From an uncultured Clostridia bacterium (GTDB lineage Bacteria; Bacillota; Clostridia; Christensenellales; Borkfalkiaceae): a stretch of DNA of 53,064 nt. This document shows, piece by piece, positions 1 through 53,064 of the stretch (within the stretch, counting starts at the first letter, position 1; every line of letters starts with the position of its first letter). Location: NCBI GenBank assembly GCA_947627765.1, contig CANQXA010000010.1:1-53064 (forward strand). Direction: 5' to 3'. A model generated the notes under the pieces. It was not told the DNA's origin. It saw only the letters and a list, made by a program, of their open reading frames with translations, and made no database searches. The translations under genes were made by a program, and so were the position numbers.

Positions 1-171
1 ACCTTCATCAGCCGTTGCAAAGAGCATGGCTGCAATTTGGAGTTGGTCATGCTCTGGGACGGACACCAATTCGATAAAGACGTTGCGTCGTCGAAAGTAG
101 ATCGCGGCTACACACAATATTCCGATGCGTTCTACTTCGGAGAAATCGAGAAAGTAAATTACGACTTGTAA
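1..171 (+). CDS. C-terminal part of an unknown protein (partial)
   Basis: An open frame runs from base 1 without a start and ends at TAA 169-171, giving 56 residues that end in FYFGEIEKVNYDL. It is followed 28 bases later by a strong terminator hairpin, which supports it being the true end of a plus-strand gene. The fragment contains LELVMLWDGHQFDKDVAS and is acidic and aromatic-rich. I do not recognise a family, and the start lies outside the window. Confidence 0.6.
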   Translation, partial: TFISRCKEHGCNLELVMLWDGHQFDKDVASSKVDRGYTQYSDAFYFGEIEKVNYDL

Positions 172-199
172 ATCATCCTAAATATGACAGGTTCCAAAA

Positions 200-230
200 A
201 ATATACGCCGAGATTTCCTCGGCGTATATT
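200..230. terminator. Terminator hairpin after the first gene
   Basis: A perfect 13-bp inverted repeat (AATATACGCCGAG / CTCGGCGTATATT) has a 5-base loop. The A/T-rich outer stem gives a U-rich end on either strand. It sits just downstream of the partial gene ending at 171. Confidence 0.75.
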
Positions 231-286
231 TATGCAAAAAAGCCCGAAAAAGGCACATTTTTGGTTCCAAATTGGTTCCAAATCGC

Positions 287-320
287 AAAAAAAGGGGGAA
301 AATCAAGCAATTTTCCCTCT
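287..320 (-). terminator. Terminator of the tRNA cluster
   Basis: Read on the minus strand just after tRNA-Leu, GAGGGAAAAT pairs with ATTTTCCCCC and is followed by seven T. This fits an intrinsic terminator for the minus-strand tRNA transcript. Confidence 0.75.
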
Positions 321-326
321 TTTTTC

Positions 327-413
327 TGGTGCCGGTGGTCGGGCTCGAACCGACACGAACTCGCGTTCGAGGGATTTTAAGTCCCTTGCGTCTGCCAATT
401 CCACCACACCGGC
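327..413 (-). tRNA. tRNA-Leu (anticodon UAA)
   Basis: The reverse complement folds into a class II (long variable arm) tRNA. The acceptor GCCGGTG pairs with CACCGGC, followed by discriminator A and an encoded CCA. The D arm is GGTGGAATTGGCAGACGC, the anticodon loop is CTTAAAA (UAA) and the T loop is GGTTCGAGCC. It is the last gene of a minus-strand tRNA cluster. A 43-bp copy of its 5' half lies immediately upstream. Confidence 0.95.
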
Positions 414-463
414 GCATTTTTTGTATGAAATTTGTATTTATTCGTTTTTCGTCCTCACGCAAA

Positions 464-506
464 GGATTTTAAGTCCCTTGCGTCTGCCAATTCCACCACA
501 CCGGCG
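464..506 (-). pseudogene. tRNA-Leu 5'-half fragment
   Basis: These 43 bases are identical to 372-414, i.e. the 5' half of the intact tRNA-Leu through its anticodon loop. No 3' half follows, so it cannot fold into a tRNA. It is probably debris of a duplicated tRNA-Leu gene. Confidence 0.8.
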
Positions 507-509
507 TAT

Positions 510-555
510 TATTCAGTTTGCATTTTGCCCCCGCCTTGCAAGAATACAAAGCAAG
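510..555. repeat. Direct repeat, copy 1, beside tRNA-Leu fragment
   Basis: It begins TATTCAGTTTGCATT and ends CCTTGCAAGAATACAAAGC. A second copy lacking four central bases is at 709-750. In both places the repeat lies just upstream (minus-strand sense) of a tRNA-Leu-like 5' half, so the duplicated unit included the 5' flank as well as the tRNA. Confidence 0.8.
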
Positions 556-679
556 GGACTTAAAATATCAGGGCTCCCGAAAAAAGACGCAGTATTTTTT
601 CGGGAAGAGGAGCCGTAACGGAGCGCCCTTGCGCTTTTCGCTTTGCGGAAAGTGCGGGAAGCAGAGTTTACGGCGACGA

Positions 680-705
680 GCGTCTGCCGATTTCGCCATA
701 CTCGC
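680..705 (-). pseudogene. Second, degenerate tRNA-Leu-like 5' fragment
   Basis: On the minus strand the sequence starts GCGAGTATGGCGAAATCGGC and continues AGACGC, matching the acceptor and D arm of a leucine tRNA. No pairing 3' acceptor (TACTCGC) appears within the next 100 bases. It looks like the relic of another Leu isoacceptor. Confidence 0.55.
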
Positions 706-708
706 AAA

Positions 709-750
709 TATTCAGTTTGCATTCCCCGCCTTGCAAGAATACAAAGCAAG
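709..750. repeat. Direct repeat, copy 2
   Basis: It is near-identical to 510-555 (TATTCAGTTTGCATT...CCCCGCCTTGCAAG) but 4 bases shorter in the middle. It flanks the degenerate tRNA-Leu fragment at 680-705. Confidence 0.8.
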
Positions 751-793
751 TGAGTTTGAAAAGAAGGGCATCGAACGTGCGATGCCCTTCGTC

Positions 794-868
794 TGGAGGC
801 GCCACCCGGATTTGAACCGGGGAGTCAGGGTTTTGCAGACCCTTGCCTTACCACTTGGCTATGGCGCC
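794..868 (-). tRNA. tRNA-Cys (anticodon GCA)
   Basis: The reverse complement starts GGCGCCATAGCCAAGTGG, has anticodon loop CTGCAAA, a T arm with GGTTCAAATCC, and ends GGCGCCTCCA with encoded CCA. All four arms pair. Confidence 0.95.
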
Positions 869-893
869 AAAAAAAACAGCGCGGAGCTGTGTT

Positions 894-968
894 TGGAGCG
901 GGAAACGAGATTCGAACCCGCGACATCCACCTTGGCAAGGTGGCGCTCTACCACTGAGCTATTCCCGC
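894..968 (-). tRNA. tRNA-Gly (anticodon GCC)
   Basis: The reverse complement starts GCGGGAATAGCTCAGTGG, has anticodon loop TTGCCAA and ends TCCCGCTCCA, with a standard cloverleaf and encoded CCA. Confidence 0.95.
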
Positions 969-992
969 ATAAAAAAGCTATCCGCGCTGTAT

Positions 993-1068
993 TGGTGGAA
1001 GTTATAGGACTTGAACCTATGACCCCTTGCTTGTAAGGCAAGTGCTCTCCCTGCTGAGCTAAACTTCC
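993..1068 (-). tRNA. tRNA-Val (anticodon UAC)
   Basis: The reverse complement starts GGAAGTTTAGCTCAGCAGG, has anticodon loop CTTACAA and ends AACTTCCACCA. It is the first gene of the minus-strand cluster, 12 bases after the predicted -10 box. Confidence 0.95.
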
Positions 1069-1080
1069 GATTGCCTGTTA

Positions 1081-1109
1081 AATATAACACATTTCCCCGA
1101 AGAATGCAA
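1081..1109 (-). promoter_or_regulatory. Promoter of the tRNA cluster
   Basis: Minus strand: -35 TTGCAT (1104-1109), 17-bp spacer, -10 TATATT (1081-1086). It reads toward tRNA-Val, Gly, Cys and Leu. Confidence 0.65.
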
Positions 1110-1236
1110 GCGTTTTTCTTTCGTATTTCCGATTTTTTTCGATTTTTCTTCGGCGGGGGAGGGCGTACGCCGCAACGAGAGGGGGCGCGCCGCCGTCTGC
1201 CGTATAAATTTTGGGGAAATTGTCTACAAAAGAGAC

Positions 1237-1488
1237 ATGATCAAGCAAAAAAGCAACATCGGGGCGGTCAAGCGCACCATCGCGGATTATTTTCAAAAGC
1301 AGGTGGACGTGACCGTCAATCTCGGGCGAAATAAGGTTTTGACTTACTGCGGCGAGCTCTCGGGCGTCTATCCCGCCCTGTTTACGGTGAGCCCGAACGA
1401 CAAAAACTTTTTGGGGAAGACATCTTACTCCTACGCGGAAGTGCTCTGCGGAAGCGTGAAGATACGGCCCGTCAAACAAGCGGAGTAA
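1237..1488 (+). CDS. veg: Veg family protein
   Basis: This 83-residue protein contains VTVNLGRNKVLTYCGELSGV, YPALFTV and SYSYAEVL. These match the pattern of Bacillus Veg (DUF1021), a small SH3-like barrel protein linked to biofilm stimulation and abundant in Firmicutes. Length fits (Bacillus Veg is 86 residues). The preceding GGGGAAATT is only a modest ribosome site. It converges on gyrA, with a shared terminator hairpin between them. The family call is from remembered motif similarity, so function here is inferred. Confidence 0.8.
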   Translation: MIKQKSNIGAVKRTIADYFQKQVDVTVNLGRNKVLTYCGELSGVYPALFTVSPNDKNFLGKTSYSYAEVLCGSVKIRPVKQAE

Positions 1489-1498
1489 GCGAAAAAAC

Positions 1499-1527
1499 GG
1501 GGCGCGCGGCGATTTCGCCGCGCGCCC
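1499..1527. terminator. Bidirectional terminator between veg and gyrA
   Basis: GGGCGCGCGGCGA pairs with TCGCCGCGCGCCC. There is a T-rich run on the plus side (CCCTTTCTT) and an A-run upstream that serves the minus strand. It sits between two converging genes. Confidence 0.8.
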
Positions 1528-1562
1528 TTTCTTAGAAGCAATTCTACTGCTTTTTTCGTTTT

Positions 1563-4199
1563 TTACTCGTCTTCCTCGGACATGGTACCGCCCGACGCGG
1601 TCTCATCCTCTGCGGGATCGACAACTTCCGCGTCCTCTGCGGGCTCCTCCGCCTCGCCCTCCGAGAGCTCCTCGGGCGCAAGATCGGCCGCCGTCTCTTC
1701 GGGCGCCGCGACCTCGGCTTCGTCGTCGCGGTCGGTAATGGCGACCGTTGCGACCACGCCGTCTCTCACATTCATGAGGCGGACGCCGCGCGTCGCCCTG
1801 CCGATCCTCGAGATCGCCTCGAGGTGCATCCTGATCACGATGCCGGCGGAAGTCACCATCATCGCGTCATAGAGGTCGCTCGCGAGTTTCATGTTGACGA
1901 GCGCGCCCGTCTTTTCATTGAACACGCCCGCCTTAATGCCCTTGCCCCCGCGCGATTGCAGGCGGTAATCCTCGGGATCGGAGCGTTTGCCGTAGCCGTT
2001 TTCGGAGACGGTGAGGATATCGAAGCCCTCTTTGAGGACGAGCATATCCACGACTTCGTCGCCCTCCGAGAGGGTCATGCCGCGGACGCCCACCGTGCCG
2101 CGTCCCATCGGGCGGACGTCCGTCTCTTTGAAGCGGATGCACTTGCCCGAACGGGAGGCGATCATGATCTCGTCCTCGCCGCCCGTGAACTGCACGGAGA
2201 TGAGCTCGTCGTCCTCGGCGATCTTGATGGCGATCTTGCCGTTCTTCATGATGCGCTCGAACTCGCTCGTCGCCGTCTTTTTGATGACGCCCCGCTTGGT
2301 CGCCATGGCGAGATAGCCCGTCCCGTTCTCGTAGACGGGGAGGATCGCGGCGATCTTTTCGCCCGGCGAGACCTGCAACAGGTTGACGATCGCCCTGCCG
2401 CGCGCCTGTTTGTTCGCCTCGGGGATCATGTACCCCTTCATGGCGTAGACTTTCCCGTAATTGGAGAAGAAGAGGATATTGTGGTGGGTGGAACAGACGA
2501 ACATCTGCTCCACGAAATCGTCTTCCTTGGGGCGGTGGCCCGTCACGCCGACGCCGCCGCGGTGCTGTGCCTTATATTCGGTGAGGGGGATGCGTTTGAC
2601 GTAGCCGCCGTGCGTCATGGAGATGACGACGTCCTCCTCGTCGATGAGGTCCTCGTCCTCGATGTCGCCGTAGTCCACCGAGACCTCCGTCTTCCTCCCC
2701 GAGGGATACTTGCCTTTGATCGCGATGAGGTCGTTTTTGATGATCTGCATCACCCGCGGCTCGTTGGCGAGGATGTCCTGAAGATCGGCGATGGTGGCGC
2801 GGAGCCCTTCGAGCTCCTCTTTGAGCTTCTCCACTTCGAGGGAGGTGAGGCGTTGCAACCGCATCTCCAAAATGGCGTTCGCCTGCACTTCGGAGAGCTC
2901 GAAGCTCTCGGTGAGTTTGGCGCAGGCGGCGTTTTTATCCGCCGATTCCTTGATGATGCGGATCACCTCGTCGATGTTGGCGAGGGCGAGGACGAGCCCC
3001 GAGACGATATGGGCACGCTCCGCCGTCTTATTGAGGTCGAACTTCGTCCTGCGGACGATGACCTCCTTCTGGTGCTCGAGATAATAATAGAGAATATCGC
3101 GCAGGTTGAGATAGCGCGGTTCGGTGCCGTTCTCCACGAGCGCGAGGAGGATGATCCCGTCCGAAACTTGGAGATTGGTGTGCTTGTAGAGCGTATTCAA
3201 GACGACCTGCGCGTTGGCGTCCTTCTTGCATTCGATCACGATGCGAAGCCCTTCCCGCCCCGATTCGTCGCGGATGTCGGAGATGCCTTCGATGCGTTTA
3301 TCCTTAACCATGTCCGCGATCTGCACGATCAGTTGGGCTTTGTTGACCTGATAGGGGATCTCCGTGACGACGATGCGGCTCCGCACGTTGGCGCCCGTTC
3401 CGTGCTCTTCCACTTCGCACTTGGAGCGGATGACAATGTTACCCTGCCCGGTGCGGTACGCCTTGCGGATGCCGCCCCTGCCCATGATCACGCCGCCCGT
3501 CGGAAAGTCGGGGGCAGGAATATAGTCCATAAGTTCGTCGCAGGTGATCTCGGGATCGTCGATCATGGCGATCGTGCCGTCGATGACTTCGGCGAGATTA
3601 TGGGGCGGGATATTGGTCGCCATCCCGACGGCGATCCCGTCCGACCCGTTGACGAGGAGGTTGGGGAAGCGGGCGGGAAGGACCGCCGGCTCCATCTCGA
3701 TGCCGTCGAAATTGGGGAAGAAGTCCACCGTCTCTTTGTCGAGGTCGCGGAGCATCTCGGCGGCGAGCTTGGTAAGGCGCGCCTCGGTATAACGCATAGC
3801 GGCGGGGGGATCTCCGTCCACCGAACCGAAATTGCCGTGCCCGTCCACGAGGGGGAAGTTGATGGAGAAGTCCTGCGCGAGACGGACGAGGGCGTCGTAC
3901 ACCGAACTGTCGCCGTGGGGATGGAATTTACCCATGACGTCGCCGACGATACGGGCGCACTTGCGGTACGCCTTGTCGTTGTAGAGCCCCATCTCGTGCA
4001 TCGCATAGAGGATGCGGCGGTGGACGGGCTTCAAACCATCGCGCACGTCGGGAATGGCGCGGGATTTATTGACCGCCATCGCATAGGCGATGAAGGAGCG
4101 TTTCAGCTCGTCGTTGACCTCGATATCGAGGATCTTTGTCATTTCGAGCGTTTTTTTGAATTCCTCGGTCAGCTCGGGGCTTGTTTCTCGTTTCGCCAT
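1563..4199 (-). CDS. gyrA: DNA gyrase subunit A
   Basis: This is the breakage-reunion subunit of gyrase, 878 residues. The catalytic tyrosine is Y137 in [10 protein letters not shown]. The quinolone pocket [14 protein letters not shown] keeps the wild-type Ser98 and Asp102 (E. coli 83 and 87). The C-terminal beta-pinwheel has QHRGGVG and QSRGGKG as GyrA-box candidates. The last ~50 residues are an acidic tail ending GGTMSEEDE. The ribosome site AAGGAG precedes ATG. It lies downstream of gyrB on the same strand but is separated by about 440 bases of repeats, so co-transcription is uncertain. The tail contains one copy of the GGACATGGTA motif (1578-1587). Confidence 0.97.
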
Positions 4200-4269
4200 A
4201 GTGTCTCCTTGATGATTTTCAACAGATTTGTTTGAAGAATATATTGGGGGAATGCGCCGCTTTGAGCAA

Positions 4270-4545
4270 AAACGGGCATACCATGTCTGAGGTTACGCCT
4301 CACGGACTTCGTATTTCGGGCTCCTTCGGCTTCGTTTGGAACGACGGGGGTGGGCGGCATAAGGATTCGTTCTCCCGTCATTTCGCCCCAACCGAAGTTT
4401 CTAATTGTGATACCAAGGTCGGAACGAGCCGCAGGCGAAGTAGCGGAGCGCGAAGCGCATTCTTTCCTACGTCATTTCGACCAAGCGAGCGATAGCGAGC
4501 GCGTGGAGAAATCTCATTCAAAATAAGGCAGAGATGTCTCGACAA
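4270..4545. repeat. Intergenic repeat mosaic between gyrB and gyrA
   Basis: This non-coding stretch carries pieces that recur elsewhere in the window: CGGACTTCGTATTTCGGGCTCCTTCGGCTTCG, which resembles 18660-18720 and 24225-24260, and ACCAAGGTCGGAACGAGCCG, which resembles 18720-18740. No convincing gene is present. One near copy of the 10-mer motif (TACCATGTCT, 4279-4288) is inside it. Confidence 0.6.
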
Positions 4546-4546
4546 G

Positions 4547-4632
4547 CTCGACATGACGGTGGGAGTAAGCTCGACATGACAGTGGGAGCAAGCTCGACAT
4601 GACAAAAAAGAGCGCTCGACATGACGAAATCG
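4547..4632. repeat. Tandem repeat, about four 23-25-bp units
   Basis: AGCTCGACATGAC recurs four times at roughly 24-bp spacing, with unit tails GGTGGGAGTA, AGTGGGAGCA, AAAAAAGAGC and GAAATCG. It begins a few bases downstream of the gyrB stop codon (minus sense). Confidence 0.75.
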
Positions 4633-4637
4633 TCGCG

Positions 4638-6551
4638 TCAGATATCCAAATCGGTTACCAGGGTCGCGTTTTCTTCGATGAACTTGCGGCGAAGAGCGGG
4701 GCTCTCGCCCATCAGAATGTTGAACATCTGGTCCGCCTCGACCGCGTCCTGCATCGAAACCTTGATCAAGGTGCGGGTCGCGGGGTTCATCGTCGTATCC
4801 CAGAGCTGTTCGGTGCTCATCTCCCCCAACCCTTTGTAACGCTGATACTCCACTTTGTTGTTGTTCGCCGCGTCGAAGAGAGTCTTCTCCTCCTCCGAAT
4901 AGAGGTAGACATCCTCCTTGCCCTTCACGCTCGCCTTGTAGAGCGGAGGCTTCGCCGAATAGACGTGCCCGTGCTCGATGAGGGGACGCATATAGCGGAA
5001 GAGGAAGGTCAGAAGCAGAATACGGATATGGGCGCCGTCGACATCGGCATCGGTCATGGAGATGATGCGGTCGTAGCGGAGCTTGCTCTCGTCGAAATCG
5101 TCGAGGATGCCGCACCCGAACGCGGTGATCATCGCCTTGATCTCGGCGTTCTCGAGGGCGCGGTTGAGGCGTACCTTCTCCACGTTGAGGATCTTGCCGC
5201 GGAGGGGAAGGATGGCTTGGAATCTGCGGTCCCTGCCCTGCTTGGCGGTGCCGCCTGCCGAGTCTCCCTCGACGATATAGATCTCGCACAGCTCGGGGCG
5301 TTTGTCCGAGCAGTCGGCGAGTTTGCCGGGGAGGGTGGTGGATTCGAGCACGCCCTTGCGCCGCGTCAGTTCGCGGGCGTTGCGGGCGGCGTCCCGCGCC
5401 TTCTGCGCCGTGATACAGCGGAGGACCAGCTCCCGCGCTTCGGAGGGGTGCTCCTCGAGATACTCGCCGAATTTGTCGGCGACCGCTTTGTTGACGAAGG
5501 GGCGGATAAACGAGTTGTTGAGCTTATCCTTGGTCTGCGATTCGAACTGCGCGTCCTCGAGTTTGACGGAGACCACCGCCGTGATGCCCTCGCGGACGTC
5601 TTCGCCCGTCAGCTTGTCGCTCTCCTTTAAGATGTTCAGCTTTCTGCCCGCGTCGTTGATGATCTTGGTCAGCGCGAGTTTGAGCCCTTCGACATGGGTG
5701 CCCCCGTCGATGGTGTTGACGTTGTTGGCGTACGAATAGATGACTTCGTTGTAGCTCTCGTTGTATTGGAGGGCGATCTCGCAGACCGTCGTCCCGTCCT
5801 GCGCCTCGAAATAGAGGGGCCCGGGGAACAGGGTCTCCTGCCCTTTGTTGAGCTCCTCGACGAGTTCGCGGATCCCGCCCTCGTAGAAGAATACGTCGCT
5901 CCGCTCATGCCCTGCCCGAAGGTCGGTGAGGGTGATGGTCAGCCCCTTGTTGAGGAAGGCGAGCTCTTTGAGACGCACGCGGAGGGTATCGTATTTGAAG
6001 ACGGTCGTCTCGAAGATCTCGCTGTCGGGCAGGAAGGTGACTTTCGTGCCCGTCGCTTCGGTGTCGCCGATGACGGCGAGCGCGCGCTGGGGGACGCCGC
6101 GGTTGTAGACCTGCTTGTAGATGTGCCCGTTCTGCGAGACCTCGACCTCCAACCACTCCGAGAGGGCGTTGACCGCCTTGACGCCCACGCCGTGCAGACC
6201 GCTCGAGACCTTGTAACCCGAATCGCCGCCGAACTTCCCGCCGGCGTTGACTTTGGTGAAGACGACCTCCACCGTGGAGATCCCCTCCTTGGGGTGGATC
6301 TCGGTCGGGATGCCTCTGCCGTTATCCACCACGGTGCAAGAGCCGTCGGAATTGACGGTCACGTCCACGCGGTCGCAATACCCGGCGAGCGCCTCGTCGA
6401 TGGAATTATCGACGACTTCCGAGACGAGATGGTGGAGCCCCTTCTCGTCCGTCGAACTGATGTACATTCCGGGACGCTTTCTGATGTGTTCCAAACCGTC
6501 GAGCACCTGGATCTGTTCTGCGCCGTACGCCGCCTCTACTTTCTCGGGCAT
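4638..6551 (-). CDS. gyrB: DNA gyrase subunit B
   Basis: This is the ATPase subunit of gyrase, 637 residues, the usual Firmicute length. The GHKL ATPase motifs are EVVDNSIDEA, VVDNGRGIP and GLHGVGVKAVNAL. The TOPRIM motifs are IVEGDSAGGTAKQGR, ILPLRGKILNVEK and DADVDGAHIR. The C-terminus has YKGLGEM. The start follows TAGGAGAAATATC. Promoter and a ~60-base leader with an alternating CG/CA tract lie upstream; glyS diverges from the same intergenic region. Confidence 0.97.
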   Translation of the reverse strand: MPEKVEAAYGAEQIQVLDGLEHIRKRPGMYISSTDEKGLHHLVSEVVDNSIDEALAGYCDRVDVTVNSDGSCTVVDNGRGIPTEIHPKEGISTVEVVFTKVNAGGKFGGDSGYKVSSGLHGVGVKAVNALSEWLEVEVSQNGHIYKQVYNRGVPQRALAVIGDTEATGTKVTFLPDSEIFETTVFKYDTLRVRLKELAFLNKGLTITLTDLRAGHERSDVFFYEGGIRELVEELNKGQETLFPGPLYFEAQDGTTVCEIALQYNESYNEVIYSYANNVNTIDGGTHVEGLKLALTKIINDAGRKLNILKESDKLTGEDVREGITAVVSVKLEDAQFESQTKDKLNNSFIRPFVNKAVADKFGEYLEEHPSEARELVLRCITAQKARDAARNARELTRRKGVLESTTLPGKLADCSDKRPELCEIYIVEGDSAGGTAKQGRDRRFQAILPLRGKILNVEKVRLNRALENAEIKAMITAFGCGILDDFDESKLRYDRIISMTDADVDGAHIRILLLTFLFRYMRPLIEHGHVYSAKPPLYKASVKGKEDVYLYSEEEKTLFDAANNNKVEYQRYKGLGEMSTEQLWDTTMNPATRTLIKVSMQDAVEADQMFNILMGESPALRRKFIEENATLVTDLDI

Positions 6552-6592
6552 GATATTTCTCCTATTATGTTTACTGATATACTAAGTAATTA

Positions 6593-6609
6593 ACGCGCGC
6601 ACGCGCGCG
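6593..6609. other. 17-bp alternating purine-pyrimidine tract in the gyrB leader
   Basis: The tract ACGCGCGCACGCGCGCG alternates perfectly, the sequence type that can adopt left-handed DNA under negative supercoiling. It lies between the gyrB -10 box and its start codon. Any link to supercoiling control of gyrB is only a guess. Confidence 0.5.
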
Positions 6610-6619
6610 AGACAGGGTC

Positions 6620-6648
6620 ATTATACCACACATTTGCGCGTTTGGCAA
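6620..6648 (-). promoter_or_regulatory. gyrB promoter
   Basis: Minus strand: TTGCCA (6643-6648), 17-bp spacer, perfect TATAAT (6620-6625). The leader is about 60 bases. Confidence 0.8.
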
Positions 6649-6771
6649 ACGTTTGGAGGCAGGATCGGGCGGATTTTCGCAAATTTCCGCCCATTTGCAC
6701 GGCGGGAAGACGTATTTTCCCCTTTTGCGGGAAGAAATTCGCAAGCCGCGCCGCCATTCCCGCCAAATCGC

Positions 6772-6800
6772 TTGACGGAATCCGCCCGTCTTTGTATAAT
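6772..6800 (+). promoter_or_regulatory. glyS promoter
   Basis: TTGACG, 17-bp spacer, TATAAT (6795-6800). The leader is only about 23 bases, so there is no room for a T-box. Confidence 0.85.
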
Positions 6801-6829
6801 GGTTGCAAAGAAAAAAGAAGGGAACGAAT

Positions 6830-8206
6830 ATGGCAAAACAAACGGTCACAATGGAGAAACTTGTCGCCCTCTGCAAGGCGCGGGGGATCATCTTCCCGGG
6901 CAGCGAGATCTACGGCGGCATGGGCAATACGTGGGATTACGGGCCCGTCGGCGTCGAGATCAAGAACAACATCAAGCGCGCATGGTGGAAGCGCTTCGTC
7001 ACCGAGAGCGACAATTCCTACGGCTTAGACGCCGCCATCCTCATGAATTCCAAGGTGTGGGAGGCGAGCGGGCACACCACTTCCTTCTCCGATCCCAAGA
7101 TGGACTGCAAGAAGTGCAAGACCCGTCACCGCGCCGACAATCTCATCGAGGCGCACAGCAAGGGGACGGCGGATCCCGATACCATGTCCAATGAGGAGAT
7201 GGAAAATTACATCCAAACGCACCACGTGTGCTGTCCCGTCTGCGGCGGATTCGACTGGACGCCCATCCGCACGTTCAACCTCATGTTCGAGACGAGCCGC
7301 GGGGTCACCGACGAAAGCCAGAACAAGATCTACCTCCGCCCCGAAACGGCGCAAGGGGAATTTGTCAACTTCCTCAACGTCCAACGTACCACCCGCGCGA
7401 AAGTGCCCTTCGGGATCGCGCAGATCGGGAAGGCGTTCCGCAACGAGATCACGCCCGGGAATTTCATCTTCCGCACCATCGAATTCGAACAGATGGAGCA
7501 CCAGTGGTTCTGCAAGGCGGGCACCGACGAAGAGTTCTACGCCGAATATAAGAAAAAGGCGTTCGACTTCCTCTGCGACCTCGGTTTCTCCCCCGAACAT
7601 CTCCGCTTCCACGACCATGAGAAGCTCGCCCACTACGCGAAAGAGGCGTGCGACATCCAATATCTCTATCCCATGGGCTGGCAGGAGCTCAACGGCGTCC
7701 ACAACCGCACCGATTTCGACCTCACCCGCCATCAGGAATACTCGGGCAAGACGCTCACTTACGTCGATCCCGTGAGCGGCGAAAGGTACATTCCCTACGT
7801 CATCGAATACTCCATCGGCGCCGACCGTCTCATGCTCGCCGTGCTCTCCGAGGCGTACGACGAAGAGACCTTGGAGGGGGGAGACGTGCGCACCGTCCTC
7901 CGCCTTCATCCCGCGGTCGCGGCGTACAAAGCCGCCGTACTGCCCCTCCAAAAGAATCTCGCCCCGCACGCGAAAGAGCTCTGCGCCAAGCTCAAAAAGC
8001 TGTATTCCGTCACCTACGACGACGCGGGCTCCATCGGAAAACGCTATCGCCGCCAAGACGAGATCGGCACGCCTTATTGCGTAACTATTGACTTCGATAC
8101 TTTGGAAGACGGAACGGTTACCGTGCGCGATCGCGATACCATGTCTCAAATCAGGCTCTCGGAAAGCGATCTGATCGCCTTCCTCGCCGAGAAGTGCGCC
8201 TTCTGA
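6830..8206 (+). CDS. glyS: Glycyl-tRNA synthetase (single-chain alpha2 type)
   Basis: This class II synthetase charges tRNA-Gly; 458 residues. Motif 2 reads RNEITPGNFIFRTIEFEQMEH. The glycine-pocket signature IEYSIGADRLMLAVL is near the C-terminal part of the core, followed by an anticodon-binding domain. A zinc-finger insertion has ligands in DCKKCKTRHR and HHVCCPVCGG. The start ATGGCAAAACAA is chosen because AAGAAGGGAACGAAT precedes it; an in-frame upstream start would overlap the promoter region. It is the only plus-strand gene in the gyrA-alaS stretch apart from one small ORF. Confidence 0.96.
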   Translation: MAKQTVTMEKLVALCKARGIIFPGSEIYGGMGNTWDYGPVGVEIKNNIKRAWWKRFVTESDNSYGLDAAILMNSKVWEASGHTTSFSDPKMDCKKCKTRHRADNLIEAHSKGTADPDTMSNEEMENYIQTHHVCCPVCGGFDWTPIRTFNLMFETSRGVTDESQNKIYLRPETAQGEFVNFLNVQRTTRAKVPFGIAQIGKAFRNEITPGNFIFRTIEFEQMEHQWFCKAGTDEEFYAEYKKKAFDFLCDLGFSPEHLRFHDHEKLAHYAKEACDIQYLYPMGWQELNGVHNRTDFDLTRHQEYSGKTLTYVDPVSGERYIPYVIEYSIGADRLMLAVLSEAYDEETLEGGDVRTVLRLHPAVAAYKAAVLPLQKNLAPHAKELCAKLKKLYSVTYDDAGSIGKRYRRQDEIGTPYCVTIDFDTLEDGTVTVRDRDTMSQIRLSESDLIAFLAEKCAF

Positions 8207-8232
8207 ATTTCATGAAAATATGAAAAAAATTA

Positions 8233-8270
8233 GCCGCCCCGAGGCTGTGCCTCGGGGCGGCGCTTCTTTT
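8233..8270. terminator. Bidirectional terminator between glyS and the hydrolase gene
   Basis: A 13-bp stem GCCGCCCCGAGGC / GCCTCGGGGCGGC has a 3-base loop. It is followed by GCTTCTTTTTTT on the plus strand and by TAATTTTTTTC on the minus strand, so it can serve both converging genes. Confidence 0.9.
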
Positions 8271-8274
8271 TTTC

Positions 8275-8817
8275 TTAAAACCTTGCGAGCAGTTCGTCTA
8301 CCGTGGCAAGCTCCGCGCCGTAGACCTCTTTGAGGTACTTGACGCCGTACTTGTAGTCTTCCTCGGTAAAGGAATCCATGGCGTCGGTCGCGGCGATGAC
8401 CTTATAGCCGAGCTGGTAGGCGTCTGCCGACGTATGGCGCACGCACATATGCGCGTGAAGCCCCGTCATGATCACGGTGTCTACGCCGAGCTCTTTGAGG
8501 AGCAGGTCCAAATCGGTGTGGAAGAAGCCCGAATACCTGCGCTTGGGGACGACGTAGTCCTCCGCACAGAGCTCCAACTCGGGGATGACCTCCGCGCCTT
8601 CCGTTCCTGCGATGGCGTGGTCTCCCCACAGCGCGAGCTCATGGTCGATGCCTTTGAGGTGGGCGTCGTTGCAGAAGACGACGGGAATCCCCGCCCTGCG
8701 CGCGCCCCGCAACAGTTTTGCGGTTTGGGGTACGATCGCGCGCCCTCTCTCACAGCCGAGCGCGCCTGTCACAAAGTCGTTGAGCATATCAACGACCAAA
8801 ATTGCCGTATGTTCCAT
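8275..8817 (-). CDS. Isochorismatase-like cysteine hydrolase
   Basis: This 180-residue protein has the catalytic triad pattern of the isochorismatase/nicotinamidase fold: Asp10 in LVVDMLNDF, Lys in VVPKRRYSGFFHTDL, and Cys in TGLHAHMCVRHTSADA. The cis-peptide region TGLHAHMCV is typical. The substrate is unknown; nicotinamide or another amide is possible, because the family acts on several. It starts 20 bases after the zinc-ribbon gene at 8838, so the two probably form one operon. Confidence 0.85.
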   Translation of the reverse strand: MEHTAILVVDMLNDFVTGALGCERGRAIVPQTAKLLRGARRAGIPVVFCNDAHLKGIDHELALWGDHAIAGTEGAEVIPELELCAEDYVVPKRRYSGFFHTDLDLLLKELGVDTVIMTGLHAHMCVRHTSADAYQLGYKVIAATDAMDSFTEEDYKYGVKYLKEVYGAELATVDELLARF

Positions 8818-8837
8818 CTATGTCACCCCGCGGGAGC

Positions 8838-9329
8838 TCAGTTCCCGCGCGCCTCCTTCGCGGCACGCTTCTCCGCCTTCTTCTTGGCGCGAAGCTCCTT
8901 CTTCGTGAGGGGCGCCTCTTCCTCGGGCTCCTTCTTCTCGGGCGCGGGCTGAGGCTGGGGCTGAGGCTGAGGTTCGGGCGCGGGTTGGGGCATGGGCTGG
9001 GCGTAACCGCCGGCGGGATAGATCGTCGTCTGCGAATACATCGGGGGCGCCATGAAGAGCGCGGGCGCATTGCAACCGTAGCAACCGTACGCGGGCGTCA
9101 TCGGCTGTGCGGGCGCGCAGTACCCGTAATAGGGATAGACGGGATAAGGGGCCGGCGCAGTGTAGACCTGCGGGTACGCCTGCGGCTGCTGATAGCCGGG
9201 ATAATATGCCGCGCCGGGCTGTTGGGCGGCGCCGTTTGCGGGAACACCGACGGGCGTTCCGCACTTCGGGCAGAAAGCCTCATCGGGATAGATGGGATTT
9301 CCGCAATGTTGACAAGTTGTGGTAGCCAT
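8838..9329 (-). CDS. Zinc-ribbon protein with Tyr/Pro/Gln-rich linker
   Basis: This 163-residue protein has an N-terminal zinc ribbon (CQHCGNPIYPDEAFCPKCG), then a Tyr/Pro/Gln/Ala-rich region (residues ~40-130, including a PQPQPQPQ run), then a short Lys/Glu-rich helix. No membrane segment is evident. The start follows GAGGAGGAATTTT and a clear promoter. Similar ribbons head two membrane proteins in this window (22879 and 25258). The function is unknown. Confidence 0.8.
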   Translation of the reverse strand: MATTTCQHCGNPIYPDEAFCPKCGTPVGVPANGAAQQPGAAYYPGYQQPQAYPQVYTAPAPYPVYPYYGYCAPAQPMTPAYGCYGCNAPALFMAPPMYSQTTIYPAGGYAQPMPQPAPEPQPQPQPQPAPEKKEPEEEAPLTKKELRAKKKAEKRAAKEARGN

Positions 9330-9358
9330 AAAATTCCTCCTCGGCGATTTTCCCTTTA

Positions 9359-9387
9359 AGCATACACCTTTTTGAGAAAAATGTCAA
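9359..9387 (-). promoter_or_regulatory. Promoter of the zinc-ribbon/hydrolase operon
   Basis: Minus strand: TTGACA (9382-9387), 17-bp spacer, TATGCT (9359-9364). Confidence 0.8.
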
Positions 9388-9412
9388 CGGTGAAACGAAA
9401 AGTTATCAAAAA

Positions 9413-9432
9413 AACCGCGGCATTGCCGCGGC
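9413..9432 (-). terminator. Terminator of the SSB-like gene
   Basis: Minus strand: CCGCGGC, short loop, GCCGCGG followed by TTTTTTTGAT. It lies just after the SSB-like gene that ends at 9446. Confidence 0.8.
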
Positions 9433-9445
9433 GGGCGGACGAACG

Positions 9446-10132
9446 TCACGCATGGGGAGGGGATGAGGGGACGGAATAGAGATCGAAGGCGTCGTCTACG
9501 TCGAACGTCTCACCCTCTTCGAAGGCGGCGAGCTTGGACACGGATACCTCGTACGCCGTCATGACGACCGTCTCCGTCTCCGAAATGCGCTTTTGGTACT
9601 CGCGGCTCTGGATCCTGCCCGAAAGGGCGACCCTGTCCCCGACTTTGAGATTCTGCACAAAGCGGGCATTCCTGCCCCACGCGATGCAGGGGATATAGTC
9701 GGACTTGTTGTAGGCGCGGTTGACCGCGACGAGCAGGTCGGCGATCTCGCGGTTGAAGGGCGTCGTACGATAGACGGGCGGCTTACAAATGTAGCCCGAG
9801 AGCACCACCGAGTTAGGGTTGCGCTCCTCGCCGGGATCGGCGAGCTCGCGCACGAAGACGGTGAGCATCAGGCGGGATCTCCCGCCCTCGAGCTTGTTGT
9901 AACTGCGGAATTGCCCGATCGCCGAGAGCGTGCTTCCCACCCTGAGATCGCTCCCGTGGATGAGCCGCTCGGAAATGGTGACGGGCAGGATGTCCGCCTG
10001 CCCCGAGAGCCGCACGACTTTGACGTAAAACTCGTAAAATCCCTCGCCGTAGACCTCGTGGGAAAAGGTCGCTTCCGAAACGATCTCGCCCATAATGTAG
10101 ACTTTGTTGTTCTTCTCCAAACCGTAATCCAT
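9446..10132 (-). CDS. Single-stranded-DNA-binding-like protein, two OB folds
   Basis: This 228-residue protein seems to contain two OB-type domains: residues ~8-105 (VYIMGEIVSEATFSHE... FYEFYVKVVRLSG) and ~115-210 (VVLSGYICKPPVYRTTPFNREIADLLVAVNR... IPCIAWGRNARFV). The second resembles the SSB core. The C-terminus lacks the DDDIPF-type tip of canonical SSB and instead ends DLYSVPSSPPHA, so it is probably a paralogue or specialised SSB rather than the replication SSB. AGAAAGAGGTAAGACC precedes the chosen ATG. It starts 64 bases after the deacetylase gene. Confidence 0.75.
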   Translation of the reverse strand: MDYGLEKNNKVYIMGEIVSEATFSHEVYGEGFYEFYVKVVRLSGQADILPVTISERLIHGSDLRVGSTLSAIGQFRSYNKLEGGRSRLMLTVFVRELADPGEERNPNSVVLSGYICKPPVYRTTPFNREIADLLVAVNRAYNKSDYIPCIAWGRNARFVQNLKVGDRVALSGRIQSREYQKRISETETVVMTAYEVSVSKLAAFEEGETFDVDDAFDLYSVPSSPPHA

Positions 10133-10195
10133 GGTCTTACCTCTTTCTATTGATGTTTTTCTTTTTTGAAGCCGTATCTCGGACATGGTATGCCC

Positions 10196-10966
10196 CTACG
10201 CGGTCCCCTTGGGGATCTGGCGGCCCGTGGCGTCGATCCTGTAATTCTCCCTGTAAATGAGCTCCCCGATGGGAACGAACTCGAATCCGTTCGCGCGCAA
10301 AGTGGAGATGACGATGGGAAGCGCCTCGGCGGTGTGCAATCCGTTGTTGTGCATCAGGATGATACTGCCGCTCTTCGTCCGCTCTACGATCCGCGCCGCG
10401 ATATCCGAAGCCGAGAGATTTTTCCAATCGAGGGAATCGACGTCCCACTGGATCGGGTAGAGCCCCATCGCTTCCGCGGTATCGATGAGCAAGTCGTCGT
10501 AGTCGCCGTAGGGCGGGCGGAAGAGGGTAACTTCCCTGCCCGTCACTTGTTCGATCGCCGCCTTGGAGGTCTCCAGCTCCTTTTTGATCTCGGTCTCCGA
10601 GAGGCGGGACATATACGAATGCGTGGCGCTGTGCGTTCCCATCTCGTGCCCGCCGTCCGCGATCTTTTTGCAGTAATCGGGATATTTTTCCACCCAAAAC
10701 TGCACGGCGAAGAAGGTGACGTGCACCTTTTCCGCGGCGAGCGTTTCGAGGATCGAATCGGTGTGATCCACGCCCCATGCGCAGTCGAAGGAGAGGGCGA
10801 CTTTGTTGTCTTCCCGCTCTACGCTGTAAATGGGAAGGGAGCGGGCGCCCGTCCAATAGACTTCCTCCGCCCCCGCGGCGTTTGCCGTGATCATGCCCGC
10901 TCCCAAGAGCAGGGCGACGCCCGCCGCCAGCGCGACCGATTTGAGCCGCACGGTGATAAATCGCAT
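10196..10966 (-). CDS. Polysaccharide deacetylase, PdaB-like
   Basis: This 256-residue protein has an N-terminal signal/anchor helix (residues ~8-28) and a NodB-homology domain. The metal/catalytic motifs are ALSFDCAWGVDHT (the variant first motif seen in the PdaB branch instead of TFDDGP), HSATHSYMSRLS, RPPYGDYDDLL and WDVDSLDWKN, with a final LMHNN. PdaB-type enzymes act on cell-wall glycans and in Bacillus are sporulation-linked. GGAGGTGTTCT precedes ATG. A GGACATGGTA copy lies 6 bases past the stop codon. Confidence 0.88.
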   Translation of the reverse strand: MRFITVRLKSVALAAGVALLLGAGMITANAAGAEEVYWTGARSLPIYSVEREDNKVALSFDCAWGVDHTDSILETLAAEKVHVTFFAVQFWVEKYPDYCKKIADGGHEMGTHSATHSYMSRLSETEIKKELETSKAAIEQVTGREVTLFRPPYGDYDDLLIDTAEAMGLYPIQWDVDSLDWKNLSASDIAARIVERTKSGSIILMHNNGLHTAEALPIVISTLRANGFEFVPIGELIYRENYRIDATGRQIPKGTA

Positions 10967-11093
10967 AGAACACCTCCATCATAACAGACCGGGCAGGGAA
11001 AATCGTGGGAGATCGGGTCGGCTCCGCGCGAAATTCGTCGGATCCCTCTCTCCCCCCGGCAAGGTACCTTATGCGCAAGCGGCGAAAAATATA

Positions 11094-11114
11094 CCCCCTT
11101 CAAGCCGAAGGGGG
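11094..11114 (-). terminator. Terminator overlapping the comF stop codon
   Basis: Minus strand: CCCCCTTC, 5-base loop, GAAGGGGG, then TATATTTTTC. The 3' stem includes the stop codon of the comF-like gene. Confidence 0.8.
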
Positions 11115-11849
11115 TTTGCCGAATTGATTTTTGAATTCCACGCTCGTCGCGGTGACGGCGTACACCTCCGCGGCGCCCGCGCGCTTCAAGGCGTCCGCGA
11201 GAACGGAGACCGTCGCGCCCGTCGTGAGGGTGTCGTCCACGATGAGGATCCGCCGCCCTTTGACGCCCTTTCGGTCTGAGACGTGGAAGACGCTCTCGAG
11301 ATTCTTTTCGCGATCGCTCCGCCCGAGAAGTTTTTGGACGCCCGTCTCTTTGCGCTTTTCCACGGGCCGGATCCACTCCTTACCGAGCCGCCGCGCCAGC
11401 TCCTCCGCGAGCAGTTCGGCTTGGTTGTAACCGCGTTTTTTGAGGCTCTTCTCAGACATGGGTACCCCCAAATAGGCGTCTGCGTCTTCGAACTCCGCTT
11501 TGACGACGGGCTCCATGAGATCACAAAGCGCGCGGTAGAGGTACTTTTCGCCGCGCTTGAAGCGGACCACGAGCCGCGCCGCCTCTCCCTCGTGAAGACA
11601 GGCGGAGCGCGCCTTTTTAACGCCGAGCGGCTTTGCCTTGCATTCGAGGCAGACGCCCTCCTCCCGCACCCGCCGCCCGCAAAACGGACAAACTTTGCCG
11701 TTGTTTAAGGGCAGGTCGCGGTAGCAGAAGCGGCAGATCCGCTCGTTTTCGAAGACTTCTCTCCCGCAGACGTCGCAAGTGAAGTTGTGTCCGTCGTCGT
11801 AGCGGCGCACCCGCTCGCCGAGACGGAGCCATAGCTCTTTGATGTTCAT
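11100..11849 (-). CDS. comFC: ComF-family phosphoribosyltransferase
   Basis: This 249-residue protein has N-terminal zinc-binding cysteine pairs (CDVCGREVF, CRFCYRDL, CPFCGRRVREEGVCLEC) and a C-terminal phosphoribosyltransferase fold whose PRPP loop is ILIVDDTLTTGATV. This is the ComFC layout; in competent bacteria ComFC is needed for DNA uptake. The comFA helicase is not adjacent. The start ATG after AAAGAGAAAG is chosen because upstream sequence is repeat DNA. One AGACATGGGTA motif copy lies inside the gene (11454-11464). Confidence 0.88.
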   Translation of the reverse strand: MNIKELWLRLGERVRRYDDGHNFTCDVCGREVFENERICRFCYRDLPLNNGKVCPFCGRRVREEGVCLECKAKPLGVKKARSACLHEGEAARLVVRFKRGEKYLYRALCDLMEPVVKAEFEDADAYLGVPMSEKSLKKRGYNQAELLAEELARRLGKEWIRPVEKRKETGVQKLLGRSDREKNLESVFHVSDRKGVKGRRILIVDDTLTTGATVSVLADALKRAGAAEVYAVTATSVEFKNQFGKPPSA

Positions 11850-11939
11850 CTTTCTCTTTTGCGGCGGCCGCCTTTCAAGGGACCGCAGTCTATCGGGATT
11901 CTTCGGGGGGAGGGGTTTCCTCGGCGTGTCTGCCGCCCC

Positions 11940-12150
11940 ACCCCCTTGATCCCCCTCCCACGGAGGGGGTAAGGCAATCGCTTTCCCACGGAGGGGGTAA
12001 AACACGTGCCCACGGAGGGGGTATGCTCTCTCGCCCCCTTCAATGGGTACACTCTCTCGCCCCCTCCATTGGAGGGGGGTAGGGGGGTGGGCAGTGCCCC
12101 CTCATCGACCGGCGAGATTCTTCGGGGGCGTTGCCCCCTCAGAATGACGC
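11940..12150. repeat. Intergenic repeat mosaic (three repeat families)
   Basis: The region holds three copies of CCCACGGAGGGGGTAA-like units, then CCCCCTCCATTGGAGGGGGG with GTAGGGGGGTGGGC, then CGAGATTCTTCGGGGGCGTTGCCCCCTCAGAATGACG. All three recur near 18.5, 24.3-24.5 and 31.2 kb. No gene is present. Confidence 0.8.
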
Positions 12151-12171
12151 GTGGGAGGGGACATTATCAAA

Positions 12172-12192
12172 AAGTGCGGCGTTTGCCGCACT
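12172..12192 (-). terminator. Terminator of the acidic zinc-ribbon gene
   Basis: Minus strand: AGTGCGGC, AAAC loop, GCCGCACT followed by TTTTGATAAT. It lies six bases past the stop. Confidence 0.8.
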
Positions 12193-12197
12193 CTCCG

Positions 12198-12698
12198 TCA
12201 GAAATCGTCCTCGTCTCCCTTTTCCTCTTCCTCGTCGTCGTCTTCGTCGTCGCCGCCCGAGAGGGTATAGATCTCGTCGCCCGTGACGTATTCGAGATCC
12301 TCTTCCTCCGCTTCCTCGCTGAACTCCTCTTCCTCTTCGGCCTCTTCGTCGAATTCGTCGTCGAAGCTCTCGTCGATCTCGCCGATCTCCGAATCGAGGT
12401 CGGCGTCGGTATCGTCGTCGAGGTATTCGCGCCATTCGTCGTCGTCCTCTTCGGGATCGGGCTCCTCCTCTTCGTACGCCTTCTTGCGGCACTCCTCGCA
12501 CATCTTCTCGCCGGGGCGCATCATGTTCTCGCCGCAGACGGGGCAGAGCTCGGTGGGAAGTTCTTCCTCCGCCTCCTCGATCTCGTCGAGCCCGGTGGGG
12601 ATCCCCTTCATCTCTTTGAGGCAGACGTCGCAGAATTCCTGCTTCTCTGCGTCGATATAATTGAGCTCGCAACGCGGGCATTTCATGTACCGTACCAT
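12198..12698 (-). CDS. Acidic protein with two zinc-ribbon CxxC pairs
   Basis: This 166-residue protein has CPRCELNYIDAEKQEFCDVC (ribbon 1) and CPVCGENMMRPGEKMCEEC (ribbon 2) in the first ~75 residues. A long, extremely acidic, low-complexity tail (mostly D/E) makes up more than half the protein. GGAGGAGAAGAAT precedes ATG. The function is unknown; the tail could bind basic partners or cations. It is transcribed away from a long AT-rich gap. Confidence 0.78.
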   Translation of the reverse strand: MVRYMKCPRCELNYIDAEKQEFCDVCLKEMKGIPTGLDEIEEAEEELPTELCPVCGENMMRPGEKMCEECRKKAYEEEEPDPEEDDDEWREYLDDDTDADLDSEIGEIDESFDDEFDEEAEEEEEFSEEAEEEDLEYVTGDEIYTLSGGDDEDDDEEEEKGDEDDF

Positions 12699-12877
12699 AT
12701 TCTTCTCCTCCGAGTACAAATTGCCTCTCATCGGCTAATAAATTATATTAGTAATTATTTTTTTTGTAAACTGTTTTTTTATGTATTTCCGAAAAAAGTT
12801 TGGGATTTGACGGAAAAATTTTCGCTTTCGCCCTTCCGCCGCCCGCAGAGGCAGAAGTTCCGCCGCCACAGAAAAAG

Positions 12878-12900
12878 ATCCCCGCGCTCTGCGGGGACCT
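12878..12900 (-). terminator. Terminator of the large lipoprotein gene
   Basis: Minus strand: TCCCCGC, 5-base loop, GCGGGGA, then TCTTTTTC. Confidence 0.8.
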
Positions 12901-12917
12901 TAAAATCTTATTTTGGA

Positions 12918-15299
12918 TCATTCTTCGTAGGGATCGCCGTCTGCGGGAGCCTCTTCTTGGGGCTCGTTCTCCCCGTCTTCGGGCTCTTCCTCAGCCTGCT
13001 CTTCCGTCTCCTCTTCGGGCTCCGCCTCGTCGGTCCCGTCCGTCTCCTCCTGTTCGTCGTAGGCGTAGACGTCGATATCCTTGTCGTCGGTGGTATCCAC
13101 TCTGAGACGGGGCTGTTTCTCCTTGGTATCCTTCTTCTTGCCGAATACGAAGTGCAATACAACGACCGCGGCGCCCGAAAGGAAGACAACGATCGCGATC
13201 GCAATGAGGAGCCATGCCCACCATGCGAGCCCGCCTTCGGTTTCGGGAGCGCTGTCGATGTAGTGTTCGAGCACGCTGTTCTTCCAATAGTCGTGATAGG
13301 AGGTTTGGTCGTTCTCGTTCATGCGCCCGAGCTTGGTGACGAACGCGCTGTAAAGACGGTCCTCCTTGTTCTCGGCGGTGAAGATCACTTCGCCGTCCTC
13401 GTTGGCGTACTCCGTGCCGTCCACATACGCCTTGAACGCTTTGAGCTCCTCTTCGGTGTAGAGGGTGACCTTCTCGTCCTTCTCCGCCGCCTCGTCGATG
13501 TTCTCGTAGAGGAGTTTGGTCTCGCCCGTGTAGAAGTAGTATTTGAGGGCGTCGGAGAGGTCGCTGTTGCCGAACTCGGTATCGACCTTCGCGAAGAGCC
13601 CCGTCTTGTCGTCCGAGGTGTTGACGATGGCGTCGTACCGCTCGCCGAGCTCTTTGAGGGCGACGTTGCCGAGCAGTTTCCCGTCGGTGCCGCAGAGATC
13701 GACGGTGGAGATGTACGAATAGGTGTTGCCGCCGAAGGACTGCGCGTCCGCAAAGAACACGCGCCCGTCGAGGATCTCATAGTTGTACCACCCGCTCGCG
13801 TGCTGGACGTCGAGCAGTTTGACCGCGCGGTAGGCTTCGTTGTTTTCGTCGCCGTACGTCAGGTTGCGGTAATTCTCCTCCTCGCCGTTGAAGACGGCGC
13901 GCTCCACGGAGAGGCCGCTCCCCGAGGAACGGGTAAAGTAGACGTAATCGAATTCGGGATCGGACGTGCGGTCGATGGAGATCAAGGTCGCACTGCCGAT
14001 GTCGTAGGCGACGTTGACTTCCTCGCCCTCGCCGATGGCGCCCGTCGCGTCGGGATCGACGCGGTAGATGTTGTTGTTCGCGACGTACAGATAGTGGTGC
14101 TCGCGGCCGCCGCCCGGCTTGGTGTCGTAATAGAAGTAGGCGGAAGACGTCGCTTTGGAGGAGGCGAACACGGAATTGGCGACCGTCTCAAACGCGCCGC
14201 CCTCGTTGTTCGCCGCGATGGGATCCCACGCCTCGGCGTCGATCGCGGATTCGGCGAGATAGAAGAGGGAGCCGTCCGACACGAGCGCGTTCGAACGGAC
14301 GAAGTAGACGCCGCGCTCGGACGACCCGTCCGCCGTCTTATAGGAGCGGAGGGAATAGGAGAAACCGATGGGCGTCGAAGAGGTGACATGGTTGGTGTTG
14401 TGGTTGAACTGCGTTTCGGAGGACTCGTTGTCGATCCCGTCGAGCACGAGCTGCCCGAGGTTGAGATAGGGGATCTCGCCGCCGAGCTCCTTGTTGACGT
14501 AGTCCATATCCCACTTGTAGTAGTCCTCTCCGTAGTAGCACTCCGTCCAATCGGCGCGGACGCGGTAGACCTGATTGTAGTTGCGTTGAAGAGAATTGTC
14601 GCTGTCCGCCTTGTCGGTGACGTTCATCGTGTAGTAGATCCACGGGTTGGTCTTATCCGTGCTGTCCACGACGTAAGACGTCGCATTCTTGGCGAGGACG
14701 GTATCCTCCTTCGTCGCCGTGTTGACGGAGTGGAGCGTGAACGTCGAAGAGCCTTCCACATAGAAGAGATAGACGCCCTCTTCCCCCTCCACATAGCGGT
14801 AGACCGTCGAATTGGAGGCGAGACGGCAGATGGACTTCACGTCCGTCCCGTCGAGCTTGGCGCTCTTGAAGTCGAGATAGGTGTTCATGACGGTACCCGA
14901 GGTATCCTTGACGTCGGTCGGCGTCGCATAATACACTCTTCCCGCGTAGACGAAGATGCCCGCGGTGAAATCGCCTGCGACCATGAGGGAGGGGACGACC
15001 GTCTCGGCGTCCGTCTCGCCGTCTCCGTCTTCCACATCGGACTTCTTGACGCGCATCAACGCACCCTTTACGGGTTTGCCGTAGGTGTTGTTGCTCGTGT
15101 ACGTCTCGACGCCGTTGATGAAATAATAGTAATCGCCGACCGAAACGACGAACCCGCCGTTGGAATCGACCGCGGCGGACGCGTCGGGTCCGCCCGAAGG
15201 CGCCTTGAATTTGGCGCCGCAAGCCGCCATCGAAAGGGCGGAGAGGGTCATCGCGGCGGCGGTTGCCACCGCCCATACTTTTTTCATGGATTTACGCAT
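12918..15299 (-). CDS. Large lipoprotein with C-terminal membrane helix and acidic tail
   Basis: This 793-residue protein has a type II signal peptide with lipobox SMAACG (Cys ~ residue 28). A long extracellular part has repeated YYF/VYF/LFYV strands with Asp/Gly turns, suggesting a beta-propeller-like (DUF5050-type) fold. Near residue ~690 a clear membrane helix follows (WAWLLIAIAIVVFLSGAAVVV), then a basic KKK stop and an acidic cytoplasmic tail rich in E/D. GGAAGGAACGATAGAA precedes the ATG, and a good promoter lies upstream. The function is unknown; a surface sensor or anchoring role is only a guess. Confidence 0.82.
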   Translation of the reverse strand: MRKSMKKVWAVATAAAMTLSALSMAACGAKFKAPSGGPDASAAVDSNGGFVVSVGDYYYFINGVETYTSNNTYGKPVKGALMRVKKSDVEDGDGETDAETVVPSLMVAGDFTAGIFVYAGRVYYATPTDVKDTSGTVMNTYLDFKSAKLDGTDVKSICRLASNSTVYRYVEGEEGVYLFYVEGSSTFTLHSVNTATKEDTVLAKNATSYVVDSTDKTNPWIYYTMNVTDKADSDNSLQRNYNQVYRVRADWTECYYGEDYYKWDMDYVNKELGGEIPYLNLGQLVLDGIDNESSETQFNHNTNHVTSSTPIGFSYSLRSYKTADGSSERGVYFVRSNALVSDGSLFYLAESAIDAEAWDPIAANNEGGAFETVANSVFASSKATSSAYFYYDTKPGGGREHHYLYVANNNIYRVDPDATGAIGEGEEVNVAYDIGSATLISIDRTSDPEFDYVYFTRSSGSGLSVERAVFNGEEENYRNLTYGDENNEAYRAVKLLDVQHASGWYNYEILDGRVFFADAQSFGGNTYSYISTVDLCGTDGKLLGNVALKELGERYDAIVNTSDDKTGLFAKVDTEFGNSDLSDALKYYFYTGETKLLYENIDEAAEKDEKVTLYTEEELKAFKAYVDGTEYANEDGEVIFTAENKEDRLYSAFVTKLGRMNENDQTSYHDYWKNSVLEHYIDSAPETEGGLAWWAWLLIAIAIVVFLSGAAVVVLHFVFGKKKDTKEKQPRLRVDTTDDKDIDVYAYDEQEETDGTDEAEPEEETEEQAEEEPEDGENEPQEEAPADGDPYEE

Positions 15300-15365
15300 T
15301 TCTATCGTTCCTTCCGCGGTCCGAAAATTTATCATACCCCGGACCGTTCTAAAAACACATTCTTT

Positions 15366-15394
15366 ATTATAAACTAAATCAAGGTATTTTGCAA
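15366..15394 (-). promoter_or_regulatory. Promoter of the large lipoprotein gene
   Basis: Minus strand: TTGCAA (15389-15394), 17-bp spacer, TATAAT (15366-15371). Confidence 0.75.
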
Positions 15395-15507
15395 TCAAAA
15401 ACCCGCGGAACTTACACTTTTCTTTTGGAATTTTTGTGTAGATTTCGTGAACCGGGGGCGCTTCGGCGGTTTTTTCCGCCGCGGCGCGCTCCGGAAGGGA
15501 GTTTTCT

Positions 15508-15705
15508 ATGGAAAAATTCGGCATCTTCGAGCTGCTCGACGCCCTCTCCGCCGTGACGGGAACCGACGGCGCACCCGCCGCCGAACGTCCCCCCGAACAG
15601 ACGCCGCCGCCCGCAGGGACCCCCGTGCCGCATAAGACGGACGCCATCGAGGGATTCCTCCGCCGCCACGAAGCGCTCAGCCGCAAGGCGAAGAAGAACT
15701 CTTAG
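15508..15705 (+). CDS. Small hypothetical protein
   Basis: This is a 65-residue ORF starting MEKFGIFELLDALSAV, with a Pro-rich middle and basic end (RRHEALSRKAKKNS). GGAAGGGAGTTTTCT is a good ribosome site. It ends by overlapping the stop region of the convergent esterase gene by 4 bases. No family was recognised. Coding potential rests on the ribosome site and the amphipathic N-terminus. Confidence 0.55.
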   Translation: MEKFGIFELLDALSAVTGTDGAPAAERPPEQTPPPAGTPVPHKTDAIEGFLRRHEALSRKAKKNS

Positions 15706-16538
15706 GCGGGCAGGACCGTAAATCCGCGGCATTCCAGCCAGCGGAAGGCGAGGGGGAGCCATGCCCTTATGGAGCGGTTGGCTTCTGCGCCCTCTAAGTT
15801 GTCCGACGTCTCGATGTCGGCGACGCTCAGCCCGTGGGGACCGCGTTCGAAGACGTGCAGTTCGACGTCTACCCCCGCCGCAAGACAAGCCTCCGCATAG
15901 CGGAGCGCACCGATCACGGGGACAACGTCGTCGTTTCCCGTATGCCAAATAAAGGCGGGAGAAGACAGCCCGCTCACCCGCGTCTCGAGGGAAAGGCGGG
16001 CACGGAGGGCGTCGTCGCCCCCCGAAATGACCTCCGCCGTGCCCTCATGGGTCTTGCCGCGCTCCGTCGTCAGAACGGCGTAGGAGAGGATCGCCGCGTC
16101 GGGGCGGACGAGCCCTTCCACGCAGGCGGGAAGCTCGGGAGCGTCGTACAGCGTCGCAAGCATTGCGGCGAGATGTCCCCCCGCAGAGAAGCCCACAACG
16201 CAGACATGGTGCCCGTCTAAGCCGTATGTCCCGCTCTCTTTGCGGATGTACGCCATCGCCATCGCCGCCTCCGCAAGGGGGACGGGGTACGCCGCGTTGA
16301 CCGTATATTGAAGCTGAAAGACGGCGTAGCCCTCTGCAAGAAAGCGGAGGGAGACGGGTTCGCCCTCCCGCTCCGAGATCATGCCGTAGCCGCCGCCCGG
16401 AATCACGAGCACGGCGGGACGGATCTTCGGCGTGTTCTCCGTAATGGAACTGCGCGCATAGACGGTGAGATACCCGCCCCCGTTGACGCCGCGCGGCAGG
16501 GAAAAGTATTCGTAAAGATCGATCGTTTTGTAATCCAT
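15702..16538 (-). CDS. Alpha/beta hydrolase (BD-FAE/esterase type)
   Basis: This 278-residue protein has an oxyanion-hole loop LVIPGGGYGMIS, nucleophile elbow GFSAGGHLAA (Ser), acid in WHTGNDDVVP (Asp) and catalytic His in RGPHGLS. The order and spacing fit small carbohydrate/acyl esterases related to acetyl-xylan esterases. No signal peptide, so it is cytoplasmic. GGAGGCAAGGCT precedes the selected ATG. It lies 50 bases downstream of rpsI, beyond that gene's terminator. Confidence 0.85.
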   Translation of the reverse strand: MDYKTIDLYEYFSLPRGVNGGGYLTVYARSSITENTPKIRPAVLVIPGGGYGMISEREGEPVSLRFLAEGYAVFQLQYTVNAAYPVPLAEAAMAMAYIRKESGTYGLDGHHVCVVGFSAGGHLAAMLATLYDAPELPACVEGLVRPDAAILSYAVLTTERGKTHEGTAEVISGGDDALRARLSLETRVSGLSSPAFIWHTGNDDVVPVIGALRYAEACLAAGVDVELHVFERGPHGLSVADIETSDNLEGAEANRSIRAWLPLAFRWLECRGFTVLPA

Positions 16539-16560
16539 AGCCTTGCCTCCGTAATGACGG

Positions 16561-16586
16561 AAAACCGACCCGTGCGGGTCGGTTTT
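16561..16586 (-). terminator. Terminator of the rplM-rpsI operon
   Basis: AAAACCGACCCG pairs with CGGGTCGGTTTT across a 2-base loop, with flanking T on the minus strand. It lies directly after rpsI. Confidence 0.85.
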
Positions 16587-16588
16587 GA

Positions 16589-17002
16589 TCATCTCTTGGA
16601 AAATTGGGGAGCTCTGCGGGCCTTTTTGAGACCGTACTTCTTTCTCTCCTTGACGCGGGGATCGCGCGTGAGGAACCCTGCCTTTTTGAGTGCGGGACGG
16701 GATTCGGGCTCCGCTTCGAGGAGGGCTCTCGAGATCCCGAGACGGATCGCACCCGCCTGCCCGGTATACCCGCCGCCGATGACGTTGACGAAGATATCGT
16801 ACTTTCCTTCGACGCCGAGCTCTACGAGAGGTTGTTTCACGACATATTGGGTAGTGCCCTGAGGGAAATAGTCGTCGAGCGAGCGGTCGTTGATGATGAT
16901 CGCGCCACTTCCGGCGGGAATGAGGCGAACGCGGGCGATCGCCTTCTTTCTTCTGCCCGTTCCCCAGAATTGCAATTTTTTCTTGATAGTCGCCTTAGCC
17001 AT
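16589..17002 (-). CDS. rpsI: Ribosomal protein S9 (uS9)
   Basis: This 137-residue protein contains [33 protein letters not shown] and the basic C-terminal extension [25 protein letters not shown] that reaches the ribosomal P site. It starts 17 bases after rplM, the standard operon partner. Confidence 0.97.
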
Positions 17003-17019
17003 GTTTCAATCCCCTCACC

Positions 17020-17451
17020 TTAAAATAATTTCAGCGTCTCGGGCTTCTGCGCCGCGTGGTTGTGCTCCGCTCCCTTGTAAACTCTCAGCTTCCTGATCAT
17101 CTGTCTGCCGAGGGAGTTCTTGGGAAGCATCCCGCGCACGGCTTCGTAGACCGCAACGTCGCTCCGTTCCGCCATCATCTTGCCGTAGGAGATCTCTTTG
17201 AGACCGCCGATGTACCCGGTGTGATAGCGGTAAAACTTGTTCTCGAGCTTCTTGCCCGTGAGGACCACTTTGTCGCTGTTGAGAATGATGACGAAATCGC
17301 CCGTATCTACATTGGGAGTAAACGTGGGCTTATTCTTGCCGCGAAGGATCGCCGCCACCTTGGAAGCGAGCCTTCCGAGGGGGATCCCGGCGCCGTCTAC
17401 GACATACCACTTTCTCTCTACCGTTTGCGCGTTGGCCATGTAGGTTTTCAT
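17020..17451 (-). CDS. rplM: Ribosomal protein L13 (uL13)
   Basis: This 143-residue protein contains [37 protein letters not shown] and [21 protein letters not shown], all L13 signatures. It is the first gene of the rplM-rpsI operon. A leader of about 110 bases separates it from its promoter. Confidence 0.97.
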
Positions 17452-17564
17452 AGTCTGTACTCCTTGTTTGCTCTCAAAGGCAGAACCCCGCCCCTTGCGG
17501 CTTCTTCGGGCGCCGTTACGGGTCCGCCCCGTGCGGGCGGCACTGCCTCCTGTCTGCCGGTTAC
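17452..17564 (-). promoter_or_regulatory. Structured leader of rplM (candidate L13 leader)
   Basis: Minus strand: the transcript begins with AACCGGCAGACAGGAGGCAG. It contains a GCCGCCC/GGGGCGG hairpin and ends near CAAGGAGTACAGACT before ATG. Firmicute rplM genes are known to carry an autoregulatory L13 leader RNA. I see position and pairing, not a covariation match. Confidence 0.45.
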
Positions 17565-17570
17565 TTCTTT

Positions 17571-17599
17571 ATTATAGGTCGCTTTGGAAGTTCCGTCAA
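17571..17599 (-). promoter_or_regulatory. rplM-rpsI promoter
   Basis: Minus strand: TTGACG (17594-17599), 17-bp spacer, TATAAT (17571-17576). Confidence 0.85.
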
Positions 17600-17685
17600 G
17601 CTGTTTTGAAGTTGGATTTTAAGATTTTTTTCGGAAATCATAAAATTCTTTCGCCTTTCGGAGAATTTCTTCCGTCTTTTGAAAA

Positions 17686-17709
17686 GGGCGCGCCCACCGA
17701 GGGCGCGCC
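17686..17709 (-). terminator. Terminator of the acetyltransferase gene
   Basis: Minus strand: GGCGCGCCC, loop, GGGCGCGCC, then CTTTTC. It lies about 150 bases past the stop at 17858. The intervening 17710-17857 region holds no gene and one AGACATGGT motif copy (17781-17790). Confidence 0.6.
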
Positions 17710-17857
17710 GCTTTATGCCGTGAAAGAAAATATTTGCCCGTCGCCGCCGCCCGATCCCTTCTTTCGGCGCTTCCCCCGCGACCATGTCTGCCATAAAAGA
17801 GCGGGGATCCCTTTGCCTCATGCGGGCGGGAGGAGAATTATATCTTTCCGCGCGGGC

Positions 17858-18424
17858 TCAGTTCTCCCTCTTTGCGGGAAGGGTTTTGATGACTTTTGCG
17901 GGATTGCCCACCGCCACGGAATTATCGGGAATATCGTGTACGACGACCGAACCCGCGCCGATGACGACGTTGCTGCCGATCGTCACCCCGGGGAGGACCT
18001 TCACGCCGCCGCCGAACCACACGCTGCTTCCCACGCGGATGGGCTTTGCGAATTCGAGCTCGGCGTCGCGCGTCTCCGCGTCGAGAGGATGACCCGCCGC
18101 ATAGAAGCCGCACTGCGGCGCGATGAACACGTTGTCGCCGAAGATGATCTTGTTACAGTCGAGAAAGACGCAGTCGTGGTTGACGTAGAAGTTCTCGCCC
18201 GCTTCGGTATTGTAGCCGTAGTCGAACCAGACGTTGCTCTCGACGACGAAATTTTCGCCGCACTTGCCGAGAATGGAGCGCATGAGCTTTCGGCGCTTTT
18301 CCGTTTGGTCGCACGGGGTTTGGTTGTACTCCATGCACTTCTTCTTACAGGCGATCAGATCGGCGCGGAGCTCGTCGTCTACCTTATATAATTCGCCTGA
18401 TAGCGCCTTCTCTTTTTCTGTCAT
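17858..18424 (-). CDS. Maltose/galactoside O-acetyltransferase family
   Basis: This 188-residue left-handed beta-helix acetyltransferase has an N-terminal Mac domain (SGELYKVDDELRADLIACKKKCMEYN). The hexapeptide repeats are in the second half, with catalytic His in FYAAGHPLDAETRD and VWFGGGVKVLPGVTIGSNVVIGAGSVV. It transfers acetyl from acetyl-CoA to sugars such as maltose, glucose or galactosides. The exact sugar cannot be read. It stands alone, with repeats upstream. Confidence 0.9.
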   Translation of the reverse strand: MTEKEKALSGELYKVDDELRADLIACKKKCMEYNQTPCDQTEKRRKLMRSILGKCGENFVVESNVWFDYGYNTEAGENFYVNHDCVFLDCNKIIFGDNVFIAPQCGFYAAGHPLDAETRDAELEFAKPIRVGSSVWFGGGVKVLPGVTIGSNVVIGAGSVVVHDIPDNSVAVGNPAKVIKTLPAKREN

Positions 18425-18439
18425 GCCGCTCTCCTTGTT

Positions 18440-18845
18440 TGATTTGGGGACCGCCCGTCCTTCCCGTTGCCCACCCCCCTACCCCCCTCCATTGGAGGGG
18501 GCTCGTCATTCTGAGGGGGCACCGCCCCCGAAGAATCCCGTTGGTCGATGTCGGACTTCATACTTCGGGATCCTTCGCGTCCGCTCAGGATGACAGAACG
18601 GCGGGGCAGGATGACAATCCCCCCGCGTCATTCTGAGGGAGCAACGCGACCGAAGAATCCCCTTGGTCGATGTCGGACTTCGTACTTCGGGATCCTTCGC
18701 GTCCGCCTACTTCGCCTTCGGCTCGTGCCGACCTTAGTATTACAAATAGAAACTTCGGTCGGGGCAGGATGACAGAAGGGCGGGGCAGGATGACGGCAAC
18801 ACGCAAAGGGATCCGCGTCGTTCCCGTTGCCCCCCGCCTTCCCGC
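18440..18845. repeat. Intergenic repeat mosaic between the acetyltransferase and alaS
   Basis: The region contains CCCCCCTACCCCCCTCCATT and GGAGGGGG, then two copies of GTCATTCTGAGGGNGCAACG with CGAAGAATCCC and TGGTCGATGTCGGACTTC, and several GGCAGGATGAC units. The same modules occur near 4.3, 12.1 and 24.2 kb. No gene or clear terminator is seen. Confidence 0.8.
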
Positions 18846-20657
18846 TTATTCGAGGATGGCTTTGATCCTTCTCACACCCGCGGAAGAGGACTGCTCTTTA
18901 TGGATCTTGAAGTGTCCCAAAACGCCCGTGCGCTCCACATGGGGGCCGCCGCACATCTCCTTGGAGAAGTCGCCGATGGAGTAGGTCTTGACGACGTCGC
19001 CGTACTTGCTGTCGAACACGCCGACAAAGTGCTCCTTCCGCGCCTCTTCGAGGCTCATCTCGCGGTAGACGACGGGGATATCCTCGCGGATCTTCTCGTT
19101 GACGAGATCCTCCACCGCCTTGATCTCCTCGGGGGTCATGGCGCGGTCGAAATTGAAGTCGAACCGCATCCGCTCGTCGGTGATGTTGGAGCCCTTCTGG
19201 TTGCAGTCGGGCGAGAGGACGGTTTTGAGCGCGGCGTTGAGAAGATGGGTCGCGGTGTGATATTTGGTCGCCTGTTCGGAATGGGATTCCAAGCCGCCCT
19301 TCGCCTCGCCCTTGGAGAGCACGCGGCTCTTTTCCTGATGTTCTTTGAACGCGGCGTCGAATCCCTCGCGGTCCACCGTCAGCCCGTTTTCCGCGGCAAG
19401 TTCCTCGGTAAGTTCGAGCGGGAAGCCGTAGGTATCATAGAGACGGAACGCCTGTTTGCCGCCGAGGACGGTCTCGAAGACGTAAGCGGGATCGTTCTTC
19501 TTCATGAATTCGTTCTTGCGCGCGATGCCTTGCAGACATTTCTCGAATTCCTTGATCCCCGCCTGCAAGGTCGCTTCGAAGCGGTCCGCCTCGCGCTTGA
19601 TCTCTTCGAGGATGTAGTCCTCCTTCTCGGCGAGAAGGGGATAGGCTTCCCCGTAGACCTCGCGGATAAAGATCTTTGCGACTTCGAGCATGGCGTCCGA
19701 AGAGACGCCGAGGCGGCGGCACCAGCGGATCGCCCTGCGCATGATACGGCGGAGGATATAGCCCGCGCCCACGTTGGAGGGCAGGATCCCTTTGGGATCG
19801 CCGATGAGCATGACCGTCGTACGCGTATGGTCGGCGATGATGCGCATGGCGCGGGTCGTCTCGCCGCCGTCGTCGTAGCTCTTCCCCGAGAGCTCTTCGA
19901 GCTTTGCGAGCACGCCCGTGAAGAGGTCGGTCTTATAGGCGTCTTTTAGCCCGTTGAGGAAGAGGAGCATCCGATCGAACCCGAAGCCCGTATCCACGTT
20001 TTTGTTCGCAAGCGGCTCGTAGCCCGTCTCCGTTTTACGGTACTGCATATAGACGTCGTTTCCGATCTCGACGTAGTCGTCGGGGAAAACGGGGGATACC
20101 ATGTCCGCGTTGAGGGGATAGAACCACTCGTTGTCGGGGCCGCACGGCGTGCCGACCGTCCCCTCGAGCTCCCACCAATTATCCTCTTTGGGAAGGAAGA
20201 AAATATGGTCGCGGCGGATGCCGAGCGAGACGAGATACTCCGCCGTCTCCTCGTCGCGCGGGACGCTTTGGTTGCCCTCGAAGACGGTGGTGCACAGCTT
20301 GTCCTTGTCGAGCCCGAAGACAGACGTCAAAATTTCCACCGTCCAAGCCGTCTTTTCCTTTTTGAAGTAGTCCCCGATCGACCAATTCCCCATCATCTCG
20401 AAGAAGGTGAAGTGGGAGGGATCGCCCACGGAATCGATGTCTACCGTGCGGATACAGCCCTGCACGTTGCAAAGGCGCTTGCCCATGGGGTGCGGTTTGC
20501 CCAAAAGATAGGGCATGAGGGGCTGCATCCCCGCGACGTTGAACATCACGCCCGTCGAACCGTCGCCGATCAGCGAGACCGCGCCGATATCGACGTGCCC
20601 CTTGCTCTTGTAGAAATCCAGCCAAGCCTTTCTCAATTCTTTTCCTGTGATCTTCAT
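18846..20657 (-). CDS. alaS: Alanyl-tRNA synthetase, compact form
   Basis: This 603-residue class II synthetase charges tRNA-Ala (typical bacterial AlaRS is ~870). Class II motif 2 region: FTFFEMMGNWSIGDYFKKE; NVGAGYILRRIMRRA follows. The editing site has HTATHLL and SKEMCGGPHVERTG, and the protein ends right after SSSAGVRRIKAILE. The C-Ala (DHHA1) domain is absent. The usual ~90-residue barrel segment between the catalytic part and HTATHLL is also missing: only ~25 residues join them. This architecture resembles the short AlaRS seen in candidate-phyla bacteria. It is the third gene of a cysE-cysS-alaS cluster. Confidence 0.93.
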   Translation of the reverse strand: MKITGKELRKAWLDFYKSKGHVDIGAVSLIGDGSTGVMFNVAGMQPLMPYLLGKPHPMGKRLCNVQGCIRTVDIDSVGDPSHFTFFEMMGNWSIGDYFKKEKTAWTVEILTSVFGLDKDKLCTTVFEGNQSVPRDEETAEYLVSLGIRRDHIFFLPKEDNWWELEGTVGTPCGPDNEWFYPLNADMVSPVFPDDYVEIGNDVYMQYRKTETGYEPLANKNVDTGFGFDRMLLFLNGLKDAYKTDLFTGVLAKLEELSGKSYDDGGETTRAMRIIADHTRTTVMLIGDPKGILPSNVGAGYILRRIMRRAIRWCRRLGVSSDAMLEVAKIFIREVYGEAYPLLAEKEDYILEEIKREADRFEATLQAGIKEFEKCLQGIARKNEFMKKNDPAYVFETVLGGKQAFRLYDTYGFPLELTEELAAENGLTVDREGFDAAFKEHQEKSRVLSKGEAKGGLESHSEQATKYHTATHLLNAALKTVLSPDCNQKGSNITDERMRFDFNFDRAMTPEEIKAVEDLVNEKIREDIPVVYREMSLEEARKEHFVGVFDSKYGDVVKTYSIGDFSKEMCGGPHVERTGVLGHFKIHKEQSSSAGVRRIKAILE

Positions 20658-20690
20658 AGCGATATATCCTCGAAAATTTTCTGCGGCCGC

Positions 20691-22076
20691 TCAGAGCTTT
20701 GCGAGCGTGTAGCCGTCCTTTGCGTCTTTTACGGCGTATCCCATCTCTTTGAGCTTCTCGCGGAGCTCGTCGGACTTCGCCCAATTCTTTTCGCGGCGGG
20801 CGGCAAAGCGCTCTTCGGCGACTTCCTTCACCTCCGCGGGGATCTCCTCCGCCCTGTCGTACTCGGCGAGGTACTTTTTGGGGTCGCGGCAAAACAGCCC
20901 CAAAAGGGAATAGGTCGCCTTGATCTGGTTGGTGTACCTGCGCGCCGCGGGATCGGACGCGGCGAGAAGACGGGCGACCTCTTTGAAGTACCCGAAGAGG
21001 TCGGCGACGGCGACGGAGGTATTGAAGTCATCCTCGAGCGCGGCGTCGAACGCGGCGTCGATCTCGGGCATGGTACCCTCCTCCGCGGGGAAAGCCGTCT
21101 CCGCGCGGTCGATGAGCGTATAGAAACGGACGAGGTGCGCCTCGGCGTCCGAAAAGAGATGATTGGTGATGTTGACGTCGCCGCGGTAATTTGCGGAAAG
21201 CAGGGCGAGCTTCATCGCCTCTTCGGAATAGCGGTCGAGCACGTCGGAAAGAAGCAGAACGTTGCCGAGCGATTTGGACATCTTCTGCCCGTTGACCTTG
21301 ATGAGCCCGTTGTGGACCCAATAGTTGGCGAAGGGCTTACCCGTGAGCGATTCGGTCTGCGCGATCTCGTTTTCATGGTGGGGGAAGATGAGATCCCTTC
21401 CGCCGCCGTGGATATCGATCCTGTCCCCGAAGGCGGCGCGGTTCATCGCCGAGCATTCGATGTGCCAGCCCGGTCTTCCCTTGCCCCAAGGGGAATCCCA
21501 GCTGATCTCGCCCGGCTTCGCGGCTTTCCAGAGGGCGAAATCGTAGGGATTTTTCTTGCTTTCGTCGTTGTCTACGCGCACGCCGTCGAGCATATCCTCC
21601 TTACTGCGCCCCGAGAGCTTGCCGTAGGCGGGGAAGGTATCGACGTCGAAATACACGTCTCCGTTGCCCCCCTCGTAGGCATGGCCGCTCGCGATGAGCC
21701 CTTCGATGAAGGAGATGATGTCGCCCATGTGCTCGGTCGCTTTGAGAAGGACGGTGGGCTCGTCGATGCCCGCGCGCTCCATTTCGCCGTCGATCCGCCC
21801 GATCATCATGCGGGCGTATTCGTCGGCGGGGATGCCCGTCTCGCGGGATTTCGCGATGATCTTGTCGTCTACGTCGGTATAATTGCGCGCGTACGTCACC
21901 GCATAGCCTTTCTTTTCGAGGAACTTGCGGAATACGTCGTAGACGAGCGCCTGATAAGCGTGTCCGATGTGCGCGTCGCCCGAGACGGTGATGCCGCAGG
22001 CGTACATTTTGACTTTCCCCTCCTCGAGGGGACGGAATTCTTCCTTTCTTCGCGTGAGAGAATTATAGATCTTCAT
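20691..22076 (-). CDS. cysS: Cysteinyl-tRNA synthetase
   Basis: This 461-residue class I synthetase has the HIGH-type signature [15 protein letters not shown] and KMSKSLGN. The zinc site uses Cys in YACGITV, Cys in HIECSAMN and His/Glu in [10 protein letters not shown]. The reaction is ATP-dependent charging of tRNA-Cys. Its start overlaps the cysE stop by 14 bases, implying translational coupling, and alaS follows 33 bases later. A GGGCATGGTA variant is inside (21066-21075). Confidence 0.96.
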
Positions 22077-22716
22077 GGTTTTCCTTTTTCAGACGCTCGA
22101 GCTCCTCCTCGAGATCGTAGAGCCGTTCGCGCAACGCGCAGACTTCTTGCAGAATGGGATCCTCCTTTTCGGGCAGAAGATCCTGCGCGCGTTCGCCGTT
22201 GATCCTGACCACCCGCCCCGGTACGCCCACGACCGTCGCATAGGGGGGGACTTCTTTGAGGACGACCGCGCCCGCGCCGATGCGCGCGCCTTCGCCCACG
22301 GTAAACCCGCCGAGGACCTTCGCGCCGCACGAGATGACGGCGTTGCGCTTGATCGTCGGGTGCCGCTTTTCCTTTTCCTTGCCCGTGCCGCCGAGCGTCA
22401 CGCCTTGATAGATGACGACGCCCTCCTCCACTTCCGCGGTCTCGCCGATGACGACGCCCGTGCCGTGATCGATAAAGACGCCGGGCGCGATCTTTGCCGC
22501 GGGATGGATCTCGATCCCCGTGCGGAATGCCGCCCAGCGGGACATCATGCGCGCGATCGTCTTGAAATGCAGTTTGCGGTAGAAGAACGCGGCGCGGCGG
22601 TGCCAGATAAGGGCGCGGATCCCGCCGTAGGTCAAATAGATCTCAAACTTACTGCGTGCCGCGGGGTCGTTGCGCTTGGCGGCGTTCAGATCGGCGTTCA
22701 GCTTGCGGAAAAACAT
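22063..22716 (-). CDS. cysE: Serine O-acetyltransferase
   Basis: This 217-residue protein has the left-handed beta-helix core GIEIHPAAKIAPGVFIDHGTG and VVIGETAEVEEGVVIYQGVTLGG, with His of IDHGTG as catalytic base. It makes O-acetylserine from serine and acetyl-CoA, the first step to cysteine. The start is set by AAGGAGGTCAACGAG-ATG. An in-frame codon 30 residues upstream is not supported because it would overlap the promoter. The C-terminus has a coiled Leu/Glu helix. Coupling with cysS links cysteine synthesis with tRNA-Cys charging. Confidence 0.93.
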   Translation of the reverse strand: MFFRKLNADLNAAKRNDPAARSKFEIYLTYGGIRALIWHRRAAFFYRKLHFKTIARMMSRWAAFRTGIEIHPAAKIAPGVFIDHGTGVVIGETAEVEEGVVIYQGVTLGGTGKEKEKRHPTIKRNAVISCGAKVLGGFTVGEGARIGAGAVVLKEVPPYATVVGVPGRVVRINGERAQDLLPEKEDPILQEVCALRERLYDLEEELERLKKENHEDL

Positions 22717-22769
22717 CTCGTTGACCTCCTTCTCTATCGTATTCGCGCGCACCTTAGAAGGGAGACGCC

Positions 22770-22806
22770 TGTGGATAATTGTACCATTCTCCCGCGCAAA
22801 ACGCAA
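22770..22806 (-). promoter_or_regulatory. cysE-cysS-alaS promoter with a perfect DnaA box
   Basis: Minus strand: TTGCGT (22801-22806), 17-bp spacer, TACAAT (22778-22783), followed immediately by TTATCCACA (22770-22778), a perfect DnaA-box match at the predicted transcription start. There is no room for a long T-box leader. Confidence 0.65.
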
Positions 22807-22828
22807 CTGTTTTGTATCGCCGCACGAA

Positions 22829-22856
22829 AAAATCCGACGCCGAAACGTCGGATCCT
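22829..22856 (-). terminator. Terminator after the zinc-ribbon membrane gene
   Basis: Minus strand: ATCCGACG, loop, CGTCGGAT followed by TTTTTTC. Confidence 0.85.
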
Positions 22857-22878
22857 TTCAAATTTTCTTTCTTGCCGA

Positions 22879-24009
22879 TTACTTGTCGAAGAGTTTCTTC
22901 GAGACCATCGAAAGCACGAAACCGACCAACGCAAACACAGCGATGACGATGGAGGGTACCAAGTCGGCTTTGCTGGCATAGAGGATGGTCGCGGCAACGA
23001 GCACGGCGCCGAAAATGAACGCGGTGACCAAGAGGCCGAGGCCGAACTTCGCGGGCTTGCCGTCCACCTGATTGAGCGCGGAGGACATCATCTTCTTGAT
23101 GAGGGAAACGCCGAGAAGGATGAGCGCGAAGGAAGCGATCCAGCCGAGGGCGGGATAGATGATCATCGTGACCTTGATGCCGCCGCCCATCATCACGTTG
23201 TTGATGAACAGAGCGAAGAAGTTGGTTGCGCCTTCGCCGACGGACATAATGGCGCCGGAGGCAAGCCCTGCGATGATCGCGCCGACCGCAAGCACGACGA
23301 GCGTGAAGACGAGTTTCAGAAGTTTCTTGAGCCCGAGGTTCGCCTTGAGGTTCGCGATCAGGTGCAACACGATGTTGGCGCCGATGAGGATCGCGCAGAG
23401 GCAGAATGCCGCAAGGGAGACGGAGTTCAAGCCAATGGTCGCCATGCCGGAGTTCGATGCGTTAAAGGAGAGGATCAAGAGCTCGATGGTGGCAAAAATG
23501 CCGTACATCTTGATCGCAGTCTTGTTGACGCCGTCGTAGTTCCCGGTCTTGATCCCCTTGAAGAACTTGATGATCCCGATGATCAGGAATACAACGAGAA
23601 CAACGAGCCCGACAAGCGTCAAAATCGCGGAGAACAGAAGCCCGAGGACGGACGAAATGCCTGCTTTCCCGGCTTTGAGACCTTCAATGATCACCTTCCA
23701 AATACCGTTTGCGCTGAAGAAATCGGTCGTGATGAAATAGTTCGCTTCCACCCCCATTGCCTTCGCCGCAGGGCCGCTGCCGAAGAAAAGCCCGACAAGG
23801 AGCACCATAGCAAGGACGGACGCGATGCCGCCGATCAAATAGAGGATCTTTTGAAGACCGGTGGGCGCGGGCTGAGCGGCGGTTTGCTCGGGTTGCGCGG
23901 GAGCGGACTGCTGGGGAGCAGGGGCGGCTTCCTCGACGATTTTCGCACCGCATTTGGAGCAGAATTGCGAACCGTCGGGATTCCATGTGTTGCAGTGGTT
24001 ACAATACAT
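22879..24009 (-). CDS. Zinc-ribbon polytopic membrane protein
   Basis: This 376-residue protein starts with a zinc ribbon (MYCNHCNTWNPDGSQFCSKCG), then an Ala/Pro/Gln linker (~residues 28-50), then about eight hydrophobic segments. Examples are LIGGIASVLAMVLLVGLFFG, ILTLVGLVVLVVFLIIGI and FGLGLLVTAFIFGAVLVAA. Lys-rich short loops suggest a cytoplasmic N-terminus. The function is unknown. Its promoter is nearly the same as that of the membrane protein at 27536 (C8 spacer run plus palindrome), so the two are probably co-regulated. TAAGGAGAGTTCTT precedes ATG. Confidence 0.82.
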   Translation of the reverse strand: MYCNHCNTWNPDGSQFCSKCGAKIVEEAAPAPQQSAPAQPEQTAAQPAPTGLQKILYLIGGIASVLAMVLLVGLFFGSGPAAKAMGVEANYFITTDFFSANGIWKVIIEGLKAGKAGISSVLGLLFSAILTLVGLVVLVVFLIIGIIKFFKGIKTGNYDGVNKTAIKMYGIFATIELLILSFNASNSGMATIGLNSVSLAAFCLCAILIGANIVLHLIANLKANLGLKKLLKLVFTLVVLAVGAIIAGLASGAIMSVGEGATNFFALFINNVMMGGGIKVTMIIYPALGWIASFALILLGVSLIKKMMSSALNQVDGKPAKFGLGLLVTAFIFGAVLVAATILYASKADLVPSIVIAVFALVGFVLSMVSKKLFDK

Positions 24010-24057
24010 AAGAACTCTCCTTAAAGATTTTTTTCACGCGTCCTTGTGATAGGAGTG

Positions 24058-24071
24058 TGATAAGATTATCA
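24058..24071. promoter_or_regulatory. 14-bp palindromic operator-like site
   Basis: TGATAAGATTATCA lies 2 bases downstream of the -10 box in transcription sense, where a repressor would block initiation. Related sites are at 28605-28618 and 31092-31105. Confidence 0.55.
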
Positions 24072-24073
24072 CA

Positions 24074-24102
24074 ATTATAACGCGCCCCCCCCATGTTGTC
24101 AA
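24074..24102 (-). promoter_or_regulatory. Promoter with homopolymer spacer (C8/G8)
   Basis: Minus strand: TTGACA (24097-24102), 17-bp spacer that contains G8 (24085-24092), TATAAT (24074-24079). Slippage in the G run would change the spacer away from the optimum 17. Confidence 0.85.
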
Positions 24103-24169
24103 GCGGTATTCGGATTTTATTTTTGCTATTTTTAACAAAAACCGACCGATTTTTCAAAATCCCCGCCCC

Positions 24170-24510
24170 TTCTCGTCATCCTGCCCCGTCGTCATCCTGC
24201 CCTCCGCCGTCATCCTGAGGCGAAGCCGAAGGATCCCGAAGTACGAAGTCCGCTATCGGCCAGCGGGATTCTTCGGTCGCTCCGCTCCCTCAGAATGACA
24301 GGGGGGTGTCGTGCCTGTCTGCCGCCCCACCCCGTTGCGGCGGCAGGGACCGCCGCAACCCCGTCGGCGGTGCCACGCCTCCTGTCGCGGCGCCATTCAC
24401 AGCCCACAGGGCTGTTGAATGAGAACTGCGCCGCTCCACCCCCACGGAGGGGGTACAAACAACCGCCCCCTCCATTGGAGGGGGGTAGGGGGGTGGGCAG
24501 TCCCTCCAAA
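24170..24510. repeat. Intergenic repeat mosaic
   Basis: Three GTCATCCTG units are followed by a GGATCCCGAAGTACGAAGTC module, CAGCGGGATTCTTCGGTCGC with CCCTCAGAATGAC, CCCCACGGAGGGGGTACA, and CCCCCTCCATTGGAGGGGGG. It combines all families seen at 4.3, 12.0, 18.5 and 31.2 kb. No gene is present. Confidence 0.8.
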
Positions 24511-24527
24511 ATTCGTGCAAAAAGAAA

Positions 24528-24551
24528 CCCCCTCGAGGAAAACGAGGGGGG
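24528..24551 (-). terminator. Terminator of the HTH-like gene
   Basis: Minus strand: CCCCCTCG, loop, CGAGGGGG, then TTTCTTTTTG. Confidence 0.8.
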
Positions 24552-24567
24552 TATGTCTGCGATTGCC

Positions 24568-25188
24568 TTACCGCTTTATGGGTAGATTGGTGATCTTATA
24601 CTCGCTGAGACACTCGTCCCGCATGGCGGGATTGGTCACCTTTTGGATGATGAGATACTCCATCACCACGTCGCGGACGTTGGCATGGTCGATCTCAAAA
24701 CCGCACACGGCGAGCAGATTCAAGACGTCCTGCTGCTGCATCCCCGTCACGATGGCGAGGGCGAGCACGGTATTCTTTTCGGGATACAGCGATCCCTTCA
24801 CGATCTTGTTCCAAAACCGCGGTTCGATGGCGAGTTTTTCCCCCGCAGACTCCGCCGTCTCCCCGCAACGCGCAAGAGCCGCGGGCAGAAGTTTGGCGAA
24901 CGTGTGCTTGGCAAAACGGTCGCGGATGCGGTCCTTCCACGAAGGGAAGGTGAAGGAGAAGGTGAAATTGGTATCCGCCAAGCCCTCTTTGAAGCGGGCG
25001 AGGAGCTCCTCGGGGTCGCGCTGATAACAAAGGCGCATACAGGAAGCGTCCCTGCGGGCGATGTTTCCGTCCTTTGCGACATAGAGGACCTCGGGCATGG
25101 TATAGCCCTCGATGGCGCTCAAGGCGACATAATCGGAATAGCGTGCGCAAAAATGCTCGTCGAGCGCGCGCAGATAATTTGCTTTCAT
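24568..25188 (-). CDS. Hypothetical protein with C-terminal HTH-like domain
   Basis: This 206-residue protein has an N-terminal unknown part (~1-110). The C-terminal half (GEKLAIEPRFWNKIVKGSLYPEKN... VTGMQQQDVLNLLAVCGFEI) resembles the XRE-like helical domain found in many Clostridial proteins of unknown role. The ATG lies 6 bases from a perfect TATAAT, and no Shine-Dalgarno sequence exists, so the mRNA is predicted to be leaderless. It could be a regulator, but DNA binding is not shown. Confidence 0.75.
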   Translation of the reverse strand: MKANYLRALDEHFCARYSDYVALSAIEGYTMPEVLYVAKDGNIARRDASCMRLCYQRDPEELLARFKEGLADTNFTFSFTFPSWKDRIRDRFAKHTFAKLLPAALARCGETAESAGEKLAIEPRFWNKIVKGSLYPEKNTVLALAIVTGMQQQDVLNLLAVCGFEIDHANVRDVVMEYLIIQKVTNPAMRDECLSEYKITNLPIKR

Positions 25189-25194
25189 AGCCGA

Positions 25195-25223
25195 ATTATA
25201 CCATGCCGTACGGGAAATTGCAA
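25195..25223 (-). promoter_or_regulatory. Promoter giving a leaderless transcript
   Basis: Minus strand: TTGCAA (25218-25223), 17-bp spacer, TATAAT (25195-25200), then six bases (TCGGCT) and ATG. The predicted +1 coincides with the start codon. Confidence 0.8.
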
Positions 25224-25257
25224 GCGTTTTCCCGTCTCCCCCTCTCGCGGAAGGGGC

Positions 25258-25959
25258 TCAATCGCTGTATCCCGCGGGCTCTCTGCCGGAGAGACAGGTC
25301 TCGATGAAGAGGAAGAGAACGCCGAGGACCGTGCAGGACGAGAGCAGGAAGGAAAATCCGCCGATGCCGACGCACTGCGCCACCAAACAGCCCACTTCCA
25401 TCAAAAAGCCGAGCACCGACCATGCGACCCGTCCGCCGCGGTAGCGGTATGCCTGAATGGAGCCGATCAGCGCGAACAGCGCGCCGCCGATGCCGAGGGC
25501 GATGAAGAGCCCGAGGTAGAGCTTGGTCTTCCAAGGCGCCGCGCCGCCCAATGCCGAAACGTCTCTCGCGAGATTGGAAAGGAAGATCGAAAGGAAGGCG
25601 CCGACGATGGCGAGGAGGATGCCGAAGATGCCGAGCACGAGCGCCGCCGTGTTGTGCCCGAGCGGTACGGAACGGCGTTCGCGTTCGGATTCGGATTCGG
25701 GTTCGCGTACGCGTTCACGGTAGTACACTGTACGCGTCTCGGGATGGTATGCCGCCGTGCGGTAGGCATCGGCGTTGGGTCCGCCCGTAAACGAGAGTCC
25801 GCACCAATAGCAGAACCGTGCGAGCGCGGGGTTTTCCGTTCCGCAGCGTCCGCAGTACTTGTTGGTCCTCGGCGGCTGGACGGACGTAAGAGGCGAACCG
25901 CAGACGGAGCAATACGCCGTCCCGTCGGGGTTGTAGGCGTTGCAGATTTGACAATACAT
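25258..25959 (-). CDS. Double zinc-ribbon membrane protein
   Basis: This 233-residue protein has two zinc ribbons (CQICNAYNPDGTAYCSVCG and CGRCGTENPALARFCYWCG). A Glu/Arg-rich linker (RERVREPESESERERR) follows, then four membrane segments (e.g. AALVLGIFGILLAIVGAFLSIFL, LFIALGIGGALFALIG). GGAGGAAGCGACTT precedes the ATG. Its N-terminus is similar to 22879 (MYC-xx-C-N-x-x-NPDG). The promoter has no homopolymer or palindrome. The function is unknown. Confidence 0.82.
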   Translation of the reverse strand: MYCQICNAYNPDGTAYCSVCGSPLTSVQPPRTNKYCGRCGTENPALARFCYWCGLSFTGGPNADAYRTAAYHPETRTVYYRERVREPESESERERRSVPLGHNTAALVLGIFGILLAIVGAFLSIFLSNLARDVSALGGAAPWKTKLYLGLFIALGIGGALFALIGSIQAYRYRGGRVAWSVLGFLMEVGCLVAQCVGIGGFSFLLSSCTVLGVLFLFIETCLSGREPAGYSD

Positions 25960-25987
25960 AAGTCGCTTCCTCCGTGGGATTTTCTCC

Positions 25988-26017
25988 ATTATACAATGCG
26001 CTCCCGCCCTTTGTCAA
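25988..26017 (-). promoter_or_regulatory. Promoter of the double zinc-ribbon gene
   Basis: Minus strand: TTGACA (26012-26017), 18-bp spacer, TATAAT (25988-25993). Confidence 0.8.
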
Positions 26018-26217
26018 TGGGAATCGGCAAACTTCCCCCGTTTTCGGCACATTACGCCCCGATGGCGCGGCGTTCGGGATCTTCCTCCAAAAATGCGCGG
26101 CGTTCGGGACGTCTGCGGAACCTAACCCAAATGAATTAAAACGCCAACTTTGCAGGGTTATGGGTTTAACTCATTTCCGTTATACAATAAACTCCACCGA
26201 ACTGACAGGAGAACGAA

Positions 26218-26535
26218 ATGGACATTTTGGAACGGATCGACGGTTTAAGACGGGAGCGGGGGTGGTCGGTCAACAACCTCGCCATGGAAGCCATGCTGAC
26301 GCAGTCTACGCTCAACAACCTCTACACGCGGAGATCGGAGCCCAAAATCTCGACCCTGCGTGCCATTTGCGCCGCTTTCGGGATCACCCTCTCGGAGTTC
26401 TTTGCCCCCGAAACAAGGCAGATCCCGCCCGAAGAAGAGGCCCTTCTTTCCATGGTCTCCGCCCTGCCCGCCGACAAAAAACGCGCCCTCCTCACCCTGC
26501 TTTCGGGGCCCGCGTTGGGGGAGGTCTCCCCCTGA
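26218..26535 (+). CDS. XRE-family transcriptional regulator
   Basis: This 105-residue protein has an N-terminal helix-turn-helix (residues ~5-60: RIDGLRRERGWSVNNLAMEAMLTQSTLNNLY... TLRAICAAFGITLSEFF) followed by a short helical tail. CAGGAGAACGAA precedes ATG. It is a single-domain Cro/C1-type regulator. It diverges from the zinc-ribbon gene at 25258 and might control it. Confidence 0.9.
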   Translation: MDILERIDGLRRERGWSVNNLAMEAMLTQSTLNNLYTRRSEPKISTLRAICAAFGITLSEFFAPETRQIPPEEEALLSMVSALPADKKRALLTLLSGPALGEVSP

Positions 26536-26652
26536 CTTTATAAAATTCCTTAATTTTTGTAAATTCTTTTGTGAAATTCGTTCATTTTGAGCACAATGTT
26601 GAAAAATTAACAAAATTTTTTTAAGATTTCGTAAAAAATATGGAAAATTTGC

Positions 26653-26681
26653 TTGCAATTATTTCAAATGTGTGTTAGAAT
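26653..26681 (+). promoter_or_regulatory. Promoter of the DeoR-type regulator
   Basis: TTGCAA, 17-bp spacer, TAGAAT (26676-26681), within an AT-rich stretch (26540-26690) that holds nothing else. Confidence 0.65.
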
Positions 26682-26701
26682 TTTACAAAGGAGTGATTCA
26701 T

Positions 26702-27460
26702 ATGAAACGTGACCGTGTAGAAGAAATTGCAGAGCTCCTCGATAAACGCGGGAAGCTCACCTTGGAACAGCTCGACGATTACTTCCCCCATGTCTCTCAA
26801 ATGACGCTTCGGCGCGATCTCTTCCAGCTCGAACAGGAGGGCAGGATCATCCGCGTGCGCGGCGGCGCAATGTCGGTAAAGGAGGTCCAAAAGGTCTCGG
26901 GCGAGCCCTATACCAAAAAGACCGCCATCCACACCGACGAAAAGATCAAGATCGCACAGAAGGCTTCCCGCCTCATCGATGAAAATACTTCGCTCTTCAT
27001 CGACGGCGGCACGACTTCAATGTACCTCGCAAAGGAGATCCCGGACATCAACGTCCACATCTTCACCAACGGGCTTGCCGTCGCCATCGAGCTCGCGCAG
27101 AAGAAAAACATCCACCTCACGGTGCTCGGCGGGCAAGTTTTGAAAGACAATCTCTCGACGGCTTCCCCCGTCGCGAAGGCGTATTTCGACAATACCAACT
27201 TCGAGCTCGCCATCGTCTCGGCTTCGGCGTTCACGCCCGAAAACGGCTTCTCCTGCGCCTCGCAGGTGGAGGCGGATCTTTTGAAGATCACGAGAAAGAA
27301 GGCGAAGGCGATGTACATGATGCTCGATAGCTCCAAGATCGGCAAGATCATGCCCTACACGTTCGCGCGGCTCGAAGACATCGACGTGCTCATCACGGAC
27401 GACAGTTTCCCCGCCGACCTCAAAGAAAAATTCACCCAGCGCAACATCGTCGTCATGTGA
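26702..27460 (+). CDS. DeoR/GlpR-family transcriptional regulator
   Basis: This 252-residue protein has an N-terminal winged HTH (RVEEIAELLDKRGKLTLEQLDDYFP... SQMTLRRDLFQLEQEGRIIRVRGGA) and a C-terminal sugar-phosphate sensor domain (DENTSLFIDGGTTSMYLAKEI, VLGGQVLKDNLSTASPVA). These proteins repress sugar-use operons and respond to phosphosugars. Start: AAGGAGTGATTCAT-ATG; a start 10 codons upstream lacks a ribosome site. No sugar genes adjoin it, so the target is unknown. Confidence 0.93.
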   Translation: MKRDRVEEIAELLDKRGKLTLEQLDDYFPHVSQMTLRRDLFQLEQEGRIIRVRGGAMSVKEVQKVSGEPYTKKTAIHTDEKIKIAQKASRLIDENTSLFIDGGTTSMYLAKEIPDINVHIFTNGLAVAIELAQKKNIHLTVLGGQVLKDNLSTASPVAKAYFDNTNFELAIVSASAFTPENGFSCASQVEADLLKITRKKAKAMYMMLDSSKIGKIMPYTFARLEDIDVLITDDSFPADLKEKFTQRNIVVM

Positions 27461-27484
27461 CAGCAAAAAATCCGTAAAAATTAC

Positions 27485-27512
27485 GCCCGCGTTTCAAAAC
27501 GCGGGCGTTTTC
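27485..27512 (+). terminator. Terminator of the DeoR-type regulator gene
   Basis: GCCCGCGTTT, CAA loop, AACGCGGGC, then GTTTTCGTTTTC. Confidence 0.85.
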
Positions 27513-27535
27513 GTTTTCTTTGGGGCGAAGAGGGG

Positions 27536-28552
27536 TCACTCTGCCTGTTCTTTGCCCGTGCGTTTGAGATCGATCACGATGAGGACAAACATGGCGATCC
27601 CGAAGATGAGCATCACGACGGGCTCCGCGAGCACTTTGGAGCTCATACTCATCGCGACCGCGGCGAGGGCGATCGTGAGGATCGTGTGAATGAGACCTGA
27701 GAAGACGGTGCGCGCCGCATTTTTCTTGGGCGCGGCGGTGGGATCCGCGAGCTGTTTGACGCACTTCACCATTCTCATGGCGCAGAGAATGTAGAAGATC
27801 ATCATGAAGACGATCGAGAAGAGACCCAAAACACTATAAAACGAATCTGTCCCGACTATGACATTGTAATACGACCCAAAGCCCCATTTTCCGCCTTTGC
27901 CGATGAGCGGGCAGGACATGAGGGCGGCGATGATCACGGTGCAGACGAACGTCGCCGCTCTTAAAATGTAGTGGACGAGGGTGTTCTTATCGGTGAAGAA
28001 ACCGAACCCTGTATCGAGATACCGAAGGACGATCATCGCGGCGATCCCCAATGCGCCGAGGACGATCCCCACGATGACGAGGGTATCGAGGGTGTACTTC
28101 GCCGTGTTGGTGACGCTTGCGGCAAGCGTGGCGGCCTTCCCGCAGACGAACGCGAAATAGGCGCCGCAAGCGTTGCCGAATCCCTTACTGCAATCCCCCG
28201 CCTTCACGCCGCGGGAGAGGCGGACGACGCCGATGATGAACATGACGAACGAGAAGATCAGAACGACCAAGGTGGAAGCAAGCCCCACAACGGTCCTGAA
28301 AAGGGTTTCGCCCATATTGGCTATTTCCGTCGAATGTATAATGAAATACCAATCCGACCCGAGCTTGAAATTGACGAAGTCGGCAGGGGTGATGTGGCGG
28401 CCGTTGCTGCCGATGATCCCGCCGAGGCCCGTGAAGAGAAGGGAGAGCATGATGACGACGATCCCGATGATCCCCCCGATGAGCGACATCTTCTTGTTCT
28501 TGCCTTGCGGCTGTGCGCCGCCTTCGTTCAAAGCGGCTTGGTTGTTTTCCAT
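27536..28552 (-). CDS. Polytopic membrane protein of unknown function
   Basis: This 338-residue protein has a short Gln/Asn-rich N-terminus without cysteines, then about eight hydrophobic helices (IGGIIGIVVIMLSLLFTGLGG, VVGLASTLVVLIFSFVMFIIGVV, YTLDTLVIVGIVLGALGIAAMIVL and others). Layout and spacing resemble the membrane part of 22879 (short RLSRGVKAG loop like FFKGIKTG). ATG after GAGGAGAAAGTTT is chosen over an upstream TTG. It shares its promoter design with 22879. Confidence 0.8.
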   Translation of the reverse strand: MENNQAALNEGGAQPQGKNKKMSLIGGIIGIVVIMLSLLFTGLGGIIGSNGRHITPADFVNFKLGSDWYFIIHSTEIANMGETLFRTVVGLASTLVVLIFSFVMFIIGVVRLSRGVKAGDCSKGFGNACGAYFAFVCGKAATLAASVTNTAKYTLDTLVIVGIVLGALGIAAMIVLRYLDTGFGFFTDKNTLVHYILRAATFVCTVIIAALMSCPLIGKGGKWGFGSYYNVIVGTDSFYSVLGLFSIVFMMIFYILCAMRMVKCVKQLADPTAAPKKNAARTVFSGLIHTILTIALAAVAMSMSSKVLAEPVVMLIFGIAMFVLIVIDLKRTGKEQAE

Positions 28553-28604
28553 AAACTTTCTCCTCAATATAAATTTATTTCACGCAACCCTTGTGAAAGT
28601 TGGG

Positions 28605-28618
28605 TGATAATTGTATCA
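28605..28618. promoter_or_regulatory. Palindromic operator-like site, second copy
   Basis: TGATAATTGTATCA lies 2 bases downstream of the -10 box in transcription sense, the same place as 24058-24071. Flanking CTTGTGAAAG... is also conserved between the two promoters. Confidence 0.55.
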
Positions 28619-28620
28619 CA

Positions 28621-28648
28621 ATTATACCGCCCCCCCCCATGTTGTCAA
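28621..28648 (-). promoter_or_regulatory. Promoter with homopolymer spacer (C9/G9)
   Basis: Minus strand: TTGACA (28643-28648), 16-bp spacer including G9 (28630-28638), TATAAT (28621-28626). It is closely related to the promoter at 24074-24102. Confidence 0.85.
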
Positions 28649-28713
28649 GCGTTTGAACGGATTTATTTCGCGTTTTTTTGAAAGAATTCCGAGCCGTTTT
28701 TGGAAACGAAAAT

Positions 28714-28783
28714 GCGGCGCGCCCGCCGAAAAATTCGGCGGGCGCGCCGCATAATGAGACCCCCGCGGAGCTTGCCGCGGGGG
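28714..28783 (-). terminator. Tandem hairpins after the pyrophosphatase gene
   Basis: One 17-bp stem (28714-28730 with 28734-28750) and one 9-bp stem CCCCCGCGG / CCGCGGGGG (28760-28783). On the minus strand the longer hairpin is followed by ATTTTCGTTT. They act after the gene ending at 28852. Confidence 0.75.
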
Positions 28784-28851
28784 AGCATTTGAAGCGTTTC
28801 GTGAGGGCGTCTTTCGGACATACCCCCTTCGTTTTTTGTCTTACGTTGAAA

Positions 28852-31080
28852 TCAAGCGAAGTGGACGCCGCACGCGGAGAGCAGGTTCCAATGGCTGAAT
28901 ACGACGACGCAGACGAGGGAAATGGTCGACATGATCTTGATGAGAATGTCGAGGGAGGGGCCGACGGTGTCCTTCAACGGGTCGCCGACGGTATCGCCGA
29001 CGACGGCGGCGTCGTGCACGGCGTCGTAGCCCTCTTCGCCCTTCTTCACGCCCTCGACGCCGCCCGATTCGATGTACTTCTTGGCGTTATCCCACGCGCC
29101 GCCCGCGTTGCCCGTATAGATCGCGAGCATGATCGCCGAGAGCGTCGCGCCGATCAAAATTCCGCCCACGAAGCCCGCGCCGAACAGGAATCCGCACACC
29201 ACGGGAATGGCGATCGCGACGACGGAGGGGACGATCATCTGCTTCAAGGCGCCCTGCGAGGAGATCGTGACGCACTTCGTCGAATCGGGATCCTCTTCGC
29301 CCGTCAAGATCTTCGGGTTCTCGCGGAACTGTCTGCGGACCTCTTCGACCATCTTCCTCGCCGCCTTGGCGACGGCGTTGATGAGCATTCCCGAGAACAG
29401 GAAGGGGATCGCCGCACCCAAGATCGCGCCGACTATGATGTCGCCGCGGATGATGTTCAAAAGAAGATTGGCGCCGTCCTGCAAGAATCCTTCGCCTGCG
29501 GCGTATAAGTAGCTCGACATCATGGACATGGTAGCGAGCGCCGCGCTCCCGATCGCAAATCCCTTGCCGATCGCGGCGGTCGTATTGCCGACGGAATCGA
29601 GCTTATCGGTGATCTCGCGCACGTCTTCGTCGAGCATACTCATCTCGGCGATGCCGCCCGCGTTGTCCGAAATAGGGCCGTAGGTATCGACGGAGACGGT
29701 CGCCGCGACGAAGGAGAGCATCCCCATCGCGCCGCAGCCGACGCCGAACATCCCGCCGATCGCAAAGCTCGCAAAGATCGCAACGCCCAAGATGACCACG
29801 GGGAGCATGGTGGAGATCATACCCGTCGCCATGCCCTGTGTAATGGTCAGCGCCGCGCCCTCCTTGCTCGCCTCGGAGATGCGCCGCGTGGGTTTATAGT
29901 CGTAACTCGTGTAATACTCGGAGACGATGCCGATGAGAATGCCCGCCACGATGCCGATCGCCGCGCACACCCAAGGGGTAACGGGCCCGATCGAGAGCTT
30001 CGCCGCCTTCAAGACTTCCGCCGTCTCCCCCTTGAAGAGGAAGATGGATAAAAGACATCCGCCGACCAGCGTCACGCCCGCGGAGATCCACGTCGCGAGA
30101 TTGAGTTCCATGTGCGGGTTGTTGGAAAGTTTGGGTTTCAGAAGGGGATAGGAGATGCCGATCACGCACCCGATGAGCCCGATGCCCGCAAAGATGAGCG
30201 GGAAGAGCACCATCTTCTGCAAGATCGAAGGCGTCAGCGTGCCCGCCGCGCTGTGGACAAAGAGCTCGATGGCGAGGATGACCGTCGCCATGATCGACCC
30301 GATGTAGCTCTCCAAAAGGTCGGCGCCCAGCCCCGCGACGTCGCCCACGTTGTCGCCCACGTTGTCTGCAATGGTCGCGGGGTTGCGGGGGTCGTCCTCG
30401 GGAATGTGCGCTTCCGTCTTCCCGACGAGATCGGCACCCATGTCCGCGGCCTTGGTGTAGATGCCGCCGCCCACGCGGTTGAAGAGGGCGATGATGGAAC
30501 AGCCGAGCGCGTAACCCGAGAGGATGATGGAGAGGTTGTACCACTGTTTGGTGATGGGATTCTGATGTTCGACGACGATCTCCGCAAGGTTTGCGCCGCC
30601 GACGTTGATCATGCCGCCGCCCCACGCGAAACAGCAGTAGACGATGACCGCGCCGAGCAGGGCAAAGCCCGCCACGCAAAGACCCATTACCGAACCGCCG
30701 CGGAAGGCGACTTTGAGCGTCTTGCCGATGTTGCGGCTCTCGTTGGCGGCGTTGGTGACGCGCACGTTGGCGTAGGTTGCGATCTTCATGCCGACGAAGC
30801 CCGCCGTTGCGGACATCACCGCGCCGATGATGAAGGCGACGCCCGCCTCCCACGCGATGAAGAGCCCTAAGACGAGGGCAACGCAAGCCGCGATGATCGC
30901 AACGATCTTGTACTCGTAGAAGATGAAGGCGTTCGCGCCCTCACGGATCTTCCCCGCGATGTACTGCATCCGCTCATTCCCCTCTTTGAGCTTCTTCGTG
31001 AGGTAGAAATTGAGCGCCGCATACCCGAGCCCGAGCACCGCTGCGAACATCACGATGATCATGAGTAGGTTGAGGTTCAT
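28852..31080 (-). CDS. hppA: Membrane-bound ion-pumping pyrophosphatase
   Basis: This 742-residue, ~16-helix pump hydrolyses PPi and moves H+ or Na+ out of the cell. Catalytic motifs: GGGIYTKAADMGADLVGK, DDPRNPATIADNVGDNVGD and the late DTVGDPLKDTVGPSLD. GNTTAAIGKG carries Ala where K+-independent enzymes have Lys, so it should be K+-dependent. Whether Na+ or H+ is pumped cannot be decided here. The start follows AAGGAGCGAAAT. A palindrome (31092-31105) in the leader hints at regulation. Confidence 0.96.
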   Translation of the reverse strand: MNLNLLMIIVMFAAVLGLGYAALNFYLTKKLKEGNERMQYIAGKIREGANAFIFYEYKIVAIIAACVALVLGLFIAWEAGVAFIIGAVMSATAGFVGMKIATYANVRVTNAANESRNIGKTLKVAFRGGSVMGLCVAGFALLGAVIVYCCFAWGGGMINVGGANLAEIVVEHQNPITKQWYNLSIILSGYALGCSIIALFNRVGGGIYTKAADMGADLVGKTEAHIPEDDPRNPATIADNVGDNVGDVAGLGADLLESYIGSIMATVILAIELFVHSAAGTLTPSILQKMVLFPLIFAGIGLIGCVIGISYPLLKPKLSNNPHMELNLATWISAGVTLVGGCLLSIFLFKGETAEVLKAAKLSIGPVTPWVCAAIGIVAGILIGIVSEYYTSYDYKPTRRISEASKEGAALTITQGMATGMISTMLPVVILGVAIFASFAIGGMFGVGCGAMGMLSFVAATVSVDTYGPISDNAGGIAEMSMLDEDVREITDKLDSVGNTTAAIGKGFAIGSAALATMSMMSSYLYAAGEGFLQDGANLLLNIIRGDIIVGAILGAAIPFLFSGMLINAVAKAARKMVEEVRRQFRENPKILTGEEDPDSTKCVTISSQGALKQMIVPSVVAIAIPVVCGFLFGAGFVGGILIGATLSAIMLAIYTGNAGGAWDNAKKYIESGGVEGVKKGEEGYDAVHDAAVVGDTVGDPLKDTVGPSLDILIKIMSTISLVCVVVFSHWNLLSACGVHFA

Positions 31081-31091
31081 ATTTCGCTCCT

Positions 31092-31105
31092 TGATAACGT
31101 TATCA
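31092..31105. promoter_or_regulatory. Perfect 14-bp palindrome in the hppA leader
   Basis: TGATAACGTTATCA has the same half-sites as 24058-24071 with a different centre. It lies 6 bases downstream of the -10 box and just before the ribosome site. Confidence 0.5.
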
Positions 31106-31111
31106 TAGCAT

Positions 31112-31140
31112 ATTATACCACGCGCGCGCGGTTTTGTCCA
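31112..31140 (-). promoter_or_regulatory. hppA promoter
   Basis: Minus strand: TGGACA (31135-31140), 17-bp spacer containing CGCGCGCGCG, TATAAT (31112-31117). Confidence 0.75.
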
Positions 31141-31194
31141 TTTTTAGAAGCATTTTTTCGGATTCTTTTGCCAAAGCCGCCGGGGACGCGAAGA

Positions 31195-31350
31195 AACGCC
31201 CACCCCCCTACCCCCCTCCAATGGAGGGGGCGAGAGAGTGTACCCATAGGAGGGGGCGGTTGATGTACCCCCTCCGCCGACATACCCCCTCCGTGGGGAG
31301 AGCATTTACCTTACCCCCTCCGTGGGAGGGGGACTAAGGTGGTGGGGCGG
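31195..31350. repeat. Intergenic repeat mosaic between pckG and hppA
   Basis: CCCACCCCCCTACCCCCCTC with CAATGGAGGGGGCGAGAGAG, then three CCCCCTCCGTGGG-type units. They are inverted relative to 11.95-12.05 kb and share modules with 24.45 kb. No gene is present. Confidence 0.8.
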
Positions 31351-31380
31351 CGAACGCGCTGGGGGCAGAACGGAAAAGAA

Positions 31381-31403
31381 AAACCGCGCTACGGCGCGGT
31401 TTT
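31381..31403. terminator. Terminator downstream of pckG
   Basis: AAACCGCGC, loop TACG, GCGCGGTTT with T/A runs on both sides. It can stop minus-strand transcripts from pckG after the degenerate repeats. Confidence 0.7.
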
Positions 31404-31404
31404 T

Positions 31405-31545
31405 TTCAAACAGTCTTCGCGGATCCGCTTCAACCAATCTTCACAATTTCGCTTGGATCAGTCCTCACAGTTTCGCTTTAATAATCTTCGCGTATTCGCT
31501 TTAACCGATCCTTGCGGTTCTTTGATCAGTTCTCGCAGTTGGCTT
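31405..31545. repeat. Decaying tandem copies of the pckG 3' end
   Basis: On the minus strand the last ~24 bases of pckG (encoding LKANCEN-stop) recur about five times downstream in imperfect form, e.g. TTAAAGCGAAACTGTGAGGA and TCCAAGCGAAATTGTGAAGA, at ~24-30-bp spacing. Confidence 0.65.
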
Positions 31546-33292
31546 TGAGCGTTTCGAGGCTCTCGCGGAGCTCCTTGGGAAGACGGTCCCCAAACTGCTC
31601 GTAGTAACCCGCGATCTCGTCCGCTTCCTTGCTCCAACGCGCCTTGTCTACATAGAGAATGCTCTCGAGGGTGGCGCGGGAGAGATCGAGCCCTTCGAGG
31701 TCGATGTCCTTCGCGTAAGGGACGTACCCGATCGCAGTCTCCTGCGCGTCCACCGCGTTCTGGCAACGCTTCAAGATCCACTCCAAAACGCGCATATTGT
31801 CGCCGAAACCGGGCCACAGGAACTCGCCGTTTTCGTCCTGACGGAACCAGTTGACGTTGAAGATCTTGGGCGGATTCTTGATCTTTTTGCCCATTTCGAT
31901 CCAATGCCCGAAGTAATCCGCCATATGATACCCTGCAAAGGGCTTCATCGCCATGGGATCGTGACGGAGCACGCCCACTGCGCCCGTCGCGGCCGCCGTC
32001 GTCTCCGAGCTCATGATCGAGCCGACGAATACGCCGTGGTTCCAATCGCGGGACTGGTAGACGAGCGGGGTCGTCGTCGCCCGTCTGCCGCCGAAGATGA
32101 TCGCGTCGAGGGGCACGCCCTGTTTGGAATCGAACTCGGGGGAGAGGCAGGGGCAATTCACGGCGGGAGCGGTGAATCTCGAATTGGGATGGGCGGCCTT
32201 CACGCCGCTTGCGGGCGTCCACGGGTTGCCGAGCCAATCGATGAGATGATCGGGCGCGGGTTTCGTGAGCCCTTCCCACCAAACCGTGTTGTCCTCGGGA
32301 TTGATGGCGACGTTGGTGAAGATGGTGCCCTTCCTCGTCGCGGCGAGGGCGTTAGGATTGCTCTTTTCGTTGGTGCCGGGCGCGACGCCGAAGAAGCCGT
32401 TCTCGGGGTTGACCGCCCAGAGTCTGCCGTCTTCGCCCACGCGGATCCACGCGATGTCGTCGCCCACGCATTCCACTTTATAGCCCTTTTCGAGGTAGTG
32501 TTTGGGAGGGATGAGCATGGCGAGGTTGGTCTTCCCGCAGGCGGACGGGAAGGCGGCGGCGACATAGTGCTTTTCGCCGTTCGGATAAGTCACGCCGAGG
32601 ATGAGCATATGCTCCGCCATCCAACCCTCTTTCTTGCCGAGGTAGGAAGCGATCCTGAGCGCGAAGCACTTCTTGCCGAGCAGGACGTTGCCGCCGTATG
32701 CCGAGTTGACGGAGATGATGGTATCGTCCTCGGGGAAGTGCATGATGTAGCGCTTCTCGGGATCGACGTCGCACTTGCAGTGGAAGCCCTTGATGAAATC
32801 CCCGTCCTCGCCGAGCTGACGGTAGCATTCGGTGCCGACGCGGGTCATGATCGCCATGTTGAGGACGACGTAGATGGAGTCGGTGACTTCCACGCCGATC
32901 TTGGAGAAGGGGGACCCGATCACGCCCATCGAATAGGGGATCACGTACATGGTACGCCCCTTCATCTTCCCGCGGGCGATCTCGCCGCACAGTTTATACG
33001 CCTTTTCGGGGTCCATCCAATAGTTGATGGGGCCGGCGTCTTCCTCTTTCTTGCAACAGATGAACGTGCGGTCTTCGACGCGCGCCACGTCGTTTTGCGC
33101 GGTGCGGTGATAGTAGCAGCCGGGGAGTTTTTCCTGGTTGAGTTCGATCATCTCGCCCGTTTTTACGCCTTCCGCGCGGAGGGCGGCGAGCTGTTCTTCG
33201 CTGCCGTCGATCCAGACGATCTGATCGGGTTGGGCGAGCGCGGCGCTCTTTTCGACGAATTCGAGAACTTTCCGGTTGGTGGTGAGAGCCAT
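31526..33292 (-). CDS. pckG: Phosphoenolpyruvate carboxykinase (GTP)
   Basis: This 588-residue enzyme interconverts oxaloacetate + GTP with PEP + CO2 + GDP. The PEPCK P-loop is AFPSACGKTNLAM, followed by VGDDIAWIRV. GRTMYVIPYSMG, NSAYGGNVLLGKKC and the GTP-class FGGRRATTTPLVYQ identify the GTP rather than ATP family. The start follows TAGGAGGTAACAAATAAAA. In anaerobes it often works toward oxaloacetate, consistent with PPi-linked energy metabolism next door (hppA). Its 3' end has been tandemly duplicated. Confidence 0.96.
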   Translation of the reverse strand: MALTTNRKVLEFVEKSAALAQPDQIVWIDGSEEQLAALRAEGVKTGEMIELNQEKLPGCYYHRTAQNDVARVEDRTFICCKKEEDAGPINYWMDPEKAYKLCGEIARGKMKGRTMYVIPYSMGVIGSPFSKIGVEVTDSIYVVLNMAIMTRVGTECYRQLGEDGDFIKGFHCKCDVDPEKRYIMHFPEDDTIISVNSAYGGNVLLGKKCFALRIASYLGKKEGWMAEHMLILGVTYPNGEKHYVAAAFPSACGKTNLAMLIPPKHYLEKGYKVECVGDDIAWIRVGEDGRLWAVNPENGFFGVAPGTNEKSNPNALAATRKGTIFTNVAINPEDNTVWWEGLTKPAPDHLIDWLGNPWTPASGVKAAHPNSRFTAPAVNCPCLSPEFDSKQGVPLDAIIFGGRRATTTPLVYQSRDWNHGVFVGSIMSSETTAAATGAVGVLRHDPMAMKPFAGYHMADYFGHWIEMGKKIKNPPKIFNVNWFRQDENGEFLWPGFGDNMRVLEWILKRCQNAVDAQETAIGYVPYAKDIDLEGLDLSRATLESILYVDKARWSKEADEIAGYYEQFGDRLPKELRESLETLKANCEN

Positions 33293-33352
33293 TTTTATTT
33301 GTTACCTCCTATTTTTCACCGAGTGTGGGACGGCAAAATACCGTCCTATGTT

Positions 33353-33381
33353 ATTATACCACGCTTTGCCGCGATTGTAAA
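33353..33381 (-). promoter_or_regulatory. pckG promoter
   Basis: Minus strand: TTTACA (33376-33381), 17-bp spacer, TATAAT (33353-33358). The leader has a GGACGG/CCGTCC hairpin. Confidence 0.75.
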
Positions 33382-33386
33382 CAAAA

Positions 33387-33409
33387 TCCGTGCGATTTTT
33401 CGCACGGAC
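33387..33409 (-). terminator. Terminator of the 33495 gene
   Basis: Minus strand: TCCGTGCG, loop, CGCACGGA followed by TTTTGTTT. It abuts the pckG -35 region. Confidence 0.7.
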
Positions 33410-33494
33410 CGTACGGGCGGCTTCCCCCAAACCCTCTCCGCTCTCTTCCGCATTTAGAAAAGACAGGCGGAAATTTTCTTCGAAAAGACGGACG

Positions 33495-34436
33495 TTACAG
33501 ATCCGCCACGGTGACGTATTCTCCCGTATCCGCGGATTGAAAGACAACGTAGAGCCCTACCATGTCCGAGAACGGGGTCGTCGGAACGAAACAAGCGTGC
33601 GGTTTCATCTCTTCGGGAAGACCCTCTTCCGCCGCGACGCAGAGGTATTTCGGCTTGCCGCTCTCGTAAATTACGCCGAGAAGGACGCCGTCCGCCTTCA
33701 CCCATTCGGAAGCGGGGAAGACGCCGAGGAGCCGTTCGTCTTTTTCGAATTTGCGGAAGGCCTCTTCGAGCTTTTGTCGGACGGAGCGGTAGTATGTAAG
33801 GCTTCCTGCCCCAAAGAGGAAGGGATGGGCCGCATCCTCCCTTGCGTCCTTTTCCTCCGCCGCATTGCCGCCGCCCGCAGTTTCATCATCTCCATCACCT
33901 TGATAGTAGTCGGCTTCGGCGATCGCCTCGTCGTCGTACGCCCCCTCCTCGCGAAAGGGTTCCTCCGCGGGCTCCTCCTCGGGCAGGGGCGGCATGGGCG
34001 CGCGGGGGACGTTGTTGGGCGAAAAGGTGGGAAGCTCGGTGGGAGGAAGGGGGACGGCAGGGCGGCTCTTCCCCGAAAAGGCGGCAAGAAGCGTGTGATA
34101 ATCGGCCTCGGCGAGCCCGCAGCTCCCGAACGCGACCGCTTCCGCTTCCCCCTTCAAAAAGACCAAGAGGGCGGCGAATCCGTCTTTGAGGGAGGGCGCC
34201 TTGGGGATCCTTAACGACGAACTCCCTTTCAGTTCGACGACAAAGATCTCTCCGCCGACGGAGAGGGCGAGCGCGTACCGCCCCTCCCGCACGGGCGCCA
34301 CGCCCAAGAGCCGCGGCATGACCGTAAGTTCCTCCCCCAACCGCTCGACGTACACCGCTCCCGAGAGGGCGCCGCCGTCCGCGGAAAATCCCTTCTTCAC
34401 CTGTTTCAAGACGCAGACCCGTTTTTCAAATCCCAT
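33495..34436 (-). CDS. Hypothetical protein with acidic linker
   Basis: This 313-residue protein has an N-terminal domain (~1-125) starting MGFEKRVCVLKQVKKGFSADGG. A Pro- and Glu/Asp-rich linker (~130-200) follows. The C-terminal domain (~205-313) has LTYYRSVRQKLEEAFRKFEKDERLLGVFPASEWVKAD. No signal peptide. I do not recognise the family. AAGGAGTTTTTTT precedes the ATG. One GGACATGGTA copy falls in the last 25 codons (33558-33567). Confidence 0.75.
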   Translation of the reverse strand: MGFEKRVCVLKQVKKGFSADGGALSGAVYVERLGEELTVMPRLLGVAPVREGRYALALSVGGEIFVVELKGSSSLRIPKAPSLKDGFAALLVFLKGEAEAVAFGSCGLAEADYHTLLAAFSGKSRPAVPLPPTELPTFSPNNVPRAPMPPLPEEEPAEEPFREEGAYDDEAIAEADYYQGDGDDETAGGGNAAEEKDAREDAAHPFLFGAGSLTYYRSVRQKLEEAFRKFEKDERLLGVFPASEWVKADGVLLGVIYESGKPKYLCVAAEEGLPEEMKPHACFVPTTPFSDMVGLYVVFQSADTGEYVTVADL

Positions 34437-34502
34437 AAAAAAACTCCTTGTCTCCACAGTATAGCGGGATCCAAGGAGAGAAATTTGCCGAACGGCGGCA
34501 AG

Positions 34503-34970
34503 TTATGCCGAATGGGGGGGATTTTCGAAAAAGACCACCTTGACGCCCTTCCGCACCGCGTAGTCCACGGTATACGCCGCGCCGCCGCGGTCCTTCGTGC
34601 GGTAGGCAAAGAGAAGGTCGCACTTATCCACCATATAGCGGTTGCGCGCGAGCAGGCAGTTGACGTAGTAGTGCTCCGAGAGGACGGTGACTTCGTCACA
34701 CTCCTTCAAGAGTTCGCGGTATTTTTTCTTCTCCTCGCGGGGGAAGCCGTACGCCTGCTGTGCATAGGGAATGCACGCCTCAACGCGGACATGGTACCGC
34801 CGTTTTAGGTCTACAATACATTCGAGCGCGGCGAGATCGAAGCCCGTCGCCATGCCGCAGAGGAAGCTGTCGCACCCGCCGCGGATGAGTTCTTCGAGGC
34901 GGTCGTGGAGGGCGTTGCGGTCGAAATCGGCGGGGAGATCGCGGTGGCCTGTAAGCGCACAGCGCATCAT
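34503..34970 (-). CDS. SLOG-superfamily protein (YpsA/DUF1273-like)
   Basis: This 155-residue protein starts MMRCALTGHRDLPADFD, the nucleotide-binding opening of SLOG proteins. GCDSFLCGMATGFDLAALE follows (second signature), then an alpha/beta Rossmann-like remainder. It is related to Bacillus YpsA (DUF1273), linked to cell division and stress, though the ligand is not settled. ATGA overlap with the rsmG stop (34967-34970) plus AAAGGAGGGACCCGCT means translational coupling. Confidence 0.85.
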   Translation of the reverse strand: MMRCALTGHRDLPADFDRNALHDRLEELIRGGCDSFLCGMATGFDLAALECIVDLKRRYHVRVEACIPYAQQAYGFPREEKKKYRELLKECDEVTVLSEHYYVNCLLARNRYMVDKCDLLFAYRTKDRGGAAYTVDYAVRKGVKVVFFENPPHSA

Positions 34971-35656
34971 AGCGGGTCCCTCCTTTCGGCGCCTCTTCCC
35001 CGCGGATAGGCGGGCGGCGTCGCCGATCTCTTCTTCGAAACCGTGAGGTTGCGCTTTCCCATCCCGCACGGAAGGTCGTAGAAGACCTCCTCCGCGGGCG
35101 CACAGCCGAGCAAAGAGAGCGCGTTTTTTGCGAGCTCCTTCTCGCTCTCCGCTCCCTTGTAGGCGATGAACGTCCCTCCCCGCCTGACGAGGGGAACGCA
35201 GTACTCCGCAAGGGTATCGAGACGGGCAACCGCGCGGGCACAGCAGACGTCGTGCCGTTCGCGGAAGGCGGGATCTCTGCCCGCGTCCTCGGCGCGCATT
35301 TGGACGATCTCAGCCGAAAGCCCGAGCCGCTCCGCCGCGATCCGCAAAAAGCCGCACTTTTTCCCCACGCTCTCGAAGAGGCGGAAAGAGAGGTCCCCCC
35401 GCGCGATCATGAGGGGGATGGAAGGGAATCCCGCGCCCGAGCCCACTTCGGCGACGAGCGCGCCCTTCGGAAAGTACTCCATGCCCGCGAGGGAATCGGC
35501 GAAATGCTTGATCTCCGCCCCGGCGGGATCGGTGATGGAGGTAAGATTAAAGCGCGCGTTGTACTCCGTAAGAAGGGAGAAAAAGAGGTCGAACCTCTCC
35601 CTCTCGCGGGCAAGGACGGCGCGGATCTGCCCGAAATCGGGCGCACGAAGTTCCAT
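34967..35656 (-). CDS. rsmG: 16S rRNA (guanine-N7) methyltransferase RsmG
   Basis: This 229-residue SAM-dependent enzyme has the motif VAEVGSGAGFPSIPLMIARGD (motif I) and LFESVGKKCGFL, then RAEDAG and RAVARLDTLAEY. It modifies G527 of 16S rRNA. It is a classic origin-proximal gene. The ATG is 6 bases from TATAAT with no Shine-Dalgarno, so a leaderless mRNA is predicted. It diverges from dnaN. Confidence 0.95.
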   Translation of the reverse strand: MELRAPDFGQIRAVLARERERFDLFFSLLTEYNARFNLTSITDPAGAEIKHFADSLAGMEYFPKGALVAEVGSGAGFPSIPLMIARGDLSFRLFESVGKKCGFLRIAAERLGLSAEIVQMRAEDAGRDPAFRERHDVCCARAVARLDTLAEYCVPLVRRGGTFIAYKGAESEKELAKNALSLLGCAPAEEVFYDLPCGMGKRNLTVSKKRSATPPAYPRGRGAERRDPL

Positions 35657-35662
35657 GGCTCT

Positions 35663-35691
35663 ATTATAACACATCTTCCGCCGTTTTTCAA
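35663..35691 (-). promoter_or_regulatory. rsmG promoter (leaderless)
   Basis: Minus strand: TTGAAA (35686-35691), 17-bp spacer, TATAAT (35663-35668), then AGAGCC and ATG. Confidence 0.85.
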
Positions 35692-35912
35692 CTGTCCCGT
35701 GAAAAAGAGGAAAACGTCTTCCACATTGTGGACGCCGCTGTGGATAGCTTGTCCTTTTCGTCCTCCCTTTCCGCCGTTTCCGCAGGGATCGGGCTTCCCG
35801 TTCCTTTGCGCGGCAAATTGTTATCCCCTTCTCCACCTTCTCTCCACACGGCTTCCACCGTCTTTTCCACACGCTTTTTTTTGCGCGATTTTCCGAAACT
35901 CCCCAAAAAGAC

Positions 35913-35942
35913 TTGCCTTTTTCCCCTTTTTTCCTTTATAAT
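35913..35942 (+). promoter_or_regulatory. dnaN promoter
   Basis: TTGCCT, 18-bp spacer, perfect TATAAT (35937-35942). The leader is about 100 bases. Confidence 0.65.
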
Positions 35943-36048
35943 AGAGATACCGAACGGGGCGGAGACGCCGTCTCCACAATTCCACAGCCCTTATTAGTGT
36001 TATTATTATAAAATCTTCTTTTATCAATCTATCCAAGGAGGAACTCTG

Positions 36049-37146
36049 ATGAATTTCGTGTGCGACGGCTTGACCCTTTCCGAAGCGGTCATGAAGGTCT
36101 CCAAGGCGTGTTCCATCCGCTCGACGGCTCCCATCATGGAGTGTATCAAACTCTCGGCGGTCCCCGGGGAAGTTGCCCTCGTTGCGACGGACGGGGAGAT
36201 CTCCATCCGTAAGACGATGAAAGCCGAGGTGCTCGAAGAGGGGGAGGTGTGCGTCCCCGGCAAACTCTTCGCCGACTTTACTTCCAAGCTCACGGGGGAG
36301 GAGATCGGGATCTCCGTCGGGGAGAAGGGCGTTGCGGTCAAGTACCGCGATTCCGTCTCCTTCTTACAGGCGCTCCCCGCCGACGATTTCCCCAAGATCA
36401 ACTTCGGGATCGGGGAGAGCAGTTTCGTCATGACGCAGACGGCGTTCAAACGGCTCATCGCCGAGACGGTCTTCTGCTGTGCGCAGGACGATTCCCGTCC
36501 CATTTTGAAAGGCTGTCTTCTCGAATTCGGGGAGGAAGTGGAGAGCGTCGCGCTCGACGGCTACCGCCTCGCCTCGACGACGGCGCCCGTCGTACACAAC
36601 GACGGCGTGACGAGCCTCATCTGCCCCGCGAGAACGCTGAGCGAGATCGCGCGGATGCTGCCCGAAGGCGAAGAGGAGATCACCCTCTATACGCAGGGGG
36701 GAATGCTCCTCGCGGGATTCGGCGATCTGACCATCGTCTCCCGCCTCTATCAGGGGGAATTCATCAAGAAGCAGAACGTCGTCCCCCAAAAGTTTACGAC
36801 GGTCACGACCTTCCCGCGCGCCGAGCTCATGGCGAGCTGTGAGCGCGCCGCCATCGTCAACCGCGGCGACAAGAACAACCTCGTCACGCTCACGGTGGGT
36901 GCGGAAGACATCAAGATCTCCTCGGCTTCCGACTACGGCAACGTCTCCGAGACGGTCCCCGCCGAGACGGAGGGCGTAGACCTTACGATCTCCATGAACG
37001 CCAAGTTCCTTCTCGACGCGCTCAAAGCGCTCGGCGAAGAGAAGGCGACCGCGTCCTTCAACGGGGCGGTTTCCCCCTTCATCGTGCAGAATTGCGGGGA
37101 TAAACACAGTCTGTATTTGATTTTACCCGTCAGAAACGTGGTATAA
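36049..37146 (+). CDS. dnaN: DNA polymerase III beta subunit (sliding clamp)
   Basis: This 365-residue protein has three clamp domains; recognisable stretches are VTLSEAV-type start (LTLSEAVMKVSKACSIRSTAPIMECI), FPKINFG, DDSRPILKGCLLEF and the C-terminus LILPVRNVV (typical VMPVR/L ending). It forms the ring that tethers polymerase. AAGGAGGAACTCTG precedes ATG. It is followed directly by rpmH-rnpA rather than the usual recF. Confidence 0.95.
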   Translation: MNFVCDGLTLSEAVMKVSKACSIRSTAPIMECIKLSAVPGEVALVATDGEISIRKTMKAEVLEEGEVCVPGKLFADFTSKLTGEEIGISVGEKGVAVKYRDSVSFLQALPADDFPKINFGIGESSFVMTQTAFKRLIAETVFCCAQDDSRPILKGCLLEFGEEVESVALDGYRLASTTAPVVHNDGVTSLICPARTLSEIARMLPEGEEEITLYTQGGMLLAGFGDLTIVSRLYQGEFIKKQNVVPQKFTTVTTFPRAELMASCERAAIVNRGDKNNLVTLTVGAEDIKISSASDYGNVSETVPAETEGVDLTISMNAKFLLDALKALGEEKATASFNGAVSPFIVQNCGDKHSLYLILPVRNVV

Positions 37147-37150
37147 TCGC

Positions 37151-37179
37151 TTGACGGAAGCGGCGAAAAACCGTATAAT
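37151..37179 (+). promoter_or_regulatory. rpmH-rnpA promoter
   Basis: TTGACG, 17-bp spacer, TATAAT (37174-37179), immediately after the dnaN stop. Confidence 0.85.
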
Positions 37180-37220
37180 CAAAGAGAAATCAACGACAAT
37201 CATCGAAGGAGTATATTGCC

Positions 37221-37355
37221 ATGAAGAGAACTTACCAGCCCAAGAAGAGACAGAGAAGCAAGGTGCACGGCTTCCGCCAGAGAATGGCGACGAAGGGCGG
37301 GAGAAACGTCCTCAAGAGAAGAAGAAACAAGGGCAGAAAGCACATCTCCGCGTAA
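37221..37355 (+). CDS. rpmH: Ribosomal protein L34 (bL34)
   Basis: This 44-residue, very basic protein starts [18 protein letters not shown], contains [17 protein letters not shown], and ends KGRKHISA, a full L34 match. GAAGGAGTATATTGCC precedes ATG. It is one base upstream of rnpA, as in most bacteria. Confidence 0.98.
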
Positions 37356-37356
37356 C

Positions 37357-37689
37357 ATGAATTATCTTCGGCTGAAAAAGGCGAAGCAGATTTCGGCGGT
37401 CCTCAAAAACGGGAAACGGGTGCGCGGCGAGGCGCTCACGTTCGTCTATCTTCCCGCAGCCGAGCTCTCGATGGCGGTGTGCGTGGGGAAGAAGTACGGA
37501 AAGAGCGTCGTAAGAAACAGGTTGAAACGCCTTCTTCGGGAGGCGTTTCGAGCATACGCAGATCATATGCGCCCCATGAGGGTGCTCTTGATCCCGCGGC
37601 AGGCGGAGCAGTATTCCTTCGCCGCATTTTCGAAAGATGTCTCGAGAATTTGCCGAAAGGAACAACTCATTGAAAATTCCCCTTCGTAA
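37357..37689 (+). CDS. rnpA: Ribonuclease P protein component
   Basis: This 110-residue basic protein has the RNR signature KSVVRNRLKRLLREAFR and an N-terminal LKKAKQISAVLKNGKRVRG region. It is the protein cofactor of RNase P for tRNA 5' maturation. It follows rpmH with one base between and overlaps yidD by about 50 bases. Confidence 0.95.
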   Translation: MNYLRLKKAKQISAVLKNGKRVRGEALTFVYLPAAELSMAVCVGKKYGKSVVRNRLKRLLREAFRAYADHMRPMRVLLIPRQAEQYSFAAFSKDVSRICRKEQLIENSPS

Positions 37690-37972
37690 GATCTCCTCGG
37701 AGAACGTCCGCTATTTGCGGCGGCGGCTGTTCCCGCCCATATTGAAGGGCGTCTGCATCCGCATGATCGTGTTCTACCAGCGTCATCTTTCGCACCATAC
37801 CTGCCTGTATACGCCGACTTGTTCGGAGTACACCAAGCGGTGTATCAATAATTGGGGCGCGCCCGTCGGGATCCTGCTCGGGATCTGGCGCATTCTGCGC
37901 TGTAATCCCTTTTCGAAGGGAGGGATCGACCCGGCGCCCGAGGTCTTTTGGAAAAAACGCTGGCTCATTTAA
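37637..37972 (+). CDS. yidD: YidD membrane protein insertion efficiency factor
   Basis: The YidD core IVFYQRHLSHHTCLYTPTCSEYTKRCI, WRILRCNPFSKGGIDPAPE is complete. The 111-residue ORF starts within rnpA; a shorter start cannot be excluded. YidD assists YidC. Its place between rnpA and yidC is conserved across bacteria. Confidence 0.9.
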   Translation: MSREFAERNNSLKIPLRKISSENVRYLRRRLFPPILKGVCIRMIVFYQRHLSHHTCLYTPTCSEYTKRCINNWGAPVGILLGIWRILRCNPFSKGGIDPAPEVFWKKRWLI

Positions 37973-37989
37973 CGCAATAAGGAAAGAAA

Positions 37990-39615
37990 ATGTTACAAAC
38001 TATCCTCAACGCAGTTGACTTTTCCATGCTCGAACAGGGATATAAGGTGGGATTGGATTGGCTCGGCCAGTTCGCCCGCGTGATCATCGAGGGCGTCGGG
38101 ATCATCGGTCTCGGCATCGTCGTCTTTTCGCTCGTTCTGAAAGCGATCACCCTTCCCTTCGACATCTACCAGCGCGTCAAGATGAGAAAACAGACCCTCA
38201 TCATGCGCGACATGAAGGACGATCTCGAAAAGCTCCAGAAGCAGTATGCAGGCGATAAGACGACGTACAACCAAAAGATGATGGAGCTCTATAAGAAGAA
38301 CGGGTACAGTATGTTTGCGGCCTGTCTTCCCATGATCTTGTCCCTCGTCATCATCATCGTCGCATTCCAAGGGTTCAGGGCCTATTCCCAATACGCCAAT
38401 CTCGACCTGTTCGTCGGGATGTCCAACGAATACAACGCCGCCATCTTGAAAGACGGCGTGGTCGGCCCCAACTTTACCGACTATATCGACGACGTCTACG
38501 CCGAAGAAAAGGACCAATATCTCTTCGCCAAGCCCTACCGTCTCACCTATGAGGGCGTGGAGGACGACGAAAACGTCGTGGAATTTTCCGACGGAAAGAC
38601 GTGGACGGAAAGCGGCGTCGTCTATTCGATGTTCTACGTCCGCACCATGCAGGACAAGGTAGACCCCGAGACGGGGGAGACCGTAAAGGACGGCGAAGGC
38701 AACCCCGTGCAGGAGGAAGTCACGACGCCCTATCTGCAAGTCCGCGCCGAGGATCCCGCCCGCTATCTCTACTACATCTATAATTTGCAGTCGGTCATCT
38801 ACAAGGAAGCGAGCGGCACATTCTATCTCCACGAGGAGTACAAGCTCGACATGGATGTGCTCTACGCCGCGGGATCGGAGACCAAGGCCGCGATCGACGG
38901 ACTCATCGCCGCCGATGAAACGGGAGAGCTTCCCACCCCCGAGGCGGCGGCAGAGCGGTACGTCTCCCTCATCGGGGCGCGCAGCGCGCACGAGTGGTAT
39001 ACCCACAATACCCAGAGCTTTTTGTGGGTCAAGAACGTGTGGTATCCCGACGTCTCCTACAACCATCCCATTCCGAGCTACGGGACCTTCAAAAGCAATC
39101 TGAACGTGAAGGTGACCCTTCAATCGGGGGAGAAGCGGGGGCTCGCCTCGGTGCTCGGCGAAAACAATTACAACAATCTCACCCGCGAGCTGGCGGCGGA
39201 AAAGTCGGCGCCCAACGGGTATTTCATCCTCATCATCCTCTCCATCGGCGCGATGGTGCTCTCGCAACTGCTCACGATGAAGAGCCAAAAGGAATCCAAC
39301 CAATATCAGACGGTAGACGGGCAGGGCGCGCGCACGCAGAAGATCATGCTCGTCGTCATGCCGCTCATCTATGCCATCTTCGCGTTCATGTACAGCGCGG
39401 CGTTCAGTATCTACATGACGATGTCGAGCTTGCTGTCGCTCGCCGTCACCCTCATCATCAACTTCATTCTCGGGATCACCTTTAAGAAGAAGGAAGAAAA
39501 CAAGATCAAAGAGCAGTACGGCAGGACGTTCGCATGGATGGAGAAGAAGAACCAAGGAAAAACCAAAGCCAAGGATAAAGACCGTGAAAAACCGGCAAAG
39601 AACCGGAAAAAATAA
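37990..39615 (+). CDS. yidC: YidC/OxaA/SpoIIIJ insertase with large loop insertion
   Basis: This 541-residue insertase (Firmicute homologues are ~260). Membrane helix 1 is ~31-51 with Lys51 where the groove Arg usually sits. Charged cytoplasmic loop ~60-105 (KMRKQTLIMRDMKDDLEKLQK). Helix 2 ~107-130. Then an insertion of about 270 residues (~140-410, soluble, acidic), then helices in the last 130 residues (FILIILSIGAMVLSQLL; IMLVVMPLIYAIFAFMYSAAF; LLSLAVTLIINFILG). The tail is Lys-rich. There is no lipobox. The core pattern is clear. The insert is not the Gram-negative P1 domain because that follows helix 1. Confidence 0.92.
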   Translation: MLQTILNAVDFSMLEQGYKVGLDWLGQFARVIIEGVGIIGLGIVVFSLVLKAITLPFDIYQRVKMRKQTLIMRDMKDDLEKLQKQYAGDKTTYNQKMMELYKKNGYSMFAACLPMILSLVIIIVAFQGFRAYSQYANLDLFVGMSNEYNAAILKDGVVGPNFTDYIDDVYAEEKDQYLFAKPYRLTYEGVEDDENVVEFSDGKTWTESGVVYSMFYVRTMQDKVDPETGETVKDGEGNPVQEEVTTPYLQVRAEDPARYLYYIYNLQSVIYKEASGTFYLHEEYKLDMDVLYAAGSETKAAIDGLIAADETGELPTPEAAAERYVSLIGARSAHEWYTHNTQSFLWVKNVWYPDVSYNHPIPSYGTFKSNLNVKVTLQSGEKRGLASVLGENNYNNLTRELAAEKSAPNGYFILIILSIGAMVLSQLLTMKSQKESNQYQTVDGQGARTQKIMLVVMPLIYAIFAFMYSAAFSIYMTMSSLLSLAVTLIINFILGITFKKKEENKIKEQYGRTFAWMEKKNQGKTKAKDKDREKPAKNRKK

Positions 39616-39633
39616 GCGAGGAAGAAAAAAGCC

Positions 39634-40563
39634 ATGATCTTTCAAGCAAAATCGGTGGAGGAAGCCATCGAAGAGGGGCTCAAGGAGCTCGCGATCCAAC
39701 GGGAGGACGCGGAGATCACCGTCCTCGAAGAGGGGAAAAAGGGCGGACTGTTCGGCATCGGGCACGTGGACGCCAAAGTGGAGATCACCGCAAAGGTGAA
39801 AAAGACGGACGGAGAGAGAGCGGTCGCCTTCCTCGAAGGACTGCTCCCCCTGATCGGGATGGACGCCAAGCCCGAACTTTCGGGGGAGGACGAGAAGATC
39901 GTCATCGTGCTCAGCGCCGAATCGACCAAGAACGTCATCGGAAGGAGAGGCGAGGTCATCGACGCCATCCAGACGCTCGCGGGCGCCGTCGCCAACACGG
40001 GCAGAAAGGAGTATAAGCGGGTCGTCGTAGACTGCGAAAATTACCGCGAAGAGCGGGAAGAGACCTTGAAACGGCTCGCCGCCAAGCTCGCCGCCAAAGC
40101 GGTGCGGCTGGGGAAGCGGGTCCGCCTCGAGCCCATGAATCCCTACGAGCGCCGCATCATCCACTCCGCGCTCGTGGACAACGAAGAAGTCACCACCAAG
40201 AGCGAGGGCAAGGAGCCTACCCGCTACGTCGTCATCACGCCCAAAAATCTCCGCCCTTCGGACAAGAGACCGAGGGACAACCGCGGCGGCAGGGGCGGCA
40301 AGTACGATAAATACGGGAAGAACAACCGCGGCAGGGAAAAGTACGGCGAACGCAAGTCCTACCCGAAGCGCGAACTTCCCTCCGAAGCGACCCCCGAGAC
40401 GAGCGGAACGAGCATCTCGAGAGGGGGCACGCCGGGATTCCGCAAGGGCGGATTTTCGGGATTCTTCGGGACCTATCTCGGCAAGGCGGAAGACGAAGAA
40501 AAACCCGCCGAGACGAAATCGGAGGGTACCATGTCCGAAGATGAGGGCAAGGAAAACGAATAA
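39634..40563 (+). CDS. jag: Jag/SpoIIIJ-associated RNA-binding protein
   Basis: This 309-residue protein has an N-terminal Jag domain (IFQAKSVEEAIEEGLKEL, GGLFGIGHVDAKVEI), a KH domain (VIGRRGEVIDAIQTLAGAVAN) and an R3H domain (RVRLEPMNPYERRIIHSAL). A Gly/Arg/Lys-rich low-complexity tail ends GTMSEDEGKENE. KhpB/Jag proteins bind RNA and affect cell wall growth. The gene follows yidC as usual. A GGACATGGTA copy (reverse, 40527-40536) sits in the tail. Confidence 0.95.
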   Translation: MIFQAKSVEEAIEEGLKELAIQREDAEITVLEEGKKGGLFGIGHVDAKVEITAKVKKTDGERAVAFLEGLLPLIGMDAKPELSGEDEKIVIVLSAESTKNVIGRRGEVIDAIQTLAGAVANTGRKEYKRVVVDCENYREEREETLKRLAAKLAAKAVRLGKRVRLEPMNPYERRIIHSALVDNEEVTTKSEGKEPTRYVVITPKNLRPSDKRPRDNRGGRGGKYDKYGKNNRGREKYGERKSYPKRELPSEATPETSGTSISRGGTPGFRKGGFSGFFGTYLGKAEDEEKPAETKSEGTMSEDEGKENE

Positions 40564-40570
40564 TTAAGAA

Positions 40571-40612
40571 AAAAACCCGAGGCTCGGAAGTTCCGCGTTT
40601 CGGGTTTTTCTT
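40571..40612 (+). terminator. Terminator of the dnaN-jag gene string
   Basis: AAAAACCCG pairs with CGGGTTTTT around an inner CGGAAGTTCCG, followed by TTTC. Confidence 0.75.
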
Positions 40613-40621
40613 TCAAAGAAA

Positions 40622-40646
40622 AAAGCGGGCGAAAGCCCGTTTTTTC
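40622..40646 (-). terminator. Terminator of the 40645 gene
   Basis: Minus strand: CGGGC, TTTC loop, GCCCG, then CTTTTTTC. Confidence 0.7.
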
Positions 40647-40875
40647 AGTTCTCCTCCAACCACTTTTTCGCGTTAGCCTTGGTGAAGGTCTTGATCGCTT
40701 CGGTGGGATAGGGCGAAGCCTCGCCGCCGTTCGTATAGAGGAAGTAATCCCCCTCCGGCGTCTTGAACATCGTCATCTCATAGCCGGCAGGATCGCCGTA
40801 TTCGCCGAACGTAACCTTCTTTTCGACGGTCGCGGTCTCGGTATTATACGTCTTGGTCTTAGTCGTCTTGATCAT
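40645..40875 (-). CDS. Small hypothetical protein
   Basis: This 76-residue protein starts MIKTTKTKTYNTETATVEKKVTFGEYGDPAGYEMTMF. It has no cysteines or membrane segment. ATAAGGAGGCTGCGCC precedes ATG, and a good promoter lies upstream, so it is likely real. It sits alone in the minus orientation between jag and yyaC. No family was recognised. Confidence 0.8.
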   Translation of the reverse strand: MIKTTKTKTYNTETATVEKKVTFGEYGDPAGYEMTMFKTPEGDYFLYTNGGEASPYPTEAIKTFTKANAKKWLEEN

Positions 40876-40906
40876 GGCGCAGCCTCCTTATAAGATTTTC
40901 AACACT

Positions 40907-40935
40907 ATTGTAATGAATTTTCAAGAATTCGTCAA
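40907..40935 (-). promoter_or_regulatory. Promoter of the small 40645 gene
   Basis: Minus strand: TTGACG (40930-40935), 17-bp spacer, TACAAT (40907-40912). Confidence 0.75.
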
Positions 40936-41017
40936 GAAATGCAACGAAAGTCGGAAAATTGCGGAAATCATGTGAACAAATGACAATTTCACTATAATTT
41001 CAACGGACCGGTGTGAA

Positions 41018-41554
41018 TTACGAACAAGCCGTCTCGCGGCGGAGCGCGGAAATGGCGCCCGCGGCGACCTCTGCCATCGTATAGACCATATTCAGCCGCG
41101 TGAGATTGAGCAGAGAATAGGAGAACGCGGACTTCCTCGCCACCACGCCGAGCACGGAGACGTCCCCCACCTTCCCCAGCCGCTTGTTCGCGCCCGAGCC
41201 CGGGCGGAGGGGGGCGGGGATCACCTTGATGAGCCCGACGTCCGCCTCCTCTCCCACCGCGGCGTCCACCGCGATGATCTTGCTTCCCGGGTGCGTTTTG
41301 CGCAAAAATCCTTCGAGGTACTTGACCTCCTTCGCGGTGACGGGCGTCTTGAGCGTGCCGTAGACGAAGCCCGAAAAATCGCGGTTGCGGCGGAGCAAAG
41401 TCCCCGTGACGGGACCCAAACTGTCTCCCACGGCGAGATCGCTCCCGATACAGAGGACGACGGGCGGCGCCTCGATCGTCCCGAGCGAGCGGCGGAGCGC
41501 CATCATCAGCCCCGTCTCCGCAAGCGTATTGTAAAAATGAAACGCGTATTCCAT
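41018..41554 (-). CDS. yyaC: YyaC-family protein (DUF1256, spore peptidase-like)
   Basis: This 178-residue protein has VLCIGSDLAVGDSLGPVTGTLL and IIAVDAAVGEEADVGLIKV, typical of YyaC/GPR-like proteins annotated as spore proteases. In Bacillus yyaC lies close to parB, as here. The start is set at MEYAFHFYNT, preceded by AAGGGAAGGATTTGGC. Protease activity is inferred from the family only. Confidence 0.88.
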   Translation of the reverse strand: MEYAFHFYNTLAETGLMMALRRSLGTIEAPPVVLCIGSDLAVGDSLGPVTGTLLRRNRDFSGFVYGTLKTPVTAKEVKYLEGFLRKTHPGSKIIAVDAAVGEEADVGLIKVIPAPLRPGSGANKRLGKVGDVSVLGVVARKSAFSYSLLNLTRLNMVYTMAEVAAGAISALRRETACS

Positions 41555-41647
41555 GCCAAATCCTTCCCTTGCCCACGTTGTATTGCCAATTCGAGCAAAA
41601 GTCATACAAAATTCCAAAATAGGAATGACTTTTTGCCCAAACGGTGA

Positions 41648-41653
41648 TATAAT
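41648..41653 (+). promoter_or_regulatory. -10 box of the cvpA-like gene
   Basis: TATAAT at 41648-41653 with a weak -35 ATGACT (41625-41630), 17 bases upstream. Confidence 0.55.
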
Positions 41654-41672
41654 GGGGGAAAAGGAGAACAAT

Positions 41673-42224
41673 ATGAACCTTCTTGCCGCGTCTTCGTGGA
41701 TCCTCGACGTCGTATTTTTCGCCCTGATCCTGCTCGGGATCTTTTTGGGCGTTGCGCGCGGATTCGTCAAGGGGATCTGTAAGATCGCGGGCACGATCTT
41801 CTCGATCGTGGTCGCCCTCTGCTTCTGCGTCCCCCTCCACAACTCCCTCGAAAAGTGGTTTTCCATGACGACGGCGATCGCGAACGGGATCAAGAACGCG
41901 ACCGTCGCCGATTGGCTGTCCGTCGCCATCAGCTTTGTGATCTTGATCATCGTCGTACGGCTCGGCGCATGGATCTTGGGCAAGGTGGGGACGGCGCTCG
42001 TCAACCGCTTCGGCGCCTTCCGCTTCGTCAACCGCGTGCTCGGCGGCGTCCTCGGGCTTGCCGAAGTCTTCCTCTTCATCTGCATCCTCCTCACGGTCTT
42101 CTATTGGCTGAATCTCCCCGGCGTCAACGCCTATATCGGGTCGAGCTACGTCGTCGGCAGGATCTACGAATGGAAGTGGTTCCTCTGGGCGATGCGCATT
42201 CCCTCCCTTGCGATCCGCGTCTGA
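41673..42224 (+). CDS. cvpA: CvpA-family membrane protein
   Basis: This 183-residue protein has four hydrophobic helices (ILDVVFFALILLGIFLGVARG, AGTIFSIVVALCFC, LSVAISFVILIIVVRLGAWI, VFLFICILLTVFYWL). GVARGFVKGICKIAGTI is the CvpA opening pattern. AAAAGGAGAACAAT precedes ATG. The family was first linked to colicin V production and cell-wall/biofilm stress. It ends 8 bases before the DnaA-box cluster. Confidence 0.85.
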   Translation: MNLLAASSWILDVVFFALILLGIFLGVARGFVKGICKIAGTIFSIVVALCFCVPLHNSLEKWFSMTTAIANGIKNATVADWLSVAISFVILIIVVRLGAWILGKVGTALVNRFGAFRFVNRVLGGVLGLAEVFLFICILLTVFYWLNLPGVNAYIGSSYVVGRIYEWKWFLWAMRIPSLAIRV

Positions 42225-42231
42225 GGGAAAG

Positions 42232-42282
42232 TTATCCACAATCTGCGCCCGTTATCCACAGCGATCGGGCAGGTTATCCACA
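42232..42282 (+). other. Three perfect DnaA boxes (oriC candidate)
   Basis: TTATCCACA occurs at 42232-42240, 42252-42260 and 42274-42282, all in one orientation at about 20-22-bp spacing (two helical turns). This cluster, with the adjacent parS, is the strongest origin signature in the window. Confidence 0.75.
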
Positions 42283-42298
42283 TTTTCGTTTGCGCCAA

Positions 42299-42314
42299 TG
42301 TTTCACGTGAAACA
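42299..42314. promoter_or_regulatory. parS site (perfect)
   Basis: TGTTTCACGTGAAACA matches the standard ParB-binding parS sequence at all 16 positions. parB is 2.4 kb downstream. Confidence 0.95.
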
Positions 42315-42337
42315 ATATTCGCGAAAAAAAGCGGAAC

Positions 42338-42353
42338 TGTTTCACGGGAAACA
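42338..42353. promoter_or_regulatory. Second parS-like site
   Basis: TGTTTCACGGGAAACA differs from the palindromic parS at one base (15 of 16). Confidence 0.85.
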
Positions 42354-42490
42354 TTTTCTGTTTGCGCGGGGAAACGGGCGGTTTTCCGCGGTTTTTGCGG
42401 TATGTTCGGGGGGAATTGCGCCCCCGCCGCACGGACGGTTGTCAAAACCGTGATAATTATGAAAAATAGGGAAACTTTGCTTCGAATCGC

Positions 42491-42519
42491 TTGAAAAAAT
42501 CACCTCCGTGTGATACAAT
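42491..42519 (+). promoter_or_regulatory. ftsH promoter
   Basis: TTGAAA, 17-bp spacer, TACAAT (42514-42519). The 42354-42490 region holds no gene. Confidence 0.75.
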
Positions 42520-42592
42520 GAAACTGTTGCACTGCACAAACTGACCGTATGTGCGGCAAACAAACCAAGAATTTCGGAAAAGGAGATAAACT

Positions 42593-44653
42593 TTGAGCAA
42601 AACGGTAAAAGGGATCATCGTCGCCGTGCTCGTGCTCGTTCTCGGGATCGGGATCTATTTCTTTGTCACCACCTATTTACGCAACGGAAAGGAGATCGAC
42701 CAGAGCGAGTTTTTCGAACGTATCGAGGACGAACGCGCCATCCGCGGCGAAGACGGGCAGATCATCGAGGAGCGCGGGAAGTACACCGACGCACAGCAGT
42801 TCGTCAAGATCCATGTGGACGGCGTGCGCATCTACGGCTATACCTCGGCGAACGCGCGCAACTATGCTTTCTGGGCGGATACGACGATGGGGCAGAACAG
42901 TATCCCCCTCAACGAAAAGATCGAGGAGTGGACGCAGCTCTTGAAGGAGCAGGGCGTCGAGCTCGTCATCTCCGCCGCCGATCCCAATGCGGGGTCGGGC
43001 TGGGGCAACTTCCTCTACATCGCGATCCTCGTGCTCGGCGTCGTCATGTTCTTCGTCATTTTGCGGATGACGAGCGGCGGAAGCGGCAAGATCATGAACT
43101 TCGGCAAGACCAAGGCGCGCGTAACGACCAATATCAAAGTGCGGTTCTCGGACGTCGCAGGCGCGGAAGAGGAGAAAGAGGAGCTCGCCGAAGTGGTGGA
43201 GTTCCTCAAAAATCCCAAAAAGTTCTCCGACCTCGGCGCGAAGATCCCCAAGGGGGTCCTCCTCGTAGGCCCTCCCGGGACAGGGAAAACGCTCTTCGCC
43301 CGCGCCGTCGCGGGGGAGGCGGGCGTGCCCTTCTTCTCCGCCAGCGGTTCGGATTTCGTCGAGATGTATGTGGGCGTCGGCGCTTCGCGCGTGCGCGACC
43401 TCTTCGATCTCGCCAAGCGCAACCAGCCCTGCATCATCTTCATCGATGAGATCGACGCCGTGGGACGTCAGCGCGGCGCAGGGCTCGGCGGCGGTCACGA
43501 CGAGCGCGAGCAGACCCTCAACCAGATCCTCGTCCAAATGGACGGCTTCGAGACCAACGAGGGCGTCATCGTCATGGCGGCGACCAACCGCGCCGACATC
43601 CTCGACAGCGCTCTGCTCCGTCCCGGCCGCTTCGACCGCCAGATTTACGTCCACCTGCCCGATGTTAAGGGGCGTGAACAAATATTGAAGGTACACGCGC
43701 GCAACAAGCCGCTCGCACCCGACGTCAACTTTAAGGTCATCGCGCGGATCACGAGCGGGTTCTCGGGCGCCGACCTTGCCAACCTTCTCAACGAGGCGGC
43801 GATCCTTGCCGCCCGCGCGGGCAAGCCGCTCATCGGCAATCTCGAGCTCTACGAGGGGATCAACAAGGTCATTATGGGTCCCCAAAAGAAGAGCCGCGTC
43901 GTCACCGAGGCGGATAAGAAGTGCACGGCGTACCATGAGGCGGGCCATGCCATCCTCGCCAAGCTGTGCGAGCACAACGACAACGTGCAGGAAGTCTCCA
44001 TCATTCCCCGCGGCGCGGCGGCGGGTTACACGCTCACCCGCCCCGAGACGGACGACAACGACATGACCGTCAACAAGCTCAACGACTTCATCTGCATGGC
44101 GCTCGGCGGAAGAGTTGCGGAGGAGATCGTCATCCACGACGTCTCCGCGGGTGCGTCCAACGACATCCAAAAAGTCACCCAAATGGCGCGCAAGATGGTC
44201 ACCGAATGGGGGATGAGCGAACGGCTCGGTCCCATCGCCTACGGCAACGACGGGCCCGTCTTCATCGGCAGGGATTTCGAACAGCGCAACACCTACTCCG
44301 AAGAGACCGCCGGCATCATCGACGAGGAGGTCAAGGCGATCGTGCAGAAGGCGTACGACCGCGCGAAGAAGCTCCTCCTCGAAAACCGTCCCATCCTCGA
44401 CAACATGGCGCGCGTGCTCGTGGAGCGCGAGACCATCTACACCGCCGAGGTGGATATGCTCATGAAGGGCGCCTCGTATAAGGACGTCCTCGCCTACATG
44501 GAGGACCACGACAAGACCTCGCCCGACAATCCGTTCGGAAAGGTCGTGACGGAATCGGCGCCCACCATGCCCGCGGAGGAGCCCGCAAAACCGCAAGATC
44601 CGCCCGCTGAGAGCGGAGAAGACCAAAACGACGCGCCCCATGACCGTGAATAA
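42593..44653 (+). CDS. ftsH: ATP-dependent zinc metalloprotease FtsH
   Basis: This 686-residue protein starts at TTG (AAGGAGATAAAC ahead). Helix 1 ~ residues 7-26, extracytoplasmic part, helix 2 ~141-158. AAA+ domain: Walker A GPPGTGKT (226-233), Walker [34 protein letters not shown]. Protease zinc site HEAGH and the later conserved Asp region. Degrades misfolded membrane proteins. It has an acidic C-terminal tail. Upstream tilS/hpt are missing; the oriC-like region takes their place. Confidence 0.96.
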
Positions 44654-44741
44654 CGGCACGGGCGCGGACATGGGTAGGCTGTAATTTCTTCGGGGCGCAT
44701 AGAATTTTTGCGTCCCGAACAAAACGGGGAGGGGATGAAAA

Positions 44742-45632
44742 ATGGCAAAAGGGATCGGAAGAGGGCTCTCTGCATTGTTTGAGGGGGGCGACGCCTACCG
44801 TGCGGCGCTCGGTCCCGCCGTGCAGGAGAGCGCGCCGTCCGAAGTCCCCCTTTCCAAAATATTTCCCAATCCCGCACAGCCGCGCAAGACGTTCGACGAA
44901 AACGCGCTGAATGATCTTACCAACTCCATCCGCGAGCACGGCGTCATCTCGCCGCTCGTCGTCAACCGCAATCCCGACGGGACCTTTCTGATCATCGCGG
45001 GCGAACGCAGGTACCGCGCGGCGATCCGCGCAGGGCTCGAGCGCGTCCCCGTCGTGATCCGCGAACTCGGCGAGAAGGAGATCCAGGAGATCGCGCTCAT
45101 CGAAAATTTACAGCGGGAGGACCTCAACCCCATCGAGGCGGCGTACGGCATGAAGCGGCTGATGGAGGAGCATCACCTCACGCAGGAAGTGCTTGCGGAG
45201 CGCATCGGGAAGAGCCGCCCCGCCATCGCAAATACGTTAAGACTGCTCACTTTGTCGGACGAGGTCGTGGACATGGTACGGTCGGAGAAGCTCTCGGCCG
45301 GTCATGCGCGCACGTTGGTCCCCGTAAAAAAGGAACAGCAGGCGGCGATTGCGCGGGAGATCATCAAGGAAGGCTGGTCGGTGCGGGAAGCCGAGCGCGC
45401 GGTCAAGCAATTCCTCAATCCGCCCGAAGTGCTCGCCAAGACGAGGGAGCGGAAGAACGCCGTATCGAGCGCCGAGCTCAAACATCTCGTCGAGCGGCTG
45501 CGCCTCACCTTCCGCACAAAAGTCTCCCTCATCGGGACGGAGAAGAAGGGCAGGATCTACATCGACTACTACACCCGCGACGATCTCGAGCGCATTTCGG
45601 AGATCCTCGACCTCATCGACAACATTCATTGA
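44742..45632 (+). CDS. parB: Chromosome partitioning protein ParB (Spo0J)
   Basis: This 296-residue protein begins MAKGIGRGLSALF. The CTP-binding boxes are NPAQPRKTFDENALNDLTNSI and GERRYRAAIRAG, then IALIENLQREDLNPIEAA. The helix-turn-helix is LTQEVLAERIGKSRPAIANTLRLL. C-terminal dimer helix ends the protein. parA is not next to it (88-base gap to ftsH, containing a GGACATGGGTA copy), unlike most genomes. Its targets are the parS sites at 42.3 kb. Confidence 0.95.
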   Translation: MAKGIGRGLSALFEGGDAYRAALGPAVQESAPSEVPLSKIFPNPAQPRKTFDENALNDLTNSIREHGVISPLVVNRNPDGTFLIIAGERRYRAAIRAGLERVPVVIRELGEKEIQEIALIENLQREDLNPIEAAYGMKRLMEEHHLTQEVLAERIGKSRPAIANTLRLLTLSDEVVDMVRSEKLSAGHARTLVPVKKEQQAAIAREIIKEGWSVREAERAVKQFLNPPEVLAKTRERKNAVSSAELKHLVERLRLTFRTKVSLIGTEKKGRIYIDYYTRDDLERISEILDLIDNIH

Positions 45633-45642
45633 CGAAAACGAC

Positions 45643-45679
45643 AAGGAGCCGCCCCGAAGCAATTCGGGGCTTTCATATG
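45643..45679 (+). promoter_or_regulatory. Hairpin between a Shine-Dalgarno and the start codon
   Basis: AAGGAG (45643-45648) is followed by an 8-bp stem GCCCCGAA / TTCGGGGC (45651-45670) with a GCAA loop, then TTTCAT and ATG (45677). Without the hairpin the spacing is too long; with it folded the distance becomes normal. It may also act as a weak terminator for parB. Confidence 0.5.
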
Positions 45680-47089
45680 GAATTTCGGGAATTCGACCGT
45701 ACGGACCAACACTGCTTTGCACCCTATTTCGAGGCGCAGAAACTGCACATCGCGGATTTTTCCCGCGCCTTCCTCTTCATGTGGCAGAAGGCGCTCAAAC
45801 CCAAGTACGCCATCGTGGAGAACTGCCTCGTGCTGAAAGAGATGTACGCGGGCAAGTGCTACTTCCACTATCCGCTCTCCCGCACGGGGGACAGAGAGGA
45901 GGAGACGCGCGCGATCGCCGCCCTCGAAGATCTTTGCCGCGACCGCGGCGAACGTCTGCACTTCACAAACGTTCCGAAGAGCCGCATTACGGACATGGTA
46001 TGCCGCTACGGGACCGATGTGCTCGTCAGCAACCGCAGAAAGTGGCGGGATTACCTCTACCGCGCCGAAGATTTCAAAGAATACGCGGGAAGCGGGTATG
46101 CGGGGCAGCGGAACCACGTCAGAAAATTCAAGAAACTCTACCCCGATTGGCGGTTTTCCGAAGCCTCTCCCTCGGACATGGGTGCCGTGGAAGAGTTCTT
46201 ACACCGCTATGAGGCGGTACAAAGGAGCAAGGAGAACAGGATCGCCGAAGAGGAGATGGACGAAGTCTATGCCCTTCTGCCCCACCTCGAAGGGCTCGGG
46301 CTCAAAGCGGGCATTCTCACCGCGGGCGGGGAGATCATCGGCTTCTCGGCGGGCGAGCTGTGCGGCGACATGATGGTCATCCACATCGAAAAGGCGCTCC
46401 GCGGCTACGAGGGCGCCTATCCCACGCTGGCGCAGGAGTTTGCGCGCGCGTTTGCGGGCGATGCAAAGTACGTCAACCGCATGGACGACGCCGGCGATCT
46501 CGGGCTGAGGAAGTCGAAATTGCAGTACCGCCCCGCAGAGATCGTGGATAAGTACAATGTCACCCCGCGGCGTCCCATCGACCTTCTCTCGTCCCTCCCC
46601 GTCGTAAAGAGCGAGAGACTTGTCCTGCGCGCCGTGGAGGATGGGGACGTCCTCCGCTATGCCGCGCTCGCGGGCGACGTCGTCCGCAACCGCTATTGGG
46701 GGTACGATTGGCGGGCCGACCACACCTCTCCCGCGCCCGAAGTATTCTTAAAGGACGCGCGCGAAGACTTTGCGGGGCGGAGGGAAGTCCCGCTCGGGAT
46801 CTATTTGGGGCAGGAGCTCGCGGGGGAGGCCGTCGTGCACCGTTTCGGGTACCGCGGGGAGGCGGAGATCGGCGTACGGCTCTTCGAAGAGTACGAAGGG
46901 CGGGGGATCGCGGCAGAGGCGGTCCGCGCGTACACCGATCACGCGTTCTCGAATTGGGACCTCGGGCGCATGGAAGCGAAATGTTTCCGCGAGAACGAAC
47001 GCTCGCGCAGGATGCTCCTTTCTGCGGGGATGCGCGAATGCGGCGCGGACGGGACGTATTTCTACTTTTTCCGCACGCCCGAGATGTAA
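45677..47089 (+). CDS. Fusion of a DUF2156/LPG-synthase-like domain and a GNAT acetyltransferase
   Basis: This 470-residue protein. N-terminal ~1-295 (FREFDRTDQHCFAPYFEAQKLHIADFSRAFLFMW, RKWRDYLYRAEDFKEYAGSGYAGQRNHVRKFKKLYP) resembles the DUF2156 acyltransferase domain found in aminoacyl-lipid synthases. C-terminal ~310-470 is a RimJ/RimL-type GNAT (SERLVLRAVEDGDVLRYAAL, GYRGEAEIGVRLFEEYEGRGIAAEAVRAY, ENERSRRMLLSAGM). Both halves are acyl-CoA/aminoacyl-transfer folds; substrates unknown. It follows parB by 44 bases. Confidence 0.8.
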   Translation: MEFREFDRTDQHCFAPYFEAQKLHIADFSRAFLFMWQKALKPKYAIVENCLVLKEMYAGKCYFHYPLSRTGDREEETRAIAALEDLCRDRGERLHFTNVPKSRITDMVCRYGTDVLVSNRRKWRDYLYRAEDFKEYAGSGYAGQRNHVRKFKKLYPDWRFSEASPSDMGAVEEFLHRYEAVQRSKENRIAEEEMDEVYALLPHLEGLGLKAGILTAGGEIIGFSAGELCGDMMVIHIEKALRGYEGAYPTLAQEFARAFAGDAKYVNRMDDAGDLGLRKSKLQYRPAEIVDKYNVTPRRPIDLLSSLPVVKSERLVLRAVEDGDVLRYAALAGDVVRNRYWGYDWRADHTSPAPEVFLKDAREDFAGRREVPLGIYLGQELAGEAVVHRFGYRGEAEIGVRLFEEYEGRGIAAEAVRAYTDHAFSNWDLGRMEAKCFRENERSRRMLLSAGMRECGADGTYFYFFRTPEM

Positions 47090-47304
47090 AACGCGGCATT
47101 CCCGCCTTCCCAAAGACCCAAAACGCGGGAAAAAAATCCATAACGTGCCGAAATACAAGATATGGTGCCGAAAAAGGAGGAAGCCCCGCCCATCTTGCGG
47201 ATCGGCTCTAAGAAAATTGAGAAAATCGGGAATTTTTTGGTGAAAACGCCCAAAAAAAGACAAAAAAAAGATGAATGTTTCACAAAAAAATTTTCGAAAT
47301 AACA

Positions 47305-47333
47305 TTGACAACCCCCCGAAAGTGTGCTATGAT
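47305..47333 (+). promoter_or_regulatory. Promoter upstream of the ABC importer operon
   Basis: TTGACA, 17-bp spacer, TATGAT (47328-47333). The predicted leader of about 255 bases contains a terminator-like hairpin. Confidence 0.75.
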
Positions 47334-47381
47334 TGTTGCAGTACAGACAATGACGACAGGGGGGAAGTCATGGAATGATGT

Positions 47382-47450
47382 GCATTCGTTTATTTTTTCG
47401 CGCACTCTTTTTATGAAGAGCGCAAGCAAAAATATACGAATGCTTTTTTT
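47382..47450 (+). terminator. Leader attenuator or small RNA terminator
   Basis: GCATTCGT pairs with ACGAATGC (47436-47443), enclosing a further stem around GCGC...CTCTT / AAGAG...CGC, and is followed by seven T. The next gene starts 146 bases later. Read-through would be controlled, or a ~110-base RNA would be released. Confidence 0.7.
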
Positions 47451-47595
47451 ATTCCGGCGAAACGTTGAAGTCATTCCCGAAACGTGACCGGACCGACCTT
47501 GCGGGCTCCGCGTATCCCCCAAACGCGCGGAAAACGGAAGGAAAGCGAGGGAGCAAAGTAGGGGTACAAAAAAATTTTTATAAGAGGTAAGAGGA

Positions 47596-50568
47596 ATGAA
47601 CAAGAGGAAACTGGTAAGAAATGTTTCTCTCGTCGCGCTCTCGGCTGTCATGATGTGCGGCACTGCCGCCGTTTTTGCCGGCTGCGGAGGCGGCGGAGGC
47701 GCTTACAACCTGACCGTCAATATCTTCTGTAATGATACCGACGCCGCAACGAACAGAAAGATCTGTAACGATTGGGCGGCCGAGTACACGCAGAAGTTGC
47801 AGGCGGACGGCGTCATCGGTGAAGATCAGGAGATCACCGTAACGTTCCGTTACAACAACAACACCGACAGATACTTCGACGCGCTCATGAGAAACTATTC
47901 GTCGGGCAAAGCGGCGGATATCGTCTATCTTTCGCCGAAGTACGTCAAGAGCTGGGTCCAGCTCGGCAGAGTTATGGACATCTCGGGCTACATCGATCCC
48001 GAAGATGAAGATACCATCAGCAGGCTCAACGGCATTTGGAACGGCTCCCTCGGTCTCTACGGCTACGCAGGGCAGAAGGGCAACCTCGCCGAAGGCTACA
48101 TGATGGGCGACGCGCTCACCTATAAGACCGCGGCGGATGGCGTCAAGCCCGGCTTCTACACCGAAGGCGGCGTCAAGGCAGGTCTCTACGGCCTTCCCAA
48201 GGACTACTCCAACTTCGTCACCGGCTTCAACGGGAAATTCTTCACCGAAGACCTCAAGAAGGCGATGACCACCCAGACGGCGACCACCCAGCGCAACGTC
48301 AAGGGCGCCCGCGGCTTCACCGCAGATCTCACCTTCACCGGCGAGGGCGAAACCGATACCATCACGTACGAGGTCGACGGTACCTATACCAACCCTTACA
48401 CGAAAGAGGAGATGACGGCTAAGATCGGCGAGCCCGCTCCCATCATCAACATCGGCGTTCCCACCCGGTATAAGCCCTACAACTTCTACCGCTTCGCCAA
48501 CTTCACCTCCGCGCTCGAAGGCAACGATCCCATCGCGCTCTCCGTTTCGCTCTGGTCGGAAGACGTCACCGGCGACGGCGAAGGCGACGGGTATGTCGTG
48601 ACCATCCCCGGCTTCCCCGGCGAGACCTTCGAGATTGAAGACGCGAACATCGAAGGCTTCACCGCCGATCCCAACGCGATCTACGATACGTCGATCGGGC
48701 ACATCACCTACACCTATCAGGAGTTCGGCGCTCTGACGTGGGCGATCTGCTACTACTACAACACCTTCAACTGGAACTGCAAGGACGCAGACAACGACGC
48801 GCAAGAGTTTGACATCAATAAGACGACCTCCGGTACGGCGGGCATCAAGATGGGCTCGGGCGTTCTGACCAACGTCTATGGCAACGACCAGTACGAGGGC
48901 GCTCCCAACCCCACCCTCTATCTCCTGCCTTGGCTCTATGGCAACGACGCGGATTTCATCGACCAGAACTCCACCCGTGCCATCGCCGGCACTTCCGGCA
49001 ATGCCGCGGATTACAGCACGCTCAACACCATCGCCAAGATGCGCGAGGAGTATGAGAAGAATGCCGCGACCGAAAAGGGCGAGACGCGCGTAAGGCTCAA
49101 GCTCGACGGGACGACCGAAGACCGCCAGATCTCCTACGGCGCGAACACGCAGGCGTTCATCGATACCTACGGCGCATTCCTCGAATACGGCTCCACCTGG
49201 AACGGCAACTGCGGCAACTGCGGCGACGAGCCTTCCACCAAGTCCGATAACGGTTGGTCGTTCTTCCGCTCGGGCGCAGAAGTCTTCTACGGCGCAGGTA
49301 CGTGGGACTCCGCGACGAGAAACGAATCCGACCTCCGCAGCGGGCCCGAAGGCTACTGCGATTATCAGCTCCTTCCTCAGTGCGTCGGCGAAAAGTATGC
49401 GCTGTTCAGCACCGTGAAGGACGGCTTCTACGACTATCAGACGTACGTCGCCTCCGATCCGAGCGAAGAAGCTACGAAGTACTCGAAACTCGAAGACGCG
49501 ACCGATGTTCCCACCGCGCCTTATGATATGGAAGACATCTATAAGAATCAGGTCCTCCGTCAGAACAAGTGGGGCGCCCGTATGGACTCCGTCGGGTTCG
49601 CGGCAAACGCTTCCCTTCTCAACAAGAAGGATAAGGAAGCATGGAAGGCAGCCGGCGCCGTCGACCTTATCATGGCGCTCTCCATCGGCGAAGCCAACCA
49701 GGTCACCCTTACCTACTCGGGTGCGCAGATCCCCAACTTCCAGGAGCAGTGCGTTGACTTCCTCAACTACTCCAACAAGAAGTATGTCGGCGGCGAGCTG
49801 ATCAACAACGACAAGTATGTTGCGGACGGCGCCTTCTCGAAGATGATCACCCCCGAAGGCAGTGCGACCGTCACGGGCGCAGAGGGCAAAGCTCTTTGGG
49901 ACGCTTACTACCAGGTCGCCTATGATATGGACCAGGCGGCCCGCGGGCTCGGCAGCTTCCGCGGCCAGAGCGGTAAGACCGTCGCCGAATTCCTCAGCCT
50001 CTACACCCTCGACGAGAACGGCGTCGGCAAGTTGCTCCAGGCGGGTGCGGCGAATGCAGGGAAGATCTATGTAAACGGCGCATATCAGAACATCGAACAC
50101 GATCCTCAGTACGACAGCGTCAAACTCAGCGAGTTCACGGGCGAAATTTCCAAGCGCGCGTTCGCGATGAAGATCCTCTATATGACCACCTTCACCTATG
50201 CGGACCGCGATCTCAACCTCCGTATGCAGTACGGCCTCAACTCCGCGCGTGACTCCGCGATGTACACCTACAACGTCGAGTGGATCAACCTCATCACGAT
50301 GCGTAACAACGGTATGGCTCTCGCTTACAACCTCTGCCAGCCTCTTACGCAGGCGCAGATCAAATCCTACGGCAATGCCGCAGGCGGCGCGAATGCGAAG
50401 CTCGTCTTCAACTACATGGTCAAGAAGCTCGCAAGCGAAGATCTGCCCGGCGGTATGTATCAGACCGCGGCGGCGTTCCTTCTCAGGACGGCTCAGCAGG
50501 TCCAGGATAAGCTCGACCAGGCGATCGCGGCAGAGAAGGCTGAAATCGAAAAGGTTCAGGGCAATTAA
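47596..50568 (+). CDS. Very large lipoprotein substrate-binding protein of a sugar ABC importer
   Basis: This 990-residue protein has a signal peptide with lipobox FAGC (Cys ~34). The start of the mature part (YNLTVNIFCNDTDAATNRKICNDWAAEYTQ and KAADIVYLSPKYVKSWVQLG) resembles extracellular family 1 sugar-binding proteins, normally ~420-550 residues. The second half adds long Tyr/Asn/Asp-rich sections. TAAGAGGTAAGAGGA precedes ATG. Two permeases follow, 79 and 15 bases apart. Ligand is probably an oligosaccharide, but this is inferred from the neighbours. Confidence 0.85.
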   Translation: MNKRKLVRNVSLVALSAVMMCGTAAVFAGCGGGGGAYNLTVNIFCNDTDAATNRKICNDWAAEYTQKLQADGVIGEDQEITVTFRYNNNTDRYFDALMRNYSSGKAADIVYLSPKYVKSWVQLGRVMDISGYIDPEDEDTISRLNGIWNGSLGLYGYAGQKGNLAEGYMMGDALTYKTAADGVKPGFYTEGGVKAGLYGLPKDYSNFVTGFNGKFFTEDLKKAMTTQTATTQRNVKGARGFTADLTFTGEGETDTITYEVDGTYTNPYTKEEMTAKIGEPAPIINIGVPTRYKPYNFYRFANFTSALEGNDPIALSVSLWSEDVTGDGEGDGYVVTIPGFPGETFEIEDANIEGFTADPNAIYDTSIGHITYTYQEFGALTWAICYYYNTFNWNCKDADNDAQEFDINKTTSGTAGIKMGSGVLTNVYGNDQYEGAPNPTLYLLPWLYGNDADFIDQNSTRAIAGTSGNAADYSTLNTIAKMREEYEKNAATEKGETRVRLKLDGTTEDRQISYGANTQAFIDTYGAFLEYGSTWNGNCGNCGDEPSTKSDNGWSFFRSGAEVFYGAGTWDSATRNESDLRSGPEGYCDYQLLPQCVGEKYALFSTVKDGFYDYQTYVASDPSEEATKYSKLEDATDVPTAPYDMEDIYKNQVLRQNKWGARMDSVGFAANASLLNKKDKEAWKAAGAVDLIMALSIGEANQVTLTYSGAQIPNFQEQCVDFLNYSNKKYVGGELINNDKYVADGAFSKMITPEGSATVTGAEGKALWDAYYQVAYDMDQAARGLGSFRGQSGKTVAEFLSLYTLDENGVGKLLQAGAANAGKIYVNGAYQNIEHDPQYDSVKLSEFTGEISKRAFAMKILYMTTFTYADRDLNLRMQYGLNSARDSAMYTYNVEWINLITMRNNGMALAYNLCQPLTQAQIKSYGNAAGGANAKLVFNYMVKKLASEDLPGGMYQTAAAFLLRTAQQVQDKLDQAIAAEKAEIEKVQGN

Positions 50569-50647
50569 GTTTTTCACCTGTTCCGTAAGCGGTCTCTCTC
50601 CGCAAGGAGGGAGACCGTAAACGGATCGATTTTCAAGGAGGGAATAT

Positions 50648-51844
50648 ATGATGGAAGAAAACGTCACCTTTAACGCCTCCGAAGAAGCGGTGGAAGCCGA
50701 AATGCCGGTCGAATCCGTAGCTTCAGAGACGGCGGAAGGGAGCGTCTCCGTAAATAAGAAGAAGAGAAAGCCCATCAACCAGCAGAAATTGCAGGATAAC
50801 CTGTGGGGCTGGATCTTCTGTATCCCGTTGATCGTGGGCACGGTGTGGTTCGTCTATGCCGCGCTCATCATGGCGATCCTCCTCTCGTTCACCGACTATT
50901 CGATCGGTAACACCACCCCGCTCTTCGAGTATTTGTTCACGATGAAAGATCACATCGCGCACAGAACGGGCGTTACGGGGCAAGGTTGGGATATCGCCGG
51001 AACGACGGACGCTCTCTATTGGTATAAATTCATCTTTACAAGAAGGATCACCGCTGCCGGCGGACTTTATTCCTACCATGAGATGGGGTTCTATCTCTTC
51101 AACACGGTATTCTACATGATCGGTATCCCGATCGGTATGATCCTCGCGGTGTTCTTTGCGGTCTGTATGTCCCGCGATATCAAGGGCGGCAACGTCTTCA
51201 GAGTGCTCTATTATCTCCCCTGCGTTGCTTCCTCGATCTCCGTTGTCTACACCTTCAAGATCTTGTTCGACCCGCTCGGCGTGATCAACCAAATGCTCGG
51301 GCTCGGACAATTCAAGTGGATGGACGCCGGCGCGACGACCCCGCTGACGTGGGGCGGGATGCTCCACAGCAGTAAAATGTCGGACTTCTACGTCAACCCG
51401 TACTGGTGCCAAGGTCTCTTTACCAAGCTCGTCATCGTCATCATGTCGGTTTGGAAGGGGCTCGGCGGTACGATCATCCTGTACGTTGCAGGTCTTTCGG
51501 GCGTGAACGCTTCCACGAAGGAAGCCGCGATGATCGACGGCGCCAACGGCTGGAAGATCTTTTGGAAGATCACCATGCCCGACCTGTATCCGACCATCTT
51601 CTACAACCTCGTCACTTCCGTCATCGGCGGTATGCAGATCTACGCGGAGCCCGTCCTGTTACAAGGCGAGAGCTTCATGACGTCGGGCTACGTTTCGCTG
51701 ATTTGGATCTACGGTCTGAGCCAAGGCAACCCGTTCAACGCTTATCAGGCGTCGCTCGGCGCCGCCTATGGTATGGTCCTCGCGATCATGATCCTCGTGC
51801 TCACGCTGGTCCAGTTCTGGCTCGACAGCAGGAAAGATAAATAA
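50648..51844 (+). CDS. Sugar ABC transporter permease (MalF/UgpA-like)
   Basis: This 398-residue protein has a cytoplasmic N-terminal extension (~60 residues, acidic then KKKRK), then six or more membrane helices. The EAA loop is EAAMIDGANGWKIFWKITMPDLYP, typical of the carbohydrate-uptake-1 family. GGAGGGAATAT precedes ATG. It pairs with the downstream permease. No ATPase gene lies in the window; such systems often share MsmX-like ATPases encoded elsewhere. Confidence 0.93.
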   Translation: MMEENVTFNASEEAVEAEMPVESVASETAEGSVSVNKKKRKPINQQKLQDNLWGWIFCIPLIVGTVWFVYAALIMAILLSFTDYSIGNTTPLFEYLFTMKDHIAHRTGVTGQGWDIAGTTDALYWYKFIFTRRITAAGGLYSYHEMGFYLFNTVFYMIGIPIGMILAVFFAVCMSRDIKGGNVFRVLYYLPCVASSISVVYTFKILFDPLGVINQMLGLGQFKWMDAGATTPLTWGGMLHSSKMSDFYVNPYWCQGLFTKLVIVIMSVWKGLGGTIILYVAGLSGVNASTKEAAMIDGANGWKIFWKITMPDLYPTIFYNLVTSVIGGMQIYAEPVLLQGESFMTSGYVSLIWIYGLSQGNPFNAYQASLGAAYGMVLAIMILVLTLVQFWLDSRKDK

Positions 51845-51859
51845 GGAGGGGAAAGCGAA

Positions 51860-52957
51860 ATGTTAAGTAAAGCAGAAAAAGCTGAAAGAAGAGCAAATGC
51901 GCCCCTTCCCGGATCGGCAACCCCGGCAGAACTGCGGGCATTCTACGGTTCCTTTGTCTATGGCGTCGGCGCGGTCCTCGCGTTCTTCGGATTCTCTTCG
52001 AAGACCCACCGCGCGAGCAAAAAGCGTTCCCGTCTCGTGATGGACATCGCGACGTACATCGTCCTCCTCTTCGGGTCCTTCCTCATGGTGTACCCGTTCT
52101 GGTGGATGATCGCGGGCTCCTTCGCATGGACGGGGAGCGGAAGCGGTACCGGCGAGTTGTTCAAAAAGCTCGTTTGGTGGCCCAAGAAAGGATACAGCAC
52201 TTGGGGCTACATCGAAAATGTCGGCAGAGTGAATCCTTTCTACAACTATGTGCTCTGCTTCAATTCGAAGTTTGTCGGCGGCATCATGCCCGACGGCACC
52301 GTCGGCGGCTTCTGGAACTATTGGCGCGCGGTCATCAACAACTTGATCTATTCGATCGTGCCCGTCGTCGTCGGCGTCATCACGTCGGCTTCCGCGGCGT
52401 TCTCCTTCGCAAAGATCCAGTGGGTCGGCAGGAATGTGGTCTTCTTCTTCCTGCTCGCCGCGATCATGGTTCCCGGCCCCTCCATCATGATCACCCAGTA
52501 CGTCATGTACGACGCGATGGGTTGGCGTGAAAACGGGCTCGTCCTCATCATCCCCGGTCTGTTCGGCTCGATCATGACGGCATTCTTCATCCGCCAGTTC
52601 CTGTTCGGCCTACCGACGTCCATCATCGAGGCGGCAAAGATCGACGGGGCGGGATACTTCCGCATCTTCTGCGGATTCATCCTTCCTCTCGCAATGCCCG
52701 CGATCATGGCGCAAGGACTGCTGTCCTTCATGGGATGCTGGAACAACTACATGGGTTCCTTCATTATGATCCCGCAGTACTCCTCGTGGATCAACCTCCC
52801 GCACGCGATGTACCTCATGACCGCCGATAACGAATCGACGATCGACGGTCCCGCGATCGCGGCTTCCGTCCTCTGCGTCCTTCCTATCATGATCCTGTTT
52901 GCGGCATTCCAGAAGCTGATCATCGGCTCCCTGATGCTCACGGGTTCGAAGGAATAA
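51860..52957 (+). CDS. Sugar ABC transporter permease (MalG/UgpE-like)
   Basis: This 365-residue protein has helices starting near residue 60 (DIATYIVLLFGSFLMVYPFWWMIAGSF) and an EAA loop IIEAAKIDGAGYFRIFCGFILPLAMP. TAAGGAGGGGAAAGCGAA precedes ATG, 15 bases after the first permease. The pair is likely the membrane channel of the importer whose binding protein is at 47596. An IS3-type element begins just downstream. Confidence 0.93.
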   Translation: MLSKAEKAERRANAPLPGSATPAELRAFYGSFVYGVGAVLAFFGFSSKTHRASKKRSRLVMDIATYIVLLFGSFLMVYPFWWMIAGSFAWTGSGSGTGELFKKLVWWPKKGYSTWGYIENVGRVNPFYNYVLCFNSKFVGGIMPDGTVGGFWNYWRAVINNLIYSIVPVVVGVITSASAAFSFAKIQWVGRNVVFFFLLAAIMVPGPSIMITQYVMYDAMGWRENGLVLIIPGLFGSIMTAFFIRQFLFGLPTSIIEAAKIDGAGYFRIFCGFILPLAMPAIMAQGLLSFMGCWNNYMGSFIMIPQYSSWINLPHAMYLMTADNESTIDGPAIAASVLCVLPIMILFAAFQKLIIGSLMLTGSKE

Positions 52958-52991
52958 GAGAAAATCCAAAAAAAGCGGAACGGATCCTGAA

Positions 52992-53064
52992 GTGAACCCC
53001 AAAAGTTGGACAAAAATTTAATTAGATGAATTGTGAATGAGTTCGGTATTGAACCGGGCTCATT
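52992..53064. mobile_element. End of an IS3-family insertion sequence (partial)
   Basis: The terminal sequence TGAACCCCAAAAGTTGGACA at 52993-53012 has the typical IS3/IS150-group inverted-repeat appearance, and the transposase 3' end follows on the minus strand. The element runs out of the window. Confidence 0.8.
53022..53064 (-). CDS. IS3-family transposase OrfB, last residues (partial)
   Basis: Minus-strand reading ends MSPVQYRTHSQFI before TAA (53022-53024). MSPVQYR is the characteristic C-terminus of IS3-type OrfB integrases. Only 13 residues are in the window. Confidence 0.85.
   Translation of the reverse strand, partial: MSPVQYRTHSQFI

Follow-up and report, generated by a model that had tools for sequence, protein, structure and literature searches.

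Genome-wide signals that act at the DNA level, such as Chi (5–8 bp), KOPS, matS and parS, are short and often palindromic or polar. The USS occurs on both strands, in and between genes, with both of its A/T tracts on one side of the core, while the DUS is 10–12 bp long and has no A/T tracts. Uptake-type genome signatures have been described for two bacterial families in the accessible part of the source (PMC7811141), which gives the Haemophilus influenzae USS an essential inner core GCGG, a tolerant outer core and A/T tracts, together with an origin by point mutation and a mean spacing of about 1 kb. The accessible parts of the neisserial literature describe a DUS that is over-represented, spaced on the kb scale and rare in the accessory genome (PMC2397512), has dialects that vary among relatives (PMC3630211) and is recognized in Neisseria by the receptor ComP. 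Among the matches listed, the accessible parts of the open-access literature hold no report of a comparable signature in Clostridia. Here we describe a 46-base signature, present hundreds of times and on either strand in certain members of the Gallimonas group of gut bacteria, that appears comparable by analogy to the uptake-type signatures of the two known families.

The window, by which we mean the whole analysed stretch of 53,064 nt, contains 10 exact copies of the 10-mer GGACATGGTA against 0.03 expected from shuffles, none of which (0 of 100) reached 10. All ten copies reported by the sequence-only reading exist, but one of its coordinates was wrong (7180, not 7190). The strong excess in both orientations that it claimed holds throughout the home genome (1.46 Mb), where 133 copies (63 forward, 70 reverse) compare with 3 copies (1 forward, 2 reverse) of the reversed pattern. 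In 453 kb of this genome, 60 copies are present where an order-5 Markov model predicts 5.0, far above the expectation. The lack of copies beyond 47 kb has little meaning, as only 6 kb of the window remains there.

The core GGACATGGTA is part of an asymmetric, directional motif of about 46 bp, which consists in order of an A/T tract, YYKC, GGACATGG(TA or GT), a C-rich stretch, a second A/T tract and SGTCT. The signal spans about −19 to +25, on a basis that includes an intergenic and off-phase set pre-filtered at a flank score of −6 or more, which favours the consensus; the longer form suggested earlier, CTCGGACATGGTAYSCCC, is correct but too short. The inner core CATGG is nearly invariant and the outer core positions are tolerant, with small numbers per variant, in a test that addresses conservation and not function. 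We built a matrix from 82 exact cores of the home genome and two relatives (G033 and G009) with a codon-phase background. At scores above 10 it picks out 124 sites across 453 kb of home-genome sequence (control 1), and 27 and 28 sites in 200-kb samples of G033 and G009, respectively (control 0 and 0), counts that are not independent of the matrix because the same genomes are its source. In an independent test on 79 loci outside the matrix, unselected for sites, the flank score was above 0 at 18 of 28 exact cores, compared with 3.1% at random; an earlier, circular version on loci picked by their own site density had given 14/18. One locus (L042), a stretch of G009 with matching coordinates, was excluded from the span analysis and the 79-locus test. 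When the matrix was refined freely over 54 columns, it drifted towards codon periodicity, and that version was dropped. No alternative core with the same flanks, as other dialects might have, stood out in 100 kb each of G035, G001, G007 and G005.

As far as the accessible part of its source describes the USS, the motif resembles it in its directional core, near-invariant inner core, tolerant outer core and A/T tracts, and in an apparent origin by substitution, within coding and intergenic DNA alike; it is likewise found on both strands, within and between genes. It differs from the USS in that its A/T tracts flank the core on both sides, its sequence is unrelated, its density is lower (175 matrix sites in 663.5 kb), its host belongs to the Clostridia and most carriers examined here lack an uptake pilus. 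With the DUS, as the accessible sources present it, the motif shares over-representation, variation among relatives and kb-scale spacing, but it is about 46 bp long with A/T tracts, and novel genes carry as many sites as conserved ones. Like Chi, KOPS, matS and parS it is genome-wide and appears to act at the DNA level, but it is long, asymmetric and unpolarised.

Motif sites in the window, with full-motif matrix scores.
Feature	Core	Core position	Span	Strand	Score	Context
Full motif	exact	1578	1558..1603	+	35.7	antisense, gyrA 3' end, 15 bp from stop
Full motif	AGACATGGTA	4279	4263..4308	-	29.8	
Full motif	exact	7180	7164..7209	-	21.3	
Full motif	AGACATGGTA	8137	8121..8166	-	17.2	
Full motif	exact	10181	10161..10206	+	40.6	intergenic
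Motif	AGACATGGTG	16202	16182..16227	+	11.0	
Full motif	exact	20097	20081..20126	-	30.2	sense, alaS-like gene
Motif	GGGCATGGTA	21066	21046..21091	+	14.0	antisense, cysS-like gene
Weak motif	GGGCATGGTA	25093	25073..25118	+	9.7	
Motif	exact	29524	29504..29549	+	15.6	antisense, H+-pyrophosphatase gene
Motif-like	GTACATGGTA	32945	32925..32970	+	14.7	antisense, PEPCK gene
Full motif	exact	33558	33542..33587	-	30.4	
Full motif	exact	34787	34767..34812	+	35.1	
Full motif	exact	40527	40511..40556	-	36.8	antisense, jag/khpB-like 3' end
Full motif	GGGCATGGTG	44563	44547..44592	-	20.0	antisense, ftsH-like; missed earlier
Full motif	exact	45269	45249..45294	+	20.5	
Full motif	exact	45991	45971..46016	+	27.3	
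Full motif	GGACATGGGT	46174	46154..46199	+	16.5	

Seven of the 12 near copies named by the sequence-only reading score above 8 (4279, 8137, 16202, 21066, 25093, 32945 and 46174), and five score lower: those at 11454, 17781, 3306 and 44666 reach 3.7 to 6.8 and that at 30436 reaches −5.2. A further one-mismatch match at 38652, absent from that reading, scores −1.8. The alaS-like site encodes ADMV where the motif-poor relative G012 has PEKK. The match at 32945 is probably coincidental, because its peptide, RTMYV, is identical in G012. An Rfam scan of the window at gathering thresholds returned four tRNAs and nothing else.

Contigs C1 and C6 (160 kb), almost without the motif and without the genome's own repeats, were left out of the analyses of spacing, orientation and density, retention, amino-acid identity, GTA codons and G012 proteins. 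The earlier observation that copies lie in and between genes and in several reading frames is borne out by 60 exact copies of the home genome, of which 23 are sense, 25 antisense and 12 intergenic (28, 37 and 17 when pooled with G033 and G009, n = 82); one codon phase accounts for 38 of the 48 genic copies, and the other phases occur. Adjacent sites have the same orientation in 82 of 164 cases, without strand polarity, which upholds the view that a KOPS-like role is unlikely. Genes for which the sampled relatives have no homologue carry 23.7 sites per 100 kb and conserved genes 25.1, novelty being judged against partial genomes of relatives; the rarity in accessory DNA reported for the neisserial DUS is thus not seen. 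Close neighbours are few: with scores above 6, the home genome has 14 neighbours within 500 bp where 29 are expected (P 0.0005), and G033 and G009 together have 3 where 9 are expected (P 0.013), an avoidance that in these two grows weaker as the cut-off is tightened (P 0.08 and 0.12). The repeats CCTCAGAATGA, ACCCCCCTACC, CCACGGAGGGGG and GGACTTCGTA form separate families, with 18/18, 17/17, 13/13 and 20/25 copies intergenic.

The sites look as though they arise by substitution and not by insertion. A gap falls somewhere within the 46 columns in 432 of 1083 ortholog alignments, and in the printed alignments the gaps are short or lie in poorly alignable flanks, with no motif-sized insert. Amino-acid identity to G012 is 0.42 at motif codons and 0.68 farther off (n = 60), which may in part reflect sites settling at permissive protein positions.

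In a gyrA tree, one clade is motif-rich in 10 of its 11 genomes; the eleventh member, G012, and the genomes elsewhere in the tree have few copies. Copies per Mb are highest in G083 (198); they number 107–115 in G000, G033 and G080, 77 in G024, 34 in G062 and 1–6 in G012, G035, G036, G064 and G084. Sites are retained in 4 of 14 cases in motif-rich relatives and in 1 of 66 in motif-poor ones; alignment was possible for only 49, 10 and 6 of the 158 sites from the home genome, and for 11 and 4 of the 46 from G033/G009. A dusB-like gene carries one site that is intact at 14/14 site-dense and 3/17 site-poor orthologous loci, a circular comparison in that these classes were set by density in the same loci. 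No same-species pair fit for measuring recombination was found. In a single scan of a viral collection, CGGACATGGTATGCC matched once in each of 19 stretches, which we judged to be chance.

Of the 13 genomes that carry 30 or more copies per Mb, ten have neither a PF00437 ATPase (E up to 1e-15) nor PilC (PF00482), and only G024, G062 and G083 have both. Of the eight genomes examined that carry no more than about 6 copies per Mb, five (G012, G035, G036, G064 and G084) have both, and pilus genes are scattered through the genus. The VirB4-like AAA_10 family is absent from the 13 motif-rich genomes. ComEA was not recognised in 25 genomes, where strong HHH_3 matches lie in open frames of 724–828 aa and weaker ones in frames of at least 402 aa. 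An HU/IHF-family protein was not detected in 25 genomes of the genus, motif-poor ones included. ComEC was found in 35 of 37 genus genomes examined (54 of 61 with other families) and DprA in 25 of 25, equally in motif-poor species and hence not specific to motif-rich ones. None of PF03772, PF00437, PF12836, PF00482, PF00216, PF12846 and PF02481 tracks the motif.

We favour, with a probability of about 0.4, the reading that the motif is a lineage-specific, USS-like self-DNA signature, which would be kept by sequence-biased transfer via a putative receptor. The excess, the independence of strand and gene, the few close neighbours, the upkeep in one clade and the scarcity in relatives would speak for it at this tentative level; counted against it are the missing pilus, ComEA and AAA_10, the even density in novel genes and the non-specific ComEC and DprA. 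A putative protein would bind the motif during passage of DNA between cells, motif-bearing fragments would be taken in preferentially, pass through the ComEC channel and be recombined with the help of DprA, and copies would spread by this biased transfer as a molecular drive. The both-strand excess, core and extended motif, substitution origin and ComEC with DprA are traits shared with USS and DUS systems; their pilus-family uptake machinery is missing in 10 of the 13 motif-rich genomes, and an unrecognised surface receptor must therefore be assumed. We also put forward, as a conjecture that we hold doubtful, that uncultured gut Clostridia exchange DNA or recognise self in a sequence-specific way without a pilus, by means of a putative receptor that reads the 46-bp signature. 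The sequence-only reading had listed protein binding, uptake and nucleoid architecture unranked; an uptake-type role fits the build and evolution of the motif best, a preference that the missing pilus keeps tentative. If true, the pilus-independent conjecture would mean that genome-wide uptake-type signatures evolved independently a third time, in a group other than the Pasteurellaceae and Neisseriaceae. A comparable signature in Clostridia, most of whose carriers lack the usual pilus, would imply either a novel kind of self-DNA recognition or a novel class of binding sites spread over the chromosome.

Nearly as likely as the self-DNA signature is a site for a lineage-specific nucleoid or chromosome-organising protein, selected every few kb regardless of strand or gene. 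The length of the motif, whose core is flanked by A/T tracts on either side, its comparable density across conserved genes, novel genes and intergenic DNA, the few close neighbours and the missing uptake pilus all fit such a site, and with HU/IHF undetected, packing may rest on something else; however, HU is also missing in motif-poor species and so its absence does not track the motif, retention of 4/14 among motif-rich species is fast turnover for a structural site, and a candidate protein was not found. It is unlikely that the motif is a Chi-like self-mark against a nuclease, by which motif-bearing DNA would be spared or sent to recombination and other DNA degraded: the signal is genome-wide and position-free, and patchy within one genus as defence and repair systems are, but it far exceeds the length of Chi, carries A/T tracts and shows no orientation preference between neighbours. 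We consider it more improbable still that a type IV pilus uptake signature works on in some species and decays in pilus-less ones. The scattered pilus genes make several losses likely, the build is USS-like and G083, richest in copies, has the pilus ATPase and PilC, but the pilus-less G000, G033 and G080 exceed the pilus-bearing G024 and G062, and five pilus-bearing genomes are motif-poor.

The spacing of GGAC/SGTC elements resembles that of ECF promoters, and the motif has GGAC at 0 and SGTC at 21–24, which recalls an ECF-like sigma factor promoter (GGAC, 16-bp spacer, CGTC, A/T tract upstream). This is very improbable, as 48 of 60 exact copies are within genes on either strand and just 4 of the 12 intergenic ones have a co-directional gene downstream. 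The idea that the copies are relics of a short mobile repeat, or arise from a protein motif combined with codon bias, has in its favour the other intergenic short repeats of the genome, the common codon phase and the gapped alignments; this reading is largely refuted. In the printed alignments no gap is a motif-sized insert, the copies are chiefly genic and not intergenic unit insertions as for MITE or REP elements, and both strands, other phases, intergenic copies and conserved flanks leave protein motifs and codon bias insufficient on their own. The peptides at the sites differ from the relative's, and GTA, suspected from the window to be rare, makes up 1171 of 14191 valine codons (8.3%) in genes predicted by a simple purpose-written caller, yet 23 of 34 in D-M-V.

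The signature differs greatly between species of one genus, and the responsible gene could therefore be found by genome comparison. Within the otherwise motif-rich clade G012 is the motif-poor member, and we compared 1.2 Mb of its sequence with 500 home proteins of at least 70 aa outside C1 and C6, drawing on about 70% of G012 and 56% of the home genome. A Pfam scan of 20 home proteins from this partial comparison gave mostly housekeeping functions, transport or no family; only two of them, an FtsK-gamma protein and an endonuclease I, are DNA-related.

The sequence-only reading had reported ten exact copies of the 10-mer GGACATGGTA in the window, and all ten are real, although one lies at 7180 and not at 7190. 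The claimed enrichment holds as well: 0.03 copies are expected, and 0 of 100 dinucleotide shuffles reached ten. A genome-wide count, one of the checks proposed with that claim, gave 63 forward and 70 reverse copies in the home assembly (1,464,869 bases in 46 contigs); the reversed letter string gave 1 and 2. A second proposed check, an order-5 Markov model, gave 5.0 expected against 60 observed in a 453-kb sample of that genome, where GGACATGGTA shows the top excess among 10-mers with at least 10 copies.

The suspected longer form was borne out, the flanks also being conserved once the exact copies are aligned. The consensus was derived with a codon-position-aware background, plus 56 pre-filtered intergenic or off-phase copies. 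It runs approximately as A/T-rich at -19 to -16, GA at -14/-13, C at -8 and YYKC at -4 to -1, then GGACATGG followed by TA or GT, S, a C-rich stretch at 12-15, T-A/T-T at 16-18 and S-G-T-C-T at 21-25. The flanks served as an independent yardstick for tolerated core changes. With few copies per variant, cores altered at position 0, 1, 2, 5 (to C) or 9 retain the motif flanks and those altered at 3, 4, 6, 7 or 8 mostly lack them; C-A-T-G-G is therefore the nearly invariant heart of the core. The variant GGACATGGGT is accepted, with 41 copies and a flank z of 16. When sites were called with a matrix spanning -20 to +25 at score >10 (matrix sites hereafter), the 453 kb of home sequence yielded 124 (control 1). 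Samples of 200 kb from each of the relatives G033 and G009 yielded 27 and 28 (no control sites in either), and 100-kb samples of G035, G001, G007 and G005 had 0 or 1, as did their controls. Across all 79 named loci outside matrix building, flank scores exceeded 0 at 18/28 exact cores, 18/26 GGACATGGGT copies and 3.1% of random positions.

GACATGGTA counts range from 2 to 397 per genome among 61 genomes of the genus, 13 of which carry at least 30 copies per Mb (sizes rounded; motif-rich hereafter). Eleven of the 30 genomes in a gyrA tree form one clade (support 98/100), ten with 34-198 copies per Mb and the eleventh, G012, with 2; the other 19 have 1-22. Among the 31 genomes outside the tree the highest values are those of G066 (126), G075 (37) and G072 (32). 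In 24 genomes from other families of the order the 10-mer has 0-7 copies, near control.

Home sites are kept at orthologous positions in 3/10 cases in G033/G009, 1/49 in G012 and 0/6 in G035/G001/G007; G033/G009 sites are kept in 1/4 cases in the home genome and 0/11 in G012. A handful of positions are preserved genus-wide. One, early in what its peptide suggests is a tRNA-dihydrouridine synthase gene, has an intact core in 14/14 site-dense and 3/17 site-poor loci whose background identity is equal. Elsewhere conservation differs from site to site: some are kept (in 5/5, 4/6 and 3/4 loci) and some are not (kept in 0/14 and 0/6). Mean core identity is 0.82 to site-dense loci (20 sites) and 0.56 to site-poor loci (15 sites), with backgrounds of 0.74 and 0.70. 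A site lies no more than 250 bp from the gyrA stop in 14/19 site-dense and 0/42 site-poor loci, 2.6 being expected; these loci were selected on site density. Compared with G012, amino-acid identity falls from 0.68 at farther codons to 0.54 beside the motif and 0.42 at the motif codons themselves (n=60, P 4e-7); hence the DNA signal may override the protein, or a site may settle where the protein is permissive.

Copies had been said to fall in and between genes, and the 60 exact copies of the home sample do (23 sense, 25 antisense, 12 intergenic), as do the 82 from home, G033 and G009 together (28, 37 and 17). One codon phase is common to 38/48 genic exact copies in the home sample; that the motif is a coding artefact, or a promoter, is unlikely. 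Matrix sites of the home genome number 97 antisense, 50 sense and 27 intergenic or other, so that degenerate genic sites are about twice as often antisense, unlike exact copies (25 vs 23); our guess is that this excess reflects coding tolerance. Per 100 kb, conserved genes hold 25.1 sites, genes lacking a homologue among the sampled relatives 23.7 and non-genic DNA 33.4. A mobile repeat is an unlikely source. KOPS-like polarity had been doubted, rightly: 82/164 neighbour pairs share an orientation, and a polar motif is improbable. Neighbours closer than 500 bp (score >6) are too few in the home genome (14 vs 29 expected, P 0.0005) and in G033 and G009 combined (3 vs 9, P 0.013); the deficit holds at cut-offs 10 and 15 in the former (P 0.0005, 0.007) and fades in the latter (P 0.08, 0.12).

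Two readings lead. We slightly favour an uptake-signature-like (USS-like) mark of self-DNA, which would be maintained by biased transfer with a putative reader protein; the build of the motif, its apparent origin by substitution, its fast turnover and its spacing support it. Against it stand the missing pilus and the full site density of novel genes. Known uptake signatures work via machines of the type IV pilus family, with the minor pilin ComP as receptor and the minor pilin ComN as a predicted one. Searches for the pilus ATPase (PF00437, E up to 1e-15) and PilC (PF00482) found neither in the motif-rich home genome, G002, G009, G029, G033, G066, G072, G075, G078 and G080, some of which are incomplete (G066 79%, G075 81%), nor in the motif-poor G006, G007 and G068. 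The motif-rich genomes that have both are G024, G062 and G083 (one ATPase only); among motif-poor ones they are present in G012, G035, G036, G064 and G084. ComEC occurs in 35/37 genomes of the genus and DprA in 25/25; no ComEA was recognised in 25 genomes, and AAA_10 (VirB4-like) matches are weak and confined to G006, G007 and G071. The other leading reading, a binding site for a putative chromosome-organising protein, gains from the absence of the pilus and of HU, and is weakened by fast site turnover and by the lack of covariation with HU. HU/IHF (PF00216, E up to 1e-5) was found in 0/25 genomes of the genus, the home genome included, by a search positive in 9/14 control genomes; such an absence, if true, is unusual for bacteria.

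Pfam matches in the window include gyrA, gyrB, alanyl- and cysteinyl-tRNA synthetase, proton-pyrophosphatase, GTP-type PEPCK and FtsH. The best 80 gyrA relatives are metagenome-assembled Clostridia/Bacillota, some named Candidatus Gallimonas and many, judged from names, from rabbit samples. The window also holds clusters of the CCTCAGAATGA, CCGAAGAATCCC, ACCCCCCTACC, CCACGGAGGGGG and GGACTTCGTA families, MITE-like mosaics partly common to G009. Other strongly repeated words, with the appearance of dispersed repeats, occur in G001 (e.g. CCCCGACAGCGT, AGCGTCACTTCC) and in G005 and G007 (e.g. GTCATTTCGACC, GAGAAATCTC).

Short-repeat clusters in the window
Feature	Window coordinates
Intergenic short-repeat cluster	11895-12137
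Intergenic short-repeat cluster	18473-18675
Intergenic short-repeat cluster	24242-24484
Intergenic short-repeat cluster	31202-31314

Two home-genome contigs, C1 (L202-L206) and C6 (L209-L211), carry 1 motif site in 100 kb and 4 in 60 kb and none of the genome's intergenic repeats. In tetranucleotides they are nearest each other, with contig C2 almost as near to C1; possibly both are misbinned from another species of the genus. Elsewhere, the 458-aa product of L022:9186-10562 carries a DNA-reading FtsK gamma domain, and Pfam found no FtsK motor in it. L023 and the first part of L024, on home contig C7, hold about 30 kb of genes whose homologues are weak or absent in the sampled relatives; two of these genes encode DUF4127 proteins and several encode glycoside hydrolases.
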